NCBI RefSeq assembly: GCF_020215705.1
Contig: NZ_JAIWNB010000002.1
Location: forward strand, 496,001-560,000
Reading direction: 5' to 3'
Length of the DNA stretch: 64,000 nucleotides
DNA from: Nonomuraea aurantiaca
GTDB lineage: Bacteria > Actinomycetota > Actinomycetes > Streptosporangiales > Streptosporangiaceae
The stretch's first letter is position 1, and every line of letters begins with the position of its first letter. Positions 1 through 64,000 of this stretch are shown one piece after another. A program made the position numbers and the translations under genes. The notes under the pieces are model-generated. The model was not told the DNA's origin. It did not search any database and was given only the letters and a program-made list of their open reading frames with translations.

Positions 1-262
1 AGCCCGCGCCGCTGGTGTGCAGCCGGGCCTCCGGCTGCAGCGCCCTGCGCAACTGGGCCACGTACGTCTGGAGGTTGGCCACGGCGGACGGGGGCGGATC
101 GTCCCAGACGGCGGCTATGAGGCGGTCACGGGAGACGGTGGTGTTGACGTTGAGCAGCACGGTGGCCAGCACGGCGCGCTGCCTGCCGCTCAGACGGATG
201 TGGCGCCCGGTCGCGTGACGTGCGCGAACAGGACCGAGGACGCCGAAGATGGCATCAGCCAA
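1..262 (-). CDS. SARP/AfsR-family transcriptional regulator, N-terminal part (cut by window edge)
   Basis: The reverse strand encodes the DNA-binding domain of a Streptomyces antibiotic regulatory protein. The N-terminus reads DAIFGVLGPVRARH, then the OmpR-like winged helix with IRLSGRQRAVLATVLL, VSRDRLIAAVWDD and ANLQTYVAQLRRAL. Only about 87 residues lie in the window, so the downstream transcriptional-activation domain, and any ATPase domain, are not visible. The start is inferred as TTG, because a GGGAG ribosome site lies about 9 nt upstream and no in-frame ATG precedes the conserved FGVLGP. Such proteins usually activate secondary-metabolite clusters or pleiotropic programmes, so a cluster may lie beyond the left edge. 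Confidence 0.8.
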   Translation of the reverse strand, partial: MADAIFGVLGPVRARHATGRHIRLSGRQRAVLATVLLNVNTTVSRDRLIAAVWDDPPPSAVANLQTYVAQLRRALQPEARLHTSGAG

Positions 263-349
263 CGGGCTCCGCTCCCTGCTGTAACCATTTTGTGGCGATT
301 CTATGGGGACAGACGTGATTTGTTCCCATGAACGAGAAGAGGATTTCGG

Positions 350-1240
350 CTAGCCGCTAAGGACGCGGCCGACCATCCGCGCGTACATCCGGCCCGGGCT
401 CGGCGACCTGGCCAGGAAGCCGGGCAGCATCGGCAGCCCGACGGCGAATGGTTCCAGCCGCTCGTACAGCGTGTCGGCGTCGGCGGGACGGTTGGCCGGC
501 GTTTTCTCCAGCAGCCCGGCCAGGAGCGCTCCCAGCGCGTCCGGCAGGCCCGGAATCGCCGGCGGGCGCTCCTTGACCTGCTTCTCGAAGACCACGTAGT
601 CGGTCGGCCCGGTGAACAGCTGTCGCCCCGTCAGCATCTCGTGCAGCACGCAGCCGAGCGCGTAGAGGTCGCTGCGCGGCTCGGCGACCCCGTGCTGGAT
701 CTGCTCGGGAGCCATGTACGCGGGCGTGCCGAGGATCTGGCCGATCCTGGTGAACGTGGTGACGTCGGCGTCGCGCAGCAGGGCCAGGCCGAAGTCGAGC
801 ACCTTCACGCTGCCGTCGGGGCAGAGCATCAGGTTGGTCGGCTTGAGGTCGCGATGGCAGATCGACAGGGCGTGGGCGGCCGACAGGACCGCGCACGCCT
901 GGGCCGCGATCGCGGCGGCCCACGGCACGGGCAGCGGGCCGTGCTCGCTGACCACGTCGGCCACCGTGACGCCCTCGATGAACTGCATCACCTGGTAGAG
1001 ACGCTGCTCGTGGGCGCCGAAGTCGTAGAGCACCGGCGCGCCCGGATGCTCCAGCCGGGCCAGGATGCGGGCTTCGCGGATGAAGCGGCGTTCGAGCTCC
1101 TCGTCGGGGCCGCCCGGCAGGTGCAGCAGCTTCACCGCCACCCGGCGATCGAGGTGGCGGTCGTGACCCGCGTAGACGGCGCCCATGCCGCCCTGACCGA
1201 GCGGGAGATGGTCGAGCACATAGCGGTCACCGATGACCAT
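350..1240 (-). CDS. Soluble Hanks-type serine/threonine protein kinase
   Basis: This is a 296-residue eukaryotic-like kinase. The glycine loop GQGGMGAVYAG is at about residues 15-25, the ATP-anchoring lysine is K37 in VAVKLL, the catalytic loop HRDLKPTN starts near 129, DFG is at 149-151, and the activation segment ends in GTPAYMAPEQ. All catalytic residues are present. Unlike PknB it has no transmembrane helix and no sensor domain, and it ends shortly after the kinase fold. A GGGAGGGG ribosome site precedes the ATG. It lies near a PP2C phosphatase (3109-3879), a natural antagonist, with a DNA methylase between them. Its substrates cannot be read from the sequence. Confidence 0.92.
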   Translation of the reverse strand: MVIGDRYVLDHLPLGQGGMGAVYAGHDRHLDRRVAVKLLHLPGGPDEELERRFIREARILARLEHPGAPVLYDFGAHEQRLYQVMQFIEGVTVADVVSEHGPLPVPWAAAIAAQACAVLSAAHALSICHRDLKPTNLMLCPDGSVKVLDFGLALLRDADVTTFTRIGQILGTPAYMAPEQIQHGVAEPRSDLYALGCVLHEMLTGRQLFTGPTDYVVFEKQVKERPPAIPGLPDALGALLAGLLEKTPANRPADADTLYERLEPFAVGLPMLPGFLARSPSPGRMYARMVGRVLSG

Positions 1241-1283
1241 TTGCCCCTCCCAGCCCCGCCTTTTCCCGGAAAAAGCTACACCG

Positions 1284-3041
1284 TCAGGACTGCGGACGCA
1301 GGTGGCCGTCGGTCAGGCCGTCAAGGCCCAGGCGGATCAGCGCCTGGCCGAGGGCCGAGGTCTCGCGCAAGGCGTCTTCGAGCACGGCCAGTTGCCGGAA
1401 GGCTTCGCCGTAGGACTTCTGGTCCTTGAGCGAGAGGCGGGGCAGGCGGGTGCGGCGCACGTCGAAGCGGCTGGAGCCGGTGGTCGCGCGCCCACCGGCG
1501 GCCCGCAGGTGGCCGGCCAGGAAGTCGGGGTCGAGCCGGCGCGCGTCGACCCGGTAGAGCGTCAGATGCGGGCCGAGCACGCAGCCGCCCTCGGCCATCA
1601 CCCGCACGCTGGAGTAGGACGCCACCACGTCGCCCGGCTGGACCGGGACGAGCCCCTGCTGCGCCGGAGCCCGGCCGGAGGCGGCGGCGCCGCCGGTCAC
1701 GTCGTCGGCGGTGAGCATCGGCAGGTCGCCTGCGCCGGTCGCCATCTTGGGCGGCGCCTGCAGCGTGGTCAGCAGACCCTCTTTGATCAGGTCGCCGACC
1801 GTGGTGACGGGCTGGTCGAGCGGCTCGTCGAGCACCTTGAGATCGGGCGGGGTGGCCGCCGCGGCCAGGAACCGGTCGCGTGCCTCGGTGAACGCCCGGC
1901 CCAGGTCGTCGCGCCGCTGGTGGCGGGCCGGGGTCATGTCCACCTCGTCGGCCAGCAGGTCGATGATGCGTACGGTCTGGTCGGAGCGCTCGTCGAGGTA
2001 GGCCCGCCACGCGGGGTCGACGATGGACAGGTCGGCCGTGGCGTCGACGATCAGCACGTCGGACGGGGGGCGCTCGCCCGCGGCCGGGCGGCGCAGCAGC
2101 CACAGGTCGGAGCCGGTCAGCGCGATCACCGCGCGCAGGGCGCCGGCGCGCAGCAGGTTGGCCCGGATCCGCCGCCCCGCCTTACGGCTGGCCGCGGCCG
2201 GGGGCATCAGCACGGCCACCATGCCGCCGGGCCTGACGTGGGTGAGGCAGTGCTGGACCCAGGCCAGCTCCGGCTCGCCGCGCGGCGGCAGGCCGTACTC
2301 CCAGCGGGGGTCGCCGGTCAGCTCCTCGTAGCCCCAGGCGCGCTCGTTGAACGGCGGGTCGCAGACGACCGCGTCGGCCTTCACACCGGCGAAGCCGTCG
2401 TGGCGCATCGAGTCGCCGGGCACGACCTCCGCCTCGGCGCCGCGCAGCCGCAGCCGCGCGGCGGTGATGACCGCCGAGGTCTCGCTGAGGTCCTGGCCGA
2501 GCACCTTGACGGCCCCGGAGTTGAGCAGGAGCGTGCCGACGCCGCAGGCGGGGTCGAGGATCGTCGCGTCGTCGGTGCGGACCAGCCCGACCATCAACTC
2601 GGCCACGTCGTCACGCGTGACGGACAGCTGCCGGGAATGCGCCTCCAGGTAGCGCTCACAGAGGAATTCGTAGGCGGTGAGCGGATCGTGCTGTTCGGCC
2701 AGCTCGGACACCAGACCGGCCAGCTCGGGCTCCAGCTTGCTCGCGCCCGTGGTCAGCAGCACGCCGGCCTGTGCGACCAACTCGCCCAGCCGCAAATCGC
2801 CGGCGGCTTTCAGGCGTTGCCACACGCGATCACCCAGCGAGACCTGGTAGGACTTCCCATAGCGCCGCAACCATGACTCGACCTGGCGCAGCGAGAACAA
2901 CGGCTGATTGGCGGTGCCGCCGATGGGCAGAGGGAAGTCGTCGTGGCGGCGGCGCCAGTTGCTCACCGCGGCCCGCCCGACACCGGCGAGCCGGGCAATG
3001 TCCCCGGCGTTCACGGTCGGGTCGTGGGTCATGGAGCCCAC
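1284..3041 (-). CDS. HsdM-like N6-adenine DNA methyltransferase with N-terminal HTH
   Basis: Residues 11-42 form a MerR/AlpA-like helix-turn-helix (VNAGDIARLAGVGRAAVSNW). The body is a gamma-class N6-adenine methylase: the SAM-binding motif I ILDPACGVGTLLLN is near 162 and the catalytic motif IV CDPPF is near 226, an accepted variant of NPPF. The C-terminal part resembles a specificity-type region of type I enzymes. No HsdR, HsdS or other restriction gene is visible nearby, so it looks orphan and may be regulatory rather than restrictive. The start is GTG at 3041 or ATG at 3032; neither has a strong ribosome site. It is divergent from the PP2C gene across a 67-bp gap. Confidence 0.85.
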   Translation of the reverse strand: MGSMTHDPTVNAGDIARLAGVGRAAVSNWRRRHDDFPLPIGGTANQPLFSLRQVESWLRRYGKSYQVSLGDRVWQRLKAAGDLRLGELVAQAGVLLTTGASKLEPELAGLVSELAEQHDPLTAYEFLCERYLEAHSRQLSVTRDDVAELMVGLVRTDDATILDPACGVGTLLLNSGAVKVLGQDLSETSAVITAARLRLRGAEAEVVPGDSMRHDGFAGVKADAVVCDPPFNERAWGYEELTGDPRWEYGLPPRGEPELAWVQHCLTHVRPGGMVAVLMPPAAASRKAGRRIRANLLRAGALRAVIALTGSDLWLLRRPAAGERPPSDVLIVDATADLSIVDPAWRAYLDERSDQTVRIIDLLADEVDMTPARHQRRDDLGRAFTEARDRFLAAAATPPDLKVLDEPLDQPVTTVGDLIKEGLLTTLQAPPKMATGAGDLPMLTADDVTGGAAASGRAPAQQGLVPVQPGDVVASYSSVRVMAEGGCVLGPHLTLYRVDARRLDPDFLAGHLRAAGGRATTGSSRFDVRRTRLPRLSLKDQKSYGEAFRQLAVLEDALRETSALGQALIRLGLDGLTDGHLRPQS

Positions 3042-3046
3042 AGTAG

Positions 3047-3079
3047 TTCACAAGAGTCTTCAGTGCATCTGCTTGTGAA
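3047..3079. promoter_or_regulatory. Inverted repeat in the divergent methylase/PP2C promoter
   Basis: TTCACAAG (3047-3054) and CTTGTGAA (3072-3079) are perfect 8-bp inverted arms 17 bp apart. A possible rightward promoter has -35 TTGTGA (3073-3078) inside the right arm and -10 TTTACT (3096-3101), 17 bp on. That would place the transcription start at or beside the PP2C ATG at 3109, giving a leaderless mRNA, and no Shine-Dalgarno is seen there. The repeat could be an operator for the HTH of the divergent methylase; that link is inference. Confidence 0.5.
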
Positions 3080-3108
3080 GTCTTTCAACCAATGATTTAC
3101 TGCTGGGT

Positions 3109-3879
3109 ATGAAGCACAACATCCGCTATGCCGCCGGATCAGACGTGGGCCGCCGCAGGGAGCAGAACGAGGATTCCGGCTACGCGAGTGGCCGATTGCT
3201 CGTGGTGGCCGACGGGATGGGCGGACACGCGGCCGGCGAGCTGGCCAGCTCGGCGGCGATCGCGGTCATGCGCGAGCTGGATGCCACGCTTCCCGAGACG
3301 GGCTCGGACCTGGAGGCGGCCCTGGAGGGCGCCGTGCACGAGGCGGCCCGCAGGCTGGTGGAGCTGGCCGACATCGACCCCGCGCGCAGGGGGATGGGCA
3401 CCACCGTGACCGCCATGCTGTGGGACGGTTACCGGTTCGCCCTTGCTCATCTTGGTGACTCCCGCGGATACCTGCTGCGCGATGGTGCTCTCTACCAGAT
3501 GACCAAGGATCACACACTTGTGCAGTCCATGGTGGACGAAGGACGGATAACAGAGGATCAAGCGGCCGTGCACCCGCGCCGGTCGATGGTGCTGCGCGTG
3601 CTGGGCAGCGAGGGCAGGGCGGAGCCCGACATGGCGCTGCGCGAGTCCGAGCCGGATGATCGCTATCTCCTCTGTTCGGACGGGCTGACGACCGTGCTCG
3701 GGCCCGAGGTGCTGCACGAGGTGCTGACCACGGTGACAGACCCGGCGGCGGCCGTCCAGCGGCTCATCGACCTGGCCAACGAGGGCGGCTCACCCGACAA
3801 CGTGACCGTGATCGTCGCCGACGTGGTGGCGCCGGGCGCGGGCGACGAGCAGATCTTCCGGGTGGGCGCCGGCGCCTGA
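3109..3879 (+). CDS. PP2C-family serine/threonine phosphatase
   Basis: This 256-residue PPM phosphatase carries the family metal-binding signatures: NED at 20-22, ADGMGGHAAG from 34, GMGTTVTAM, LGDSRGYLLRDG from 114, CSDGLT with D190, and GGSPDNVTV with D229/N230. These ligands coordinate the Mn/Mg pair that activates water to dephosphorylate Ser/Thr-P. It is soluble, with no extra domains, and is the size of bacterial Stp-type enzymes. It probably opposes Hanks kinases such as the one at 350-1240. The upstream gap holds a perfect inverted repeat and the gene may be leaderless. Confidence 0.93.
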   Translation: MKHNIRYAAGSDVGRRREQNEDSGYASGRLLVVADGMGGHAAGELASSAAIAVMRELDATLPETGSDLEAALEGAVHEAARRLVELADIDPARRGMGTTVTAMLWDGYRFALAHLGDSRGYLLRDGALYQMTKDHTLVQSMVDEGRITEDQAAVHPRRSMVLRVLGSEGRAEPDMALRESEPDDRYLLCSDGLTTVLGPEVLHEVLTTVTDPAAAVQRLIDLANEGGSPDNVTVIVADVVAPGAGDEQIFRVGAGA

Positions 3880-4036
3880 GGAGGCTCACATCTGGTACGG
3901 AGTCTCAGGAGCCCCACCAGCCACATAACCGAAATTTCGCCTCATAGGTTGACACTTTCCCGTTGTTCGGCGCGCGCATGGGATCTCGCTATTACAGTCC
4001 ATCCTGATCTGCCGGTTTTTCTGGGAGGAGTGGGCT

Positions 4037-4870
4037 CTGGACCCGATCGCGGAGAATCTGCTGAAAGAGGTGCGTGGGGAGGTCGGCTACCGCGAGAAGG
4101 GCGGCCAGCTCACCAAGTTCGGGCAGTGGTACGCGGATCGCGTCAAGGACCCGCAATACCGGGACGCGCCGTGGTGCGACATGTTCATCGCCTGGGCGGC
4201 CGACAAGGCCGGAGTCGGTGACTACGTCGGCCAGTTCGCCTGGACCCCCTCGCACGCGTCCTGGTTCATGAAGCAGCGCGCCTGGTCCCAGCAGCCCGAG
4301 CCCGGAGCCCTGGTCTTCTTCGACTGGGGCGGCGGCAAGAGCTACAAGGGCATCGACCACGTCGGCATCGTCGAGCGGGTCGACGGCAAGAAGATCCACA
4401 CGATCGAGGCCAACGTCGACCACGTCTGGCTCAAGCGCAAGTTCCGTGACACGGACAAGGTCGTCGGTTACGGCTTACCCCGCGTGGTGAAGGCCAACGC
4501 CACGCTGAACGAGATCCGCTCCACCGAGCAGCCGCTGGCCCGCCAGCCCCAGCCGTTGTCGCAGGGATCGCCGATGGACGTCCTGGGGTCCCCGCTGGCC
4601 CTGCTCACCGTGATGGTGCTCACCACGGTCGCGGTCTCCTTCCGCCTCGCGGGCCGTCGCCGCGGCGGCCACACCAAGATCCGCACCGGGGCGGAGACGC
4701 GGGCCGCCGCCGTCGAGAAGACGACGAGGTCGGCCGGCTATGCGGAGGCACCGCCCGAGCCGGTCCGGGTGGGTGGTCCGCCCGAGCCGGACAGCGCTTC
4801 TGGCCCGGCCAGAACTCTCGTGGTCGCCCACCGCTCCACCACCCGCCGCAATCCGTACGAGCGGCCCTGA
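4037..4870 (+). CDS. CHAP-domain cysteine peptidase-like protein with C-terminal membrane anchor, CTG start
   Basis: The protein opens with LDPIAENLLKEVRGEVGYREKGG, a CHAP-like hydrolase fold with Cys in APWCDMFIAW (about residue 47), His in GIDHVGIVE (about 108) and Asn in IEAN (about 126), the likely catalytic triad. Such domains cleave peptidoglycan cross-links or stems. The conserved N-terminus extends 11 codons upstream of the first GTG (4070), to a CTG at 4037 that sits 6 nt after a perfect GGAGGAG ribosome site; I take CTG as the start. There is no N-terminal signal peptide. A single hydrophobic helix (about 182-204) near the C-terminus is followed by an Arg-rich tail, implying an unusual N-outside topology or a cytoplasmic role. 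Confidence 0.75.
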   Translation: MDPIAENLLKEVRGEVGYREKGGQLTKFGQWYADRVKDPQYRDAPWCDMFIAWAADKAGVGDYVGQFAWTPSHASWFMKQRAWSQQPEPGALVFFDWGGGKSYKGIDHVGIVERVDGKKIHTIEANVDHVWLKRKFRDTDKVVGYGLPRVVKANATLNEIRSTEQPLARQPQPLSQGSPMDVLGSPLALLTVMVLTTVAVSFRLAGRRRGGHTKIRTGAETRAAAVEKTTRSAGYAEAPPEPVRVGGPPEPDSASGPARTLVVAHRSTTRRNPYERP

Positions 4871-4947
4871 CCAGCACGGGCCGCTGACGACCTCCCGAAC
4901 GGGCGTTCGTCAATGCTCGCATGCCGGATTCCTCCCCGCCTGACACC

Positions 4948-5001
4948 TTGGGATTTAGTAGGACGTCCTAGTATCTTGTAAGTGGACCCCTCACAAAGGA
5001 G
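4948..5001 (+). promoter_or_regulatory. icmF promoter with palindromic operator and ribosome site
   Basis: A perfect 12-bp palindrome, TAGGACGTCCTA (4959-4970), lies between a -35-like TTGGGA (4948-4953) and a -10-like TATCTT (4972-4977), 18 bp apart. This is a classic repressor position. The ribosome site AAAGGAG (4995-5001) is 9 nt before the GTG at 5011. The regulator is not identified in the window; a TetR-type acyl-CoA-responsive repressor would be typical for such genes. Confidence 0.55.
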
Positions 5002-5010
5002 TGATCAGGC

Positions 5011-8000
5011 GTGCACGTTCCGGCGAACCCTGTCCGTTTCGTGACCGCCGCGGCGCTGTTCGACGGCCATGACGCGGCGATCAACATCATGCGGCGGATC
5101 CTCCAGTCGCAGGGGGCGGAGGTCATCCATCTCGGGCACAACCGATCGGTGGACGAGATCGTCACCGCCGCCGTCCAGGAGGACGTCCAGGGCGTGGCCA
5201 TCAGCTCCTACCAGGGCGGTCACGTGGAGTTCTTCAGCTACCTGGTGGATCTGCTGCGCGAGCGCGGCGCCGGGCACGTGAAGGTCTACGGCGGTGGCGG
5301 CGGCGTCATCGTCCAGGACGAGATCGATTTGCTGCACTCCCGCGGCGTCACCCGCATCTTCTCGCCGGAGGACGGCCAGCGGTACGGCCTGCCCGGCATG
5401 ATCAACAAGCTGATCGAGGAGTGCGACGTCGAGCTGGACGGCGTTCCCTCGGTCGAGGCCGTCGGCTCCGGCGACCAGGCGGCCCTGGCCAGGGCGATCA
5501 CCCTGATCGAGTCGGGCCGCGCCCCGGCCGGGCTCCTGGACGGCCTGCGCGCCGGTCCCGGCTCGGGCGGCACCCGCGCTCCCGTGCTCGGCATCACCGG
5601 TACGGGCGGTTCCGGGAAGTCCTCGCTCACCGACGAGCTCGTGCACCGCCTGCGGGTGGACAACGACGACAAGCTGCGCGTCGCCGTCATCGCGATCGAC
5701 CCGACCCGCAGGCGCGGCGGGGGAGCACTGCTCGGCGACCGCATCCGGATGAACAGCCTCGGCCCGCAGACCTACTTCCGCTCGCTGGCCACGAGGGGCG
5801 CCGCCAACGAGGTCCCCGTCTGCCTCGACGACGTGATCGCCGCCTGCCGGGCCGCCGGCTACGACCTGGTCATCGTGGAGACCCCGGGCATCGGGCAGGG
5901 GGACGCCGGGATCGTGCCGCATGTGGACGTGCCCATCTATGTCATGACCCCGGAGTTCGGCGCGGCGTCCCAGCTGGAGAAGATCGACATGCTCGACTTC
6001 GCCGAGGCGGTCGTGATCAACAAGTACGAGCGGCGCGGCGCCGAGGACGCCCTGCGCGACGTCCGCCGCCAGCTGGTGCGCAACCGCGCGGCCTTCGGGG
6101 TCGCGCCCGACGACATGCCGGTCTTCGGCACGATCGCCGCCCGCTACAACGACGCCGGTGTCACGGCGCTCTATCACCACCTGAAGGCGCTGCTGGCGGA
6201 CAAGGGGCTGCGGACCGAGCCGGGCCTGCTGGCACCGGTACACGGCCGTACGTCCCAGGTGGCCGCCGCGATCGTCCCCCCGGCGCGGGTCCGCTACCTG
6301 GCCGAGATCGCCGAGACCGTCCGCGACTACCACGCCGAGACGCTCGCCCAGGCGGAGGTGGCCCGCCGCCGTCAGCAGCTCACGGCCGTGCAGGCCCTCC
6401 TGGGCGCCGACGACGACAGGCTGGCCGAGCTCGCGGCCGGGGCCGAGCGGGAGCTGAGCGACGAGAGCCGCGCGCTCCTCGACGACTGGCCCGCCACCAG
6501 AGAGCAGTACTCCGCCGACGAGCTGGTCGTGAAGGTACGCGACCGGGAGATCCACACCCCGCTCTGGCGCGAGACCCTCTCGGGCAACCGCATCCCCCGC
6601 GTGGCCCTGCCCCGCTACACCGACCACGGCGAGCTGCTGCGGTTCCTGCGGAGCGAGAACCTGCCGGGCCGGTTCCCGTACACCGCCGGGGTGTTCGCGT
6701 TCAAGCGGGACGACGAGGACCCCACCAGGATGTTCGCCGGAGAGGGTGACCCGTTCCGCACCAACAGGCGCTTCAAGCTGCTGTCCGAGGGCCAGCCCGC
6801 GACCAGGTTGTCCACCGCGTTCGACTCGGTGACCCTGTACGGCCACGACCCGGACCTGCGGCCCGACATCTACGGCAAGGTGGGCACGTCCGGCGTGTCC
6901 ATCGCGACGCTCGACGACATGAAGGTGCTCTACGACGGGTTCGACCTGACGAGCCCCAGCACCTCGGTGTCGATGACGATCAACGGCCCGGCCCCGACGA
7001 TCCTCGCCTTCTTCCTCAATGCCGCGATCGACCAGACCCTCGACCGGTTCGAGGCGGAGCACGGGCGCCGGCCGTACGAGGAGGAGGAGCGCGAGCTGCG
7101 CGCGCGGACCCTCGCCACCGTCAGGGGGACCGTCCAGGCGGACATCCTCAAGGAGGACCAGGGGCAGAACACCTGCATCTTCTCCACGGAGTTCTCGTTG
7201 CGGATGATGGCCGACATCCAGCAGTGGTTCACCCATAACAGCGTCCGCAACTTCTACTCGGTGTCGATCTCCGGCTACCACATCGCCGAGGCCGGGGCCA
7301 ACCCGATCAGCCAGCTCGCCTTCACCCTGGCCAACGGCTTCACCTATGTGGAGGCGTACCTGGCGAGGGGGATGCGGATCGACGACTTCGCGCCGAACCT
7401 GTCGTTCTTCTTCTCCAACGGCATGGACCCCGAGTACAGCGTGCTCGGCCGGGTGGCCCGCCGCGTCTGGGCGGTCGCGATGCGGGAGAAGTACGGCGCG
7501 GCGGAGCGCTCGCAGAAGCTGAAGTACCACATCCAGACCTCGGGCCGGTCCCTGCACGCCCAGGAGATGGACTTCAACGACATCCGCACCACCCTGCAGG
7601 CGCTGATCGCCATCTACGACAACTGCAACAGCCTGCACACCAACGCCTTCGACGAGGCCGTGACCACGCCGTCGGCCGACTCGGTGCGCCGGGCGATGGC
7701 GATCCAGCTCATCATCAACCGCGAGTGGGGCCTGGCCCGCAACGAGAACCCGCTCCAGGGCTCGTTCATCATCGACGAGCTCACCGACCTGGTGGAGGAG
7801 GCGGTGCTGCGGGAGTTCGAGCGGCTGTCGGACCGGGGCGGCGTGCTGGGCGCCATGGAGACCGGCTACCAGCGGGGCAGGATCCAGGACGAGTCGATGC
7901 TGTACGAGTCGCGCAAGCACGACGGCTCGCTGCCCATCATCGGCGTCAACACCTTCCGCAACCCGCGCGGCGACGAGCCCCACCAGAAGAAGGTGGAGCT

Positions 8001-8226
8001 CGCCAGGGGGACGGAAGAGGAGAAGCGGTCCCAGCTCGACCGCCTGCACGCCTTCCACGACCGCAACCGGGCCGAGGCCCCCGTGGCACTGGCCCGGTTG
8101 CGGGACGTCGCCATGTCCGATGGCAACGCGTTCGAGGTGTTGATGGAGGCGGCCCGCGTCTGCTCGCTCGGCCAGATCACGGAGGCGCTGTTCGAGGCCG
8201 GAGGACAGTACCGGCGCAACGTCTGA
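5011..8226 (+). CDS. icmF: Fused isobutyryl-CoA mutase (B12-dependent mutase with G-protein chaperone)
   Basis: A 1071-residue protein with the IcmF order. First is an N-terminal cobalamin-binding domain (FDGHDAAIN near 18-26, with the B12-coordinating His, then ISSYQGGH). Next is a MeaB-like GTPase with P-loop GITGTGGSGKSSL near 195. Last is the methylmalonyl-CoA-mutase-type TIM barrel, from about 560 to the C-terminus. It interconverts isobutyryl-CoA and n-butyryl-CoA by adenosylcobalamin radical chemistry, and the GTPase part loads and repairs the cofactor. Length and domain order match intact family members. It is monocistronic, behind an operator-like palindrome, and its last codons begin a tandem repeat. 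Confidence 0.96.
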   Translation: MHVPANPVRFVTAAALFDGHDAAINIMRRILQSQGAEVIHLGHNRSVDEIVTAAVQEDVQGVAISSYQGGHVEFFSYLVDLLRERGAGHVKVYGGGGGVIVQDEIDLLHSRGVTRIFSPEDGQRYGLPGMINKLIEECDVELDGVPSVEAVGSGDQAALARAITLIESGRAPAGLLDGLRAGPGSGGTRAPVLGITGTGGSGKSSLTDELVHRLRVDNDDKLRVAVIAIDPTRRRGGGALLGDRIRMNSLGPQTYFRSLATRGAANEVPVCLDDVIAACRAAGYDLVIVETPGIGQGDAGIVPHVDVPIYVMTPEFGAASQLEKIDMLDFAEAVVINKYERRGAEDALRDVRRQLVRNRAAFGVAPDDMPVFGTIAARYNDAGVTALYHHLKALLADKGLRTEPGLLAPVHGRTSQVAAAIVPPARVRYLAEIAETVRDYHAETLAQAEVARRRQQLTAVQALLGADDDRLAELAAGAERELSDESRALLDDWPATREQYSADELVVKVRDREIHTPLWRETLSGNRIPRVALPRYTDHGELLRFLRSENLPGRFPYTAGVFAFKRDDEDPTRMFAGEGDPFRTNRRFKLLSEGQPATRLSTAFDSVTLYGHDPDLRPDIYGKVGTSGVSIATLDDMKVLYDGFDLTSPSTSVSMTINGPAPTILAFFLNAAIDQTLDRFEAEHGRRPYEEEERELRARTLATVRGTVQADILKEDQGQNTCIFSTEFSLRMMADIQQWFTHNSVRNFYSVSISGYHIAEAGANPISQLAFTLANGFTYVEAYLARGMRIDDFAPNLSFFFSNGMDPEYSVLGRVARRVWAVAMREKYGAAERSQKLKYHIQTSGRSLHAQEMDFNDIRTTLQALIAIYDNCNSLHTNAFDEAVTTPSADSVRRAMAIQLIINREWGLARNENPLQGSFIIDELTDLVEEAVLREFERLSDRGGVLGAMETGYQRGRIQDESMLYESRKHDGSLPIIGVNTFRNPRGDEPHQKKVELARGTEEEKRSQLDRLHAFHDRNRAEAPVALARLRDVAMSDGNAFEVLMEAARVCSLGQITEALFEAGGQYRRNV

Positions 8227-8278
8227 ACCGGCGCGACGTTCTGAAGCCGGCGCAACTGAACCGGAGCGACGTGCTGAG
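8211..8278. repeat. Four-copy degenerate tandem repeat at the icmF 3' end
   Basis: Four copies of a unit like CCGGCGCAACGTCTGAA lie at 8211-8227, 8228-8246, 8247-8260 and 8261-8278 (17, 19, 14 and 18 bp). The first contains the last icmF codons and its TGA, and the later ones again contain CTGA. The array ends exactly where the convergent gene's stop codon begins. It looks like repeated duplication of the gene tail. No strong hairpin is obvious. Confidence 0.8.
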
Positions 8279-8590
8279 TCAGCAGTACTTCGCGCCGTCG
8301 AACGTGCGGACGCCCCTGGGCACCCTGCTCCAGATGGTCCCCTTCGGGGCCACGGACTGGCAGGCGCCATCGGCGCCGTGCGCCCAGACGATCTTCATGT
8401 TCATCCAGCGGCCGCACCCGTTGTAGGCGTAACCGGTCTTTTTAACAGTGCCGGTCTTCTGCCAGAGGCTCACGCAGGACGGGACCTTGCCCAGCGTGCT
8501 GGCCTGTGCGGGCGCGGCGGCCACCAGGCCGGCGGACGCGGCTCCGGCGATGACCAGGGCGGCGACCGACTTGCGGAGGGTGATGTTCAT
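8279..8590 (-). CDS. Secreted four-cysteine protein resembling alpha-amylase inhibitor (tendamistat) family
   Basis: This 103-residue exported protein has a Sec signal peptide ending APAQA near residue 30, so the mature form is about 73 residues, the size of tendamistat. Cysteines at 39, 59, 77 and 103, with surrounding PSCVSLWQ, NGCG and GACQSVAP, follow the tendamistat pattern PSCVTLYQ, NGC and CYAVAPG; the Cys2-Cys3 spacing of 18 is identical. The Trp-Arg-Tyr triad that plugs the amylase active site is not present: that loop reads KTGTVKKTG. It may therefore share the fold but bind something else. The ATG at 8590 follows AGAGGAAC. A longer upstream reading is rejected because it would bury the signal peptide. 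Confidence 0.65.
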   Translation of the reverse strand: MNITLRKSVAALVIAGAASAGLVAAAPAQASTLGKVPSCVSLWQKTGTVKKTGYAYNGCGRWMNMKIVWAHGADGACQSVAPKGTIWSRVPRGVRTFDGAKYC

Positions 8591-8736
8591 TGTCGAGTTC
8601 CTCTCTCGATGTGCTCGATGTGCTCGATGAGAGGAAGGTAGGTCCGCGGGTGTTGAGGATCTGTTGAGGTTCTGTGCGGTCCTGTGGGCGTCTATAGGAT
8701 TGCAGGTCGGGGCATTACCGCTAACTGGAGGCATTC

Positions 8737-9237
8737 ATGGCTGACGTCACTTTCAAGGGCAACCCGATTACCGTGGGCGGCACGTTCCTCAAGCCCGGCG
8801 ACCAGGCGCCCGCGTTCCAACTGGTGGGCGGGGACCTGGCTGACACCACGCTGGCCGGTTTCGGCTCCGCGACCAAGGTGCTCAACATCTTCCCGAGTGT
8901 CGACACGGGCGTCTGCGCCGCCTCGGTGCGCCGGTTCAACGAGGTGGCCGCCGGGCACCCCGGCGTCGCGGTGCTGTGCGTCTCGGCCGACCTGCCGTTC
9001 GCGCAGAAGCGGTTCTGCGCCGCCGAGGGGCTCGACAACGTGACGATGCTGTCGCTCATGCGGGGCCGCGAGTTCCTGCGCGACTACGGCGTGGCGCAGG
9101 AGAGCGGGCCGCTTGCCGGGCTGGCCGCCCGCGCGGTGGTCGTGCTGGACGGCGACAACCGCGTCATCTACTCCGAGCTGGTGCCCGAGATCACCCAGGA
9201 GCCCGACTACGAGGGCGCGCTGAGCGCGCTCAAGTAA
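8737..9237 (+). CDS. tpx: Thiol peroxidase (Tpx, atypical 2-Cys peroxiredoxin)
   Basis: 166 residues, typical for Tpx. The peroxidatic Cys60 is in [15 protein letters not shown] and the resolving Cys94 in QKRFCAAEG, matching Cys61/Cys95 of the E. coli enzyme. The N-terminal [11 protein letters not shown] and the C-terminal [15 protein letters not shown] are diagnostic. It reduces hydrogen and alkyl peroxides in the cytoplasm using thioredoxin. It is a single gene, divergent from the secreted inhibitor-like gene and convergent with a methyltransferase, separated from the latter by a short GC hairpin. Confidence 0.97.
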
Positions 9238-9255
9238 GCCCGACCAGGCCGCGCG

Positions 9256-9270
9256 CCGGGGTCGCCCCGG
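9256..9270. terminator. Short GC hairpin between convergent genes
   Basis: CCGGGG (9256-9261) and CCCCGG (9265-9270) form a 6-bp stem with loop TCG, 19 bp past the tpx stop and just before the stop of the opposing methyltransferase. It may terminate both transcripts. There is no U-tract, as is usual in actinomycetes. Confidence 0.45.
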
Positions 9271-9274
9271 GTCT

Positions 9275-10162
9275 TCAGTTCTTCCTGCCCACCCCGCAGA
9301 GGATGAGCGACGACTCGGGGCCGGCCGCGAGGTCGATCAGGTCGGCCTCCTCGGGGCGCCACTGCGGCAGCCAGGTCAGGCCCGGCTCGACCAGCTCGAA
9401 CCCCGCCCACAACTCCTCGATCCGTCGGCGGGTACGTAGGGTCAGGGGAGCGCTGGCCCGGCGATAGACCTCGGTGCCCTTGCTGACGGCGGCGGCACGG
9501 GCGTCGCTCGTGCCGTGGGACATGACGACATAGCTGCCGGGGGCCAGGGATTCGCGGATGGCGGCCATGATGCGCAGGGGGTCGTCGGTCTCGCCGATGA
9601 AGTGCATGATCGCGACGAGGAGGACGCCCACCGGCCGGTCGAAGTCCAAGGTCCCCACCACGTCCGGATTTTTCAGGAGATCGTGGGGATCGCGGAGATC
9701 GCCGTCCACCACGGCGATCCCTTCGCTGCCCGCCAGCAGCGCCCTGGCATGGACCAGCACGACGGGGTCATGGTCGACATAGACCACCCGCGACTCCGGC
9801 GCGACCGCTCTGGCCACCTCGTGGACGTTGCCCCGCGTCGGCAGGCCCGTACCGATGTCGAGGAACTGGGTGACGCCGGCGCCGGCGAGGAAGCGTACGG
9901 CACGACCGAGGAAGGCCCGGTTGGCGCGCGCGGCGGTACGGACCTCGGGAGCCACCCGCAGCAGCCGTTCAGCGGCTCGCCGGTCGGCCGGGAAATGATC
10001 TTTCCCGCCGAGGTAGTAGTCGTACAGCCGGGCGACGTTGGGCGTGTTCGGGTCGAAGCCCAGCGATTCTCGCTCCAACCAGCGATCCCCCGATCGATAG
10101 TTAACGATCTTTCCTCGGGATTCTACGGATTTGTGACCTGCCTTGGGGCGATATTCCCGCAC
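9275..10162 (-). CDS. DUF574-type SAM-dependent methyltransferase
   Basis: This 295-residue protein has the actinomycete signature FDPNTPNVARLYDYYLGGKDHF, followed by a Rossmann methylase core (FLDIGTGLPTRGNVHEVA, VVYVDHDPVVL and the loop IMHFIGETDDP). It matches the family called Methyltransf_19/DUF574, present in many copies in actinomycetes and of unknown substrate. The start used is GTG at 10162, which lacks a clear ribosome site. An internal TTG just before LERESLGFDPN, preceded by a G-rich stretch, is a reasonable alternative and would drop about 28 residues. Confidence 0.85.
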   Translation of the reverse strand: MREYRPKAGHKSVESRGKIVNYRSGDRWLERESLGFDPNTPNVARLYDYYLGGKDHFPADRRAAERLLRVAPEVRTAARANRAFLGRAVRFLAGAGVTQFLDIGTGLPTRGNVHEVARAVAPESRVVYVDHDPVVLVHARALLAGSEGIAVVDGDLRDPHDLLKNPDVVGTLDFDRPVGVLLVAIMHFIGETDDPLRIMAAIRESLAPGSYVVMSHGTSDARAAAVSKGTEVYRRASAPLTLRTRRRIEELWAGFELVEPGLTWLPQWRPEEADLIDLAAGPESSLILCGVGRKN

Positions 10163-10222
10163 GCTGGGCGTTACTTGCCTTTAGTCCCTTTTGTCGTTCG
10201 AGTGGCGGTCTAAGGTGCGAGT

Positions 10223-10972
10223 GTGAGCCTCGACGACACCGGTGTACCCGTCCCCGTTCCCTCGAACGTCCGGCGGATCGTGTCGCTGGTGCCCTCACTC
10301 ACCGAGTCCGTGGCCGCGACCCTCCCCGAGGCGCTGGTCGGCGCGACCGACTGGTGCTCGCACCCGGCGGACCTGGACGTGGCCAGGGTGCGGGGGACCA
10401 AGAACCCCGACCTCGACGCCATCCGGCGGCTCGCCCCCGACGTGGTGCTCGCCAACGCCGAGGAGAACCGCCAGCCGGACGTCGACGCGTTGCGGGAGGC
10501 GGGCATCGCGGTGTGGGTCACCAGGATCGAGACGGTGGAGGAGGCGTTCAGGTCGCTCGACCGGATGTTCCGGTACGCCTGCCGGACCGGGCGGCCCGGC
10601 TGGCTCGACCGGGCGGAGTCGGTGTGGGCCGAGCCCATGGAGGTGCGCCGGATGGCGATCATCCCGATCTGGCGGCGGCCGTGGATGGTGGTGGGACGCG
10701 ACACGTTCACCGGCGACGTGCTCGCCCGGCTCGGGGTGGGCAACCTCTACGCCGGTCATGCCGAGCGCTACCCCAAGATCGCGCTGGCCGAGCTGGTGGC
10801 GCGGGGCGCCGACCTGGTGGTCCTGCCCGATGAGCCCTACGCGTTCAGCGCCGAGGACGGGCCGGAGTCGTTCCCCGGCCACCGGTGCGCGCTGGTGAGT
10901 GGACGCGATCTGACCTGGTACGGCCCCTCTCTCGTCCAGGCGCGCGACCGCCTCGTCCGCAGCCTGGCCTGA
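10223..10972 (+). CDS. Cytosolic BtuF-like periplasmic-binding-fold protein (helical backbone metal receptor)
   Basis: 249 residues with the BtuF/FecB-type fold: VRRIVSLVPSLTESVAAT, the conserved GTKNPDLDAIRRLAPDVVLANAEEN, and a second lobe with GADLVVLPDEPY. Family members bind cobalamin or siderophores for ABC importers, but this one has neither signal peptide nor lipobox and no transporter genes beside it. It probably acts in the cytoplasm, possibly in cobamide or metal handling; the function is not known. The downstream 17-bp tandem duplication starts 11 bp after the stop. Confidence 0.75.
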   Translation: MSLDDTGVPVPVPSNVRRIVSLVPSLTESVAATLPEALVGATDWCSHPADLDVARVRGTKNPDLDAIRRLAPDVVLANAEENRQPDVDALREAGIAVWVTRIETVEEAFRSLDRMFRYACRTGRPGWLDRAESVWAEPMEVRRMAIIPIWRRPWMVVGRDTFTGDVLARLGVGNLYAGHAERYPKIALAELVARGADLVVLPDEPYAFSAEDGPESFPGHRCALVSGRDLTWYGPSLVQARDRLVRSLA

Positions 10973-10983
10973 CAGAAGCCGGA

Positions 10984-11017
10984 CCCACGGACGGCCGGGG
11001 CCCACGGACGGCCGGGC
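10984..11017. repeat. Tandem duplication of a 17-bp unit after a stop codon
   Basis: CCCACGGACGGCCGGGG (10984-11000) is followed at once by CCCACGGACGGCCGGGC (11001-11017), 16 of 17 identical. It fills most of the 59-bp gap between two convergent genes. Confidence 0.85.
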
Positions 11018-11031
11018 TGACCTGCGGCGCG

Positions 11032-12192
11032 TCACACGACGTTCGTGGTCGGGGGACTGGCGAGGGCGGCGTCCACGGCGGCGGGGGACAGCACGTGGTC
11101 GATGACGAGCACCGCGGTCCCCACGATCCCCGCGCGGTCGCCCAGCGAGCTCGTCACGATCTCCAGGTTGCGGGTGGTGAACGGCAGGCTGCGGCGGTAC
11201 ACGCTCTCCCTGATGCCCGTCAGGTAGTGCTCCCCGGTCTCCGCCATGTCGCCCGCCAGCACCAGGACGGCGGGGTTGAGCAGGCTGACCGCGGTGGCGA
11301 GGACGATGCCGACCGTGCGGCCGGCCTCCTGGGTGAGGGCGATGGCCGTCGGGTCGCCGGCCTGGACCAGGCGTACGACCTCGCGGCTGTTCTGCCTGCC
11401 GAGGTCGGAGGCGAGGGCGTGGCCGCTGGCCAGCGATGCGACGCACCCCCGGGAGCCGCAGGTGCAGACGCGGTCGTCGCTCTCGCGCAGGCGGACGTGG
11501 CCGATGTTCCCGGCGGCGTCCTCGACGCCGCGGTAGATCCGGCCGTCCAGGACGATGCCGGTGCCGATGCCCGTGGAGACCTTGATGAGGATCAGCGACC
11601 GGCTGCGCCGCCAGGAGGACCACCACTCGCCGAAGGCCATCGCGTTGGCGTCGTTCTCGACCAGGACCGGCACGTCGAACGCCTCCCGCAGCCCCTGGCC
11701 GATCGGGTGGTCGTCCCAGCCGGGCATGAGGAACGACCTGATCACCCGGCCGGAGGCGTGGTCGACCGAGCCCGGCAGGTCCAGGCCGATGCCGCACACC
11801 TGGTCCGACGGCCGTCCCGAGCGGTCGAGCAGGCGCTGGAACGCCCGCCGTACCCAGGACAGGACGACCTTGGGGCCGCGGTCGATGCGGATCTCGGAGT
11901 GCTCCTCGACCAGCGGCCGGGCCGCGAGGTCGGTCAGCGCCACCCGCGCGTGGCCGGCGCCCAGGTCGGCCACCAGCACCACGCGGTTCGTCGCGTCGAT
12001 GTCGAGCACCGAGGGCGGGCGCCCGCCCCCGGAGATGCCGACGCCGGACTCGTGGATGTATCCCGCCTCGATCAGCCGGTCCACCCGTTCGGTGATCGTC
12101 GATCGGGACAGCCCGGTGTACGCGATGAGTTCCTTGCGGGTACGGCAGGTGCCATTGCGGATCAGCTGGAGGATCTGCCCCGCCGTCAGCAT
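11032..12192 (-). CDS. ROK-family transcriptional regulator of the adjacent sugar locus
   Basis: 386 residues. An N-terminal winged helix (LTAGQILQLIRNGTCRTRKELIAYTGLSRSTITERVDRL, in pieces) precedes a ROK sugar-kinase-like domain. That domain has an LVADLGAGHARVAL phosphate loop, LVENDANAMAFGE, STGIGTGIVLDG and the zinc motif CTCGSRGC. It is likely a repressor released by a sugar or sugar derivative. It starts 3 bp after the permease stop and so is the last gene of the ABC operon, implying autoregulation. Candidate operators lie in the divergent control region at 15307-15624. Confidence 0.93.
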   Translation of the reverse strand: MLTAGQILQLIRNGTCRTRKELIAYTGLSRSTITERVDRLIEAGYIHESGVGISGGGRPPSVLDIDATNRVVLVADLGAGHARVALTDLAARPLVEEHSEIRIDRGPKVVLSWVRRAFQRLLDRSGRPSDQVCGIGLDLPGSVDHASGRVIRSFLMPGWDDHPIGQGLREAFDVPVLVENDANAMAFGEWWSSWRRSRSLILIKVSTGIGTGIVLDGRIYRGVEDAAGNIGHVRLRESDDRVCTCGSRGCVASLASGHALASDLGRQNSREVVRLVQAGDPTAIALTQEAGRTVGIVLATAVSLLNPAVLVLAGDMAETGEHYLTGIRESVYRRSLPFTTRNLEIVTSSLGDRAGIVGTAVLVIDHVLSPAAVDAALASPPTTNVV

Positions 12193-12195
12193 GGT

Positions 12196-13047
12196 TTATC
12201 CCTTCTCCGCCCCCGCCGTGAGTCCTTCGGTCAGGAGCCGCTCGCCGGCGAAGAACACGATCACGATCGGCAGCGTCAGAACCACCGATCCCGCCATGAG
12301 AACCGTCGTCGGGATCTCGATACTGCCCGCGAGCTGGGAGAGCCCCAGCGAGACCGTCCAGCTCTCCCGTTTCTCGACGAGGAAGAGCAGGGCGAACAGG
12401 AACTCGTTCCAGGCGATCATGAACGCGTAGAGGCCGGTGGCCATGAGCGCGGGCTTGGACAGCGGCAGCACCACCCGCCAGATGGTCGACAGACGCGTGC
12501 AGCCGTCGATCGCCGCGGCCTCCTCCACGCTCTGCGGCACAGTCTCGAAGTAATTTCGGAGCATGTATACCGTGACAGGAACCGTTTGTGCGATGTAAAC
12601 CAGGATCAATCCCAGCAAGGATCCGCGAAGTCCGAGCATCGTGAAGAGCACGAACAGCGGGATTGCCAGCACGATCGCCGGAAACAGGTACACGGCCAGG
12701 AACACGAAATGCACCTGCCGCCGCCCGAAAAACCGCAGTCTGGCCACAGCGTACGCGCCCGGGATCGAGATCAACAGCGTGACCGCCACCGAGGAGACCG
12801 CCACGATGGCGCTGTTGCGCATGAAGGTCAGGAAGCCCTGCCTGGTCAGCACGTTGGCGTAGGTGTCGAAGGTGAAGCTGCGCGGCCAGATCGAGCCGGG
12901 GTCCAGGATCAGCTCCTGTATGTCGCGGAAGGACAGTGTCACCATGTAGAAGAACGGGAACGCGGTGATCACGAACAGAAAGAGGATCACCAGCGGCTTC
13001 AGCACCCGGAACAACCCGCGCTCAAATCTATCCCTGGTCACGCTCAC
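12196..13047 (-). CDS. Carbohydrate ABC transporter permease, MalG type
   Basis: 283 residues, six predicted membrane helices, with the CUT1 permease EAA loop EEAAAIDGCTRLSTIWRVVLPLSKPAL, which docks to the ATPase. It forms the inner-membrane channel together with the MalF-type partner encoded just upstream; the two genes overlap by 20 bp. No ATPase is encoded in the locus, so a shared MsiK-type ATPase encoded elsewhere is expected, as is usual in actinomycetes. Confidence 0.93.
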   Translation of the reverse strand: MSVTRDRFERGLFRVLKPLVILFLFVITAFPFFYMVTLSFRDIQELILDPGSIWPRSFTFDTYANVLTRQGFLTFMRNSAIVAVSSVAVTLLISIPGAYAVARLRFFGRRQVHFVFLAVYLFPAIVLAIPLFVLFTMLGLRGSLLGLILVYIAQTVPVTVYMLRNYFETVPQSVEEAAAIDGCTRLSTIWRVVLPLSKPALMATGLYAFMIAWNEFLFALLFLVEKRESWTVSLGLSQLAGSIEIPTTVLMAGSVVLTLPIVIVFFAGERLLTEGLTAGAEKG

Positions 13048-13948
13048 CTCCCGAGAAGAACCTCAGATACAGGGTCAGGAACACGACCAGGACGACCGCC
13101 AGCACGATCGCCTGGGCGGCCGAGGCGCCGATGTCGTCACGCGCGGTCAGGAAGTTGTAGACGCGCACGCTCACCACCTCCGTGCCGGCCCCGCCGCCGG
13201 TGAGCAGGTAGACGTCGTCGAACTTGGTGAAGGTGAACACGAACCGCAGCACCGACAGCAGCGCGATGATCCGCCACAGCTGCGGCAGGATCACATGCCG
13301 GAAGCGCTGCGTCGGCGTGGCACCGTCGACCACGGCCGCCTCGTCCAGCTCCGCCGGCAGCGCCTGCAACCGGGCCAGGATGAACAGGAAGGCGAACGGG
13401 AAATACCGCCACGCCTCGAACGCGATCACGGTGAGCAGCGCCACCGGCACCTGGATGCCGAGAAAGCTGCCCTTGGCCTGGGTGAGGAAGGCGATGGGGG
13501 TGCCCAGCCAGGAGTTCACGATGCCGAACTGGGGATTCAGCATCGTCTCCCACAGGAAGGCCACCGCCACCACCGGCGCCACGTACGGCACCAGGATCGA
13601 GGCCCTGACCAGCGTGCGGCCCCGGAAGCGGTCGCGCAGCGCCAGGGCGGCCACCAGCCCGATCGCGATCGACAGCGCGGTGCCCGCCACCGTGTAGACG
13701 AGCGTGTTGACCAGGGACGTCCAGAATCCCGGCTCGGACATGACGTAGCCGAAGTTCTCCAGCGTGTAGTGCCCGAAGATGCCCACCCGGCGGATGTTGA
13801 TCAGCCGCGCGTCCTGGAACGCCAGCATGATCGCCCAGAGCAGCGGCAGCACCACCACGACGAGTGTGATGACCAGCGTCGGGGAGATCAGCGCCAGTCC
13901 CGCCCTGCCCTCCTGCTCCCGTAGTGTCCCGCCACGCCGTCCCGTCAC
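13028..13948 (-). CDS. Carbohydrate ABC transporter permease, MalF type
   Basis: 306 residues with an N-terminal membrane helix after EQEGRAGLALISPTLV and the EAA-type loop LDEAAVVDGATPTQRFRHVILPQLW. It pairs with the MalG-type permease, and its start overlaps the binding-protein stop by 4 bp (ATGA), showing translational coupling. It lacks the large extracytoplasmic insert seen in the second sugar permease of this window (48960-50339). Confidence 0.93.
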   Translation of the reverse strand: MTGRRGGTLREQEGRAGLALISPTLVITLVVVVLPLLWAIMLAFQDARLINIRRVGIFGHYTLENFGYVMSEPGFWTSLVNTLVYTVAGTALSIAIGLVAALALRDRFRGRTLVRASILVPYVAPVVAVAFLWETMLNPQFGIVNSWLGTPIAFLTQAKGSFLGIQVPVALLTVIAFEAWRYFPFAFLFILARLQALPAELDEAAVVDGATPTQRFRHVILPQLWRIIALLSVLRFVFTFTKFDDVYLLTGGGAGTEVVSVRVYNFLTARDDIGASAAQAIVLAVVLVVFLTLYLRFFSGGERDQG

Positions 13949-15306
13949 TGCCGGATCCCGCGCTTGATGGTCTCCACGTCGGTCTTGGCCTGCGCCGCCG
14001 CGGCCTGCGGGGTGAGCGAGCCGTCCACGACCGCGCTCAGCGCCTTGGGCACCGGCAACTCGCCCATCGTGGCTCCGACCAGCTTGCCCTGCCCCTGGGG
14101 GATGCCCCAGCGGGCGAAGGTGTCAGGGCTCTTGCGCAGCGCGTCGAGCACCTCGGCCGGGTAGACGTCCGCGAGCGGCTTCTTGGCGTCGACCCCGGCG
14201 GGCAGCTTGTTCCACTTGTCCTCGAACCCCTTCCGGATCGGGAACTTACCCTCGGGCGCCATCCCGATCCACCGCTCGTAGCCCTCGTTCATCATGTACG
14301 TGACGAACTGCGCGGCGGGATCCTTGGCGGCGTCCCGGGTGACGGCCCAGGAGACGATCTCCCCGTACTGGGCGGGCGTGCCGTCGGGGCCCTTCAGCGC
14401 CGTGACCACGCCGGTGTTCTCGGCCAGCCACTCGGGGTCGGTCCGGCACTCGGCGCAGTTGGGCTTCGCGTCGTTCCGCAGCCCCGCCAGCTCGTCCAGG
14501 ATGAACGACGACCAGATGGTCATCGCCGCCTTGCCGGCGAAGTAGGTGGCCCTGGTGGAGTCGACGTCCTGCTTGCCCTTGACCGAGTAGTCCTTCGCCA
14601 GCTTCGCGTAGTACGCGAACGCTTTTACGCACTGCGGGGAGGCAAGGGTGACATTTCCGGAATTGTCGACTAGCTGGCAGCCGTTGGCCAGCGCCACGTG
14701 CTCGAAGCTCTGCGCCGTGAACGAGTCCTTCGGCGCGATGGCCAGCGTGATGCCCGCGACCCCGCCCGTGTTGAGCTTCGCCGCGGCCGCCTCCAGCGCC
14801 TCGTAGGTGTCGGGCCGCTCCAGCCCGGCCTTCTGGAACAGATCCTTGCGGTAGAGGATCAGCTGCGCCCACGCGTCACTCGGTACGGCCAGCAGCTTCC
14901 CGCCGGCGCTGTCGAGCTCCAGGGCCCGCGCCGAGAAGCCGCTCCTGCCCAGCCTTTCGACGACCTGGCCCGGCGTCTCCGTGTCGAGCAGGTCGTTGGC
15001 CTCCAGTTCCCTGATGGAGGCCAGGGGGAGGGCCCCGATCACGTCGGGCAGGTCGCCCGCGGCCGCGGCGGAGGTGACCACCTGGCTGAACTGGTCCTCG
15101 GCCACGCCGACCAGCTTGACCTTGATACCGGTCTTCCGGGTGAAGTCGGCGATGATCTGGTTCTGCACGGTCATGCGATCGTCGAGGTTCTCCTCGGTCC
15201 AGACCGTGATCTCGTTGGCGGCCTTCTTGCTGTCATCGCCGCACGCGGCGGTCGAGGCCGCCGCCAGCAGCGCGATGGAGAGAACGGCGACTACCTTCTT
15301 CGGCAT
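13945..15306 (-). CDS. Extracellular sugar-binding lipoprotein of ABC transporter
   Basis: 453 residues. MPKKVVAVLSIALLAAASTAACGDD is a lipoprotein signal with lipobox STAAC, so the mature protein is lipid-anchored outside the membrane. The rest (EITVWTEENLDDRMTVQNQII, ADFTRKTGIKVKLV and onward) is a type 1 extracellular solute-binding protein of the maltose/multiple-sugar class. The ATG at 15306 follows a GGAG ribosome site; the longer upstream reading has no signal peptide and is rejected. It is the first gene of the operon binding protein, MalF, MalG, ROK. The ligand is unknown. Confidence 0.93.
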   Translation of the reverse strand: MPKKVVAVLSIALLAAASTAACGDDSKKAANEITVWTEENLDDRMTVQNQIIADFTRKTGIKVKLVGVAEDQFSQVVTSAAAAGDLPDVIGALPLASIRELEANDLLDTETPGQVVERLGRSGFSARALELDSAGGKLLAVPSDAWAQLILYRKDLFQKAGLERPDTYEALEAAAAKLNTGGVAGITLAIAPKDSFTAQSFEHVALANGCQLVDNSGNVTLASPQCVKAFAYYAKLAKDYSVKGKQDVDSTRATYFAGKAAMTIWSSFILDELAGLRNDAKPNCAECRTDPEWLAENTGVVTALKGPDGTPAQYGEIVSWAVTRDAAKDPAAQFVTYMMNEGYERWIGMAPEGKFPIRKGFEDKWNKLPAGVDAKKPLADVYPAEVLDALRKSPDTFARWGIPQGQGKLVGATMGELPVPKALSAVVDGSLTPQAAAAQAKTDVETIKRGIRQ

Positions 15307-15462
15307 GGCGCGCTCCTGCGTCCGGGGATATGCCGCACTTACCCCAGAGCGAGAAGACGCAACTAGGTAGGCGATTCCGAGACCTGTCCGTACTCCGTCC
15401 GTGTTCCGTCCCCGGCTTTCTGGCGCGCCGATCACGGAAAGCGATCTCCAGGCGGGTTATGT

Positions 15463-15480
15463 CGGTAAGATCGCTTACCG
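15463..15480. promoter_or_regulatory. Palindrome upstream of the sugar ABC operon
   Basis: CGGTAAG-ATCG-CTTACCG (15463-15480) has perfect 7-bp arms around a 4-bp centre. It lies about 157 bp upstream of the binding-protein ATG, in the 318-bp divergent control region (15307-15624), which contains no gene. It is a good operator candidate for the ROK regulator; no experiment is implied. Confidence 0.5.
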
Positions 15481-15533
15481 GAAGACAGTCGGGGAGAAGC
15501 CATAATTCGGTACTTGCCAGCGGTGGACGTCAT

Positions 15534-15593
15534 TTGACTTAAGGGTGCCTAGAGAGCAACTATGGTATAGAAACACCTACTAAACCTTTAAGT
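15534..15593 (+). promoter_or_regulatory. Promoter region and long-armed inverted repeat before the dehydrogenase operon
   Basis: A -35-like TTGACT (15534-15539) is followed 18 bp on by AACTAT (15558-15563). Arms ACTTAAGGGT (15537-15546) and ACCTTTAAGT (15584-15593) are inverted with one mismatch and 37 bp between them. Inside lies the small palindrome CTATGGTATAG (15560-15570). This AT-rich block, unusual for the window, probably holds the rightward promoter and regulator sites, perhaps with DNA looping. Confidence 0.45.
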
Positions 15594-15624
15594 TGTGACT
15601 GATCATAAAGCGTAAGTGTGGGGA

Positions 15625-16689
15625 ATGCGCGTCATCACCTTTGAAGAGCCAGGCCGTGTCCGCGTCAGCCTGGAGTCGCCCGCCGAGCTTGAACCGGGTT
15701 GCGTGCGGGTCCGCACGATCTACTCGGGCGTCTCCGCCGGCACCGAACTGACCGCCTATCGCGGCACCAATCCCTATCTCACCCGAAAGTGGGACACAGA
15801 GCAGCGGCTGTTTCTCGACGGTCAGACGCATGCCTATCCACTGACCGGCTGGGGTTACCAGGAGGTCGGTGAGGTGGTGGAGGCGGCGCCCGATGTCACC
15901 GATCCGCCGGTCGGCCACCTGGTCTGGGGCGTCTGGGGGCACCGGGCCGAGGCCGTGGTGCCCGCCGAGAAGCTGGTCGGCCACGTGCTGCCGCCGGACG
16001 CCGATCCGCTGAGCGGCGTCTTCGCCCGGGTGGGCGCGATCGCGCTCAACGCCGTGCACGCCGCTGACGTGCACCTGGGCGACCAGGTCGCGATCTTCGG
16101 GCAGGGCGTCATCGGCCTGCTGGCCACTCGCCTCGCCGTGCTGAGCGGCGCCCGGGTGGTGGCCGCCGACGCCCTCCCCGCCCGTCTCGAACTGGCCAGG
16201 CGTTACGGCGCGGCAGAGACGTTCGACATCGCCTCCGGCTCCGTGGCCGAGTTCGTCCGCAAGCGGATCGAGGGCGCCGACACCGCCATCGAGCTGAGCG
16301 GCAGCAACCTGGGCCTGCACGAGGCGATCAGGACCGTCCGCAAGGGGGGCAGGGTCGTGGCCGGCGGCTTCTACCAGGGCGAAGGCATGGGGCTGCGGCT
16401 GGGCGAGGAGTTCCACCACAACCAGGTGCAGCTCGTCTCCTCCCAGATCGGCGGCGTCGCCTCCTGGCTCGCCCACCGCTGGGACGTCGAACGCCTGCAG
16501 CGCACGTTCATGGATCTCGTCCACACGGGCGAGGTGGACGTGTCCGGCCTCATCAGCCACGTCGTGCCCGTCGGCAGCGCCCCGGAGGCCTTCGACCTGC
16601 TCGACCAGCACCCGTCCGAGGTGCTCCAGCTCGTCTTCGCCTTCGAGGGGGAGACACCGCAAGAGGCGTCAAAGGAGGAGTCACAGTGA
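15625..16689 (+). CDS. MDR-superfamily (zinc-type alcohol dehydrogenase-like) sugar oxidoreductase
   Basis: 354 residues with the MDR fold: an N-terminal GroES-like part, then a Rossmann domain (QVAIFGQGVIGLLATRLAVLSGARVV) for NAD(P). The loop that carries the catalytic zinc Cys in classical enzymes reads YSGVSAGTELTAYRGTNPYL, without that Cys, as in the BchC-like branch. It probably oxidises a sugar or cyclitol hydroxyl. ATG at 15625 is preferred over GTG at 15616 by alignment to the paralogue at 18656-19759. Its stop overlaps the next start (GTGA). Confidence 0.85.
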   Translation: MRVITFEEPGRVRVSLESPAELEPGCVRVRTIYSGVSAGTELTAYRGTNPYLTRKWDTEQRLFLDGQTHAYPLTGWGYQEVGEVVEAAPDVTDPPVGHLVWGVWGHRAEAVVPAEKLVGHVLPPDADPLSGVFARVGAIALNAVHAADVHLGDQVAIFGQGVIGLLATRLAVLSGARVVAADALPARLELARRYGAAETFDIASGSVAEFVRKRIEGADTAIELSGSNLGLHEAIRTVRKGGRVVAGGFYQGEGMGLRLGEEFHHNQVQLVSSQIGGVASWLAHRWDVERLQRTFMDLVHTGEVDVSGLISHVVPVGSAPEAFDLLDQHPSEVLQLVFAFEGETPQEASKEESQ

Positions 16690-17471
16690 AGCTCGCGGCA
16701 CAGGAGCAGTTGCTGCCCGGCCGTTCCCTGCAGGAGAAGTTCGCGTTCGCGACCGAGGCCGGGTTCGACGCGATCGAGCTGCGCGGCAAGGGGGACTTCC
16801 ACTTCGCCAACCGCCTGACCGAGCTCAAGCGGGCGCTGGCCGACGGCGTGGTCATGCCGACGGTGTGCGTGGACATGCCGCACTTCATCGGCGACTTCGA
16901 CCCCGCCAAGCGCACGGACGCGATCCAGCAGCTCAGATCGCAGCTCACGGTCATCGCCGAGCTCGGCGGCATCGGGGTGATGACGCCCGCCTCCTGGGGA
17001 CAGTTCTCGCGCAGGCTGCCGCCGTTCGAGCCGCCGCGCAGCGCGGAGGAGGACCGCGAGGTGCTCACCGAGGCGCTGGGGGTGCTCGGCGAGCACGCGC
17101 AGCGCAACGGCGTGCTGATCATGCTGGAGCCGCTCAACCGCTACGAGAACCACATGGTCAACACGCTCGCAGACGCGGTGTCGTACTGCTCGATGGACTC
17201 CATCAAGGTCGTCGGCGACACCTATCACATGAACATCGAGGAGGACGATCCCTGCCGCTCGCTGATCGAGGCGGCCCCCTACCTCGCGCACATGCAGATC
17301 AGCGAGTCCAACCGGAACGAGCCCGGGACCGGTCATCTCGACTGGGGCGCGCAGCTGGCCACGCTCGACGCCCTCGGCTATGACGGCTATCTGGCGCTCG
17401 AATGCCGCCTGCGCGGTGAGCCGGAGATCGTCCTGCCGCAGACGGCCGCGTTCATCAGGAAGTTCCTATGA
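16686..17471 (+). CDS. Sugar phosphate isomerase/epimerase-like TIM-barrel protein
   Basis: 261 residues of the xylose-isomerase-like AP-endonuclease 2 superfamily. Motifs include FATEAGFDAIELRGKG, ELGGIGVMTPASWG, the metal-ligand region MLEPLNRYENHMVNT, VVGDTYHMNIEE and a final GYLALECRLRG. Glu, Asp, His and Glu ligands for a divalent metal are present. Such enzymes epimerise or isomerise keto-sugars or inosose-like compounds, and in oxidation pathways often act on 3-keto sugars. It is coupled by 4-bp overlaps to the dehydrogenase before and the hydrolase after. Confidence 0.85.
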   Translation: MKLAAQEQLLPGRSLQEKFAFATEAGFDAIELRGKGDFHFANRLTELKRALADGVVMPTVCVDMPHFIGDFDPAKRTDAIQQLRSQLTVIAELGGIGVMTPASWGQFSRRLPPFEPPRSAEEDREVLTEALGVLGEHAQRNGVLIMLEPLNRYENHMVNTLADAVSYCSMDSIKVVGDTYHMNIEEDDPCRSLIEAAPYLAHMQISESNRNEPGTGHLDWGAQLATLDALGYDGYLALECRLRGEPEIVLPQTAAFIRKFL

Positions 17472-18787
17472 TCCTCCGCGACGCCGTGCGGGTGCTGGTG
17501 GCCAACTGGGACGGCAGCTACACGGTTCCCTCACGGCGTCTCTACCCGCATCAGTGGAGCTGGGACTCCGCCTTCGTCGCGATCGGCAACGCCCGCTGGT
17601 CCCCGCGCCGGGCCAGGTCGGAGCTGCTGGCCCTGTTCGGTTCGCAGTGGCGCGACGGCAGGGTGCCGCACATCGCGTTCAATCCCAGGGTGCCCGAGGG
17701 CGCCTACTTCCCCGGCCCCGAGTTCTGGCAGTCACGGGCCCCGTCCGGCTCGGCGACCTCCGGCATCGTGCAGCCGCCGGTGCACGCCCTGGCCGCCTGG
17801 CGGGTGTACCTGGCCGAGCCGGACCCGACCTTCCTGCGCCGGCTCTATCCCCGGCTGGTGGCGCAGCAGCAATACCTGCGCAACGCGCGGCGCTCTCCCG
17901 AGGGGCTGATCTCGATCGTGCACCCGTGGGAGTCGGGCATGGACAACAGCCCGGCCTGGGACGTTCCGCTGGCCGCCGTCGACGCGGGGACCGTCGCGGT
18001 CGAGCGCCGGGATCTGGACACCGTCAGCGCCGACGAGCGGCCCACCGACCTGGACTACGAGCGCTACATCGCACTCGCCCGCGACTACCGCGACACCGGC
18101 TACCGCCGGGCCGGCGCGTTCTGCGTCGAGGACCCGCTGTTCAACGCCGCGTACGGCGTGGCGGAGCTGACGCTGGCGGAGATCGCGAAGGTGTGCGGCG
18201 GCGACCCGGAGCCGCACCTGCGCGAGGCCGCCGCGGTCACCGCGGCCATGGTCGAGCACCTCTACGACGACGGCCTGTTCCATGCCCGCGACGTGCTCAC
18301 CGGCTGCCCGATCCGCTCCAACAGCGCCGCCGGGCTGGTGCCGCTCATGCTGCCCGACCTGCCGCGCGACCTCGTCAACGCGCTGATCGGCACGGCGCTG
18401 GACCGGTTCGGGCTGAAGGACGGCGTGCTGCCCAGCTTCGCGCCCGCCGCGCCGGAGTTCGACCCGGCGCGTTACTGGCGCGGGCCGAGCTGGATCAACC
18501 TGACCTGGCTGGTCTGGCAGGGCCTGCGGGAGCGCCGCCCGGACCTGGCGGCCCCGCTGGCCGACGGCATGATCAGGGCGGTCACCGAGTCCGGCTTCCG
18601 CGAGTACTTCGACCCGTTCACCCTGCAGGGCCACGGCTGCCGCGACTTCAGCTGGTCAGCTGCGCTCATCCTCGACGTGGTCGCGGAGCACGGCCTGGAC
18701 GGTATGCCTCCTACGGGCGGCGAGATCGGCCAGGAGCTGGGGGGCCTCGGCGAAGCCGACGACATCGGTGATCAGGTGCTCGCGTAG
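17468..18787 (+). CDS. GH63/MGH1-like glycoside hydrolase (glucosylglycerate hydrolase-like)
   Basis: 439 residues of the (alpha/alpha)6-barrel group that includes mycobacterial glucosylglycerate hydrolase and Thermus mannosylglycerate hydrolase. Motifs: PHQWSWDSAFVAIGNARW, SGIVQPPVHALAAW, HPWESGMDNSPAWD with acidic catalytic candidates, and YWRGPSWINLTWLVW. There is no signal peptide, so the substrate is cytoplasmic, probably imported by the neighbouring ABC system. gpgS lies 2 kb away, which fits a glucosylglycerate-type substrate but does not prove it. Its last 44 codons (from 18656) overlap the opposing dehydrogenase gene; the last 30 or so residues look like read-through into that gene. 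Confidence 0.82.
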   Translation: MILRDAVRVLVANWDGSYTVPSRRLYPHQWSWDSAFVAIGNARWSPRRARSELLALFGSQWRDGRVPHIAFNPRVPEGAYFPGPEFWQSRAPSGSATSGIVQPPVHALAAWRVYLAEPDPTFLRRLYPRLVAQQQYLRNARRSPEGLISIVHPWESGMDNSPAWDVPLAAVDAGTVAVERRDLDTVSADERPTDLDYERYIALARDYRDTGYRRAGAFCVEDPLFNAAYGVAELTLAEIAKVCGGDPEPHLREAAAVTAAMVEHLYDDGLFHARDVLTGCPIRSNSAAGLVPLMLPDLPRDLVNALIGTALDRFGLKDGVLPSFAPAAPEFDPARYWRGPSWINLTWLVWQGLRERRPDLAAPLADGMIRAVTESGFREYFDPFTLQGHGCRDFSWSAALILDVVAEHGLDGMPPTGGEIGQELGGLGEADDIGDQVLA

Positions 18788-19759
18788 CAGGTCACCCCGC
18801 CGCCTGAGCAGCGCGATCGTCTCGTACGACAGCCGCTCCCGGTCCCAGGCGTGGGCCAGCCCGCGCGGCACCCGGCCGATCTGGGCGCAGCGCAGCGACA
18901 GGCCGTTGTGGTGGAACTCCTCACCCAGCCGCACCTCGTCGGCGCCGTCGGTGTAGAAGGCCAGGTCGATCACCGTGCCCTGCGGCCTGAGCAGCTTCAG
19001 CGCCAGTGCGAGGGCGCGGGGCCTGCCACGGCACTGGAAGACCACGTCGGCGCCGCGGTCGCTCGGCGCGTGCCGCCAGCGTCGCTTCAGCTCGACGGCC
19101 GGGTCCTCGCCGACGGCCAGGGTCCCGGCGCCGAGCGCCTCGGCGATGTCCAGCCTGGCCGGGGTCTCGTCCACGACCACGACCTCCGCCGCACCGTACG
19201 CGATGGCGAAGGAGGCGGTCAGCAGGCCGACCACGCCCGCGCCGACGACGGCCACGCGCCGCCCGCGTACCCCGTCGCCGAGGTCCGCGACACCGGATCC
19301 GTGCAGGTCGGTGGCCGCGTGCAGCAGCCCGTTCGCGCAGATCGGCCCCATGTGGGCGACGAAGACGCCGAGCATCGGGTCGAGGTCGCCGGGCAGCTCC
19401 ACGAACCGGTCGTTCATCGGGTCGGCCACGTAACCGGTGCGGTGCCCGTAGGCCATCGCGACCAGCGCGCCCTCGCGCACCGCCCGGGTGCGCGTCTCGA
19501 CCACCCGGCCCACCTGCATGTACCCGATGCCGCGCACCGGATAGCCGATCGACGGGGTGCCCTCGGCGAACAGCCCGAGCGCCGGATCCCAGGTCGCGGC
19601 CAGGTAAGGGTTGCTGCCCTTGACGTAGGTGAGCTCGGTGCCCGCCGAGATCCCGCTGTGCGTGGTGACCACCCGGAACCCGCCCTCGGGCACGGCGCCG
19701 AGCTTCTCCTCGACCAGCCTGACCTCGCCAGGCGCCTCTATGCTCAGCACCTCACCCAT
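18656..19759 (-). CDS. Second MDR oxidoreductase, paralogue of 15625-16689
   Basis: 367 residues. The N-terminal THSGISAGTELTYVKGSNPYL matches the paralogue's YSGVSAGTELTAYRGTNPYL and likewise lacks the catalytic zinc Cys. The Rossmann segment is RVAVVGAGVVGLLTASFAIA. It is the second gene of a two-gene operon, its start overlapping the oxidoreductase stop by 8 bp. Its 3' 132 bp overlap the end of the opposing GH63-like gene. Two paralogous dehydrogenases facing each other in one locus suggest two successive or alternative oxidations of the same sugar. Confidence 0.85.
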   Translation of the reverse strand: MGEVLSIEAPGEVRLVEEKLGAVPEGGFRVVTTHSGISAGTELTYVKGSNPYLAATWDPALGLFAEGTPSIGYPVRGIGYMQVGRVVETRTRAVREGALVAMAYGHRTGYVADPMNDRFVELPGDLDPMLGVFVAHMGPICANGLLHAATDLHGSGVADLGDGVRGRRVAVVGAGVVGLLTASFAIAYGAAEVVVVDETPARLDIAEALGAGTLAVGEDPAVELKRRWRHAPSDRGADVVFQCRGRPRALALALKLLRPQGTVIDLAFYTDGADEVRLGEEFHHNGLSLRCAQIGRVPRGLAHAWDRERLSYETIALLRRRGDLLREHLITDVVGFAEAPQLLADLAARRRHTVQAVLRDHVEDERS

Positions 19760-20705
19760 CGAGCGTCGTCACCGGCTTCCGTGACGCCGCGGACCGCGCC
19801 AGGGCGAGCGCGAGCCGGTGGGTCTTCAGCGCCTCCCGGTACGGCACGCGCACATCGGCCTCCTTGCCCTGTACGGCGTCGATGAAGGTCCGATCCACCC
19901 GTACCTTCGCCGCGCCGCCGTCCTGCACCGTGGTCTCGCCGTCCACCAGCAGCCGGTCCTCGCTCAGGTCGAGCGAGACGCCCTCGGCATGCACCTCCAG
20001 CCCCGCCCGGTGCTTGCGCGCCAGCAGGCTGGTCGCGGCGAGCAGCCCCGCCGCGCCGCCCGCGAACCGCAGCACCGCCGCCGTGGCCCGGTCGACCTCG
20101 CCGTCCGTGTCGTTGTCGGCCGGTACGGCATGCACCATCGTCACCTCGCCCACCAGGACTCTGGCCAGGTCGAGGACGTGGATGGCCTGCTCGACCAGCT
20201 GGCCGCCCGACATTTCAGGCTTCAGCCACCAGCCGACCGGGGGCACCTTGTCCAGCCAGTGGCCCAGCGCCAGCCGTACCGGACGGTCGCCCAGTACTTC
20301 GCGTGCCTGGTCAACGATGTCCAGGTAACGCCAATGGTGTCCGACGGCCGAGGGCAGGCCCCGGCGATCGATTTCATCGGCGATCTTTTCCGCTGTCGTG
20401 AGGTCAAGTGAAAGCGGCTTTTCTACAAAAATCGGCAGATTGCATGCTAGAACCTCCTTTTCCGGGTTACCGTGCGCAAAAGGAGGCACACAGACATAGA
20501 CCGCGTCCAAACCGCCGGCATCCAGAAGGTCGGCATGGCTGTGGTAGGCAGGGGAGCCGTGCCGTGCGGCCAGAGCCCCGGCCCTTCGGGGATCTGTGTC
20601 GGCGATTCCCGCGATCACCACGTCGGAGAAACCGGACAGGACATCCGCGTGGCGAGCGGCGACATTTCCGGCACCGATGATGCCGACCCGCGTGATGGGG
20701 AACAC
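19752..20705 (-). CDS. Gfo/Idh/MocA-family NAD(P)-dependent oxidoreductase
   Basis: 317 residues: N-terminal Rossmann fold ITRVGIIGAGNVAARHADVL, catalytic-site IFVEKPLSL with the conserved Lys, and the second half with GHHWRYLD and GGQLVEQAIHVLDLARVLVG, where the His is the family catalytic position. It likely oxidises or reduces a sugar or inositol hydroxyl. The start is taken as GTG at 20705, right before the Rossmann motif. The open frame continues about 970 bp further upstream, opposite gpgS, but that extension has no domain and would antisense a clear gene. Confidence 0.88.
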   Translation of the reverse strand: MFPITRVGIIGAGNVAARHADVLSGFSDVVIAGIADTDPRRAGALAARHGSPAYHSHADLLDAGGLDAVYVCVPPFAHGNPEKEVLACNLPIFVEKPLSLDLTTAEKIADEIDRRGLPSAVGHHWRYLDIVDQAREVLGDRPVRLALGHWLDKVPPVGWWLKPEMSGGQLVEQAIHVLDLARVLVGEVTMVHAVPADNDTDGEVDRATAAVLRFAGGAAGLLAATSLLARKHRAGLEVHAEGVSLDLSEDRLLVDGETTVQDGGAAKVRVDRTFIDAVQGKEADVRVPYREALKTHRLALALARSAASRKPVTTLDG

Positions 20706-20810
20706 AGACCGGCTTATCCCACATTTACGGAGAATGAAACAAACATGTTCGAAGATGCATCGTCGGGGCAGATGTCGCCAACCTGACCAGATGAGATCGG
20801 GGCTAACCGT

Positions 20811-21782
20811 ATGGAGACAGATCTGCGCGCCTTGGCCAGGGTCCAGGACTGGTACGGACCCCACTCGAGCGTCGCAGCCGAGTGGCCGGTAGAGGCGCTT
20901 CTCCGGGCCAAGGGACGGACGACGATCAGCGTCATCTTGCCCGCTCGCGACGAGGAGCGGACGGTCGGCGAGATCGTCACCGTGCTCCGTCGAGACCTCG
21001 TCGAGCGGGTGCCGCTCGTGGACGAGATCATCGTGGTCGATTCGAACTCCACCGACGCGACCGCCGCCAGAGCGGCCGCGGCGGGGGCCCGGGTGGTGGC
21101 GCAGAGCGCCGTTCTCTCGCATCTGCCGCCGCTGAGCGGCAAGGGAGAGGCGCTGTGGAAGGGGCTGGCGGCCTCCAGCGGGGATCTGATCGTGTTCGTG
21201 GACGCCGACCTGCGTAATTTCGGCTCGCACTTCGTCTCCGGGTTGCTCGGGCCGCTGCTCGCCGACAACTCCATCCAGTTCGTCAAGGCCGCCTACGAGC
21301 GGCCCTTCACCGGCGCGGACGGGGCGGTGTGGCGCGGCGGGGGCGGGCGGGTGACCGAGCTGGTCGCCAGGCCGCTGATCAACATGTTCTGGCCGGAGCT
21401 GGCCGGTTTCGTCCAGCCGCTCGGTGGGGAGTACGCCGCCCGCCGCGAGGCGCTGGAACGGGTCCCGTTCGTCACCGAGTACGGGGTGGAGTTCGGGCTG
21501 CTGGTGGACCTCCTGGAGCTGGTCGGGCTGGACGCGATGGCCCAGGTGGACCTGGGCGTGCGGGCGCACGGGCACCAGGCCATGCCCGCCCTCGGCCGGA
21601 TGGCCGGCCAGATCATGCTCACCGCGTGGTCGCGGCTGGAGCGCCAGGGCCGCGTGCTGTCCGCCACGTCCCCCGACCACCGGCTGCTGCAGTTCGGGCT
21701 GGACGGGCAGGTCGACCTGGTGGACATGTCCGTGGCGGAGCGCCCGCCGCTGGCCTCCCTCGCCGTCGAGGACGTGGCATGA
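20811..21782 (+). CDS. gpgS: Glucosyl-3-phosphoglycerate synthase
   Basis: 323 residues, GT-A fold of family GT81. Motifs: TTISVILPARDEERTVGEIV for nucleotide binding, the catalytic metal motif FVDADLRNFG, SGKGEALWKGL, AYERPF, FVQPLGGEYAARRE, and EYGVEFGLLVDLLE. It transfers glucose from UDP-glucose to 3-phosphoglycerate, the first step to glucosylglycerate, a compatible solute and precursor of methylglucose lipopolysaccharides. The GT4 gene overlaps its stop (ATGA). No dedicated phosphatase (GpgP) is visible nearby. Confidence 0.93.
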   Translation: METDLRALARVQDWYGPHSSVAAEWPVEALLRAKGRTTISVILPARDEERTVGEIVTVLRRDLVERVPLVDEIIVVDSNSTDATAARAAAAGARVVAQSAVLSHLPPLSGKGEALWKGLAASSGDLIVFVDADLRNFGSHFVSGLLGPLLADNSIQFVKAAYERPFTGADGAVWRGGGGRVTELVARPLINMFWPELAGFVQPLGGEYAARREALERVPFVTEYGVEFGLLVDLLELVGLDAMAQVDLGVRAHGHQAMPALGRMAGQIMLTAWSRLERQGRVLSATSPDHRLLQFGLDGQVDLVDMSVAERPPLASLAVEDVA

Positions 21783-22897
21783 ACGTCCTGGTGAACGCCG
21801 GCCCCTGGCTGCGGGTGCCGCCCCCGGGTTACGGCGGGATCGAGAACGTGGTGGCCACGCTGGTCCCCGCCCTGCGCGAGCGCGGGGTGCGGGTGGTCCT
21901 GGCCTCCGTGGGATCGAGCACGCTCGAGGTGGACGAGCTGATCAGCGTCTTCGACGAGGGCCAGTTCGCCGAGCTGCAGAAGCCGTACAACCAGGTGATG
22001 GGCCTCGCGCACGCGCACCAGGCCCGCGTGGCGCTCGAAATCGGCCGCCGCGACGACCTCGACCTCGTCCACGACCACCTTGAGGTGGTCGGCCCGGCCG
22101 TGCTGTCCGCGCTCGGCGGCCCGCCGGTCCTGCACACCCTGCACTGGGACCTGCGCAAGCACCCCGCCTTCTACGGGGCCTTCCCGCGGTCGATCGCGGT
22201 CAACGGCGTCTCGAACTCCCAGCTCGCCCGCGCGCCCGACGCGCTGCGCGCCGCCTCGCTCGGCGCCATCCACCTGGCCACCCCGCTCGCCGACCGCGAC
22301 GTGCGTGCCGAACGCGGCGAGCACCTCATCGCGATGGGCCGCGTCTGCGGGCTCAAGGGCACACACGTGGCCGCCAGGCTCTGCCAGAAGCTCGGCCTCC
22401 CGCTGGTCCTCGCGGGCCCGGTGAGCGGCCTGAACACCCCCGCCGAGCTGGACGCCGTCGCCCAGGACCCGGACCATCCGCTGAACGGCCACCCCGACGT
22501 CCGCTACCACGTGCACGCGGTCACCCCCTACCTCGACGGCGACCTGGTCAGATGGGTCGGCTCCGTGGGGGGCGAGACCCGCGACCACCTTTACGCCTCG
22601 GCCCGCGCCGCGCTGTTCCCCATCCAGTGGGACGAGCCCGGCGGCACCGCCGTCGTCGAGGCCCTCGCCCTGGGCGTGCCGCCGGTGGGGCTGCGCCGCG
22701 GCTGCCTGCCCGAGATCATCGACCACGGCCGGACCGGGTTCCTCGCCGATACCGAGGAGGAGCTGGCCGAGTGGGTGCTGCGGGTGGAGGAGATCGACCC
22801 CGAGGAGTGCCGCAGGGAGGCCCGCCGCCGCTTCTCACCGGCCGTCATGGCCGAGCGCTACCTGGAGCTTTACGAGGAGGTCCGCGCGCGGAGGTAA
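21779..22897 (+). CDS. GT4-family glycosyltransferase coupled to gpgS
   Basis: 372 residues with the GT-B fold. The N-terminal domain has PPPGYGGIENVVATLVPALRERG, and the C-terminal donor site has the E-x7-E region DEPGGTAVVEALALGVPPVGL followed by CLPEIIDHGRTGFL. The start ATG overlaps the gpgS stop; the longer frame upstream lies inside gpgS and is rejected. Tight coupling to GpgS suggests it extends glucosyl-3-phosphoglycerate, as MggA does with mannose in mannosylglucosylglycerate synthesis; the donor sugar is inference. Confidence 0.85.
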   Translation: MNVLVNAGPWLRVPPPGYGGIENVVATLVPALRERGVRVVLASVGSSTLEVDELISVFDEGQFAELQKPYNQVMGLAHAHQARVALEIGRRDDLDLVHDHLEVVGPAVLSALGGPPVLHTLHWDLRKHPAFYGAFPRSIAVNGVSNSQLARAPDALRAASLGAIHLATPLADRDVRAERGEHLIAMGRVCGLKGTHVAARLCQKLGLPLVLAGPVSGLNTPAELDAVAQDPDHPLNGHPDVRYHVHAVTPYLDGDLVRWVGSVGGETRDHLYASARAALFPIQWDEPGGTAVVEALALGVPPVGLRRGCLPEIIDHGRTGFLADTEEELAEWVLRVEEIDPEECRREARRRFSPAVMAERYLELYEEVRARR

Positions 22898-22912
22898 GGA
22901 GGTGCGCAGGGG

Positions 22913-23707
22913 TCAGGAGAACCCGCGCGGCAGCACGGTGACGGGGCACGACGACGCCCGCAGCACCTTCATCGCCAGCTCCCCGAGGAACACCCGGTGC
23001 GGCTGCGCGTCCTCGCTGGCCGCGCAGACCAGCAGCTCGCCCGACAGCCACTCAATCGCCTCCAGCGCCGCGGTCACGTCGTGCCCCTCGGCGATCTCCG
23101 TCTCGGCCTCGATCCCGCTCGACTCCCATGCCAGTCGTACGGCCAGCGCCAGGTCGTCCCCGAGCCGGCCCGGATCGTCCGTACGCAGGTCGAGCGTGAT
23201 GAGCCGGAGCGGCACGCCGAGCCGGAGCGCGGCCTGCGCGACCCGCTCGACGGCCTCGTCACACTGCGGGCGGTGGACGTAGGCGAGCGTCAGCCGCGAG
23301 GGCTCGGCCGGCGCCCGGTAGCCGGCGGGCGTCAGCATCACCGCCTCGGACGACAGGTGGAGCAGGCTGTCGGACGTCGCCCCGATCGAGATGCGCCCGG
23401 CCTGCCCGCCGCCCGCCGAGCCGACCACGATCAGATCGGCCTTGATCCGGCCGGCCAGCACCGACAGCCCGCGACCCGCGCCTCTGCTCTCGAACGCGAT
23501 GTACTCGGCCGGCACCCCGCCGAGCTCCTCCGCCGCGTGCGCCAGGCCGGCCTGCGCCTCGACCGCCAACCCCGGGCTGCCCGGCGGGTAGATGGCGGCC
23601 ACCGTGAGCTCGCCACCGGTGACTCGGGTGATCGCGGCACCCAGGGCGAGAGCGTCGCGTCCCCCTGACTCGCCGGTATAGCCGACGACCACGTGCTCTC
23701 CGATCAC
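22913..23707 (-). CDS. Tandem-domain universal stress protein
   Basis: 264 residues with two UspA folds. The first begins GEHVVVGYTGESGGRDAL and includes IVVGSAGGGQAGRISIGATSDSLLHL, an ATP-binding G-2x-G-9x-G type loop. The second ends LAMKVLRASSCPVTVLPRG. It is a cytoplasmic stress or dormancy protein. The GTG at 23707 is preferred because GGGAGG lies 5-6 nt upstream; the TTG at 23731 has no such site. The divergent gap to the PAP2 gene holds repeated GGNCC..GGNCC-like motifs. Confidence 0.88.
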   Translation of the reverse strand: MIGEHVVVGYTGESGGRDALALGAAITRVTGGELTVAAIYPPGSPGLAVEAQAGLAHAAEELGGVPAEYIAFESRGAGRGLSVLAGRIKADLIVVGSAGGGQAGRISIGATSDSLLHLSSEAVMLTPAGYRAPAEPSRLTLAYVHRPQCDEAVERVAQAALRLGVPLRLITLDLRTDDPGRLGDDLALAVRLAWESSGIEAETEIAEGHDVTAALEAIEWLSGELLVCAASEDAQPHRVFLGELAMKVLRASSCPVTVLPRGFS

Positions 23708-23765
23708 GACTACCTCCCTACCCGCTCCCAACTGGGACCACGCGAGCCTGCCGGACCTCTCCCGA

Positions 23766-23808
23766 GGGCCTTCGGCTCAAGGTCGGGCGATCTTCCGGAC
23801 CTTTGGCC
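23766..23808. promoter_or_regulatory. Possible DevR/DosR-like boxes between USP and PAP2 genes
   Basis: GGGCCTTCGGCTC (23766-23778) and GGACCTTTGGCC (23797-23808) resemble the GGNC..GNCC boxes by which DevR/DosR-type regulators control universal stress proteins in actinomycetes. The match is by eye and both boxes are imperfect palindromes. Confidence 0.3.
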
Positions 23809-23826
23809 TTTAGGGGGAGGCGGCGA

Positions 23827-25429
<1,603 letters not shown>

Positions 25430-25442
25430 TTAGGGTGAGCGT

Positions 25443-26354
25443 ATGGAGCTGGTGACGATTGATGACATCCGGGACGCGGCTCAGCGCATCAAGCCGGTCG
25501 CGGTGCGGACCCCGCTGGTGCCCATGGGGGAGGTCTGGGTCAAGCCGGAGAGCCTGCAGCGGGTCGGGTCGTTCAAGATCCGTGGTGCCTACAACGCCGT
25601 CGCGTCGCTGCGGCCCGACGGGGTCGTCACCCACTCCTCCGGCAATCACGGCCAGGCGCTGGCGTACGCGGCCAAGCAGTTCGGAGTGCCGTGCGTCGTC
25701 GTGGTGCCCGAGGGGACGCCCGAGGTCAAGGCGGCGGCGATCAAGGGGCACGGCGCCGAGCTGGTCGTCGTACCGCCCGAGCAGCGGATCGTCGCGGCCC
25801 TCAAGCTGGCCGAGGAGCGGGAGCTCACCATGGTCCCGCCGTACGACCATCCGGCGGTGATCGCCGGGCAGGGCACCATCGGGCTGGAGATCGTCGCGGA
25901 CCTGCCCGACGTCGAGGTGGTGGTGGTGCCGGTCAGCGGCGGCGGGCTCGCCTCGGGCATCGCCGCGGCCGTCAAGGCGCTGCGGCCGGAGGCGACCGTG
26001 CTGGGCGTCGAACCCGAGCTCGCCGCCGACGCGGCCGAGAGCCTGGCGGCCGGCCGCGTGGTGTCCTGGGAGCCGGCCCGGACCTTCCGTACGATCGCCG
26101 ACGGGTTGCGGGCCGATCTGTCGGAGCTGACGTTCGCGCACCTGCGGGAGCACCTCGACGGCATCGTCACCGTGTCGGAGGACGAGATCCGCCACGCCAT
26201 GGGCGACCTGGCCCGCTCGGCCCGCCTGGTGGCCGAGCCGAGCGGGGCGGTCACGACGGCGGCCTACCTGTCGGGCCGCGTCCCCGAGGGCCGGACGGTC
26301 CTGGTGCTGTCCGGCGGCAACGTCAACCCGGACCTGTTGCGCCAGGTGATCTAG
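25443..26354 (+). CDS. PLP-dependent threonine/serine dehydratase or racemase
   Basis: 303 residues, fold-type II PLP enzyme. The Schiff-base Lys is in VGSFKIRGAYNA, the substrate loop is SSGNHGQALAYAA, the phosphate loop VSGGGLASG, and the pyridine-N Ser sits in SGGNVNPDLL. There is no C-terminal ACT domain, so it is the short catabolic or racemase-like type, not allosteric IlvA. It deaminates Thr/Ser to 2-oxo acids, or racemises Ser. The TAG stop lies in the first unit of a duplicated 31-bp block. Confidence 0.9.
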   Translation: MELVTIDDIRDAAQRIKPVAVRTPLVPMGEVWVKPESLQRVGSFKIRGAYNAVASLRPDGVVTHSSGNHGQALAYAAKQFGVPCVVVVPEGTPEVKAAAIKGHGAELVVVPPEQRIVAALKLAEERELTMVPPYDHPAVIAGQGTIGLEIVADLPDVEVVVVPVSGGGLASGIAAAVKALRPEATVLGVEPELAADAAESLAAGRVVSWEPARTFRTIADGLRADLSELTFAHLREHLDGIVTVSEDEIRHAMGDLARSARLVAEPSGAVTTAAYLSGRVPEGRTVLVLSGGNVNPDLLRQVI

Positions 26355-26413
26355 GAGTCCACTCGTGGCGGGCGAGGTCGTCTAGGAAGTCCACTCATGG
26401 CGGGCGAGGAACG
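26351..26413. repeat. Tandem duplication (period 31) at the junction of convergent genes
   Basis: Unit one (26351-26381) and unit two (26382-26413) share the core TCCACTCGTGGCGGGCGAGG against TCCACTCATGGCGGGCGAGG. Unit one contains the dehydratase stop TAG. Unit two contains the stop and last codons (RHEWTS) of the opposing gene, so the tail of that gene has been copied past its end. Confidence 0.85.
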
Positions 26414-26957
26414 ACCGGTCTCCGGTGGCGTACTCCTGGAAAGCCCGCTGCACCTCCGCCAGCTCGGCCACCATCGTCCGCGCCAGCGCCTCCTCCTTGT
26501 ACTCCAGCTCGTAGCCGGGGGAGACCTGGATGAAGTGGCGCCCGAAGTTCACCAGCGTGACGAACGGGTTCTGCGGCGACATGGTGGCCAGCACGTCGTG
26601 CACCAGCCCGAGGTCCGGATCGTGGACGATCATCCCGTCACCGGTGTGGAGCTGCATGCCCTCGTAGACGCCGAGCGGCGCTACGTTGTGCACGAGATCG
26701 CGCTGCGGGTCGTAGCAGACGAGCCCATGGGCCCGCGCGACGGTGAACACCTGGGCCGACATCTCGTCCATGGTGTCGAGGTCCATCGTCACCAGCACAT
26801 GTCCCGGATAGACCGTGACCACGCCGGGCAGCTCCTTGGCCACCTCAGGCACCTCGCCCGCGACGGGTTCGGTCTTCTTGACCGCCAGGTAGGCGGCCCG
26901 CGCCTGATCCCTGCTGATCGGCGCGGACTCGTCCCAGACCATCAACTCAACGCTCAC
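26382..26957 (-). CDS. Conserved-looking hypothetical protein
   Basis: About 191 residues, beginning SVELMVWDESAPISRDQARAAYLAVKK. I do not recognise the family. It is soluble, acidic, without signal or membrane segment. The core (VVTVYPGHVLVTMDLDTMDEMSAQVF, then GLVCYDPQRDLVHNV) looks like an alpha/beta fold. The GTG at 26957 is chosen as the start; ATG at 26942 is possible. The longer frame upstream runs into mscL and is unlikely. It lies between an amino-acid dehydratase and mscL, with no clear functional link. Confidence 0.65.
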   Translation of the reverse strand: MSVELMVWDESAPISRDQARAAYLAVKKTEPVAGEVPEVAKELPGVVTVYPGHVLVTMDLDTMDEMSAQVFTVARAHGLVCYDPQRDLVHNVAPLGVYEGMQLHTGDGMIVHDPDLGLVHDVLATMSPQNPFVTLVNFGRHFIQVSPGYELEYKEEALARTMVAELAEVQRAFQEYATGDRSFLARHEWTS

Positions 26958-27037
26958 CCGTTCATCTTGTCGGATTGAGCAGCAGTTGGTGGCACTCACC
27001 CCCGCACAAGCGGGAACGCCCACCTTCATGACCGCGT

Positions 27038-27457
27038 CTAGCGCGGCTTCTCGGACTCCGGAACCAGCTCGGCCGTGCAGTGAGCGCATCGGCGCGCCTC
27101 GAGGGGGATGTCACTCAGACATTCCGGGCACTGCCGGGTCGTCGCGGCCTCGTGTCTGTCGAACAGGGTGGTCAGCCGGTTCATCGGCAGCACGATCAGC
27201 CAGTAGACCACCGCCGCGATGATCAGGAAGGTGAGCAGGTGGTTGAGGAAGTCGCCGTACTTGAACTGGCTCCCGTTGACGGTGAAGGAGTATTCGGCGA
27301 AGTTCGGCTGCCTCCCCCCGGTGACCGCCCCGATCAGCGGGGTGACCAGGTCGACGACCAGCGCTTGCACGAGTCCGCTGAAGGTCGCCCCGACGATCAC
27401 CGCGATCGCCAGCTCGACGATGTTGCCGCGTAACAGGAACTTCTTGAAACCGCCCAT
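27038..27457 (-). CDS. mscL: Large-conductance mechanosensitive channel with C-terminal zinc-ribbon-like tail
   Basis: 139 residues. GFKKFLLRGNIVELAIAVIVGATFSGLVQALVVDLVTPLIG (in pieces) is the MscL N-terminal amphipathic helix plus TM1, and NHLLTFLIIAAVVYWLIVLPMN is TM2. The channel opens under membrane tension to release solutes during hypo-osmotic shock, fitting a genome rich in compatible-solute genes. Instead of the usual charged C-terminal helix bundle alone, it ends with CPECLSDIPLEARRCAHC, a four-Cys ribbon that could bind zinc. Confidence 0.95.
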   Translation of the reverse strand: MGGFKKFLLRGNIVELAIAVIVGATFSGLVQALVVDLVTPLIGAVTGGRQPNFAEYSFTVNGSQFKYGDFLNHLLTFLIIAAVVYWLIVLPMNRLTTLFDRHEAATTRQCPECLSDIPLEARRCAHCTAELVPESEKPR

Positions 27458-27480
27458 GGCTGGGCTAACTGACCAGCAAG

Positions 27481-27506
27481 CTGGCCGCCAAACCTGGCGT
27501 GGCCAG
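27481..27506 (-). terminator. Possible hairpin downstream of the first DUF397 gene
   Basis: CTGGCCGCCA (27481-27490) can pair with TGGCGTGGCCAG (27495-27506) across a 4-nt loop with a 2-nt bulge. It lies about 30 bp past the DUF397 stop and before mscL, so it may end the upstream transcript. Confidence 0.4.
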
Positions 27507-27535
27507 GCTGAGATATAGCCAGAATGAAGCGGGAG

Positions 27536-27724
27536 CTAGATGTGGTCGAAATCTCCGGCTTTGATTGCTTCCCGGAAGCTGTCCCATTCTGTCCGAGTAA
27601 AAGACAGAATGGGACTTTCTGTAGCTTTGCTGTCCCGCACGAGCACCCTGTCGCCTTGGTTTGCGACTTCGACGCAGTTGCCGTTGTTGCACGAGTACCA
27701 AGTCGCCTGCTTGGGAGGGCTCAT
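27536..27724 (-). CDS. DUF397 small protein, copy 1
   Basis: 62 residues with the DUF397 pattern: WYSCNNGNCVEVANQGDRVLVRDSK, then ESPILSFTRTEWDSFREAIKAGDFD. In actinomycetes these small proteins sit next to XRE/DUF5753 regulators and act with them, probably as antagonistic partners, in development and antibiotic control (WhiJ/Scr-type modules). It lies downstream of copy 2 and the regulator on the same strand. A perfect 8-bp-arm palindrome is about 68 bp upstream. Confidence 0.88.
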   Translation of the reverse strand: MSPPKQATWYSCNNGNCVEVANQGDRVLVRDSKATESPILSFTRTEWDSFREAIKAGDFDHI

Positions 27725-27791
27725 GCGGCATCACCTGCAAGATCGCCAACGGACGCGGTATCAGGCTATCCTAACTCGCCAATCCGGGCAT

Positions 27792-27811
27792 ATTTGACTA
27801 TTGAGTCAAAT
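27792..27811. promoter_or_regulatory. Perfect palindrome between the two DUF397 genes
   Basis: ATTTGACT (27792-27799), spacer ATTG, AGTCAAAT (27804-27811): perfect 8-bp arms in AT-rich sequence upstream of DUF397 copy 1. It may be an operator, possibly for the nearby XRE regulator. Confidence 0.5.
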
Positions 27812-27853
27812 GGGTTAAAAGAGAATGCATTTCCGTTGCTGGTGCCTCGCAGG

Positions 27854-28030
27854 TCAGCTCGTCCGCTTGATCCTGTCGGTGAAGTTCAGCCACTCTTCAC
27901 CAGTGAATTTCAGGATGGGGCTGTCCTGCAGCTTCGTGTCGCGCACTCCGATGTGATCGCCGGGAAGTAGGGCCACTCCGACGCAGCTGCCGTTGTTGCA
28001 GTGCGAAGAGGTCTTCCACTCGCTTGTCAT
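27854..28030 (-). CDS. DUF397 small protein, copy 2
   Basis: 58 residues: WKTSSHCNNGSCVGVALLPGDHIGVRDTK, then DSPILKFTGEEWLNFTDRIKRTS, a DUF397 protein paralogous to 27536-27724. ATG at 28030, with GGGAGG a few nt upstream, is chosen over the adjacent ATG at 28033. It is immediately downstream of the XRE/DUF5753 regulator, the usual partner order. Confidence 0.88.
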   Translation of the reverse strand: MTSEWKTSSHCNNGSCVGVALLPGDHIGVRDTKLQDSPILKFTGEEWLNFTDRIKRTS

Positions 28031-28166
28031 CATGCCTCCCGATGGATGTTGACACCCCATTTACGGGGCTTCGCAGGGGGAATAGGTAGGCGATGGTGGG
28101 ATGCCGAAGATCAGCAGCGCATGGCCTTCTAGCGTTGCCTGCGTTGCCTTCATGGTACGTGACAGC

Positions 28167-28176
28167 GGCAATTGCC
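28167..28176. promoter_or_regulatory. GGCAATTGCC palindrome, site 1
   Basis: A perfect 10-bp palindrome in the gap between the regulator stop and DUF397 copy 2. The same sequence plus a following A recurs at 29263-29272 on the other side of the regulator gene. This makes a paired-operator candidate for the XRE regulator. Confidence 0.45.
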
Positions 28177-28194
28177 AGTGGCGTTTTGTCGAGT

Positions 28195-29043
28195 TCAACC
28201 CGATTGAGAGGCAAAGTATCGTGCTTGGGTGTTTATGAGCTTGGAGGACTCTGGGGGAGGGAGCGCCATCGCGCGAAGGTGGTCGAGGACTTCTCGGAAT
28301 CGAAGCAACTGGCTGGGCTTCTCCTGAAAGAGGTGTCCGGCGATCGTCTCCATGAAGACGGTGTCCGAAAGGTGTGCCCCCTCGTCGAACTCCAGCAGCA
28401 TGAACGCACTGTCGAAGCCCATATGCGCGCCCACCGTAAAGGGAAGCACCTGGATCGTGACATGCGGTAGCTCGGCCGCTTCGCCCAGGCGCTCCAACTG
28501 CTCCTTCATGACGTTCGGGCCGCCGATATGGCGGTGGAGCGCGGACTCGTCGAGCAGTACCCAGTAGCGTGGAGCCCCAACCCGGTGCAGCAGGTCCTGT
28601 CGCTTCATGCGGATCTCAACCTGCCGCTGGAGAAGGGCGTTATCGATCAGCGGAACGAAGCCTTTGATCACGGCCCTGGCATAGGCGTCCGTCTGGAGCA
28701 GGCCCGGAATGGTGGTCGTCTCGTATTCGGAGATCTTGATCGCCTCGTTCTCCAAGCCGATCACCGGCTCAACGTCAATGCCTTCTCCCTGCTGCCACCA
28801 GGCCTGCTCGCGCGCACCACGGGCAAGCTCCATCAGCTCGGTCGCGTTGGATACGCCGTAGAGATTGCACAGGTCGCGGACGTCGCGCAGGCTTGCTCGC
28901 CGTTGAGCGGTCTCGATACGGCTGATCTTGGCTGGAGAGCAAAGTAGGTGTCCGGCTACATCGGCGATGCTCATGCTGGTCTGGTGGCGCAACTCGCGCA
29001 ACCGTTTGGCCAGCTGTCTTTGGCGCAGAGTCGGGTTTGCCAT
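28195..29043 (-). CDS. XRE-family regulator with DUF5753 (Scr1/WhiJ-like)
   Basis: 282 residues. The N-terminal HTH is RQLAKRLRELRHQTSMSIADVAGHLLCSPAKISRIETAQR, seen in pieces. The C-terminal DUF5753 domain has EYETTTIPGLLQTDAYARAVI, YWVLLDESALHRHIGG and VLPFTVGAHMGFDSAFMLLEF. GGAGGATC precedes the ATG. This class controls differentiation and secondary metabolism, usually with DUF397 partners; two follow here. Base composition here is visibly lower in GC than in flanking genes, suggesting acquisition. Confidence 0.92.
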   Translation of the reverse strand: MANPTLRQRQLAKRLRELRHQTSMSIADVAGHLLCSPAKISRIETAQRRASLRDVRDLCNLYGVSNATELMELARGAREQAWWQQGEGIDVEPVIGLENEAIKISEYETTTIPGLLQTDAYARAVIKGFVPLIDNALLQRQVEIRMKRQDLLHRVGAPRYWVLLDESALHRHIGGPNVMKEQLERLGEAAELPHVTIQVLPFTVGAHMGFDSAFMLLEFDEGAHLSDTVFMETIAGHLFQEKPSQLLRFREVLDHLRAMALPPPESSKLINTQARYFASQSG

Positions 29044-29459
29044 GATCCTCCGCCCACCTGCCGGCGCAGAAAGCGATCACTATCGAGGAGACATCGGACG
29101 TCACACAAAAGGCTCAGCAAACTGAGGGCCCTGCCTAAGAAGCTCGGCTTCCATGAGGCCGGCTCATCACCTCGCCTCCTGCGTGCCCTCGTACCAAGAT
29201 CCTACGGTTCGGACGTTGCTAATGGCATTTTAGTAAGGCAAGCGTCACTGTCACGCTTCATTGGCAATTGCCATATGCACATGGCGATGGCAAAGAATGG
29301 GGTATATCACGAAAGAAGCGAAGGAAGGGGCAATGGTCGGATGAGAGTGGTTTTGCCCGGTCCGAGAGGAGGGGGCTCACGACGAAGCTGGACCGGTGTA
29401 GCCGCACCGGCCCAGCCGCACGATCACCCGCTGCTGTCAGAGCAAAAGGACGATCCACC
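29044..29459. other. 416-bp intergenic region, AT-richer, no convincing gene
   Basis: This divergent gap between the XRE regulator and the small zinc-motif gene holds no ORF with homology that I recognise. It contains GGCAATTGCC at 29263-29272 and the ribosome site AAAGGACG just before the next gene. Composition is lower in GC than the rest of the window. Confidence 0.6.
29263..29272. promoter_or_regulatory. GGCAATTGCC palindrome, site 2
   Basis: Here the palindrome extends to TGGCAATTGCCA (12 bp, perfect). It lies 220 bp upstream of the XRE start and 187 bp upstream of the rightward small gene, so it could control both. It matches site 1 at 28167-28176. Confidence 0.45.
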
Positions 29460-29738
29460 ATGTATCTTAGCAACAGAGCCGTCATTAGGACGGAGCGTAA
29501 TCCCGTCCGGCGAACGATGGATACCTTGCTCGGCGTCCTTGACGCCTGGGCGTTCGCCGGGCTGGACGCCAGGGCCAGGGCTCAGGGTTGGCAGGTGCGA
29601 CGACCCGTGCCCCTCGTGAGGGTCTACCGCAATGCCGCCTTCGACCACTACGTCTGCTGCGCTGCCTGCGCTGGTGAGGGCGAGAGCCGATCTCGAGTCT
29701 GCGGCGACTGCCTGGGGTCGGGAAGAACGCGGCGATGA
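29460..29738 (+). CDS. Small protein with CxxCxG zinc motif, AICE-type accessory gene
   Basis: 92 residues. The C-terminal half reads YVCCAACAGEGESRSRVCGDCLGSG, a pair of CxxC(x)G motifs like the DnaJ zinc finger, likely binding zinc. The N-terminal half is a short helical region rich in Arg. From memory such small proteins precede the FtsK/TraB-like gene in actinomycete integrative conjugative elements. It is coupled to the next gene by an ATGA overlap. Its own function is unknown. Confidence 0.6.
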   Translation: MYLSNRAVIRTERNPVRRTMDTLLGVLDAWAFAGLDARARAQGWQVRRPVPLVRVYRNAAFDHYVCCAACAGEGESRSRVCGDCLGSGRTRR

Positions 29739-30289
29739 TGAGCCTTGGTCTGCTCGACGAGCTGAACCGTGCCACCACCCCCATATCACGGCCGAATCCC
29801 TTGGTCGTGCTCTGGTGGTGGCGGTATGAGGTCGCGACGGTCATCTGCCTGCCACTCCTCGCGTACCTGATCGTGGCCTCGTTCTGCCCCATCTCCCTGG
29901 CGGTCGTAGCCGTGCCCGCCGTGATCGTCCTCTGGCCGCCCGCGCGGTCAGGGGCGTGGGGGCGGATCCGGTGCGTGGTCACCGCGCACCGGATCCGCGT
30001 GGGACTCGTCGAGGCGTACGTCGTCAACAGGAGAGGCAAGATCCCGGTCATCGTGTGGTGCGCGCCGGCGCCGTTCGGGGAGCGCGTCTGGCTGTGGTGC
30101 CGGGCCGGGACCACGCCTGCCGCCATCGACCAGGGTCGTGAGGTCATCGCGGCCGCCTGCTGGGCCACCGAGGTGGTCGTCCGGCCGCACGCCGGCAGTC
30201 CGCACTGGGTGCTGCTCGAAGTCATCCGGCGGGGCCGTTCCTTCCGAACCCTGCCCGAGAAGGCGCGGCATGCCCGAGGCATGCTGTGA
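29735..30289 (+). CDS. Membrane protein resembling the N-terminus of AICE TraB/FtsK, without ATPase
   Basis: 184 residues. WWWRYEVATVICLPLLAYLIV and a second hydrophobic helix are followed by IRCVVTAHRIRVGLVEAYVV, IPVIVWCAPAPFGERVWLWCRAGTT and AACWATEVVVRPHAGSPHWVLLEVIRRG. I recall this pattern from the N-terminal part of FtsK-like DNA translocases of integrative conjugative elements. Walker motifs are absent and the gene stops at 30289, just before glgX. So it is either a stand-alone Spd-like membrane protein or a truncated remnant; I favour the latter at modest confidence. Confidence 0.55.
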   Translation: MMSLGLLDELNRATTPISRPNPLVVLWWWRYEVATVICLPLLAYLIVASFCPISLAVVAVPAVIVLWPPARSGAWGRIRCVVTAHRIRVGLVEAYVVNRRGKIPVIVWCAPAPFGERVWLWCRAGTTPAAIDQGREVIAAACWATEVVVRPHAGSPHWVLLEVIRRGRSFRTLPEKARHARGML

Positions 30290-30463
30290 ACGTGGGTCGC
30301 TCCTGATACCGCGCCGTCAGGGGCGGCCCACCGGCGGAAAGCGTGTTAAGCCGTCTGGGGGGAAGGACCTGTGATCAGCCAGGGCCGGATGCCTCCTTCG
30401 AGGCTGGGCTTGTCCGGCGAGGCGAGGGAACGGAACATGGGGAAAGACGGCAAGGGAGCCTCG

Positions 30464-32557
30464 ATGATCGAAATCTGGCCGGGAGACCCCTATCCTCTCG
30501 GTGCGACATATGACGGGGCCGGCACCAATTTTTCGCTCTATACGGAGGTCGCGGACAAGGTCGAACTGTGCCTGTTCGACGAGGCCAACGTCGAGTCCAG
30601 GGTGCCGCTGACCGAGGTCGACGGGTTCATCTGGCACGGCTATCTGCCGGGCATAGGTCCGGGCCAGCGCTACGGCTATCGGGTCCACGGGCCCTACGAG
30701 CCGGCGCGCGGGTTGCGGTGCAATCCGGCCAAGCTGCTGCTCGACCCGTACGCGATGGCGATCGAGGGTGGTGTCACCTGGAACGAGGCGGTGTACGGCT
30801 ACCCTTTCGGGCAGCCCGACGCACGCAATGACGCCGACTCGGCGCCTTATGTCCACCGCTCTATCGTGATAAATCCGTTCTTCGGGTGGGGGCACGACCG
30901 GCCGCCCGCCACGCCGTACCACGACACCGTGATCTACGAGGCGCACGTGCGCGGCCTGACGATCAGCAACCCGAAGATCCCCGAGCACCTGCGCGGCACC
31001 TACGCCGCGCTCGGCCACCCGGAGATCATCGACCACCTCACCAAGCTCGGCGTGACGGCGCTCGAACTGATGCCCGTCCACCAGTACGTCACCGACGACC
31101 TCCTGGAGCAGCGCGGGCTGTCCAACTACTGGGGCTACAACTCGATCGGCTTCTTCGCGCCGCACAACCGCTACTCCAGCCAGGGGCAGCGGGGAGGTCA
31201 GGTGCTGGAGTTCAAGGCCATGGTGCGGGCGCTGCACGAGGCGGGGATCGAGGTCATCCTCGACGTCGTCTACAACCACACGGCCGAGGGCAACCACCTC
31301 GGGCCGACGCTGTCCCTCAGAGGCATCGACAACCCCGACTACTACCGGCTGGTCGACGGCGACAAGCGTTACTACCTGGACACCACGGGCACCGGCAACA
31401 GCCTGCTCATGCGCTCGCCCCACGCGCTTCAGATGATCATGGACTCGCTCCGCTACTGGGTCATCGAGATGCACGTCGACGGGTTCCGCTTCGACCTGGC
31501 CTCGACCCTGGCCCGTGAGCTGCACGAGGTCGACCGGCTGAGCTCCTTCTTCGACCTGGTCCAGCAGGACCCGGTGCTGTCGCAGGTCAAGCTCATCGCC
31601 GAGCCGTGGGACCTCGGGCCGGGCGGCTACCAGGTCGGCAACTTCCCCTCACGATGGACCGAGTGGAACGGCCGCTACCGCGACACCATCCGCGACCTGT
31701 GGCGCGGGCAGCCCGCGACGCTGCCCGAGTTCGGCTCCAGGTTCACCGGCTCCAGCGACCTCTACCTGGACGACAGCCGCCGTCCCGCCGCCTCGATCAA
31801 CTTCGTCACCTGTCACGACGGTTTCACCCTCCAGGACCTGGTCTCGTACGACGTCAAGCACAACGAGGCCAACAAGGAGGGCAACCGCGACGGCACCGAC
31901 GACAACCGGTCCTGGAACTGCGGCGCGGAGGGCCCGGCGGGCCTGGCCATCGAGTCGCTGCGCGAGCAGCAGAAGCGCAACTTCCTGACCACGCTCTTCC
32001 TGTCGCAGGGCGTGCCGATGCTGTCCCACGGCGACGAGCTGGGCCGCACCCAGCACGGCAACAACAACGGCTACTGCCAGGACAACGAGCTGACCTGGGT
32101 CGACTGGTCCGACGTCAGGGAGAACTGGCTGCTGCTGGAGTTCACGCAGCGGCTGGCCGCGCTGCGCAAGAAGCATCCGGTCTTCCGGCGCAGGCGCTTC
32201 TTCTACGGCAAGCCGGTGCGCGGCCTGAACGACATCGCCTGGCTCACGCCGTCGGGGGAGGAGATGACCGACAGCGATTGGAACGTCGGCTACGCCAAGT
32301 CGCTGGCCGTCTTCCTCAACGGCGAGGCCATCACCGAGCCCGACCGGCGCGGGCGGCCGATCAGGGATGACTCGTTCCTGCTGCTGTTCAACGCCCACCA
32401 CGACATGATCACGTTCACGGTCCCCAAGGACTACGGCGAGATGTGGCAGACCGAGATCGACACCGCCATGCCGATCATCCTCGACGTCCGGATGTGCCGA
32501 GCCGGGGAAGGGGTCGCGGTGCCTGGTCGCAGCGTACGGGTGCTCCGTCGTGTCTAG
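30464..32557 (+). CDS. glgX: Glycogen debranching enzyme (isoamylase type)
   Basis: 697 residues. N-terminal CBM48 (YPLGATYDGAGTNFSLYTEVADKV), then a GH13 barrel with conserved regions DVVYNHTAEG, GFRFDLAS (nucleophile Asp), LIAEPWD (acid/base Glu) and FVTCHDG. It hydrolyses alpha-1,6 branches of glycogen to free maltooligosaccharides. The ATG at 30464 follows AAGGGAG; the open frame begins 93 bp earlier without a conserved segment. It is the first gene of glgX-treY-treZ with 8- and 11-bp overlaps, so debranched chains pass directly to trehalose synthesis. Confidence 0.95.
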   Translation: MIEIWPGDPYPLGATYDGAGTNFSLYTEVADKVELCLFDEANVESRVPLTEVDGFIWHGYLPGIGPGQRYGYRVHGPYEPARGLRCNPAKLLLDPYAMAIEGGVTWNEAVYGYPFGQPDARNDADSAPYVHRSIVINPFFGWGHDRPPATPYHDTVIYEAHVRGLTISNPKIPEHLRGTYAALGHPEIIDHLTKLGVTALELMPVHQYVTDDLLEQRGLSNYWGYNSIGFFAPHNRYSSQGQRGGQVLEFKAMVRALHEAGIEVILDVVYNHTAEGNHLGPTLSLRGIDNPDYYRLVDGDKRYYLDTTGTGNSLLMRSPHALQMIMDSLRYWVIEMHVDGFRFDLASTLARELHEVDRLSSFFDLVQQDPVLSQVKLIAEPWDLGPGGYQVGNFPSRWTEWNGRYRDTIRDLWRGQPATLPEFGSRFTGSSDLYLDDSRRPAASINFVTCHDGFTLQDLVSYDVKHNEANKEGNRDGTDDNRSWNCGAEGPAGLAIESLREQQKRNFLTTLFLSQGVPMLSHGDELGRTQHGNNNGYCQDNELTWVDWSDVRENWLLLEFTQRLAALRKKHPVFRRRRFFYGKPVRGLNDIAWLTPSGEEMTDSDWNVGYAKSLAVFLNGEAITEPDRRGRPIRDDSFLLLFNAHHDMITFTVPKDYGEMWQTEIDTAMPIILDVRMCRAGEGVAVPGRSVRVLRRV

Positions 32558-34751
32558 GCCGGTCTCGACCTATCGGGTCCAGCTGACGCCCGACTTCGGG
32601 TTCGCCCAGGTGGGGAAGATCGCCGCGTATCTGCGGGATCTGGGGGTCAGCCATGTGTACCTGTCGCCGATCCTGCAAGCGACGCCCGGCTCGCTGCACG
32701 GCTACGACGTCACGGACCACTCCCGGATCAGGGCCGAGTTCGGCGGCGCCAAGGGGTTTCGCGAGATGGCCGAGCAGCTGGCCGCACAGGATCTCGGCAT
32801 CGTCCTAGACATCGTGCCCAACCACATGAACACGACCAACGCCCAGCTCTGGTCCGTACTCGCCGAAGGGTCCGCCTCCCCGTACGCCGCCTGGTTCGAC
32901 ATCGACTGGGACGGCGGGAAGGTGGCGCTGCCGGTGCTCGGCGACGGCGTCGAGCCGGTGGTCGACGGCGACGTGCTGCGCTACCACGAGCACGTGTTCC
33001 CCCACCCCGGGCACTACCGGCTGGTCGACTGGCGTCAGGGGCCGGGCTACCGGCGCTTCTTCGACGTGTCGACGCTGATCGGGCTGCGGGTCGAGGACCC
33101 GGCGGTGCTCTTCGCCACGCACGAGGTGATCTTCTGGCTGCTCGACGAGGGCCTGGTCGACGGGCTGCGCGTCGACCATCCGGACGGGCTGGCCGATCCG
33201 CGCGGCTACCTCGAACACCTGCGCGCCAGGTCCGGCGGCGCCTGGACGGTCGTGGAGAAGATCCTGATCGGCGACGAGCGGCTGCCCGAGGACTGGGACT
33301 GCGAGGGCACCACCGGCTACGAGGTGCTGAACCGGGTCAACGGCCTGTTCGTCGACCCGGCCGGTGAGGCGCCGCTGGTCGAGCTGTTCACCCGGCTCAC
33401 CGGCCTGCCCGGCGATTTCCGGCCGGTGGTGGCGGAGGCCAAGCGCGAGGTCATCGAGCTGTTCTTCGGCGCCGAGGTGCGCCGGCTGGCCCGCGCCGCC
33501 GGGTGCCCGCCGTCCGCCGTCGCCGAGCTGCTCGCGGCGATGCCGGTGTACCGGGCGTACGTGGTGCCGGGCGAGCCGCCGCCCCCCGCATCGGTGGAGA
33601 TCGTCGAGCGCGCCGCCGACGCGTGCTCACCCGCCGTGCAACCGTTCGTCCAGCAGGTCCTGTACGGTCCGGCCGACGTGATCACGCGTTTCCAGCAGAC
33701 CTGCGGGCCGGTGATGGCCAAGGGGGTCGAGGACACGGCGCTGTACCGGTGGTTCCCCCTGGCGTGTCTGAACGAGGTCGGCGGCGATCCGGACCTGTTC
33801 GGCGTCTCCGTGACGGACTTCCACGCGTTCTGCCGTGATCTGCGGCCGTACACGATGACCACGCTGTCCACGCACGACACCAAGCGGTCGGAGGACGTAC
33901 GCGCCCGGCTGTCCGTACTGTCGGAACTGCCCAGTGAGTGGGCGGACGCGGTGGCGGAATGGTCGGCGGCGGTGAGCTTCGATCCGCGGCTCGACTACCT
34001 GGCCTGGCAGAACCTGATGGCGGCCTGGCCGATCTCCGCCGAACGGTTCGCCGAATACCTGCTCAAGGCGGCGCGGGAGGCGAAGACCTCCATCTCCTGG
34101 ATAAATCCGGACCCGGGGTACGAACAGCGGCTTCGCGACTTCGCGGCCGCGGCCGTGAAGCTGCCGGTGGGCGAGTTCACCGAGCGCATCGACGCCTTCG
34201 CCATGGCCAACTCGCTCGGGGCCAAGCTCGTCCAGCTGATGATGCCGGGGGTGCCGGACGTCTACCAGGGCAATGAGATGACCGATTTCTCGCTGGTCGA
34301 CCCGGACAACCGGCGGCCGGTGGCGTTCGGGCGGTCGCCGGTGTCGCGCTGGGACGCGGCCAAGCTCGCGGTGACGACCCAGGCGCTGCGGCTGCGCCGC
34401 CGGCTCGATCCTGCGGCACCGTACACACCGCTCCTGGCGGAAGGGGAGGCGGCGGAGCACGCGATCGCCTTCGCCCGCGGTGACGACCCGCCGCGCGCGG
34501 TCGCGGTCGCCACGCGGCTGCCCGTCCGCCTCGCCCGCCGCGCCTCTGGAGTACGGACCGCGGACGCGCAGACCCCGGATGTACGGGCTGGGGAGCGGGA
34601 GATGCGCCTCGGCTGGGGCGGCACCACGCTGACCCTCCCGACCGGCACCTGGCGCGAACTGCTGACCGGCGGCGTCTACACCGGCCGCGTTCCCCTCGCT
34701 CACCTGCTCGCCCGATACCCCGTCGCGCTGCTGGAGAGACATGATCTTTGA
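32550..34751 (+). CDS. treY: Maltooligosyltrehalose synthase
   Basis: 733 residues. VSTYRVQLTPDFGFAQVGKIAAYLRDLGVSHVYLSP (in pieces) is the TreY N-terminus. GH13 regions are DIVPNHM, GLRVDHPDGLADP and WTVVEKIL, with the late motif MAKGVEDTALYRW and ending near PDVYQGNEMTDFSLVDPDNRRPV. It converts the reducing-end alpha-1,4 bond of maltodextrins to alpha,alpha-1,1. The GTG start lies inside the glgX end. A loop near residues 665-690 (GVRTADAQTPDVRAGEREM) looks like extra repeated sequence. Confidence 0.95.
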   Translation: MSRPVSTYRVQLTPDFGFAQVGKIAAYLRDLGVSHVYLSPILQATPGSLHGYDVTDHSRIRAEFGGAKGFREMAEQLAAQDLGIVLDIVPNHMNTTNAQLWSVLAEGSASPYAAWFDIDWDGGKVALPVLGDGVEPVVDGDVLRYHEHVFPHPGHYRLVDWRQGPGYRRFFDVSTLIGLRVEDPAVLFATHEVIFWLLDEGLVDGLRVDHPDGLADPRGYLEHLRARSGGAWTVVEKILIGDERLPEDWDCEGTTGYEVLNRVNGLFVDPAGEAPLVELFTRLTGLPGDFRPVVAEAKREVIELFFGAEVRRLARAAGCPPSAVAELLAAMPVYRAYVVPGEPPPPASVEIVERAADACSPAVQPFVQQVLYGPADVITRFQQTCGPVMAKGVEDTALYRWFPLACLNEVGGDPDLFGVSVTDFHAFCRDLRPYTMTTLSTHDTKRSEDVRARLSVLSELPSEWADAVAEWSAAVSFDPRLDYLAWQNLMAAWPISAERFAEYLLKAAREAKTSISWINPDPGYEQRLRDFAAAAVKLPVGEFTERIDAFAMANSLGAKLVQLMMPGVPDVYQGNEMTDFSLVDPDNRRPVAFGRSPVSRWDAAKLAVTTQALRLRRRLDPAAPYTPLLAEGEAAEHAIAFARGDDPPRAVAVATRLPVRLARRASGVRTADAQTPDVRAGEREMRLGWGGTTLTLPTGTWRELLTGGVYTGRVPLAHLLARYPVALLERHDL

Positions 34752-36492
34752 GGTGTGGGCTCCGAATGCCACGACCGTGGAGGTCGACCTGGACGGCGTC
34801 CTCGACGGACGCCGCGCGATGACCGCCGGTGAGGGCGGCTGGTGGGCGGCCGATCTACCCGAGGCCGGGCATGGGACCCGTTACCGGTACGTACTCGACG
34901 GCGAAGGCCCCTACCCCGACCCCCGCTCCCGCCGCCAGCCCGATGGCGTCTTCGGGCCCAGCGCCGTCTACGACCACGCGCGCTACACGTGGGCCGACCA
35001 CGAGTGGACCGGCCGTGACCTGCGCGGCTCGGTGATCTACGAGCTGCACATCGGCACCTTCACCCAGGCCGGCACGTTCGAGGCGGCCATCGAGAAGCTG
35101 CCGCATCTCGTCGAGCTGTGCGTGGACTTCGTGGAGGTCATGCCGGTGGCCCCGGTGCCCGGGGGGCGCAACTGGGGCTATGACGGGGTGGACCTGTACG
35201 CGGTCAACGAGACGTACGGCGGCCCCGACGGGCTCAAGTCGTTCGTCGACGCCTGCCATCGCGCCGGCATCGGCGTGCTGCTCGACGTCGTCTACAACCA
35301 CCTGGGGCCGTCGGGCAACTTCCTGCACCCCTTCGGGCCCTACTTCGCCGGATTCACCGGGAGCTACTGGGGCGAGGCGGTCAATCTCGACGGGCCGGGA
35401 TCCGACGAGGTACGCCGCTACTTCATCGAGAACGCCCTGCAGTGGCTGCGCGACTATCACATCGACGGCCTGCGGCTCGACGCCGTGCACGCGCTGCACG
35501 ACAAGCGCGCCACGCACCTGCTGGCCGAGCTGTCGGACCAGGTGGACGCGCTGTCCTGCGCGGTGGGCAGGCCGCTGTCGCTCATCGCCGAATCCGACCT
35601 CAACGACCCGTCCATGGTCCGCTCCCTCGACGCGGGCGGGCTGGGAATGACCGCGCAGTGGGACGACGACGTCCACCACGCGCTGCACTGCGCGGTGAGC
35701 GGCGAGAGCCACGGCTACTACGCCGACTTCACCGACCTGTCCTCGCTGGCCAAGGCGCTGACCCGGGGTGTCGTACACGATGGCGGCTGGTCGAGCTTCC
35801 GCGGCCGTACGCATGGGGCGCCGTTCGCCGGGGTGCCCGGCCACCGGCTCGTCGCCTGCCTGCAGAACCACGACCAGATCGGCAACCGGCCGCTGGGCGA
35901 CCGGCTGCCCGTCTCCGCGCTCAAACTCGGCGCCGGGCTGCTGCTGACCTCGCCGTTCACCCCGATGCTGTTCATGGGGGAGGAGTGGGGGGCCGGCACG
36001 CCGTTCCTGTTCTTCTCCGACCACGTCGACCCGCAGTTGCGGGAGAGCGAAGGCGGGCGCAGGGAGCAGGAGTTCGACGGCTTCGGATACGCCTGGGACG
36101 CTCCCGACCCGTCGCGTGAGGAGACGTTCCTGCGCTCCAAGCTCGACTGGGACGAGGTGAAACAGGAGGTCCACTGGTCGCTGCTCTGCTGGTACCGCGA
36201 CCTGATCGCCCTGCGCAAGGCGCTGCCCGAGCTGTCCGACCCGCATTTCGGCAGCGTCCGGGTGGAGTTCGATCCGGACGGGAAGTGGCTGGTGATGTGG
36301 CGGGGCTCGGTCTGCGTCACGGTCAACTTCGGTGCGGACTCGGTGACGTTGCCGGTGTCGGTGGGGGCGGCTCTGCTGGCGTCTGATGAGCCGGTCGCCG
36401 GGGGTGGAGATGGGGTTTGGCTGCCTGGGCAGAGCATGGCGATCTTCAGGTCTCCCAGTGGCCAGAAGAGTGGATCTGGATCACCTGCCTGA
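34741..36492 (+). CDS. treZ: Maltooligosyltrehalose trehalohydrolase
   Basis: 583 residues. N-terminal FEVWAPNATTVEVDLDG (CBM48-like), GH13 regions DVVYNHLGPSG, GLRLDAVHALHD, LIAESDLND and QNHDQIGNR, and LFMGEEWGAGTPFLFF. It releases trehalose from maltooligosyltrehalose, completing the glycogen-to-trehalose route with GlgX and TreY. GGAGAG precedes the ATG. The last nine codons (KSGSGSPA and stop) form the start of a six-copy 35-bp tandem repeat, so the C-terminus is probably a few residues longer than ancestral. Confidence 0.95.
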   Translation: MIFEVWAPNATTVEVDLDGVLDGRRAMTAGEGGWWAADLPEAGHGTRYRYVLDGEGPYPDPRSRRQPDGVFGPSAVYDHARYTWADHEWTGRDLRGSVIYELHIGTFTQAGTFEAAIEKLPHLVELCVDFVEVMPVAPVPGGRNWGYDGVDLYAVNETYGGPDGLKSFVDACHRAGIGVLLDVVYNHLGPSGNFLHPFGPYFAGFTGSYWGEAVNLDGPGSDEVRRYFIENALQWLRDYHIDGLRLDAVHALHDKRATHLLAELSDQVDALSCAVGRPLSLIAESDLNDPSMVRSLDAGGLGMTAQWDDDVHHALHCAVSGESHGYYADFTDLSSLAKALTRGVVHDGGWSSFRGRTHGAPFAGVPGHRLVACLQNHDQIGNRPLGDRLPVSALKLGAGLLLTSPFTPMLFMGEEWGAGTPFLFFSDHVDPQLRESEGGRREQEFDGFGYAWDAPDPSREETFLRSKLDWDEVKQEVHWSLLCWYRDLIALRKALPELSDPHFGSVRVEFDPDGKWLVMWRGSVCVTVNFGADSVTLPVSVGAALLASDEPVAGGGDGVWLPGQSMAIFRSPSGQKSGSGSPA

Positions 36493-36671
36493 CCATCCTG
36501 AAGAGCGGATCTGGATCACTCGGCTGGGCCTTCAGAGGAGTGGGGGTGGGCCACCTGACTGGCCCTTCAGGGGGCGGGTGTGGGTCACCCGTCTTGGTTT
36601 TCGGCGGCGGGCCTGGGTCGCTCGTCTGCACCTCCAGAGGAGCGGACTTGGATCATCGTTCTGAACATCGC
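36466..36671. repeat. Six-copy 33-35-bp tandem repeat across the treZ stop codon
   Basis: Imperfect copies at 36466-36500, 36501-36535, 36536-36570, 36571-36604, 36605-36637 and 36638-36671. Each starts near AAGAGYGGATCTGGATCAC or a diverged form and ends near CTTCAG or CTCCAG. The treZ TGA is inside copy one. The remaining 372-bp gap to the next gene (36493-36864) holds, beyond the array, only the ribosome site CCGGAGG before 36865. Copies read in another frame give RIWITRLGLQR and RVWVTRLGFRR. Confidence 0.85.
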
Positions 36672-36864
36672 TGGTCGGTTTGGCATTAGTCCGGCGGCCT
36701 GCAGGAGCTCAACGGATGCCGGATGGCGATGGCGGATGTCGGGTGTTCTTTGCCCATAGCCCCAGCTCCATCTGCCAAAACTTATCCCCAGAACGCCGTT
36801 CGCCTCCACGCCTCCACCTCCCGATCGCCGATCCTGGTGCCCCACAGCACCCCCGGAGGCTCAA

Positions 36865-38391
36865 ATGAAGATCACTCTCCCCCTGCCTGCCCGTCTGACG
36901 TCCCACTTCGTCATCCCCGTCGAGCGCATCCCTTTCGACATCGAGTCGTTCGTGCCATGGCGGGTCGGCAGGCCGTACAGACGGGCGGTGAGCGCGGCCC
37001 TGGGCAGCCCGCTCCTGACCATCACCCATCACCGCTCCCCCTGGAGACCGGCCGGTGTCACGCTCGCGATCGAGGAGCGCCACCTGCTCCGCCGAGCCCA
37101 GCAGCACGTCGTGGTCTCCTCGACAGCACCTCCGCACGCGCTGCCCACCAGCATCCAGGTGGCCCGCGCGGCGGCGCGCGCGGTGGCGCAGGAGTGCGAG
37201 GGGCTGGTCATAGATCCGCTGACCGGCATCACACTGCTCACCTGCGATCGACACACCGACACCCCGACCACTCCCTCGCCCCAACACGGCTTCAGCGGCT
37301 TCCAACCGACATCTGGTCCGGCGCCTGGGCGGACCTCTAATCCGGTGCACGGGCCGGTAGCTGGTTCGATGCCCGGGCGAGTAGCCGACCCGACCTCTAG
37401 TCCAACCTCTGGCCCGACCCCCGGTCCGGCGCCTGGGCGGGTGGCGGGCCCGACCTCTGGCCAGGTGTCTGGTCCGGTGTCCGGATCGGCCTCTGGGCCG
37501 CTCCCCGAATCGGTCTCTAGGCTGGTATCTGGGCCGGTGTCCGAGCCGGTAGCCGGACCGACGCCCGGCTCGGTATCCAGGTCGGTGTCCGGACCGATCT
37601 CTGGATCGGCGTCCGGGTCGGTCTCTGAGTTGGCATCTGGGCCGGTATCCAGGTCGGCCTATAGGTCGCTGTCCGGATCGGCTTTCGGGTCCGTCGTCGG
37701 CGGACCGGGGTCCCGGGCGGTCGGTGGTCGGCGAGGAGACGACCCGGCTGCCTTTCCGGCAATCGGCGAGTCGCCCGTGTTCCGGCTGGCCGACGACTGG
37801 CTGGGCTGGGACGTGCAGGTGCACGGGGACGCCACCTGCCCGCCGTGGGATCCGGCTGACACCGGCGCCTGCGACTGTCTGCGCGTCACCTCCCGGGGAC
37901 TGCGTCGCTTCGCCCTGCCCGAGATCACCTTGGACGGCGCAGCCTGCGCCCACAGCCTGTGCGCCACGAGTCTGCTCCGCAGAGTGGCACACCACCTCGT
38001 CACCGATCACCTGGCCTTCGTCGCGACCCACCCGGACGCCACCGAGCGCTCGATCGACGACCACGTACAAATAGCGACCTCAGCCGGGCACGGCGGCTCG
38101 CCATTCACCGTCCACCTCACCCCCTGCGACACCGACCCGACCAGCCACGGCCGCATCGGCCGCATCGGCCGGCTCAAGGTCGCCCCGGTTCCAGGCGCGG
38201 GCCAGGTCGCCTACCTCAGGGCCGACCCACCCCCTGGCACAGGCCAGGTCACCCACCTCAAGGTGGGCCCACCGTCGACCTTCGTCGGCTCCCTCAACGA
38301 CTGGCTGTGCGCCACCCACCGCACCGCCCACGACATGCCGGCCGTCATCGGCTGCGATCTGACAGACCCGTCCCCAGCTCTCGTGGCATAA
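36865..38391 (+). CDS. Unrecognised protein with a long Ser-Gly-Pro low-complexity insert
   Basis: 508 residues. I do not recognise a family. Residues 1-145 and about 280-508 look globular. The N-part has PVERIPFDIESFVPWRVG and ARAAARAVAQECEGLVIDPLTG; the C-part has LADDWLGWDVQVHGDATCPPWD, several Cys, and HHLVTDHLAFVATHPDA. Between them lies a low-complexity stretch of SGPV/SGSA/PGSV-like four-residue motifs encoded by about 12-bp repeats. There is no signal peptide or membrane helix. The gene has a clear GGAGG site, and its 3' end is copied twice downstream. The next gene (38656) probably belongs to the same transcript. Confidence 0.7.
   Translation: MKITLPLPARLTSHFVIPVERIPFDIESFVPWRVGRPYRRAVSAALGSPLLTITHHRSPWRPAGVTLAIEERHLLRRAQQHVVVSSTAPPHALPTSIQVARAAARAVAQECEGLVIDPLTGITLLTCDRHTDTPTTPSPQHGFSGFQPTSGPAPGRTSNPVHGPVAGSMPGRVADPTSSPTSGPTPGPAPGRVAGPTSGQVSGPVSGSASGPLPESVSRLVSGPVSEPVAGPTPGSVSRSVSGPISGSASGSVSELASGPVSRSAYRSLSGSAFGSVVGGPGSRAVGGRRGDDPAAFPAIGESPVFRLADDWLGWDVQVHGDATCPPWDPADTGACDCLRVTSRGLRRFALPEITLDGAACAHSLCATSLLRRVAHHLVTDHLAFVATHPDATERSIDDHVQIATSAGHGGSPFTVHLTPCDTDPTSHGRIGRIGRLKVAPVPGAGQVAYLRADPPPGTGQVTHLKVGPPSTFVGSLNDWLCATHRTAHDMPAVIGCDLTDPSPALVA
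37315..37690 (+). repeat. Low-complexity coding repeats inside the unknown gene
   Basis: Degenerate 12-bp units of the type TCTGGGCCGGTA / TCCGGATCGGCC recur without frame shift, encoding Ser-Gly-Pro-Val and Ser-Gly-Ser-Ala motifs over about 125 residues. Units keep the reading frame, so the expansion is tolerated as a flexible linker. Confidence 0.75.
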
Positions 38392-38655
38392 ACCGGCCCA
38401 CACCTCTCAGGAGGAACCCCGGCATGCGACGTGTCGGCCGTCACCGGCGGCGACCAGACGGACTCGTCCCCACCCTGTGGTGTGGCATAAACCGGCCCAC
38501 AGGAACCCCGGCATGCGACGTGTGGGCGGTTATCAGCAGTGACCAGATGGACCCGACTCTCAGCCCCTGGCTGTGTGAACCGGCCCACACCCCAACCGGC
38601 CCACACCCAACCGGCTCACACCCCAACCGGCCCACACCCCCAGGAGGAACCCCAT
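38332..38655. repeat. Duplicated gene 3' ends (about 90 bp) followed by 16-bp repeats
   Basis: Three diverged copies begin with GAC at 38332, 38428 and 38517. Copy A is the real end of the preceding gene (DMPAVIGCDLTDPSPALVA, stop). Copies B (DVSAVTGGDQTDSSPPCGVA, stop) and C (DVWAVISSDQMDPTLSPWL) are its duplicates. Each carries CCGGCCCACA, and GGAACCCC follows. After C come four units of AACCGGCCCACACCCC, then the real AGGAGGAACCCC ribosome site of the next gene. Confidence 0.85.
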
Positions 38656-39630
38656 ATGGTCGCCATTCGTAGAACCCATGTGGACGCTTTCGAAGACGTT
38701 GACCGTAAATTACGTGAGTCACGCGAGCAGATTCGCCGATTCGACCACCTGACCACCCGGCGGCAGGCGACAGCCGACCAGATCCGGGAGGTCACCAAGG
38801 TGACCGACTGGCTGGAGACACAACTGGCCAAAGAGCAGCACGACGTCGCCCGCCTGGAAGGCAGGCTCGGCGGCTTCCTGGCCGTACTCGCGACCCCAGT
38901 CGCGGGCTCCAAGGAGGACCGGCTGGCCAGGGAACGAGCCGAAGCCGAGGCCGCATGGGAGCGGCTGCACGGCCAGCGGAGGCGGCTCGACGATCTGACC
39001 GCCGACCTGGAGGACACCGACCGCGAGCTGGCCTCGATCGCGGGGGCACACCAGGCGTACGAGAAACTGCTGGCCGACAAGGAGCGGCTCCTGATCGGGC
39101 TGGGCAACGAACGCGGTCAGAAGCTGCTCGGCACATCGAAGAAGCTGGCCGACACGCAAGCCGACATCAGGGAACACCTTGAAGCCTGGCAAGCAGGCAA
39201 GGCCGCGGGCGAGGCGCTGGGCATCGTCCTGGCGCTGCTGAACAAGGCGCGCGGCGCGTCGACCTGGGACATGCTCGGCGGCGGTGTGCTGGCCGACGTG
39301 ATCGAACACGGCCACCTGTCGAGCGCGGACCAGGCAGCCTGGCACGCCCAGCGAGCGCTCGACGTCTTCTCCCGCGAACTGGCGGACATCGGGTGGGTCG
39401 CCGAACTCCAGATGCCCAAGGTGGACACGCGGTGGTTCGTGGACTCGTTCTTCGACAACATCATCACTGACGCGCTCCAACACCAGCGCATCAACAAGAC
39501 GCGCGACGCGGTGGCCTCGATCTCCCAATGGGTCGTCGAGACCGTACAGGCATTGGCCGGTCGCACCACGCAACTGGAAGCCCAGCACAGAGCACTGCTG
39601 GCGACGCGAGAGCAACTCCTCGCCGGCTGA
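38656..39630 (+). CDS. Coiled-coil protein of unknown function
   Basis: 324 residues. The first ~160 residues are strongly helical with heptad character (DVDRKLRESREQIRRFDHLTTRR, then DWLETQLAKEQHDVARLEGRL and RLHGQRRRLDDLTADLEDTDREL). A C-terminal globular part has LADVIEHGHLSSADQAAWHAQRALDVFSREL and WFVDSFFDNIITDALQHQRI. There is no membrane segment and I do not recognise a family. AGGAGGAACCCC directly precedes the ATG at 38656; the longer frame upstream runs through repeats. It is probably co-transcribed with the unknown gene 36865-38391. Confidence 0.75.
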   Translation: MVAIRRTHVDAFEDVDRKLRESREQIRRFDHLTTRRQATADQIREVTKVTDWLETQLAKEQHDVARLEGRLGGFLAVLATPVAGSKEDRLARERAEAEAAWERLHGQRRRLDDLTADLEDTDRELASIAGAHQAYEKLLADKERLLIGLGNERGQKLLGTSKKLADTQADIREHLEAWQAGKAAGEALGIVLALLNKARGASTWDMLGGGVLADVIEHGHLSSADQAAWHAQRALDVFSRELADIGWVAELQMPKVDTRWFVDSFFDNIITDALQHQRINKTRDAVASISQWVVETVQALAGRTTQLEAQHRALLATREQLLAG

Positions 39631-39683
39631 CCCTCTGGCAAGGGCCGGGGGATGGCCGGAGGGGCGAGGTTCGTCAGGTGCGG

Positions 39684-40604
39684 TCAGCTGATGGCTTCGG
39701 CGGCTGTCAGTGCCTCGGTGATGGCGGCCGGGATGTCCAGTACGGGGAAGATGACGTGGCGGATCACCCGGAGACGGTCCACGACCAGGATCAGGCGCTT
39801 GAGCCGCAGGGCCTGGCCGGCGCGGAAGGTGGGCAGGCGGAGAGCCGCCGCCAGGCGCAGGTCCATGTCCGAGAGCAGGGGGAACGGGATGTCTTCCGCG
39901 GCGGCGAAGGCGGCCTGCTCGTCGGGGCGTTGCGTGCTCACCCCATGGATGGCGATGTCATGGGCGGCGAACTCGGGATGCCTGTCGCGGAAGATACGGT
40001 TCTCGAGCGTGCAGCCCACTGCTCCGGGGACTTGATCCCAGCCGGGCGGTAGCGGCGCGGGCAGGCCCGTCGACGGGTACGCGAACAGAACCGTCGCCCG
40101 CGCGTCCGCCACGACATCGAGCGACGCCGTTCGCTCGCCGGGGTCGGTCTGGTCGGTGGTGAGTGGTGGACGGCTGATGAGGGCGGGCAGTCGCAGTGGA
40201 TCCGGGATGTGGGTGCCCAGCAGGGCGTGTACGCGGGCGGCTTCCGGGCTTCGCGGGGCCGCCACCCCCGTGAGAGTGCCGTCGCCGAGGAGCCAGCGGT
40301 CCGCCCAGTCCTGCATCGTGATCAGCATAGGCGCCAGTGCCCAGCCCGCGTCCGTGAGCACGTACTCGTACCGCACCGGCCCGCTCTGATAGGGCTCACG
40401 AGTCAGCACCCCGTGCTCCACCAGGTGCTTGAGCCGTTCCGTGAGGACTTTGCGGGAAATGCCCAACTCGCCCAGCAGGTCGTCGAACCGGCGGTGGCCG
40501 CGGGTCACCTCGCGGACGATGAGCAGGCTCCACCAGTCGCCCATCACGGCGGCCGCCTGGGCGATCGAGCAGTCGGCGTCCTGCGAGCGCAGCTCTCTGA
40601 TCAT
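39684..40604 (-). CDS. HxlR-family regulator fused to a peroxiredoxin-like domain
   Basis: 306 residues. Residues 1-110 form an HxlR winged helix (CSIAQAAAVMGDWWSLLIVREV, FDDLLGELGISRKVLTERLKHLVEHG). Residues about 165-300 form a redoxin fold (TVLFAYPSTGLPAPLPPGWD, VPGAVGCTLENRIFRDRHPEF, IHGVSTQRPDEQAAFAAAE, PFPLLSDMDLRLAAALRLPTF). Cys198 in GCTxE corresponds to the peroxidatic Cys of PrxQ/BCP-type enzymes, and Cys12 sits in the DNA-binding part. A peroxide-sensing repressor is a natural reading. It is divergent from the ABC genes starting at 40667. Confidence 0.85.
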   Translation of the reverse strand: MIRELRSQDADCSIAQAAAVMGDWWSLLIVREVTRGHRRFDDLLGELGISRKVLTERLKHLVEHGVLTREPYQSGPVRYEYVLTDAGWALAPMLITMQDWADRWLLGDGTLTGVAAPRSPEAARVHALLGTHIPDPLRLPALISRPPLTTDQTDPGERTASLDVVADARATVLFAYPSTGLPAPLPPGWDQVPGAVGCTLENRIFRDRHPEFAAHDIAIHGVSTQRPDEQAAFAAAEDIPFPLLSDMDLRLAAALRLPTFRAGQALRLKRLILVVDRLRVIRHVIFPVLDIPAAITEALTAAEAIS

Positions 40605-40666
40605 TCCCCGACTTTACCGTCAAGTGAGTCTCTGATAGAAACTTAGTCAGTTCCCAAAGGAGACTC

Positions 40667-41116
40667 ATGAGCGTGGCATGGGCGACTCTGAGACGGTCGT
40701 GGTTGGTGACCAAGCGGGCCTACCCATGGTCATACTTCATCGGCACCCTGTTGCTGGGTGTCTTCACCATCGGGCTGGCCTACTTGGGGCTGCGGGCCGT
40801 GGCGGGCGGGGGGATATCCGCGGAGTTCCGCGGAAAGGCGGGCACCGGCGACTATCTCGGGTACATCGCCGTGGGCGCCGGCGCGTACATGTTCGTCGTC
40901 CACGGCATCCTCTGGACCGGCAAGGCGATGATCCAGGAGCAGCGCGAGGGCACCATGGGCGCGCTGCTCGTGGCTCCGGCGCGGCGCCTGCCGTACCTGC
41001 TGGGGTTCTCGGCGTTCGCCTTCACCGCGGTGGCGGTCGAGGTGGCGGTGTTGTTCGCGTGGGCGGCCTCGACCCGCTCAGACAGCCGCATGCCGTACGC
41101 AAGAGGATCAACCTGA
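40667..41116 (+). pseudogene. ABC-2 type permease, 3' part deleted
   Basis: The first ~135 residues are a normal ABC-2 permease N-terminus: RSWLVTKRAYPWSYFIGTLLLGVFTIG, then AYMFVVHGILWTGKAMIQEQREGTMGALLVAPARRLPYLLG. After FAWAAS the frame runs into unrelated sequence and stops at 41116. From about 41075 the DNA instead continues, in another frame, as the middle of an ABC ATPase. This means one deletion removed the permease C-terminus together with the ATPase N-terminus. Confidence 0.8.
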
Positions 41117-41811
41117 TCGCCGGCGGCGAGCGGATGGTCTACGCACGGATGACCGGCCGGGAGAATCTCTGGTACTTCGGCCAGCTCTACGACATCCCCA
41201 CAAAGGTCCTCAAGCCGCGCATCGAAGAGCTGCTCGCACTCGTCGGTCTGACGAACGCCGCCGCCACCCGTGTCGAACAGTACTCGCGCGGCATGACCCA
41301 GCGCCTGTCCATCGCCCGGGGCCTGATCAACGACCCCGACTACCTGCTGCTCGACGAGCCCACGCTGGGTCTCGACGCGCCGATCGCCCGTGACCTGCGC
41401 AGGGTCGTCGCCGGGCTGGCCGAGCGGGGCAAGGGCGTCCTCCTCACCAGCCACTACCTGGCCGAGGTCGAGCAGCTCTGCGAGCACGTGTACGTGATCG
41501 GCGACGGCCGCCACCTCGCGGCGGGCTCGCCGGCCGAGCTGATGGCCCAGACCGGTTGCCACCGGACGGTCCGGGTCACGGTCACGAACCTGTCGCCACA
41601 GATCGAGGCCGCCGTACGGGCCTTCGACAGCCGCGTACGGCTTGCACCGGGCGGGGTGATCGAGCTGAACCATCCGGACGACCTGACCGGGGCGCTGACC
41701 ACGGCGATCATCGAGGCGGGCGGCGCGCTCGGCGGGCTGGAGATCGTCGAGCCGTCCCTCGAGGACGCGATCCTCGCGCTGAGCGACCGCTCCCTGAAGG
41801 TGGTCGCGTGA
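41080..41811 (+). pseudogene. ABC transporter ATPase lacking its N-terminus
   Basis: The frame from about 41080 encodes INLIAGGERMVYARMTGRENLWYFGQLY, then the signature YSRGMTQRLSIARGL, Walker B YLLLDEPTLGLDAP, and the H-loop region GVLLTSHYLAEVEQL. Walker A and the Q-loop are missing, so ATP hydrolysis is not possible by this product. The open frame extends back to 40678 over the permease fragment in another frame, which is not ATPase sequence. The 3' end is intact and overlaps the next ORF by GTGA. Confidence 0.8.
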
Positions 41812-42047
41812 TCGCGCCGCACCCGAGTTGGTCGCCGTGCCGCACGGGGATGGGCGTGACGTCGACATGGTGCCGTCCCCGGATGGGCGCCACCCCGCCG
41901 TGGACCCGCGCGGAGGTGGGTGCGGCTCAGTCGTGGGCGGGTGTGGAGCGGGGTGCGGCTCCGGCGTGGTGCCGGACGGAGACCGGCGCCGGCTGTACGG
42001 CCTGCGCGCTCGTCGACCGCACCAGCCGGTGGCAGGTGATGACGTGA
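41808..42047 (+). CDS. 79-residue ORF made of 11-residue tandem repeats
   Basis: GTG at 41808 overlaps the ATPase stop (GTGA) and its TGA at 42045-42047 overlaps the permease start (GTGA at 42044). Between them the frame encodes five 11-residue units: CRTGMGVTSTW, CRPRMGATPPW, TRAEVGAAQSW, AGVERGAAPAW, CRTETGAGCTA. No known family comes to mind. The perfect coupling on both sides argues it can be translated. Alternatively it is a repeat expansion that split an original GTGA junction and happens to stay open. Confidence 0.5.
   Translation: MIAPHPSWSPCRTGMGVTSTWCRPRMGATPPWTRAEVGAAQSWAGVERGAAPAWCRTETGAGCTACALVDRTSRWQVMT
41838..42002. repeat. Five-copy 33-bp tandem repeat between ATPase and permease genes
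   Basis: Units at 41838-41870, 41871-41903, 41904-41936, 41937-41969 and 41970-42002, each exactly 33 bp. The first four end in TGG, mostly CGTGG. The period is a multiple of three, which keeps one frame open. Confidence 0.85.
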
Positions 42048-42865
42048 GGCACGCGGTGAAGGTCATGCGGGCCGAGGCGCTCAAGCAGCATCGCCAGATC
42101 TTCGGCAGCAAGCTGGTCCTGTTCTCGATGCTGGTTTGGCCGTTGCTGAAGCTCGCAGAGACCTACTACACGCTCCGGCCGCTGGCCGCGACGCCGGGCA
42201 TCGCCGAACGCTGGCCGCTCGCCGCCGATCCGGAGCGGCTGCTCGCCTTCCTGGCCACGGGCGCGCTCGGGTTCACGTTCTTCTTCTCGCTGGTGCAGTC
42301 GGCCTGGCACTTCTCCTTCGAGCGCCAGACCGGCACGCTGGAGCTCCTCTTCCTGTCACCCGCGAACCGGCTGGTCGTGGTCATCGCCAACGGGTTCGCC
42401 GCGCTGGTGCAGAACGCCTGGCTGTTCGCCTGTTTCGCGGTGGCCATGTTCACGCTGCTGGACGTGGTGAACGTGGCCCACCCCGCCATGTACGCGGTGG
42501 TCTTCCTGGCCATGCTGGTGCCCGCGGTCGCGTGGGGCGCGTTCCTGAACAGCCTGCTGATCTTCTCCAGGGACGCCGCCTTCCTCTACACGCTGCTGGA
42601 CGATCCGATGTGGTTCGCCAGCGGGGTGCGGCTGCCGGTGTTCGCGCTGCCCGGCTGGATCCGGGCCGTCGGCTCGGTGCTCCCGCTCACCGGCAGCCTG
42701 GCGGTCGTACGTGGTGCGCTGCTCGACGGGCAGGGCCTCGGCGACCTGGCCGGAGAGCTGGCGGGGCTGGCCGTACTGTCCGGAGCCCTGCTGCTCGCGG
42801 CGGTCGTCGCGCTCCGGCTGGGAGAGGCACGAGCCCAGCGAACCGGCCAGCTACGCCTCTTCTGA
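42044..42865 (+). CDS. ABC-2 type transporter permease
   Basis: 273 residues with six membrane helices: SKLVLFSMLVWPLLKLAETYY, LATGALGFTFFFSLVQSAWHFSFERQTGTLELLFLSPAN (in pieces) and LVVVIANGFAALVQNAWLF. It is the second membrane subunit of the exporter whose first permease and ATPase are damaged upstream. So it is orphaned unless another ATPase substitutes. GTG at 42044 follows AGGTGA; ATG at 42065 is possible. Confidence 0.85.
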   Translation: MRHAVKVMRAEALKQHRQIFGSKLVLFSMLVWPLLKLAETYYTLRPLAATPGIAERWPLAADPERLLAFLATGALGFTFFFSLVQSAWHFSFERQTGTLELLFLSPANRLVVVIANGFAALVQNAWLFACFAVAMFTLLDVVNVAHPAMYAVVFLAMLVPAVAWGAFLNSLLIFSRDAAFLYTLLDDPMWFASGVRLPVFALPGWIRAVGSVLPLTGSLAVVRGALLDGQGLGDLAGELAGLAVLSGALLLAAVVALRLGEARAQRTGQLRLF

Positions 42866-42884
42866 GGTGAACTGGGGCGCCCTG

Positions 42885-44480
42885 TCAGCGGCTGAGCACC
42901 TGCCGGAGCACCCGTTCGAGGGTGGTCGCGGGATCCGGGTCGGCGTACGGCGAGCGCCAGGCGACGTAGCCGTCGGGCCGGATCAGCACGGCGCCACCCC
43001 TGTCCACGCCGTACCTCTCCGCCCAGCAGCCTTCGACGTCCATCAGCTCCTCGTCCACCAGCACGCGCGTGAGCTGGATGCGCAGCCGCTCCTTGATCAG
43101 CCGCCCCGCGTCCATCCAGGACTGCCCCCCGGGACCGGCGATCAGCACGAAACCGGATCCGAACAGGTCGATGGTCGAGATCAGCTGCCCGTCCCAGTCG
43201 AGCGGCACGTGCGGGGCGCGGCTGCCCGGACGCCCGGTCGGTATGCGCGGATCCTCAAGGATCGACCCGTCGTCATCGGGCTCCTCCAGGATCGCCGTCG
43301 AGTGGTAGCGGTATCCGATCATGGCGGCCATGGGGTCTTCGAGCGGTTCCGGGTGCTCGGTACGCATCGCGGGAGGCATCCGGTAGCCGAGGTTCGCGAG
43401 CTGGGCGTCGGCCGTCAGCGTGCCGATGGGACGGCGTTCGGCGTCGTAGGTGTCGAGGAAATCCGGCCCTGCCTGCCCGGTCGCCACCAGCCAGAGCCGC
43501 CACGCGATGTCGCAGCCGTCCTGGAGCGCCGTGCTGCCGCCCTGCCCGCCGGTGGGCGGCATCGTGTGGGCCGCGTCGCCGGCCAGGAACACCCGCCCGC
43601 AGCGGTATTGGTCGGCCAGGACGTGCGCCATGGCGAAGGTGGTCTTGTCGAGCACCCGTACGTCGAGGTCGGGCACGCCGGTCGCCACCCGTATCAGCTC
43701 GACGCAGCGCTCCTCGGTGAAGTCGTCCTCGCTCTCACCCTTGGCGGGGTCGTAATTGATGCCCAACACATGCATGCCCACGCCCGTGCCGGTCACGATG
43801 GCGCCGGTGAAGACCTCGTTCTGCAGGTACCAGAGCGTGACCTCGCGCTCCCGTACCAGCTCCGTCAGGTCGGCATCGAACATGATCGAGCACATCAGCC
43901 CCAGCTCGCCCTTACCCGAAGTGGGGATGCCGAGCTGGGCACGGAGCGGGCTGCGGGAGCCGTCCGCGGCGACCACGTAGTCGGCCCGTACGACACTGTC
44001 GACGCCGTCGGCCCGGATGACCGCCGTGACCCCCTCGGCGTCCTGCTCCAGTGAGACCAGCTCGGTGGAGAAGCGCAGGTCGGCCCCCAGCTCCTCGGCC
44101 TTGGCCCGCAACACCCGCTCGACCTCCGCCTGCGGGGCGCCCACCTGGGGGACGGGCGTGATGTCGGCGAGGAAGGCGAAGTCGTCCTTGTCGCCGGTCA
44201 CGATCATGTGCGGGTTCGGGTCGGTCAGGTTCGCCGCGATCGCGATGCGCACGCTGTCACCGATGCCCTGCCAGATGTCCCGCAGCGACTGCTCGACCCC
44301 GGGCACCGGCCGCAGTAACTCGACGGCTCTGGGGCCCATCCCGAACGCCTTGGGCTGGACCGACGTACTGGGGTGCCGCTCGACCAGCATGACGGGCACG
44401 CCACGCCACGCCAGCAGCGCGGCCGCGCTCAGTCCGGCATAACCGCCGCCGACGACAAGAACGGGTACTCGTTCGTGCAC
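42885..44480 (-). CDS. FAD-dependent aromatic-ring monooxygenase (PheA/TfdB type)
   Basis: 531 residues of class A flavoprotein hydroxylase: FAD motif VLVVGGGYAGLSAAALLAWRG, the middle DG motif YVVAADGSRSPLR, and the GD motif VFLAGDAAHTMPPTGGQGGSTALQD. A thioredoxin-like C-terminal domain follows, without obvious Cys pairs. It hydroxylates phenolic or polyketide substrates with NAD(P)H and O2. GTG at 44480 follows a good AGGAGGTG site. An inverted repeat lies upstream, suggesting TetR or MarR control. A substrate cannot be named. Confidence 0.9.
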   Translation of the reverse strand: MHERVPVLVVGGGYAGLSAAALLAWRGVPVMLVERHPSTSVQPKAFGMGPRAVELLRPVPGVEQSLRDIWQGIGDSVRIAIAANLTDPNPHMIVTGDKDDFAFLADITPVPQVGAPQAEVERVLRAKAEELGADLRFSTELVSLEQDAEGVTAVIRADGVDSVVRADYVVAADGSRSPLRAQLGIPTSGKGELGLMCSIMFDADLTELVREREVTLWYLQNEVFTGAIVTGTGVGMHVLGINYDPAKGESEDDFTEERCVELIRVATGVPDLDVRVLDKTTFAMAHVLADQYRCGRVFLAGDAAHTMPPTGGQGGSTALQDGCDIAWRLWLVATGQAGPDFLDTYDAERRPIGTLTADAQLANLGYRMPPAMRTEHPEPLEDPMAAMIGYRYHSTAILEEPDDDGSILEDPRIPTGRPGSRAPHVPLDWDGQLISTIDLFGSGFVLIAGPGGQSWMDAGRLIKERLRIQLTRVLVDEELMDVEGCWAERYGVDRGGAVLIRPDGYVAWRSPYADPDPATTLERVLRQVLSR

Positions 44481-44506
44481 TCAACCCACCTCCTGGAACG
44501 CGTAGT

Positions 44507-44534
44507 ATCGCGTTGTTGCCGAGCAACACGATAT
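44507..44534. promoter_or_regulatory. Operator-like inverted repeat upstream of the monooxygenase
   Basis: TATCGCGTTGTT (44507-44518) and AGCAACACGATA (44523-44534) are 12-bp inverted arms, 10 of 12 matching, separated by 4 bp, centred about 40 bp upstream of the start. The size and symmetry fit a TetR- or MarR-type operator. No such regulator gene is adjacent. Confidence 0.55.
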
Positions 44535-44608
44535 GTCGCGTGTGTGGACGGGTCAAGACATATCTCGAAATGTACTAAGGGCGGGTGCGGCGACGACTGG
44601 GAGGTTCG

Positions 44609-45055
44609 TCACACGACCGTCTCGATCACTGTGACGGTCCGGCGTGGCTGCGTCCTGGCGAACGGCATGATCGGGATGTCGCCCGCGGCCCCCGGATGGC
44701 ACCCCGCGCCGTTGACGTGCGTGAGCGCGAAGCCTCTTACGCGGGGGGTGTTGTAGGAGTAGCCGTTGGCGCCCGCGGCGTTGGTCTGGTCGCCCGCCGT
44801 GTTGGTCGGGCTCCACGAGATCATCCCGAACGGCAGGACGGCGCCGGGATAGGTGTTGCCGCCGTTGGCCGATCCGATCAGCGGATCGACGTGGCGTACG
44901 GGATCGGTGACCTTGGCGGGGGAGGAGGTTGCGGCTGCCGGGACGGCGAGGGCCGTGCTGAGCACGGTGCCGATGATCGCGGCGGCGAGCCACGAACGGG
45001 GAGAGAACACCTCGTGATCACACCGGCTCACACTAACCGAGCCATGAACGCGCAC
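44609..45055 (-). pseudogene. GH92 alpha-mannosidase, N-terminal fragment
   Basis: A signal peptide (SWLAAAIIGTVLSTALAVPAAA) is followed by the GH92 N-terminal signature HVDPLIGSANGGNTYPGAVLPFGMISWSP, GYSYNTPRVRGFALTHVNGAGC and AGDIPIMPF. The frame then ends after RTVTVIETVV at about 148 residues, whereas GH92 enzymes are about 700 or more. Most of the catalytic domain is missing, so this is the remnant of a large deletion. The translation start is uncertain (GTG at 45010 is plausible). Confidence 0.8.
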
Positions 45056-45134
45056 GTAAGCCCGGAAGTCCGGACAGACAATCCCGGGTGGGTCAGGGGC
45101 CGCCTTGCCGGCCGACCCCAGCCACGGCCACCGG

Positions 45135-45425
45135 TCAGGACAGGTGGCGTTCGAGAGACTCGATCTTGCTGGTCATGCCGTCGGTGACGCCGGCCCTGAG
45201 GTCGGCCTTCAGCACCAGGCTGACCCGCGGCGCCACCTCGGCCACCGCGTCCACCGCCCGCTTGACCACCGACATGACCTCGTCCCACTCACCTTCGATG
45301 GTGGTGAACATGGCATCCGTCCGGTTGGGCAGCCCGCTCTCCCGCACCACCCTGACGGCGCGCGCGACCGGCTCGGCGACCCCCTCGCCGACGCCCAGCG
45401 GCGTGATCGAGAACGCGACGATCAA
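45135..45425 (-). CDS. MTH1187/YqgV-family thiamine-binding protein
   Basis: 96 residues, ferredoxin-like fold: [57 protein letters not shown] and [12 protein letters not shown]. Members bind thiamine or form small oligomers; the role is uncertain. It is a single gene on the strand of ung, with an 11-bp perfect inverted repeat upstream that likely terminates the previous transcript. Confidence 0.88.
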
Positions 45426-45472
45426 CTCAGTGTCCTCTCAGCTCACAGCTCACTGGCGCACCAGGTCACAGC

Positions 45473-45511
45473 GCGGGCCACGATGCCGATCGAACAGACG
45501 TCGTGGCCCGC
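45473..45511 (-). terminator. Perfect 11-bp inverted repeat, probable terminator
   Basis: GCGGGCCACGA (45473-45483) pairs perfectly with TCGTGGCCCGC (45501-45511) over a 17-nt loop, directly downstream of the acidic-protein gene 45519-45842 and before the thiamine-binding gene. Confidence 0.6.
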
Positions 45512-45518
45512 ACTGGAC

Positions 45519-45842
45519 TCAGGAGTGCTCGTGGTCTTCCTCTTCCTCTTCCTCGCTGGGGCCGTCGGAGGGCTCGACGCCCAGGACGGCCTCGCGCGGC
45601 TCGATCTCGTCGATGTGGTCGACGAGCTGCAGGACGTGGTCCGGCTCGATCAGCCACTGCAGGGCCGACGCGCCGGTGTCGTCGGAGTTGACGAGCTCCA
45701 CCTGCTCGGCCCGCTCTTCCTCGGTGAGGTCGGCGTCGGGGTGGCGGATTTCGGCCAGCGCCGCGGCCTGCAGCGCGTCCACGTCGAGCACCTCGACGGT
45801 CAGCTCGACCGTCAGGCGCAGGAACTTCTCGTTATCACTCAT
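45519..45842 (-). CDS. Acidic hypothetical protein downstream of ung
   Basis: 107 residues, beginning SDNEKFLRLTVELTVEVLDVDAL and ending in an acidic tail (EPSDGPSEEEEEEDHEHS). No family is recognised. It is soluble, without Cys, perhaps a small alpha/beta protein. The ATG at 45842 is taken as the start; the open frame upstream lies over ung. It is 10 bp after the ung stop and probably co-transcribed. Confidence 0.7.
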   Translation of the reverse strand: MSDNEKFLRLTVELTVEVLDVDALQAAALAEIRHPDADLTEEERAEQVELVNSDDTGASALQWLIEPDHVLQLVDHIDEIEPREAVLGVEPSDGPSEEEEEEDHEHS

Positions 45843-45852
45843 GGCGAAGATG

Positions 45853-46530
45853 CTAGGGCAGCTTCCACTCGACAGGACCGGCGCCTTGCTGAACGAGGAG
45901 CTCATTGGCGCGGCTGAACGGCCGGGAGCCGAAGAATCCGTTGCGCGCCGACAGCGGAGACGGGTGCGCGGACTCGATGCGCGGCACGCTGCCGAGCATC
46001 GGCGCCAGGTTGCGCGCGTCGCGGCCCCACAGGATCGCGACCATCGGCTTGTCGCGGGCCACCAGCGCGCGGATGGCCTGCTCGGTGACCTCTTCCCAGC
46101 CCTTGCCCCGGTGGGAGGCGGGCTTGCCGGGCATCACGGTGAGCACCCTGTTGAGCAGGAGTACGCCCTGGTCGGCCCAGGGGGTCAGGTCGCCGTTGGA
46201 CGGTCGCGGCAGCCCGAGGTCGGTCTCCATCTCCTTGTAGATGTTGAGCAGGCTGCCGGGCAGCGGCCGCACATCGGCGGCGACGGAGAACGACAGCCCG
46301 ATGGGGTGACCGGGCGTGGGGTAGGGGTCCTGGCCCACGATCAGCACCTTGACCTCGTCGAAGGGCTGGTTGAAGGCGCGCAGTACATTGGCGCCCGCGG
46401 GGAGGTATTGCCGGCCTTCGGCGATCTCATTGCGGAGGAACTCGCCCATGTGGGAGATGCGCTCGGAGACGGGCTCCAGCGCACTGGCCCATCCGGCTTC
46501 GACGACTTCGTTCAAGGGACGACTGGCCAT
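45853..46530 (-). CDS. ung: Uracil-DNA glycosylase (family 1)
   Basis: 225 residues with the family-1 motifs: [21 protein letters not shown] (water-activating Asp), LLLNRVLTV with the uracil-recognising Asn, and [14 protein letters not shown] with the minor-groove-reading His. It excises uracil from DNA to start base-excision repair. Length is normal. It is coupled closely to the acidic small gene. Confidence 0.97.
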
Positions 46531-46599
46531 GGCTGTTGAGCTTAGCCAGGTCTGGTACGGCTTGCGGTCCGAATCCGGTGGGCCGCCGTACCAGAATGA

Positions 46600-47961
46600 T
46601 CACAGCGTGGGCTTGCCCCGCTGGAACAGCCAGTGGTCGAAGAGCGTGCCGAGATCCCGGCCCGAGACCCGCTGGGCCAGGGCGGTGAAGGCGGCGGTGT
46701 CGGCGTTGCCGTACTTGTGATCGTTGACCCAGGTCCTGAGGATGGTGAAGAACACGCGGTCGCCGACCGCGCCGCGCAGGACGTGCAGCGTCATCGCGCC
46801 GCGCGAGTAGACGGGGTCCCCGAAGAGGCTGGCCGCGCCGCCCGGGTCGGCGGTGGGCGTCTGCCAGAACTTGTCCTCCGGGGCACGGCTGTAGGCCTCG
46901 TCGAAGGAGTCCTGGAGCTTCTTGGTGCCCAGCTTGTCCTGCCAGAGCCATTCGGCGTAGGTGGCGAAGCCCTCGTTGAGCCAGATGTCCTTCCAGCGCG
47001 TCGGCGTCACGGCGTCGCCGAACCACTGGTGGGCGAGCTCGTGGGAGAGCAGCGGCTCGCTCGGCACTTGGGGGAAGATGGGGCGGGTCTGCGTCTCCAG
47101 CGAGTAGCCGACGTCCGACGCGCGGTCGATGATGCCACCGGTCGAGGAGAACGGGTAGGGGCCGAAGAGCGAGCCGAAGTAGTCAAGGATGGGTTTGTGG
47201 CGCTTCGCGAAGTCCCCGGCTTTCGCAGCGTTCCGCGGGTCCACGGCGGTGATTACGCGGAAATTTCCGATCTTGGTGTCGGAAAGTTCGAACTTTCCGA
47301 TGGTGACGGTCGAGAGGTAGCTGGCCATGGGCTCCCTCTCGTTCCACACGTACGTCGTGCGGCCCCCCTGGGACGTCCGCGACACCAGGTCGCCGTTCGC
47401 CACCGCGACCCGCGTGCTCGGCACGGTCACCGTGAAGCGGTACGTGGCTTTGTCCGTCATGTGGTGATTGCCGGGATACCAGGACATGGCCCCTTGAGGC
47501 TCGTTGGCGTTGAACACCCCGTCATCCGTACGGATCCAGCCGTCGTGTGAGCCGTCCGGGTCGACGACGTACGTCGGCTTGCCGTCGTAGCGGACCACGA
47601 CGGAGAAGGGGCGCCCGGAGGCCAGCCCGCCGGGCGGGGTGACCACGAGCTCAGGACCGCTGCGCCGGAACGAGGCCGCCGCGCCGTTCACCACCACGGA
47701 CCGCACGGTCAGGGTGTCGACGAGATCCAGGTCGAAGCGGCTCAGCTCCTGCGTGGCCCGGGCGGTGATCGTCGCCACGCCGCTCAGCCGGTTGGGTCCC
47801 GGATCGTAGCTCAGCGCGAGGTCGTAGTGCGCGGCGTCGTAGCCCCCGTTGCCCTGCTGGGGGAAGTACGGATCACCCGCGCCCTCGGCGCCGGCGCCCG
47901 CACCGGCGGAGCCGGGGCCAAGAGCGATGAAGGTGGCGACCGCCGCCGCGAGGAGCTTCAT
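46600..47961 (-). CDS. Secreted M1-family zinc aminopeptidase
   Basis: 453 residues. A Sec signal (KLLAAAVATFIALGPGSAGA) leads into the M1 N-terminal beta domain (YDAAHYDLALSYDPGPNRLSG), the exopeptidase loop PQGAMSWYPGNHH (GAMEN-like), and the zinc site LSHELAHQWFG followed 18 residues later by NEGFATYAEW. It ends soon after the thermolysin-like domain, so the C-terminal helical domain of large M1 enzymes is mostly absent, typical of short secreted actinomycete forms. The ATG is preceded downstream by the terminator of the ABC operon. Confidence 0.93.
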   Translation of the reverse strand: MKLLAAAVATFIALGPGSAGAGAGAEGAGDPYFPQQGNGGYDAAHYDLALSYDPGPNRLSGVATITARATQELSRFDLDLVDTLTVRSVVVNGAAASFRRSGPELVVTPPGGLASGRPFSVVVRYDGKPTYVVDPDGSHDGWIRTDDGVFNANEPQGAMSWYPGNHHMTDKATYRFTVTVPSTRVAVANGDLVSRTSQGGRTTYVWNEREPMASYLSTVTIGKFELSDTKIGNFRVITAVDPRNAAKAGDFAKRHKPILDYFGSLFGPYPFSSTGGIIDRASDVGYSLETQTRPIFPQVPSEPLLSHELAHQWFGDAVTPTRWKDIWLNEGFATYAEWLWQDKLGTKKLQDSFDEAYSRAPEDKFWQTPTADPGGAASLFGDPVYSRGAMTLHVLRGAVGDRVFFTILRTWVNDHKYGNADTAAFTALAQRVSGRDLGTLFDHWLFQRGKPTL

Positions 47962-47996
47962 GAGTGAATTTTAGGGGCCGTCGGAGAGAGCGTGAC

Positions 47997-48032
47997 GGGC
48001 GCCCGCCTGCCCCCCTCGGCAGGCGGGCGCCC
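47997..48032 (-). terminator. Perfect 15-bp-stem terminator of the sugar ABC operon
   Basis: GGGCGCCCGCCTGCC (47997-48011) and GGCAGGCGGGCGCCC (48018-48032) pair without mismatch over a 6-nt loop. It lies 32 bp past the stop of the last permease gene and before the M1 aminopeptidase start. There is no U-tract, as is common in high-GC actinomycetes. Confidence 0.88.
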
Positions 48033-48063
48033 ATGCCCCCGCACCTGGCCGGCACATGTGGAG

Positions 48064-48963
48064 CTACTTCACCGAACCGGCCATCATGCCCTGCACGAAG
48101 TAGCGCTGGAAGGCGAAGAAGAGGACCAGCGGGATGATCAACGACAGGAAGGCGCCCGACGAGAGGATGTCGACGTTCGACCCGAACTGCCGCATTTGAG
48201 ACTGGAGCGCCTTGGTCATCGGCTGGTTGTCCGTGTCGGCGAAGACCAGCGCGATGAGCATGTCGTTCCACACCCACAGGAACTGGAAGATGCCGAGCGA
48301 GGCGATCGCCGGCTTGCCGAGCGGGAACACCACCCGCACGAAGATCTTCACCTCCGACGCCCCGTCCATCCGCGCCGCCTCCAGCAGGGAGGCCGGGATG
48401 CCGACGAAGAAGTTCCGGAGCAGGAAGATCGCGAACGGCAGCCCGAACGCCACGTGGAACAGCACCACGCCGGGGATCGTGCCGAAGATGCCGACGCCGC
48501 CGTAGAAGATGGCGACCGGGATCAGCGCGATCTGGATCGGCACGATGAGCAGCCCGACCACGATCAGGAACGACAGGTCACGGCCCGGGAAGTCCATCCA
48601 CGCGAACGCGTAGGCGGCCATCGCGGCGATCCCGATCACCAGGACCGTGGTCGGCACCGTGATGAACACGGTGTTCCAGAAGGAGGAGGTGAAGCCGCTG
48701 GCCAGGAGGTTCTTGTAGTTCTCGATGGTCAGCTCGGCGGGCTTGGTGAAGACGGTCCACCAGCCCTCGGCGCCGTTGACCGCCGGGGAGCGCAGCGAGA
48801 CGACCATCAGGCCGAGCGTCGGGACCAGCCAGAACAGGCCCAGCAGCACCATCACGACCTGGACGGCGCCGCCGCCGAGACGGTCGACGATGCGCGTGAT
48901 CACATTCCGGCGGGGCGCGCCCGCATGGACCTCGGCAGGAGCCGAGGCGGTTGCCGTCGTCAT
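48064..48963 (-). CDS. Carbohydrate ABC transporter permease, MalG type (second sugar operon)
   Basis: 299 residues, six membrane helices, EAA loop LLEAARMDGASEVKIFVRVVFPLGKPAI. It has an extended extracytoplasmic segment after TM1 (SLRSPAVNGAEGWWTVFTKP), as in alpha-glucoside permeases of the AglG type. ATG at 48963 overlaps the MalF-type stop (ATGA). It is the last gene of the operon, followed by a strong terminator. No ATPase is encoded. Confidence 0.92.
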   Translation of the reverse strand: MTTATASAPAEVHAGAPRRNVITRIVDRLGGGAVQVVMVLLGLFWLVPTLGLMVVSLRSPAVNGAEGWWTVFTKPAELTIENYKNLLASGFTSSFWNTVFITVPTTVLVIGIAAMAAYAFAWMDFPGRDLSFLIVVGLLIVPIQIALIPVAIFYGGVGIFGTIPGVVLFHVAFGLPFAIFLLRNFFVGIPASLLEAARMDGASEVKIFVRVVFPLGKPAIASLGIFQFLWVWNDMLIALVFADTDNQPMTKALQSQMRQFGSNVDILSSGAFLSLIIPLVLFFAFQRYFVQGMMAGSVK

Positions 48964-50339
48964 GTGTCCTCCCTTCTGAACCGGCGGATATTCATGATCA
49001 TGAAGGGGAGGACCAGGATGAGCAGGAAGATGGCGAGCGCGCTGCCCAGCCCCTGGTTGTTCCCACCGCCGAACGAGACCCGCCACATCTCCAGCGCGAC
49101 CACGTTCGACTGCGGCTGGACCGATGGCGGCGCGATGATGAAGACCAGGTCGAACACCTTCAAGGTATTGATGATCATCGTCACGAAGACGACGAGCAGC
49201 ACCGGCGACAGCAGCGGCACGGTGATCCGGCGGAACACCTGCCACTCCGTGGCGCCGTCGATGCGGGCCGCCTCCAGCGAGTCACGCGGGATGGCCGCCA
49301 GCCCGGCCGCGATCAGCACCATGGCGAACCCGGCCCACACCCAGACGAACGCGCCGATGATCGCGGGGGTGATGAGCGTCGGGCCGAGCCAGGTCAGGCC
49401 GTGGTAGGACGCCTCGAAGTTCGACTGCGGCAGCCGTACGACATAGGAACCCGCGGCCAGCCCGTCGAAGCGGAAGGAGCCGTCGTCGGCCGTCGTGGCG
49501 GTGCCGGCCACCTGGCCGTCCTTGACCGCCTCCACGGTCATGCCGGGCAGGCCCTTCTCGGTGGCGTCGGGCGTGCCGTTCTTGCCGCCGCCGCCCGGGG
49601 TGAAGTCGAACCACACCGTTCCGGACAGGGCGTTGCCCGGCGGCGCGGCCTTGGCGGGCTGGGCGGCGCTCGGCATGATGTTCGGCTTGATGCCGACGAT
49701 CGGGATGAGCACCGGCTGGCCCGACTGGACGGGCTGCTTGGTGACGATCGCGCCCTTGTCCGCCACGACGCCCGACTGGTCGCCCTCGCGGGGTCGCGCG
49801 TCCGGGTAGCCCTGGGAGGAGGAGAACGTGTCGTGCACCGTGGTCAGGATGGCGTTGGCGACGCCCTTGCCCGGGTCCTCGTCGTACACGAGCCGGAAGA
49901 TCACGCCCGCGGCCATCAGCGAGACCGCCATCGGCATGAAGACGATCAGCTTGAACGCGGTCGCCCACTTGATGCGCTCGGTGAGCACCGCGAAGATCAG
50001 GCCCAGCGTCGTCACCACGATCGGGGCGACGACCACCCAGATCAGGTTGTTCCTGATCGTGGTGAGCATGCCCGAGTCGGTGAAGATCGTGGCGTAGTTG
50101 CCCAGGCCCACGAATCCGCTGCCGGTCGCGTCGAACAGGCTGCGGAAGATCGAGTAGACGATGGGGTAGACCACCCAGATTCCCAGCAGCAGGGCCGCTG
50201 GGAGAAGGAAGGCGATCGCGACCGTCGGCGAAGGGCCGAGGCGTCGTTGCGTGCGGGGGGTTTCAGCCGGTCCGGAGGCGGGCCCGCGCGAGGTGTCGTC
50301 CTCGCGCGGGGCCTTCGGGCCGTCCACCTTTTCGGTCAC
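48960..50339 (-). CDS. MalF-type permease with an inserted extracytoplasmic Cna-B/SdrD-like domain
   Basis: 459 residues, about 150 longer than normal. Membrane segments from residue 40 (VAIAFLLPAALLLGIWVVYPI) and others flank an insertion at about 152-318, between the third and fourth helices, on the outside. The insertion ends with an immunoglobulin-like beta domain (SGTVWFDFTPGGGG, GLPGMTVEAVKDGQVAGTATT, DDGSFRFDGLAAGSYVVRLP) resembling SdrD-B/carboxypeptidase-regulatory modules. The EAA loop is LEAARIDGATEWQVFRRITVPLL. By position it parallels the P2 loop of E. coli MalF, which contacts the binding protein. Confidence 0.9.
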   Translation of the reverse strand: MTEKVDGPKAPREDDTSRGPASGPAETPRTQRRLGPSPTVAIAFLLPAALLLGIWVVYPIVYSIFRSLFDATGSGFVGLGNYATIFTDSGMLTTIRNNLIWVVVAPIVVTTLGLIFAVLTERIKWATAFKLIVFMPMAVSLMAAGVIFRLVYDEDPGKGVANAILTTVHDTFSSSQGYPDARPREGDQSGVVADKGAIVTKQPVQSGQPVLIPIVGIKPNIMPSAAQPAKAAPPGNALSGTVWFDFTPGGGGKNGTPDATEKGLPGMTVEAVKDGQVAGTATTADDGSFRFDGLAAGSYVVRLPQSNFEASYHGLTWLGPTLITPAIIGAFVWVWAGFAMVLIAAGLAAIPRDSLEAARIDGATEWQVFRRITVPLLSPVLLVVFVTMIINTLKVFDLVFIIAPPSVQPQSNVVALEMWRVSFGGGNNQGLGSALAIFLLILVLPFMIMNIRRFRREDT

Positions 50340-50350
50340 GGCCTTACCTC

Positions 50351-51673
50351 TTACTTCCAGGCCTTCTTGGCCTCATCTTCGAGCTTGGTCTGCGCGCCCT
50401 TGATGTCGCTCGGGTTGCGCAGGAAGTCCTGCAGCACCTTCCACTCGCCCTTGCCGTCGGTACCGCCGAAGGCGCTGGGCGCCAGGTCGGACATGTCATA
50501 ACGGACGGCGTCACCGGCGGAGATGATCGTCTGCCCGAGCTGCTTGGTCAGCGGGTCCGGGTAGTTGTCGGGGGAGACGTTCTTGTTCGGCGACAGGTAA
50601 CCGGGCAGCTTGGCCCAGATCTCGCCACCCTCCTTGGAGGCGAGGAACTGCAGCAGCGCCATGGCCCCGGGGGTGTCCTTCATCGCGACCGCCACGTCGC
50701 CGCCCAGCACGACCGGAGCGGTGTCACCGGCCTTGGGGAACGGGAAGATCTTGGCATCCTCGCCGACCTTGGCGCCGTCCTGCGTCGCCTGGGTGGCGAC
50801 GAAGTCGGCCTCGATGACCATGGCCGCCTTCTTCTGGCCGAACACCTTGGTCACGCAGGTCGGGAAGTCGGTCTGCAGCGCGCCGGAGCTGCCGTCGAGG
50901 ACGAACTCCTTCTTGCCCACGATCTGCTGGATCTTCTGCAGAGCCGTGGCGACGCTGGCGTCCGTCCACGGGATCTCGTGCTTGGAGAGCTTGTCGTAGT
51001 TGTCCGGACCCGCGCTCGACAGGTAGACGTTCTCGAACAGGTCGGTCAGCGTCCAGCCGGAGGCGCCGCAGAGGGAGAACGGCGCCGTGCCGGAGTCGGC
51101 GATCGTCTGGGATGCCTTGACCAGCTCGTCCCAGTTCGTCGGCGGCTGCACGCCCGCGTCCTCGAACGCCGGCGCGCGGTACCAGACCAGCGACTTGTGC
51201 GCGGCCTTGATCAGCACACCGTAGGGCTTGCCGTCGGCGGAGCCCAGTTCCTTCCAGTACGGCGTGTAGTTGTTGTCGATCTCCTGGGTGACCTCGGCGG
51301 TCAGCGGCTTCAGCGCGTTCTGCTTGGAGTACTGCTGCACCAGGCCCGGCTGCGGCAGGACCGCCACGTCGGGCGGGCTGCCGCCCTGGATGCGCGGGCC
51401 GAGGTAGGCACCGGTGTCCTCACCGGTGGAGGCATAGGTGACCGTGGCGCCGGTCTTGTCGGAGAAGGCCTTGAGCACCTTCTCGAAGTTCTTCTGCTCC
51501 TCGCCGGTCCACTTGGCGGCGATCTCGAGCTTGACGCCCTGGAGTGTCTTGCCCCCGCCACTCGCCGACGCGGAACCCGACGTTGTGGGCTGGGTGGTCG
51601 TCGGCGCGTTTCCGCACGCGGCGACCGCTACCGCGAGCCCTGCCAGGATCGCTGCTGCTCTGGCTTTTCGCAT
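50351..51673 (-). CDS. Sugar-binding lipoprotein, copy 1 of the second ABC operon
   Basis: 440 residues with lipobox VAVAAC after a short signal, then a Ser/Thr linker and a type 1 extracellular binding fold (LEIAAKWTGEEQKNFEKVLKAF, PPDVAVLPQPGLV, YGVLIKAAHKSLVWYRAP). It is of the alpha-glucoside/trehalose-type class by overall look; the ligand is unproved. Immediately upstream lies another binding protein gene, an unusual pair. Confidence 0.92.
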   Translation of the reverse strand: MRKARAAAILAGLAVAVAACGNAPTTTQPTTSGSASASGGGKTLQGVKLEIAAKWTGEEQKNFEKVLKAFSDKTGATVTYASTGEDTGAYLGPRIQGGSPPDVAVLPQPGLVQQYSKQNALKPLTAEVTQEIDNNYTPYWKELGSADGKPYGVLIKAAHKSLVWYRAPAFEDAGVQPPTNWDELVKASQTIADSGTAPFSLCGASGWTLTDLFENVYLSSAGPDNYDKLSKHEIPWTDASVATALQKIQQIVGKKEFVLDGSSGALQTDFPTCVTKVFGQKKAAMVIEADFVATQATQDGAKVGEDAKIFPFPKAGDTAPVVLGGDVAVAMKDTPGAMALLQFLASKEGGEIWAKLPGYLSPNKNVSPDNYPDPLTKQLGQTIISAGDAVRYDMSDLAPSAFGGTDGKGEWKVLQDFLRNPSDIKGAQTKLEDEAKKAWK

Positions 51674-51680
51674 GGCTGCC

Positions 51681-52928
51681 TCACTGTGTTCTGATGATCT
51701 CTTGCAGTTCGGACTTCATGGAGGCCGCGACGTCGTCGGCGGACTCGGTGTAGGGAGGGCTCAGCGCCTTGGCGACCGAGCTGGCGATCACCAGGCTGAG
51801 CTGGTTGTAGTTCGCGCTGACCGGCCGCGGCTTGGCGGCGAGGATGCTCTCCTTGAGTACGGGCAGATAGGGGAAGCGCTTGATCAGGGCCGGGTCGTCA
51901 TAGAGCTCGGTCCACACCGGCGGGAACGAGCCGTCGGTGAGCACCCGCCGCTCGTTCTCCAGGCCCGTGAAGTAGCGGATGAACTCCTGAGCGGTGTGCT
52001 GATGCTTGGAGTAGGCGCTGACGGCCAGGTTGACCCCGCCGAGCGTGCTCGACCCCGGGCCGTTGAGCCCGGGAAGCCTGGTCACCGCGAACTTGCTGCC
52101 GAGCTTGGCCGTCGCCGGCCCGTACGCGTGGGGCCAGTTGCGGGCGAAGGCCAGCCGCCCTTCCTGGAAGGCCAGGCGGGACTCCTCCTCCTTGTACGAC
52201 AGCGACTCCTTGGGGATCCAGCCCTCGCGCAGGCCCTGGATGAGGAAGTCCAGGGCGATCCTGGCCTTGGCCGGGTCGAGGGTCACCTCCGTGCCGTCGG
52301 GGCTGAGTATCTGCCCGCCCGCCGACTGCACGGCCTCGGAGAAGTTCACGGTCAGCCCCTCGTACGCGAGGAACTGCCCGGCGTAACCCCCGATGTCCCG
52401 CTTTTTCGTGACCTCTAGGGCTTTTTCGCGAAGCTCCGCCCAGGTGCGCGGCGGTTTCTTGATCAGGTCCGTTCGGTAGTAGAGGAGGCCGGCATTGCTC
52501 GTGTACGGCACCGCCCACAGCTTGTTCTTGTAGACCGCCGTGTCCACGACGGGCGGCAGGAGCCTGTCGAGCGGGAAGAGCCCGCGCTCCAGGGGGATGA
52601 TCCAGCCGTTCTCCGCGAACTCGGCGGTCCACACCACGTCCAGCCCGAGCACGTCGTAGCGGTTGCTCCGGGCCTGGAGATTGGCCACCATCTGCGCGCG
52701 CTGCTCGTCGGCGGCCTCGGGGAGTTCGAGGAGCGTCACCTTCTCGGCCGGGTGGGCCTGGTTCCAGCGATCCAGCAGGGGTTGCAGGTACGCCGTCGTG
52801 TCGCGTCCGGTGGCGAAGGTGATCGGGCCGGTGCCGCCCGTGCCGGTATCGCCGCCGACCTCGTCGCCCGTCGCCGCACAACCGGCCGCCAGGGAGACGG
52901 CCAGCATGATCGGCAACGAGCGAAGCAC
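51681..52928 (-). CDS. Sugar-binding lipoprotein, copy 2, first gene of the second ABC operon
   Basis: 415 residues: signal MLRSLPIMLAVSLAAGC with lipobox LAAGC, then ITFATGRDTTAYLQPLLDRWN, PEAADEQRAQMVANLQ, YDVLGLDVVWTAEFAENGWI and LWAVPYTSNAGLLYYRTDL. This resembles trehalose/maltose-binding proteins of the LpqY/ThuE type. It is not a close duplicate of copy 1. GTG at 52928 follows GGGAGG. Two different binding proteins sharing one permease pair would widen substrate range. Confidence 0.9.
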   Translation of the reverse strand: MLRSLPIMLAVSLAAGCAATGDEVGGDTGTGGTGPITFATGRDTTAYLQPLLDRWNQAHPAEKVTLLELPEAADEQRAQMVANLQARSNRYDVLGLDVVWTAEFAENGWIIPLERGLFPLDRLLPPVVDTAVYKNKLWAVPYTSNAGLLYYRTDLIKKPPRTWAELREKALEVTKKRDIGGYAGQFLAYEGLTVNFSEAVQSAGGQILSPDGTEVTLDPAKARIALDFLIQGLREGWIPKESLSYKEEESRLAFQEGRLAFARNWPHAYGPATAKLGSKFAVTRLPGLNGPGSSTLGGVNLAVSAYSKHQHTAQEFIRYFTGLENERRVLTDGSFPPVWTELYDDPALIKRFPYLPVLKESILAAKPRPVSANYNQLSLVIASSVAKALSPPYTESADDVAASMKSELQEIIRTQ

Positions 52929-52981
52929 CCGATGACCTCCCGGTTCAGAAAGGATTACATTCGTGTTAGGTAGATGCATTT

Positions 52982-52996
52982 ATGTTATGCACACAT
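52982..52996. promoter_or_regulatory. PadR-like half-site pair in the divergent promoter
   Basis: ATGT (52982-52985) and ACAT (52993-52996), 7 bp apart, lie in the AT-rich 129-bp gap between the binding-protein start and the PadR gene. PadR proteins often bind ATGT-N8-ACAT; here the spacing is one short, so this is tentative. Confidence 0.3.
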
Positions 52997-53057
52997 GTAA
53001 TCTGGCGGTCAACGGAGTAGCGCGTAACGCATCCGTAACACAAGGGGGAGGTGGGGC

Positions 53058-53564
53058 TTGCGGTTGCACCTGCTGGCGCTCCTGGCCAAGGAACCTGCCC
53101 ATGGATACGAGCTCAAACAGGCCCTTGAGCAGACCTTCGGCAGCGCCTATCCCTCCCCCAACATCGGCCAGATCTATGTGACGCTCGGCAGGCTGGAGAA
53201 GGACGGCCTGGTCAGAGCCGTCGACGTGGAGCAGTCCAACCGGCCGAACAAGAAGGTCTACTACCTGACGGCCAAGGGCCGCGACGTGCTCACCACCTGG
53301 GTGGACGAGCCGACCGAGGGCCCGCGGGTGCGCGACGAGTTCTTCATGAAGCTCGTGCTGGCCCCGCTCACCGGCATCGCCGACCGGATGGCCCTCATCA
53401 ACCGGCAGCGCCGGCACTATCTTTCGCTCATGAGCGACCTCAACGACCTCCTCTCCCGCACGGCACCCGCCGACAGCGTGGCGGTCCTGCTCATCGAGGG
53501 GGCCATGCTGCACCTGCAGGCCGACCTCGACTGGCTGGCACGGTGTCAGGAGGATCTGGCATGA
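53058..53564 (+). CDS. PadR-family transcriptional regulator
   Basis: 168 residues. The N-terminal winged helix is LHLLALLAKEPAHGYELKQALEQTFG, NIGQIYVTLGRLEKDGLV, NKKVYYLTAKGRDVL, followed by a helical dimerisation domain. The start is TTG with GGGAGG upstream. It overlaps the ABC ATPase by ATGA, forming PadR-ATPase-permease, the usual arrangement in which PadR represses its own drug- or peptide-exporting MacB-like system. Confidence 0.93.
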   Translation: MRLHLLALLAKEPAHGYELKQALEQTFGSAYPSPNIGQIYVTLGRLEKDGLVRAVDVEQSNRPNKKVYYLTAKGRDVLTTWVDEPTEGPRVRDEFFMKLVLAPLTGIADRMALINRQRRHYLSLMSDLNDLLSRTAPADSVAVLLIEGAMLHLQADLDWLARCQEDLA

Positions 53565-54286
53565 GCGTGATCAAGACCGTCAACCTGGTGAAGATCTACT
53601 CCGACGGCGCGGTGCCCGTACCGGCCGTACGAGGGGTGGATCTGCAGGTGGAGCCCGGCGAGTTCGTCGCGATCATGGGGCCGTCAGGGTCGGGCAAGTC
53701 GACGCTGGTGCACATGCTCGGCGGGCTGGACACCCGCACCAGCGGCGAGATCTGGCTCGACGAGAAGCGCGTCGACACGCTCTCGGAGAGCGCCTGGGCG
53801 CTGCTGCGGCGCAAGAAGGTCGGCTTCGTCTTCCAGTTCTTCAACCTGGTCGCCAACATGACCGTGGCCGACAACGTGGAGCTGCCCGCGCTACTGGCCG
53901 GGGCCTCGCCCAGAGACGCCCGCGAACGCCGCCAGAGCCTGCTGGGCGCCCTCAACCTCACCGAACGCGCCGACGCCGCGCCCGGCCAGCTCTCCGGCGG
54001 CGAGCAGCAGCGGGTCGCGCTGGCCCGCGCGCTGGCCAACCAGCCGAGCGTGCTGCTGGCCGACGAGCCGACCGGCAACCTCGACAGCCGCAACACCCGC
54101 GACGTGCTCCGGCTGCTCAGCGACGTGCACAAGGATGGCCAGACCATCGTCATGGTCACCCACGACGCCCGCGTGGCCGCCCTCGCGGACCGCCTGGTGT
54201 CGCTGTTCGACGGCGCGATCGTCGACGACGGCCGGATCGCCCGCAGGCGTACGGGGACGGCCGGCGAGGTGATCGACCTCCGATGA
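53561..54286 (+). CDS. MacB/LolD-like ABC transporter ATPase
   Basis: 241 residues: Walker A MGPSGSGKST, Q-loop VFQFFNLV, signature LSGGEQQRVALARAL, Walker B VLLADEPTGNLD and H-loop VMVTHD. All motifs are intact. It works with the FtsX-like permease next door in a mechanotransmission-type exporter. AGGAGG precedes the ATG at 53561, inside the padR stop. Confidence 0.95.
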   Translation: MSVIKTVNLVKIYSDGAVPVPAVRGVDLQVEPGEFVAIMGPSGSGKSTLVHMLGGLDTRTSGEIWLDEKRVDTLSESAWALLRRKKVGFVFQFFNLVANMTVADNVELPALLAGASPRDARERRQSLLGALNLTERADAAPGQLSGGEQQRVALARALANQPSVLLADEPTGNLDSRNTRDVLRLLSDVHKDGQTIVMVTHDARVAALADRLVSLFDGAIVDDGRIARRRTGTAGEVIDLR

Positions 54287-54296
54287 GCTCAGCGAA

Positions 54297-56555
54297 ATGA
54301 GCACGGCCAGGGCGGGCAGCCGGTGGATCAGGGCCGACCTGCGGGCCAGGCGGGGCCAGGCGCTGCTCACCGTGCTCGCCGTGGCCGGGATCGTGGCCGC
54401 GCTGATCACCGCCGTCACCCTGCTGGAGGACGGCACCAACCCGTGGCGCAGCCTGTTCGCCCAGACCGACGGCGCCCACGTGTGGTTCTACACCAAGGAC
54501 AGCCCCCAGGTCGCGCTGGGCGGCATCGACGGCGTCACCCAGACCGCGGGCCCCTACAGGTCCGCGCCCGTCACCGTGGTCCAGGACGGCAAGAAGGAGC
54601 CCGCGGCGCTGCGCGCGATGCCCACCACGCCGCCCCGGGTGGCGCACCCGGTCGTGGCCGAGGGCCGCTGGCTCGACCCCGCCCAGTCCGACGGCGTGGT
54701 GGTCGAGCGCTCCTTCGCCAGGGCGCTGCGGCTCAAGCTCGGCGACGCCTTCTCCATCATCGCGCTGAGCGGTGAGCGCCACACCCTGTACGTACGCGGC
54801 ATCGCCGACTCCGCCGAACAGGGCTTCTACCCCGAGTGGACGCCCGGCCTGGCCTGGGTGCTGCCTGCGACGCTCGATCGGATCGAGCCCATGCTCGGCC
54901 GCAGCGAGTGGGTGACCGGCCTGCGCCTGGCCGACCCCGACGCCACCCAGGTGGTCTCCCAGCGCGTCGTGGTCATGCTGGAGGACCAGCTGCAGCGCGT
55001 CTACACCTGGCGCGAGGTACGCGCCGCGATGGAGCTCGACAACCGGCTGCTCGGCACGCTGCTGGCGCTGTTCGGCGTGGTCGGGCTGGTCGCCGCCGCC
55101 CTGGCGCTGGCCAACGCGGCCGGCGGGCGGGTGCTCGGCCAGCTGCGCGACCTGGCCACGCTCAAGTCGATGGGCTTCACCAGGGGCCAGCTCGCCCTGC
55201 TGCTCCTGGTCGAGCACGGCGCCCTCGGCCTGCTCGGCGTCGGCGTCGGCACGCTCGCCGGATGGGCGGTGACGGTGGCGGTGCTCGGCACGACCTCCGT
55301 CGCGCCCGTGCCCGTGCTGGCCATCGTCGGCGGCACTGCGCTGACCGTGCTCGCCGCGGTCGGAGTGCCGGCCTGGCGCGGCGGGCGCACCCCGCCCATC
55401 CCCGGTGCCCCCGCGGCGCCGCCGCGCGGCCACCTGTCCCGTCTGGCCAGGCTGGGCCTGCTCGTACGGCTGCCACCCGCGCTCGTCCTCGGCACCCGCG
55501 ACGCCTTCACCAGGCGGCTGCCCGCGTTCCTGACCGCGTTCGGCCTGGCCGTGCCGATGATGATGATCACGATCGGGCTCGGCGTCTGGGCCACGCTCGA
55601 CAACTTCCTCAGCCACCCCGAGCAGGTCGGCCAGCACGCCAGCCTGTACGTCCGGCCGGGCAAGCTGGAGGCGGCCGACGCCCAGCGCATCGCCGAGTCC
55701 GACAGGGCCGTCCAGAGCGTCTACGCGGGCACCGACGTCAACGCCCTGGCCCCCGGCGCGGCCCGCTCGGTCAGGGTGCGGGCCATCGGCAGCTCGGCCG
55801 ACCCCTACCCGTTCCCGGTCGTCGAAGGCCGCATGTACGGCCAGCCCGGCGAGGCCGTCGCGGGGCAGGGGCTGCTCAACCTGCTCGGCGCCAGGATCGG
55901 TGACCGGATCCGGCTGACCGTCGGCGGCTCGCCGCTGATCGTGCGGATCGTCGGCCGCACGGTGGAGCCGGACCTCGACGGCGAGGTGCTGTCCGTGGGG
56001 CTCGACAGCCTGGCGGCCAAGGACTCCGTGCCCCCCGAGTTCTATGCCCTCGCGCTGCGCCAGGGCGCCGATCCGGGCGAGGTGCGCGACAGGCTGCTGG
56101 CGACCTCGGGGGAGAGTCTCGACGTGCAGCGGGTGGTCAACCCGGCCGACCGGCTGTCGGTCATCCGGGTGGTGATCGTGGCGCTGATCGCGGTGCTGGC
56201 GCTGATCGGCCTGGCGAACCTGCTCACGGCCAGCGCCCTGGGGCTGCGCGACCACGCGTTCGATCTGGCCGTGCTCAAGGCGATGGGGCTGACCCCGCGG
56301 CAGGTGATGGCCACCCTGGTGACGGGCACCGGGCTGCTGGTCGTGCTGGGCATCGTGGCCGGCACGGCGGCCGGGGCCTCGGTCGTGACCGGGCTGATCG
56401 ACCTCCAGGGCTACACCAGCGGGGTCGGGGCGGGCATCGGCCGCCCGCCCTCGGTCCTCACGCTGATCGTCGCCGTGCTGGTCGCCGTGGGCGCGGCGCT
56501 CGCGGTCGCGCTCATCCCGGCCCGCCGCGCGGCCCGCGCCCAGGTGCCCGTCACC

Positions 56556-56564
<9 letters not shown>
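54297..56564 (+). CDS. FtsX/MacB-like ABC permease
   Basis: 755 residues. An N-terminal membrane helix ([23 protein letters not shown]) is followed by a large extracytoplasmic domain, then an FtsX block with [37 protein letters not shown] (in pieces). A second extracytoplasmic domain and a second FtsX block ([25 protein letters not shown]) complete it. This tandem architecture is typical of actinomycete macrolide/peptide exporters or lipoprotein handlers. Its end overlaps the convergent treS by 9 bp. Confidence 0.92.
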
Positions 56565-58286
<1,722 letters not shown>

Positions 58287-58547
58287 ATGTCGCTCACAGA
58301 AGGAGATGTGGGCAGGACGGAGTCACCGGTTTCCCCGGCGCTAACTAGCTGGTGACCGCGCCGCCTGAGGTCGTCATCCCTGCGAACCTCATGCCCTGAA
58401 CGGACCGGATTTGTGACCCGGTGCCCGCTTGTGCGGCGCTTACGGGCCGAACACTACCAGCCCGTTGGCTTTCCGGAACCCGCTTGTGCTGTGCTCGATG
58501 TAATACCCATGAGATCACTGTGTAACCGTGATGTTACCGAGAGTTCA
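58287..58547 (-). promoter_or_regulatory. Control region upstream of treS
   Basis: A 261-bp gap with no gene. It contains GTAAC (58522-58526) and GTTAC (58533-58537) as inverted half-sites 6 bp apart, inside a TGTAACCGTGATGTTACC block just past the previous gene's stop. This could be an operator or part of a terminator. Confidence 0.3.
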
Positions 58548-60182
58548 TCAGAAAGGGGACGACACATCGCCGAGATCGTTCTCGAAGTCGCTCAGCCAGA
58601 GCCCGAAAAGCACCAGCCCCCGGACCCAGAACCGGTCGTTCCACCCGCTGAACCGGGTCAGCGCGTCGGGGCCGCCCGCGATGACCATGTGCAGCTCATC
58701 CGACAGCAGCTCGGGCACCCGCGCGGCGACCGTCTCCAGCATGCGGTGCGCGTACGCCCGCGCGGGAGCGGCCGTGGACCGCAGCGGGACCCGCAGCAAC
58801 GGCTGCTTGACCACGTTCGTGGACGGCAGGGCCGCCACCCTCGGGTTGGCGGCGTGCAGCACCTCGCGGTAGAAGCGGCCCTTGTCTTTTCGGGCCACCC
58901 CTACCGACAGCGCCGCGTCGAAGAAGTCGGGGTGGATGAACGGCGCCGCGAACGACGCCTCGGGCCCGACCAGATTGACCGCCGAGCGGGCGATGCCCCG
59001 CACGGTGCGCGTGTGCAGCACCGACAGCGGCAGCTCGGCCCGGTGCCCGTGCAGCATGGAGGTCGCTGCGGCGAACTGCTCGCGCACCGCCTCCTCCATC
59101 CAGGCGCCGGCCGCCGCCGACAGGAACGGCTGTGACGGGGCGCCGAGGGTGAGCGACTTCAGCACCGCGGCCGACCGCTCGGCCTGCGAGGTGGCCTCCA
59201 GCGCGGCCACGCTCACCATGAAGTTCTTCAGCAGCGGGCCGCCGGCCAGGCCGTCGACCAGCACCCGGCCCGCCCGGTGCACCTCCTTGGCGAACGGGGC
59301 GTACCAGGCGTGGTGCGGCGTCAGGTATTCGAGCCGGCGCGCCACCTCGCACGCGTCGCCGGGGTAGGCGTCGGCGGACTGGGTGATCACCCGGTGCGAG
59401 ATGCCCAGCTCACGGGTGATCGAGCGGGCGAAGGCGATGTCGGTGTCGGTGCCCTCGTCAGGGCTGGTCGTCCAGGACTCCACGTCGAAGCCGCGCGCCC
59501 GGGCCACGCTGGCCAGCAGCCGCGAGTCGTAGCCGCCGCTGACCGGCACCAGCAGCTTGCGCCCGTCATAGTCCTTGTAGACCTCGTGCAGCAGCTCGAC
59601 GATCTCGTGGGCGCTGATCCACGTCTCGTACGGCTCGCGGCGCAGCCAGCGCGGCAGCCCGCGCTCGGTGGCCAGCCGCTCGCCGTCGAACACCAGCGCG
59701 CTCGACCCCGGCAGCCGCTTGATCCGCTGGTAGGGCGTCGCCTCGCCGAGCGGGAAGGTCACCTGGATGATCGAGGCCCAGGCCGACCAGTCGATCTCGA
59801 TCGGGACCAGCGACAGCAACGGCTGGATCAGGGACGAGAAATAGATCGCGTCGCCGTGCCGTACGTAATAGACGTCGACCAGCCCGAGCGCGCCCGCGTG
59901 CAGCGTGACCCGCGGGCCGTCGCCGATCAGCCCCGGCACCTCGTACGTCTCGGCGATGGACATCCAGCCGTCGAGAGCCGCGGGCCTGCGCTCACCCCAG
60001 GAGAACGCGAACGAGCCCCCGGCGCGGTGGTAGGGCGGCAGCGGCGTCGAGCTGAACAGCGCCGCCTCGGCCGTCTGGAGCGCCGGCCTGACCCGAGGAC
60101 CCGCGGCGGCGAGCTTGCCGAGTATGACGGTGTCGATCCGGCCGAGACCGCCGCAGACATAGGGTCGCACGTTGAACTGCAC
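58548..60182 (-). CDS. Asparagine-synthetase-like ATP-pyrophosphatase without glutaminase Cys
   Basis: 544 residues. The C-terminal half has the PP-loop VPVSGGYDSRLLASVARARG and the AsnB-type segments FARSITRELGISHRVI and YAPFAKEVHRAGRVLVDGLAGG. The N-terminal domain looks like a decayed Ntn-glutaminase fold: the second residue is Gln (MQF), not the catalytic Cys, so glutamine cannot be hydrolysed. Such proteins adenylate carboxylates for amide formation in cell-wall or secondary pathways, or have unknown roles. It is divergent from a glycosyltransferase across 70 bp. Confidence 0.85.
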   Translation of the reverse strand: MQFNVRPYVCGGLGRIDTVILGKLAAAGPRVRPALQTAEAALFSSTPLPPYHRAGGSFAFSWGERRPAALDGWMSIAETYEVPGLIGDGPRVTLHAGALGLVDVYYVRHGDAIYFSSLIQPLLSLVPIEIDWSAWASIIQVTFPLGEATPYQRIKRLPGSSALVFDGERLATERGLPRWLRREPYETWISAHEIVELLHEVYKDYDGRKLLVPVSGGYDSRLLASVARARGFDVESWTTSPDEGTDTDIAFARSITRELGISHRVITQSADAYPGDACEVARRLEYLTPHHAWYAPFAKEVHRAGRVLVDGLAGGPLLKNFMVSVAALEATSQAERSAAVLKSLTLGAPSQPFLSAAAGAWMEEAVREQFAAATSMLHGHRAELPLSVLHTRTVRGIARSAVNLVGPEASFAAPFIHPDFFDAALSVGVARKDKGRFYREVLHAANPRVAALPSTNVVKQPLLRVPLRSTAAPARAYAHRMLETVAARVPELLSDELHMVIAGGPDALTRFSGWNDRFWVRGLVLFGLWLSDFENDLGDVSSPF

Positions 60183-60252
60183 CGGATCTCATCCCTTCGA
60201 GCTGCTTCCCGCAAAAGAGTATCCTTTGCCGGGCTAGGAATCGGAGGTCTCG

Positions 60253-62100
60253 GTGAGCACTGAGCTGGAGAGCACTAGGCGAGCGCTGCGTGAGGCGATC
60301 GCCCAGGCCGAGCACGCGGCCGAGCTGGCCAGGCTGCTGGACGCGGCCCAGGCGCGGCTCGTGGAGGCCGAGCACCACGCCGCTGAGGCCAAGGCGCTCG
60401 CCGAGCGGCTCACCGACGCGGAGGAGCGGCTGGAGAGCGAGCGCGCCGCCGCGGAGAAGCTCCGCAAGGAGCTGGCCGAGCAGCGCTTCCAGGCCGAGGT
60501 GGCCAACTGGAAGCTCTCCTCGATCAAGGTGGCCCGCTGGAACCGGCTCGGCGACGCGATCAGGAGCGGAAAGAGCAACCCGGTCCGCCTGGCCAGAGGT
60601 CTCAAGGGCGCCGCCAAGCCGGTCAAACGACCCACCGCGCCCAAGCGCAAGCCGGTCGCCGCCGCGGCTCAGGGCAAGGACGAGCGGCCGGGCGCCGCCT
60701 ACCAGGCCACCACATCGGTGCGTACGCTCAACGGCGCCTCGTTCAAGCTCAAGCCGTTCCGCGTGCCCACCGGGCCCAACACCCGCCCGCACATCACCGC
60801 CGCGGTGATCGCCGACCCGCACACCGAGGCGCTGCTGCGCTATGAGTGGCGGCAGACGACCGGCTTCACGCCGCGCGACTTCGCCAGGGTGCTGCCGCTG
60901 GAGGTGCCGCACCTGCTCGTGGTCGAGTCGGTCACCCAGGGTCCGTGGGCCGAGGAGATCACCGGCGAGCCGGGCGAGGGGCTCAAGGCCCTGCTGGCCT
61001 GGTGCGCCGAGCGGGGCATCCGCACGGTGTTCTGGCACACGCAGGGCGACGTGGCCCCCTACACGGCCGCCGCCGAGCTGTTCGAGCACCGCTTCACCAA
61101 CGACCTCACCGTGGGCTGGCCGCGCCTGCACTTCGGGGTGCAGCCTCGGGTGCACAACCCGATCCCGCTCTCGGGCGGCCGCATCGACCGGGTGCTCACG
61201 CTGGACCAGCTGCTGCCCGAGCACCTGAGCTACCCCGACGTGCTGACCTCCTACCGCTGGCCCGCCGCCGTCGACTGCCCGCCCGGCACCCCGCAGTGGG
61301 TGCTGGCCGAGCTCGCGGCCTGCAACACCTCGATCGGCACCGAGCCCGACGCGCGCCGCGCGCACGTGGCCCTGCGCCGCGCCCACGCCACCGGCACGAT
61401 GTCCGAGCGGACCGACGAGCTGCTGGAGGCCGTCGGCCTGCCCGCCGTACGCGCCACGCTCAACGTCTCGGTGCTGCTGCCCGTGCCCGACTCGGCGCTG
61501 CTGGAGCACGCGCTGGCCCAGGTGGCCAGGCAGTCGGGGGTCACGCAGGTGGTGGTGTTCGCCTGGCGCGGGGCCGAGCAGCGCGTCCGCGAGGTCCTGA
61601 CGGGCGTCGACGTGGTCTTCCGCGACCTCGACCCGGCCGCCAGCACGGGCGCCATGCTCGACCACGGTCTCGACCTGTGCGAGGCCGACCTGGTCGCGGT
61701 GATGGACCCGCGCGACGTCTACGGCGCCCACTATCTGACCGACCTGCGCAGGGCGTTCCTGTTCAGCACGGCCGACATCGTCGGCAAGGCCGCCTTCTAC
61801 GCCCACCTCCGCAAGCCGCAGGCGACACTGCTCAAGCAGCCGGACGCCGAATACTCCTACCTGCCGGAGATCGCCGGCGCCACGCTGCTGGCCCGCCGCA
61901 ACACGCTCCGCGAGCTCGGCTTCGCCGACCTCACCGATGGGTGGGACGAGGTGCTGATGCGGCAGTGCCGGACGGACGGGATCAAGGTGTTCTCGGCAGA
62001 CCGGTTCGGTTATGTGCGGGTACGCGAGGAGGACCGGTGGCTGCTGGGGGCCGCCCAACTGGTCGAGTACGGCTCGGCCGAGCCGCACGCGCTCATCTAG
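60253..62100 (+). CDS. Coiled-coil glycosyltransferase-like protein
   Basis: 615 residues. Residues 1-85 form a coiled coil (RRALREAIAQAEHAAELARLL, EERLESERAAAEKLRKELAEQ), followed by a basic linker. The middle has a CgeB/spore-protein-like region (EVPHLLVVESVTQGPWAEEI, IRTVFWHTQGDVAPYT). The C-terminal ~200 residues resemble a GT-A glycosyltransferase (VSVLLPVPDSALLEHALAQVARQSG, LVAVMDPRDVYGAHYLTDL, DGWDEVLMRQ). The product may be a cell-surface polymer, teichoic- or capsule-like; this is inference. GTG follows CGGAGG. A 56-59-bp repeat starts just after the stop. Confidence 0.75.
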   Translation: MSTELESTRRALREAIAQAEHAAELARLLDAAQARLVEAEHHAAEAKALAERLTDAEERLESERAAAEKLRKELAEQRFQAEVANWKLSSIKVARWNRLGDAIRSGKSNPVRLARGLKGAAKPVKRPTAPKRKPVAAAAQGKDERPGAAYQATTSVRTLNGASFKLKPFRVPTGPNTRPHITAAVIADPHTEALLRYEWRQTTGFTPRDFARVLPLEVPHLLVVESVTQGPWAEEITGEPGEGLKALLAWCAERGIRTVFWHTQGDVAPYTAAAELFEHRFTNDLTVGWPRLHFGVQPRVHNPIPLSGGRIDRVLTLDQLLPEHLSYPDVLTSYRWPAAVDCPPGTPQWVLAELAACNTSIGTEPDARRAHVALRRAHATGTMSERTDELLEAVGLPAVRATLNVSVLLPVPDSALLEHALAQVARQSGVTQVVVFAWRGAEQRVREVLTGVDVVFRDLDPAASTGAMLDHGLDLCEADLVAVMDPRDVYGAHYLTDLRRAFLFSTADIVGKAAFYAHLRKPQATLLKQPDAEYSYLPEIAGATLLARRNTLRELGFADLTDGWDEVLMRQCRTDGIKVFSADRFGYVRVREEDRWLLGAAQLVEYGSAEPHALI

Positions 62101-62106
62101 CGCGGT

Positions 62107-62249
62107 GTGTCCACTCCTCCGAAGGGACCCCGCCTTCTTCTGCTCCCCGGAGGGGTGTCCCTCTCGAGGAACGTCAGCCACGACGGGCCGTCGTCTTCCG
62201 CTCCCCCGGAGGGGGTATCTCCCCGAGCGACGTCAGCCATGACAGACCG
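62107..62249. repeat. Repeat of about 56-59 bp after the glycosyltransferase stop, spanning the next start codon
   Basis: Two clear units (62135-62190 and 62191-62249) plus a partial one (62107-62134). Both contain a CTCCCCGGAGGGG-type hairpin and CGTCAGCCAYGACRGRCCG. In the second unit that last block is the start-codon region (ATG) of the DALR gene; in the first it reads ACG. So the translation-initiation region has been duplicated. Confidence 0.8.
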
Positions 62250-62916
62250 TCACAGGATTGAGACGGTCGTGGGACGGGAGACCACTGTGGCCACCTTCCA
62301 GGGCGGTCGCCCCGTGACGCCCGAGCAGCTTGCCGAGGTGCTGGGGGAGCCGCCGGTGCCGGAGGGGACGTGGGAGCGGGAGGCGGTCTACGTCTCGGCC
62401 GCCGCGCTCCGTCGCGGCGTGCCCCCCGCCTCACTGGCGGCGCGCGTCTCCGGCGAGGTGCTGGACAACGGCTTTCTGCGGATCGTGGTGGACGTACCGG
62501 GAGTACTGGTGGACTCCGTGGAGCCGCTCGACGTACCGGAGGACCTCTGGCCGGATTTCCCCCGCACGTGGGCGAACCCCGGCTTCGTCGTGCGCTACGG
62601 CCACGCCCGGGCGGCCGCCGTCCAGCGGTGGGCGCGCGACCTGGACGTCCCGGCCGGTCCCTTCCACCCGGAGCTGCTCGCCGACCCGCGTGACCGGGCC
62701 GTGCTCCGCGTGCTGGCCGAGCTGCCGGGTCGGCGGCTGAGCCGGTCTCCGGGGTGGGAGCCCTATCTGGTACGGCTGGCGACGGCGTACCACGACGCCT
62801 ATGAGCTGGCCCCCCCCGTACCCGTGGGAGACGATCCACCCGCACCGGTGCACACGGCGCGCGTCCGGCTGGCGGCGGCGGTGCTCAAGGTGCTGCCGGG
62901 GCCGGAGCGTCTGTGA
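62239..62916 (+). CDS. DALR anticodon-binding-domain protein (ArgRS-like, NrtL-type)
   Basis: 225 residues. The C-terminal third (LAELPGRRLSRSPGWEPYLVRLATAYHDAY, ARVRLAAAVLKVLPG) matches the helical DALR anticodon-binding domain of arginyl-tRNA synthetase; no catalytic HIGH/KMSKS domain is present. Genes of this type commonly precede lysA in Streptomyces and relatives. The function is unknown, possibly tRNA binding. ATG at 62239 is chosen; the longer frame upstream runs through the duplicated repeat. Confidence 0.8.
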   Translation: MTDRHRIETVVGRETTVATFQGGRPVTPEQLAEVLGEPPVPEGTWEREAVYVSAAALRRGVPPASLAARVSGEVLDNGFLRIVVDVPGVLVDSVEPLDVPEDLWPDFPRTWANPGFVVRYGHARAAAVQRWARDLDVPAGPFHPELLADPRDRAVLRVLAELPGRRLSRSPGWEPYLVRLATAYHDAYELAPPVPVGDDPPAPVHTARVRLAAAVLKVLPGPERL

Positions 62917-63037
62917 TTGGCAAAATATCCGGCCAAATGGCGAAAAATCGTAAAAATATCCCTCTTGGACCTTGATCGCGTCTCGATACGTGGGCAGCGG
63001 GTCCGGGCGGTTCGACGGTTCCGATAGCCTCGTTCGG

Positions 63038-64000
63038 GTGAGTCGATTCGTCCATCCCGCCGGGGACCGGCACGCAGAGATGCTGCCCCACGAGCGCCCG
63101 CCGCTGGCGCCCGCCGACCTCAACCGGATCAATCCCGCGATCTGGCCGCGAACGTCGAGCCGGACCGATGGCGCGCTCACGATCGGCGGCGTGGACGTCC
63201 GCGATCTGGCCCGCGACCACGGCACGCCTCTCTACGTGTTCGACGAGGACGACGTGCGCTCGCGCATGCGCGACTACGCCACGGCCTTCGCGGGCTCCGA
63301 GGTCCACTACGCCGGCAAGGCGTTCCTGTGCAAGGAGATCGTCCGCTGGCTCCAGGCCGAGGGCCTCGGCCTGGACGTGGCCAGCGGCGGCGAGCTGGCG
63401 GTGGCGCTCAGCGTCGGCTTCCCGGCCGCGCGCATCACGCTGCACGGCAACAACAAGTCGGCCGCCGAGCTGTCCAGGGCGCTGGAGGCGGGCGTCGGGC
63501 ACATCGTCGTCGACTCCTACGAGGAGATCGCCCGGCTCGGATTCCTCGCCGAGAAGCACGGCACGCGGCCCAAGGTCATGATCCGGGTGACGACCGGGGT
63601 CGAGGCGCACACGCACGAGTTCATCGCCACCGCGCACGACGACCAGAAGTTCGGCCTGTCGCTCAACACCGGAGCCGCCGCCGAGGCCGTACGCCGCATC
63701 CTCGCGCTGCCCGCGCTGGAGCTCGTCGGGCTCCACTCGCACATCGGCTCGCAGATCGTCGACACGGCCGGGTTCGAGGTGGCGGCGCGCCGCCTGGCCA
63801 CGCTGCTCGTGCAGATCAAGGACGAGCACGACGTGGTGCTGCCCGAGCTCGACCTGGGCGGCGGCTACGGCATCGCCTACGTCGAGGGCGACGAGGCCCC
63901 CGACATCAAGGAGATCGCCGACGGCCTGCGCGAGATCGTCACCAAGGTCTGCACCGACGCCGGGCTGCCGGTGCCGAGGCTGACCGTGGAGCCCGGCCGC
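63038..64000 (+). CDS. lysA: Diaminopimelate decarboxylase (3' end beyond window)
   Basis: The first 321 codons are present. PLP-lysine K94 is in VHYAGKAFLC, followed by GLGLDVASGGELAVAL, ITLHGNNKSAAEL, LVGLHSHIGSQI, LDLGGGYGIAY and VEPGR at the window edge. It is a fold-type III enzyme converting meso-diaminopimelate to lysine. The GTG start lies 121 bp after the DALR gene, in an AT-richer gap. Threonine-pathway genes (hom, thrC) are expected just beyond the edge by analogy with relatives. Confidence 0.96.
   Translation, partial: MSRFVHPAGDRHAEMLPHERPPLAPADLNRINPAIWPRTSSRTDGALTIGGVDVRDLARDHGTPLYVFDEDDVRSRMRDYATAFAGSEVHYAGKAFLCKEIVRWLQAEGLGLDVASGGELAVALSVGFPAARITLHGNNKSAAELSRALEAGVGHIVVDSYEEIARLGFLAEKHGTRPKVMIRVTTGVEAHTHEFIATAHDDQKFGLSLNTGAAAEAVRRILALPALELVGLHSHIGSQIVDTAGFEVAARRLATLLVQIKDEHDVVLPELDLGGGYGIAYVEGDEAPDIKEIADGLREIVTKVCTDAGLPVPRLTVEPGR

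Follow-up and report, generated by a model that had tools for sequence, protein, structure and literature searches.

Short tandem duplications of local DNA are gained by this genome of Nonomuraea, a soil actinomycete. Their endpoints fall at short direct repeats more often than expected by chance, and they are concentrated at gene 3′ ends, chiefly between convergent stops. Several of the duplicated units are the local gene end, including its stop codon, and the duplications vary between species and have originated independently at orthologous ends. The best explanation, which we consider probable, is microhomology-based tandem duplication whose products survive chiefly at 3′ ends, since the first copy there keeps the frame and the stop. 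The window is a 64,000-nucleotide stretch of a 132-contig draft genome (G000), in which seven arrays, A1–A7, had been proposed; the array survey, conducted with TRF, covered a 1.44 Mb sample of this genome.

Arrays of the window

All seven arrays are real, A4 and A6 being very degenerate (Table 1). TRF recovers five of the seven loci, with A4 and A6 falling below its threshold, and the larger unit of A5 is recovered by a repeat finder. The lag-35 self-match of A4 (0.550) and the lag-33 self-match of A6 (0.591) are each reached by 0 of 1000 mononucleotide shuffles. Head-to-tail units longer than approximately 10 bp are thus repeated beyond chance, as in minisatellite/VNTR-type loci, and array presence varies between species, each represented by one genome.

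Table 1. Repeat features of the window, with positions counted from its first nucleotide
Feature	Position	Strand	Description
A1	8207..8278	+	About four degenerate copies, 15–19 bp each, of the final codons and stop of an icmF-like gene (5011–8226)
A2	10984..11017	+	17-bp unit, x1.9, 11 bp past the stop of 10223–10972, between convergent genes
A3	26350..26409	+	32-bp unit, x1.9, across the stops of two convergent genes, which end at 26354 and 26382; TRF 93% match
A4	36466..36671	+	Degenerate 35-bp periodicity at and beyond the stop of 34741–36492
A5	38316..38655	+	96- and 89-bp units (gene end, TAA, ribosome-site-like GGAGG or GGA, ATG), then 16-bp unit, x4
A6	41838..42002	+	Degenerate 33-bp periodicity that may share the frame of downstream gene 42056–42865
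A7	62107..62281	+	Copy of a dispersed element, two units of about 57–59 bp, conserved end at about 62281
Coding counterpart	37520..37649	+	24-bp unit, x5.4, inside open frame 36865–38391 (no Pfam match); TRF 66% match

As the original prediction held, several units include the end of the local gene together with its stop codon, namely those of A1, A3, and A5, and the units of A5 also carry a ribosome-site-like sequence. A1 is reported by TRF at 8210–8256 (period 17, x2.6), the approximately four copies being counted by eye. Its unit is present as one copy in the related genome G034, and the same end of the icmF-like gene carries an independent 31-bp array in G046 (2 of the 15 genomes compared were without an anchor). 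A2 (TRF 10984–11016, period 17, 100% match) lies in a junction of 59 bp, compared with 6 bp in N. jabiensis; in G034, the left gene is not adjacent. The junction of A3 measures 27 bp in the window and 4 bp in G034, and is also compact, as judged by eye, in N. jabiensis. The copies of A4 are 60–72% alike according to the repeat finder and sit in a 329-bp stretch, the counterpart of which in G034 is 50 bp. In A5, the larger unit (38316–38590) comprises three 55-nt blocks at spacings of 96 and 89, with GTGGCATAAACCGGCCCACA found exactly twice and a third time at 75%, and the 16-bp part is placed by TRF at 38578–38640 (x4). This region has one match across the whole G000 genome, and G034 contains one compact copy of the gene end, TAA, GGAGG, and ATG.

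A6 was missed by both TRF and the repeat finder. It may be coding sequence, since an open frame (41828–42865) joins it to the downstream gene and its 33-bp periodicity is mostly shared with G034, which has one 33-bp unit fewer.

A7 (TRF 62136–62251, 59 x2) differs from the other arrays, and the expectation that all seven represent one phenomenon is not supported, as some tandem-junction arrays are, in addition, probably in-frame N-terminal extensions. The units are unrelated to one another inside the window, as proposed; A7, however, is a copy of a dispersed element, the family of which seems to have expanded in one of the species sampled. The family has 52 BLAST matches and 96 model matches in its own genome, and weak model matches only in 2 of 38 other Nonomuraea. 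The A7 junction is 186 bp in the window versus 21 bp in G034 and 22 bp in N. jabiensis. Examination of 41 places (18 typed model matches and 23 loci) yielded 29 placed copies after the loss of 8 loci without an exact core match, 2 at edges, and 2 inside called genes; 18 of these copies lie between convergent genes, 7 between tandem genes, and 4 between divergent genes. The end of the element is conserved, partly palindromic, and near stops, with one covarying pair of 12 in the consensus fold. A search with Rfam 15 gave no match above the gathering score in the window and none for A7 in five loci, the sole below-threshold match lying outside the element. No match to a known RNA family, plasmid, or phage as the source of A7 was found in the collections searched.

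Distribution of arrays among gene junctions

Genes were called with a simple in-house finder that truncates some starts. Because stops are independent of start choice, convergent gaps are robust to gene calling. Among gaps of up to 400 bp, convergent gaps contain 31 arrays in 15.9 kb (1956 per Mb), tandem gaps 39 (745 per Mb), of which 19 could be N-terminal coding extensions, and divergent gaps 6 in 30.5 kb (196 per Mb), versus means of 0.4, 0.9, and 0.2 arrays, respectively, in 10 shuffles of the gaps plus 40-nt flanks. When gaps of any length are included, the contrast shrinks to 1234, 569, and 351 per Mb. The single-contig N. jabiensis genome shows an identical order of gap classes.

The predicted concentration of arrays near stops, relative to genes and starts, is borne out in the 1.44 Mb sampled. 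Array density is 616 per Mb of gap (intergenic or boundary-crossing arrays) versus 192 per Mb of coding sequence, and 110 array counts fall within 100 bp after stops versus 42 within 100 bp before starts, where an array between convergent stops is counted twice and one in a tandem gap possibly for both. Resemblance between a gap and the local gene is seen for 25 of 682 3′ ends and for 4 of 766 5′ ends (Fisher p=1.5e-5), with one case each in inverted controls (1/682 and 1/766). In small samples from the neighborhoods of one gene, counts within 100 bp after stops versus before starts are 15/0 in Proteobacteria and 6/2 in Pseudonocardiales, and after-stop versus before-start counts are 4/0 in Thermomonosporaceae and 5/2 in other Streptosporangiaceae; in equally small samples of that type, the 3′ bias is absent from Streptomycetaceae (10/11), Nocardia (1/1), and the Nocardioides group (1/1).

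Origin and persistence of the duplications

The period is divisible by 3 in 132 of 136 coding arrays and in all 33 perfect coding duplications, versus 10 of 43 convergent arrays. Microhomology of at least 4 bp borders 49% of 69 perfect duplications, compared with 5.2% of 3000 random breakpoints. Duplications would arise chromosome-wide by slipped-strand or template-switch copying across such short microhomologies, and selection would then determine which persist. At a 3′ end, the upstream copy would preserve the frame and stop, and further copies would fall in unused space, where any period could be tolerated; inside genes almost only multiples of 3 would persist, and in promoter gaps most duplications would be lost. 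New arrays would prime further slippage and then erode by substitution. A7 is separate, a dispersed element located mostly in these same permissive junctions.

Gain and loss are seen between close species. Among 190 junction pairs of G000 and G034, 14 arrays are found only in G000, 7 only in G034, and 3 in both, and 10 of the 21 private arrays oppose a junction of at most 30 bp in the other species; the arrays are mostly lineage-specific. At two orthologous gene ends, other species have independent arrays with different units built from the same stop region. In that comparison, four ends were unanchored and some others were anchored in the wrong frame, and TRF on 20 raw stretches was independent of anchoring. 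Duplication-like indels between G000 and G034 are few: 5 across 21 convergent pairs, 14 across 137 tandem pairs, and 1 across 32 divergent pairs. One junction accounts for 4 of these 14, and A7 for 2. From this comparison, 14 of 240 orthologous genes were dropped for length or identity. At the junction C45:589185, an 83-bp spacer in G000 is improbable, as the frame from an ATGA overlap is open through its array. This frame is open in all 11 genomes compared; since open frames are common at 70% GC, an N-terminal extension is probable there rather than proven.

Microhomology-based duplication with survival mainly at 3′ ends is supported by the gap classes and shuffles, the peak right after stops, the resemblance of gaps to local 3′ ends, the frame filter, microhomology, lineage specificity, independent recurrence, and the lack of dispersed relatives for most intergenic arrays in the 1.44 Mb sampled. 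Several observations run against it. Substitution identity between G000 and G034 is 0.872 in divergent gaps, near that of fourfold sites (0.855) and below that of convergent gaps (0.899), yet divergent gaps hold few arrays; general sequence constraint therefore does not explain their scarcity. The contrast between classes is weaker over all gap lengths, and identity between the copies is only 84.8% (506/597) in 15 lineage-specific arrays with length support, below expectation for recent copies. The small samples without 3′ bias also count against it.

One rival is a true mutational hotspot, in which termination, read-through, or head-on transcription would raise duplication at gene ends, possibly with error-prone copying, a reading we regard as possible but unlikely. 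Convergent gaps are the richest in arrays although divergent gaps diverge faster by substitution, copies are more diverged than expected for their age, and the same gene ends are struck repeatedly within the genus. On the other side, the frame pattern indicates strong selection acting on duplications, and other indels of at least 9 bp are also rarer in divergent gaps per kb (3.2 vs 11.3), though not per junction (0.75 vs 0.95), so that selection against insertions explains part of the pattern. We entertain only tentatively, as rather doubtful, the specific proposal that 3′ ends, chiefly convergent ones, are hotspots at which transcription-linked error-prone copying repeatedly duplicates the stop region and introduces substitutions into the copies as they are made. 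If true, it would explain why lineage-specific copies differ as much as fourfold sites do between species, why different units arise independently at orthologous ends, and why divergent gaps, although near-neutral, hold few arrays. It would also be a way in which VNTR and MIRU-like arrays are born at gene junctions. The suggested process acting on gene ends is partly supported, orthologous ends having been struck independently in other species; its termination-linked form is not required, since duplications that persist wherever they do no harm account for most of the pattern, and keeps some plausibility because divergent gaps are near-neutral by substitution yet array-poor.

If repeats after stops were selected for, perhaps because they act as bidirectional terminators or insulate transcription, this would fit the enrichment between convergent genes and the conserved, partly palindromic end of A7, but such selection is improbable given the gain and loss of arrays between close species, the arbitrary local sequence of the units, and the single covarying pair in the A7 fold. 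That all arrays are a MIRU-like mobile interspersed repeat holds for A7 and is otherwise very improbable: 113 of 125 intergenic arrays, A1, A2, A3, and A5 among the TRF arrays, have no dispersed relative within the 1.44 Mb sampled, nor do 26 of 26 and 17 of 17 arrays within the DNA sampled from 400-kb stretches of two relatives, and units match the local gene end, which refutes this reading for A1, A3, and A5. That the pattern is artefactual, arising by chance, from gene calling, or from the draft assembly, is conceivable given truncated starts and 132 contigs, but scarcely credible against near-zero shuffle controls, the class order repeated in N. jabiensis, convergent gaps that do not depend on start choice, and units that differ by substitutions, unlike assembly duplicates.

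Relation to known junction repeats

The Nonomuraea arrays are of the VNTR/MIRU-like kind that is already known. Junction repeats serve bacterial strain typing, but how they originate can seldom be observed. In Nonomuraea, junctions that lack the duplication can be set beside arrays born independently at one and the same gene end and beside arrays in decay. Because all stages can be read in one genus, a survival filter and a true hotspot give different, testable predictions. The process shifts gene junctions and probably also lengthens proteins in frame at the N-terminus, with consequences for operon coupling and annotation. Similar to extragenic palindromic repeats of the REP/BIME type, A7 is dispersed, extragenic, partly palindromic, and often at gene 3′ ends; its sequence and unit length are different. 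In the literature, judged by titles and abstract openings, no earlier report of stop-proximal tandem duplication was found beyond the cases cited here.

MIRUs are described as 40–100 bp tandem units at stop/start junctions that are mobile and insert at start codons (PMC12548453, PMC2734929). A7 is similar in the size of its units, in copy number, and in being dispersed, but lies mostly between convergent stops and probably differs in sequence, whereas A1–A5 are local duplications. The constant-length tandem repeats of Bacillus, as described, are likewise many species-specific noncoding arrays with unrelated units, but their length is fixed at 20–21 or 52 nt (PMC8161180), whereas the periods of strong intergenic arrays in Nonomuraea span 4 to 104 bp. 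Another similar case is the rnc-fpg1 VNTR (ETR-F/VNTR3239) of the Mycobacterium tuberculosis complex, where an array reaching 358 bp begins 40 bp past a stop, in a junction that measures 1–54 bp in the other mycobacteria listed (PMC2734929). In both cases, a species-specific array fills a gene junction after a stop. The rnc-fpg1 array is one locus, for which the portion of that account consulted does not state a local gene-end origin of the unit, whereas in Nonomuraea many junctions are affected, the unit often derives from the neighboring gene end, convergent junctions are favored, and arrays have recurred independently at a given gene end.

Placement of arrays relative to gene ends

Five of the seven arrays in the original prediction are detected by TRF. 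A4 and A6 are degenerate, yet they exceed 1000 of 1000 shuffles at lags of 35 and 33, respectively. The array at 62107-62249 is a member of a dispersed family. The predicted enrichment near stop codons is observed: the first two 50-bp bins downstream contain 62 and 48 arrays, the other ten bins contain 7-17, and the two 50-bp bins upstream of starts contain 20 and 22.

For the gap counts, gene calls came from a simple codon-based finder run on 620 kb of contig C45 and 820 kb of contig C1 of Nonomuraea aurantiaca, and arrays were required to have a TRF score of at least 50. Convergent (stop-stop), tandem (stop-start), and divergent (start-start) gaps of at most 400 bp contain 31, 39, and 6 arrays, or 1956, 745, and 196 per Mb, versus 0.4, 0.9, and 0.2 arrays in a shuffled control; gaps of any length contain 44, 56, and 24 (1234, 569, and 351 per Mb). 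The same order per Mb is found in 400-kb stretches of N. jabiensis (9, 6, and 3 arrays in 3.9, 11.9, and 8.5 kb) and of the relative G034 (4, 6, and 1 in 2.0, 10.6, and 8.3 kb). A TRF-free test set each gap against the end of the gene flanking it and against the ends of 100 other genes. At z >4, matches are observed for 12/268 convergent and 13/414 tandem 3' ends and for 4/414 tandem and 0/352 divergent 5' ends, with inverted controls giving 1/682 (3' ends) and 1/766 (5' ends). At a looser cut of p <=0.01, the counts are 46/682 for 3' ends versus 20/766 for 5' ends (inverted, 9 and 7).

Features of N. aurantiaca (positions within the window unless prefixed with C45)
Feature	Position	Character
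A4	36466-36671	degenerate array
A5	38316-38655	gene end, TAA, ribosome-site-like sequence, and ATG, repeated
A6	41838-42002	degenerate array
A7	62107-62281	dispersed, partly palindromic, units about 57-59 bp
530-aa gene, 5' junction	C45:589185-589267	ATGA gene overlap, 30 bp x2.9
530-aa gene	C45:589268-590860	28-bp x2.5 array at 3' end
Hypervariable junction	C45:593664-593820	157 bp

Turnover and recurrence of arrays

The window (C45:496001-560000) belongs to a genome of 11.85 Mb in 132 contigs. Its closest relative in the genus searches is G034 (protein identity 93-96%); among named records, N. jabiensis DSM 45507 is nearest in the icmF-like gene (89%). NZ_LT559118.1, an 11.85-Mb N. gerenzanensis record classed as a plasmid in the plasmids collection, looks like a chromosome, judging from its size.

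Among 190 gene pairs adjacent in both N. aurantiaca and G034, an array is present in N. aurantiaca only at 14, in G034 only at 7, and in both at 3. The junction opposite these 21 single-genome arrays is at most 30 bp in 10 cases, and others are long, e.g., 964 bp in both species. For 86 pairs shared with N. jabiensis, the counts are 8 in N. aurantiaca only, 3 in N. jabiensis only, and 0 in both. As the sequences demonstrate, what is repeated is the local junction itself. At 348224, a 4-nt stop-start overlap in N. aurantiaca corresponds to three 32-bp copies of the overlap in G034; the icmF gene end is present in about four copies and one copy, respectively; and the A5 junction, repeated in N. 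aurantiaca, is single in G034. At the A5 locus, a different part is expanded in each species: the G034 counterpart of 37900-38300 carries a 42-bp x5.6 array within the gene, of which N. aurantiaca has only two units. The hypervariable junction, followed by what is presumably thrB, measures 33 bp in N. jabiensis; in G034 it reaches 774 bp and contains four TRF arrays.

Arrays also recur independently at orthologous ends. The icmF 3' end, readable in 13 of 15 genomes, carries a 17-bp array in N. aurantiaca and three 31-bp units with gene end and stop in G046; no such unit is seen in the other eleven readable genomes, several of which have a different downstream neighbor. In G006, G008, G021, and G040, matches to the icmF-like protein break into two or three separate segments; the genes may be split or carry insertions, or the similarity between segments may be low. 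Of 10 further genomes, two carry TRF arrays at the 3' end of the 530-aa gene (G027, 13-bp x5; G002, 22-bp x5), both including the end of the gene; by eye, this end looks degenerate in G043 and G036, and G034 has a 4-nt overlap. The 5' junction of this gene carries arrays in 3 of these 10 genomes (15 bp in G036, 21 bp in G030, and 24 bp in G043; orthologues L350-L368), and all four 5'-junction arrays are open in frame to the conserved protein start.

Duplication and a probable survival filter

Duplication at microhomologies followed by a survival filter is the probable explanation. End homology of at least 4 bp is found in 49% of 69 perfect two-copy duplications, an upper estimate because some include part of a third copy, versus 5.2% of 3000 random breakpoints. 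Ordinary mismatch repair does not extend to loops of 15-60 nt. A search for MutS_V gives no match in N. aurantiaca and is positive in 11 of 14 named control genomes. NucS gives one match, and NucS repair is reported to be incapable of correcting indels (PMC8228993).

Periods divisible by 3 are observed in 132/136 arrays inside genes, 38/70 intergenic arrays, and 13/31 boundary-crossing arrays, and likewise in 33/33 perfect two-copy duplications within genes and 16/36 outside. These shares suggest that duplications occur in any frame and are sieved. Across three genomes, the shares are 10/43 for convergent arrays, 14/20 for tandem arrays that are possible N-terminal extensions, and 11/29 for other tandem arrays. 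In N. aurantiaca, 19/39 tandem-gap and 3/6 divergent-gap arrays are possible coding extensions, which leaves convergent arrays as the clean class.

A true duplication hotspot at gene ends is a less likely alternative to this filter, although divergent gaps substitute faster (identity 0.872, near fourfold sites at 0.855 and below convergent gaps at 0.899) and, despite this fast evolution, have one tenth of the convergent arrays per Mb. Per kb, however, divergent gaps have fewer other indels of at least 9 bp as well (3.2 vs 11.3), but not per junction (0.75 vs 0.95), so selection against insertions accounts for part of the deficit. Also on the side of the hotspot, copy identity in 15 length-supported lineage-specific arrays is 84.8%, where recent copying predicts a higher value; possible contributors are sister-lineage losses and, within the 15, A7-type arrays and coding extensions.

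The dispersed A7 family and known systems

A covariance model of A7 built from 24 copies yields 96 matches in N. aurantiaca at E <=0.001, two at some places; copies lie in loci L281-L300 and L304-L333. Among 38 other Nonomuraea genomes, it gives zero matches in 36, two in G027 (34 and 33 bits), and one in G044 (26.8 bits); BLAST instead gives single short matches in G035 and G037. Copies are 72-88% identical to the window copy, though G034 lacks the element. Convergent gaps hold 18 of the 29 placed copies, tandem gaps 7, and divergent gaps 4, a convergent excess (p=1e-7) over the convergent share of intergenic bases. For 13 of those 18 convergent copies, the distance from the conserved end to the stop codon of the gene on the opposite strand is 0-12 bp.

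The M. tuberculosis complex provides the nearest case in the literature consulted, the rnc-fpg1 VNTR (PMC2734929). MIRUs are described as mobile, with insertion at start codons (PMC12548453). Units derived from the end of the neighboring gene, independent recurrence, and convergent bias, all seen here, appear in neither account in the portions consulted.
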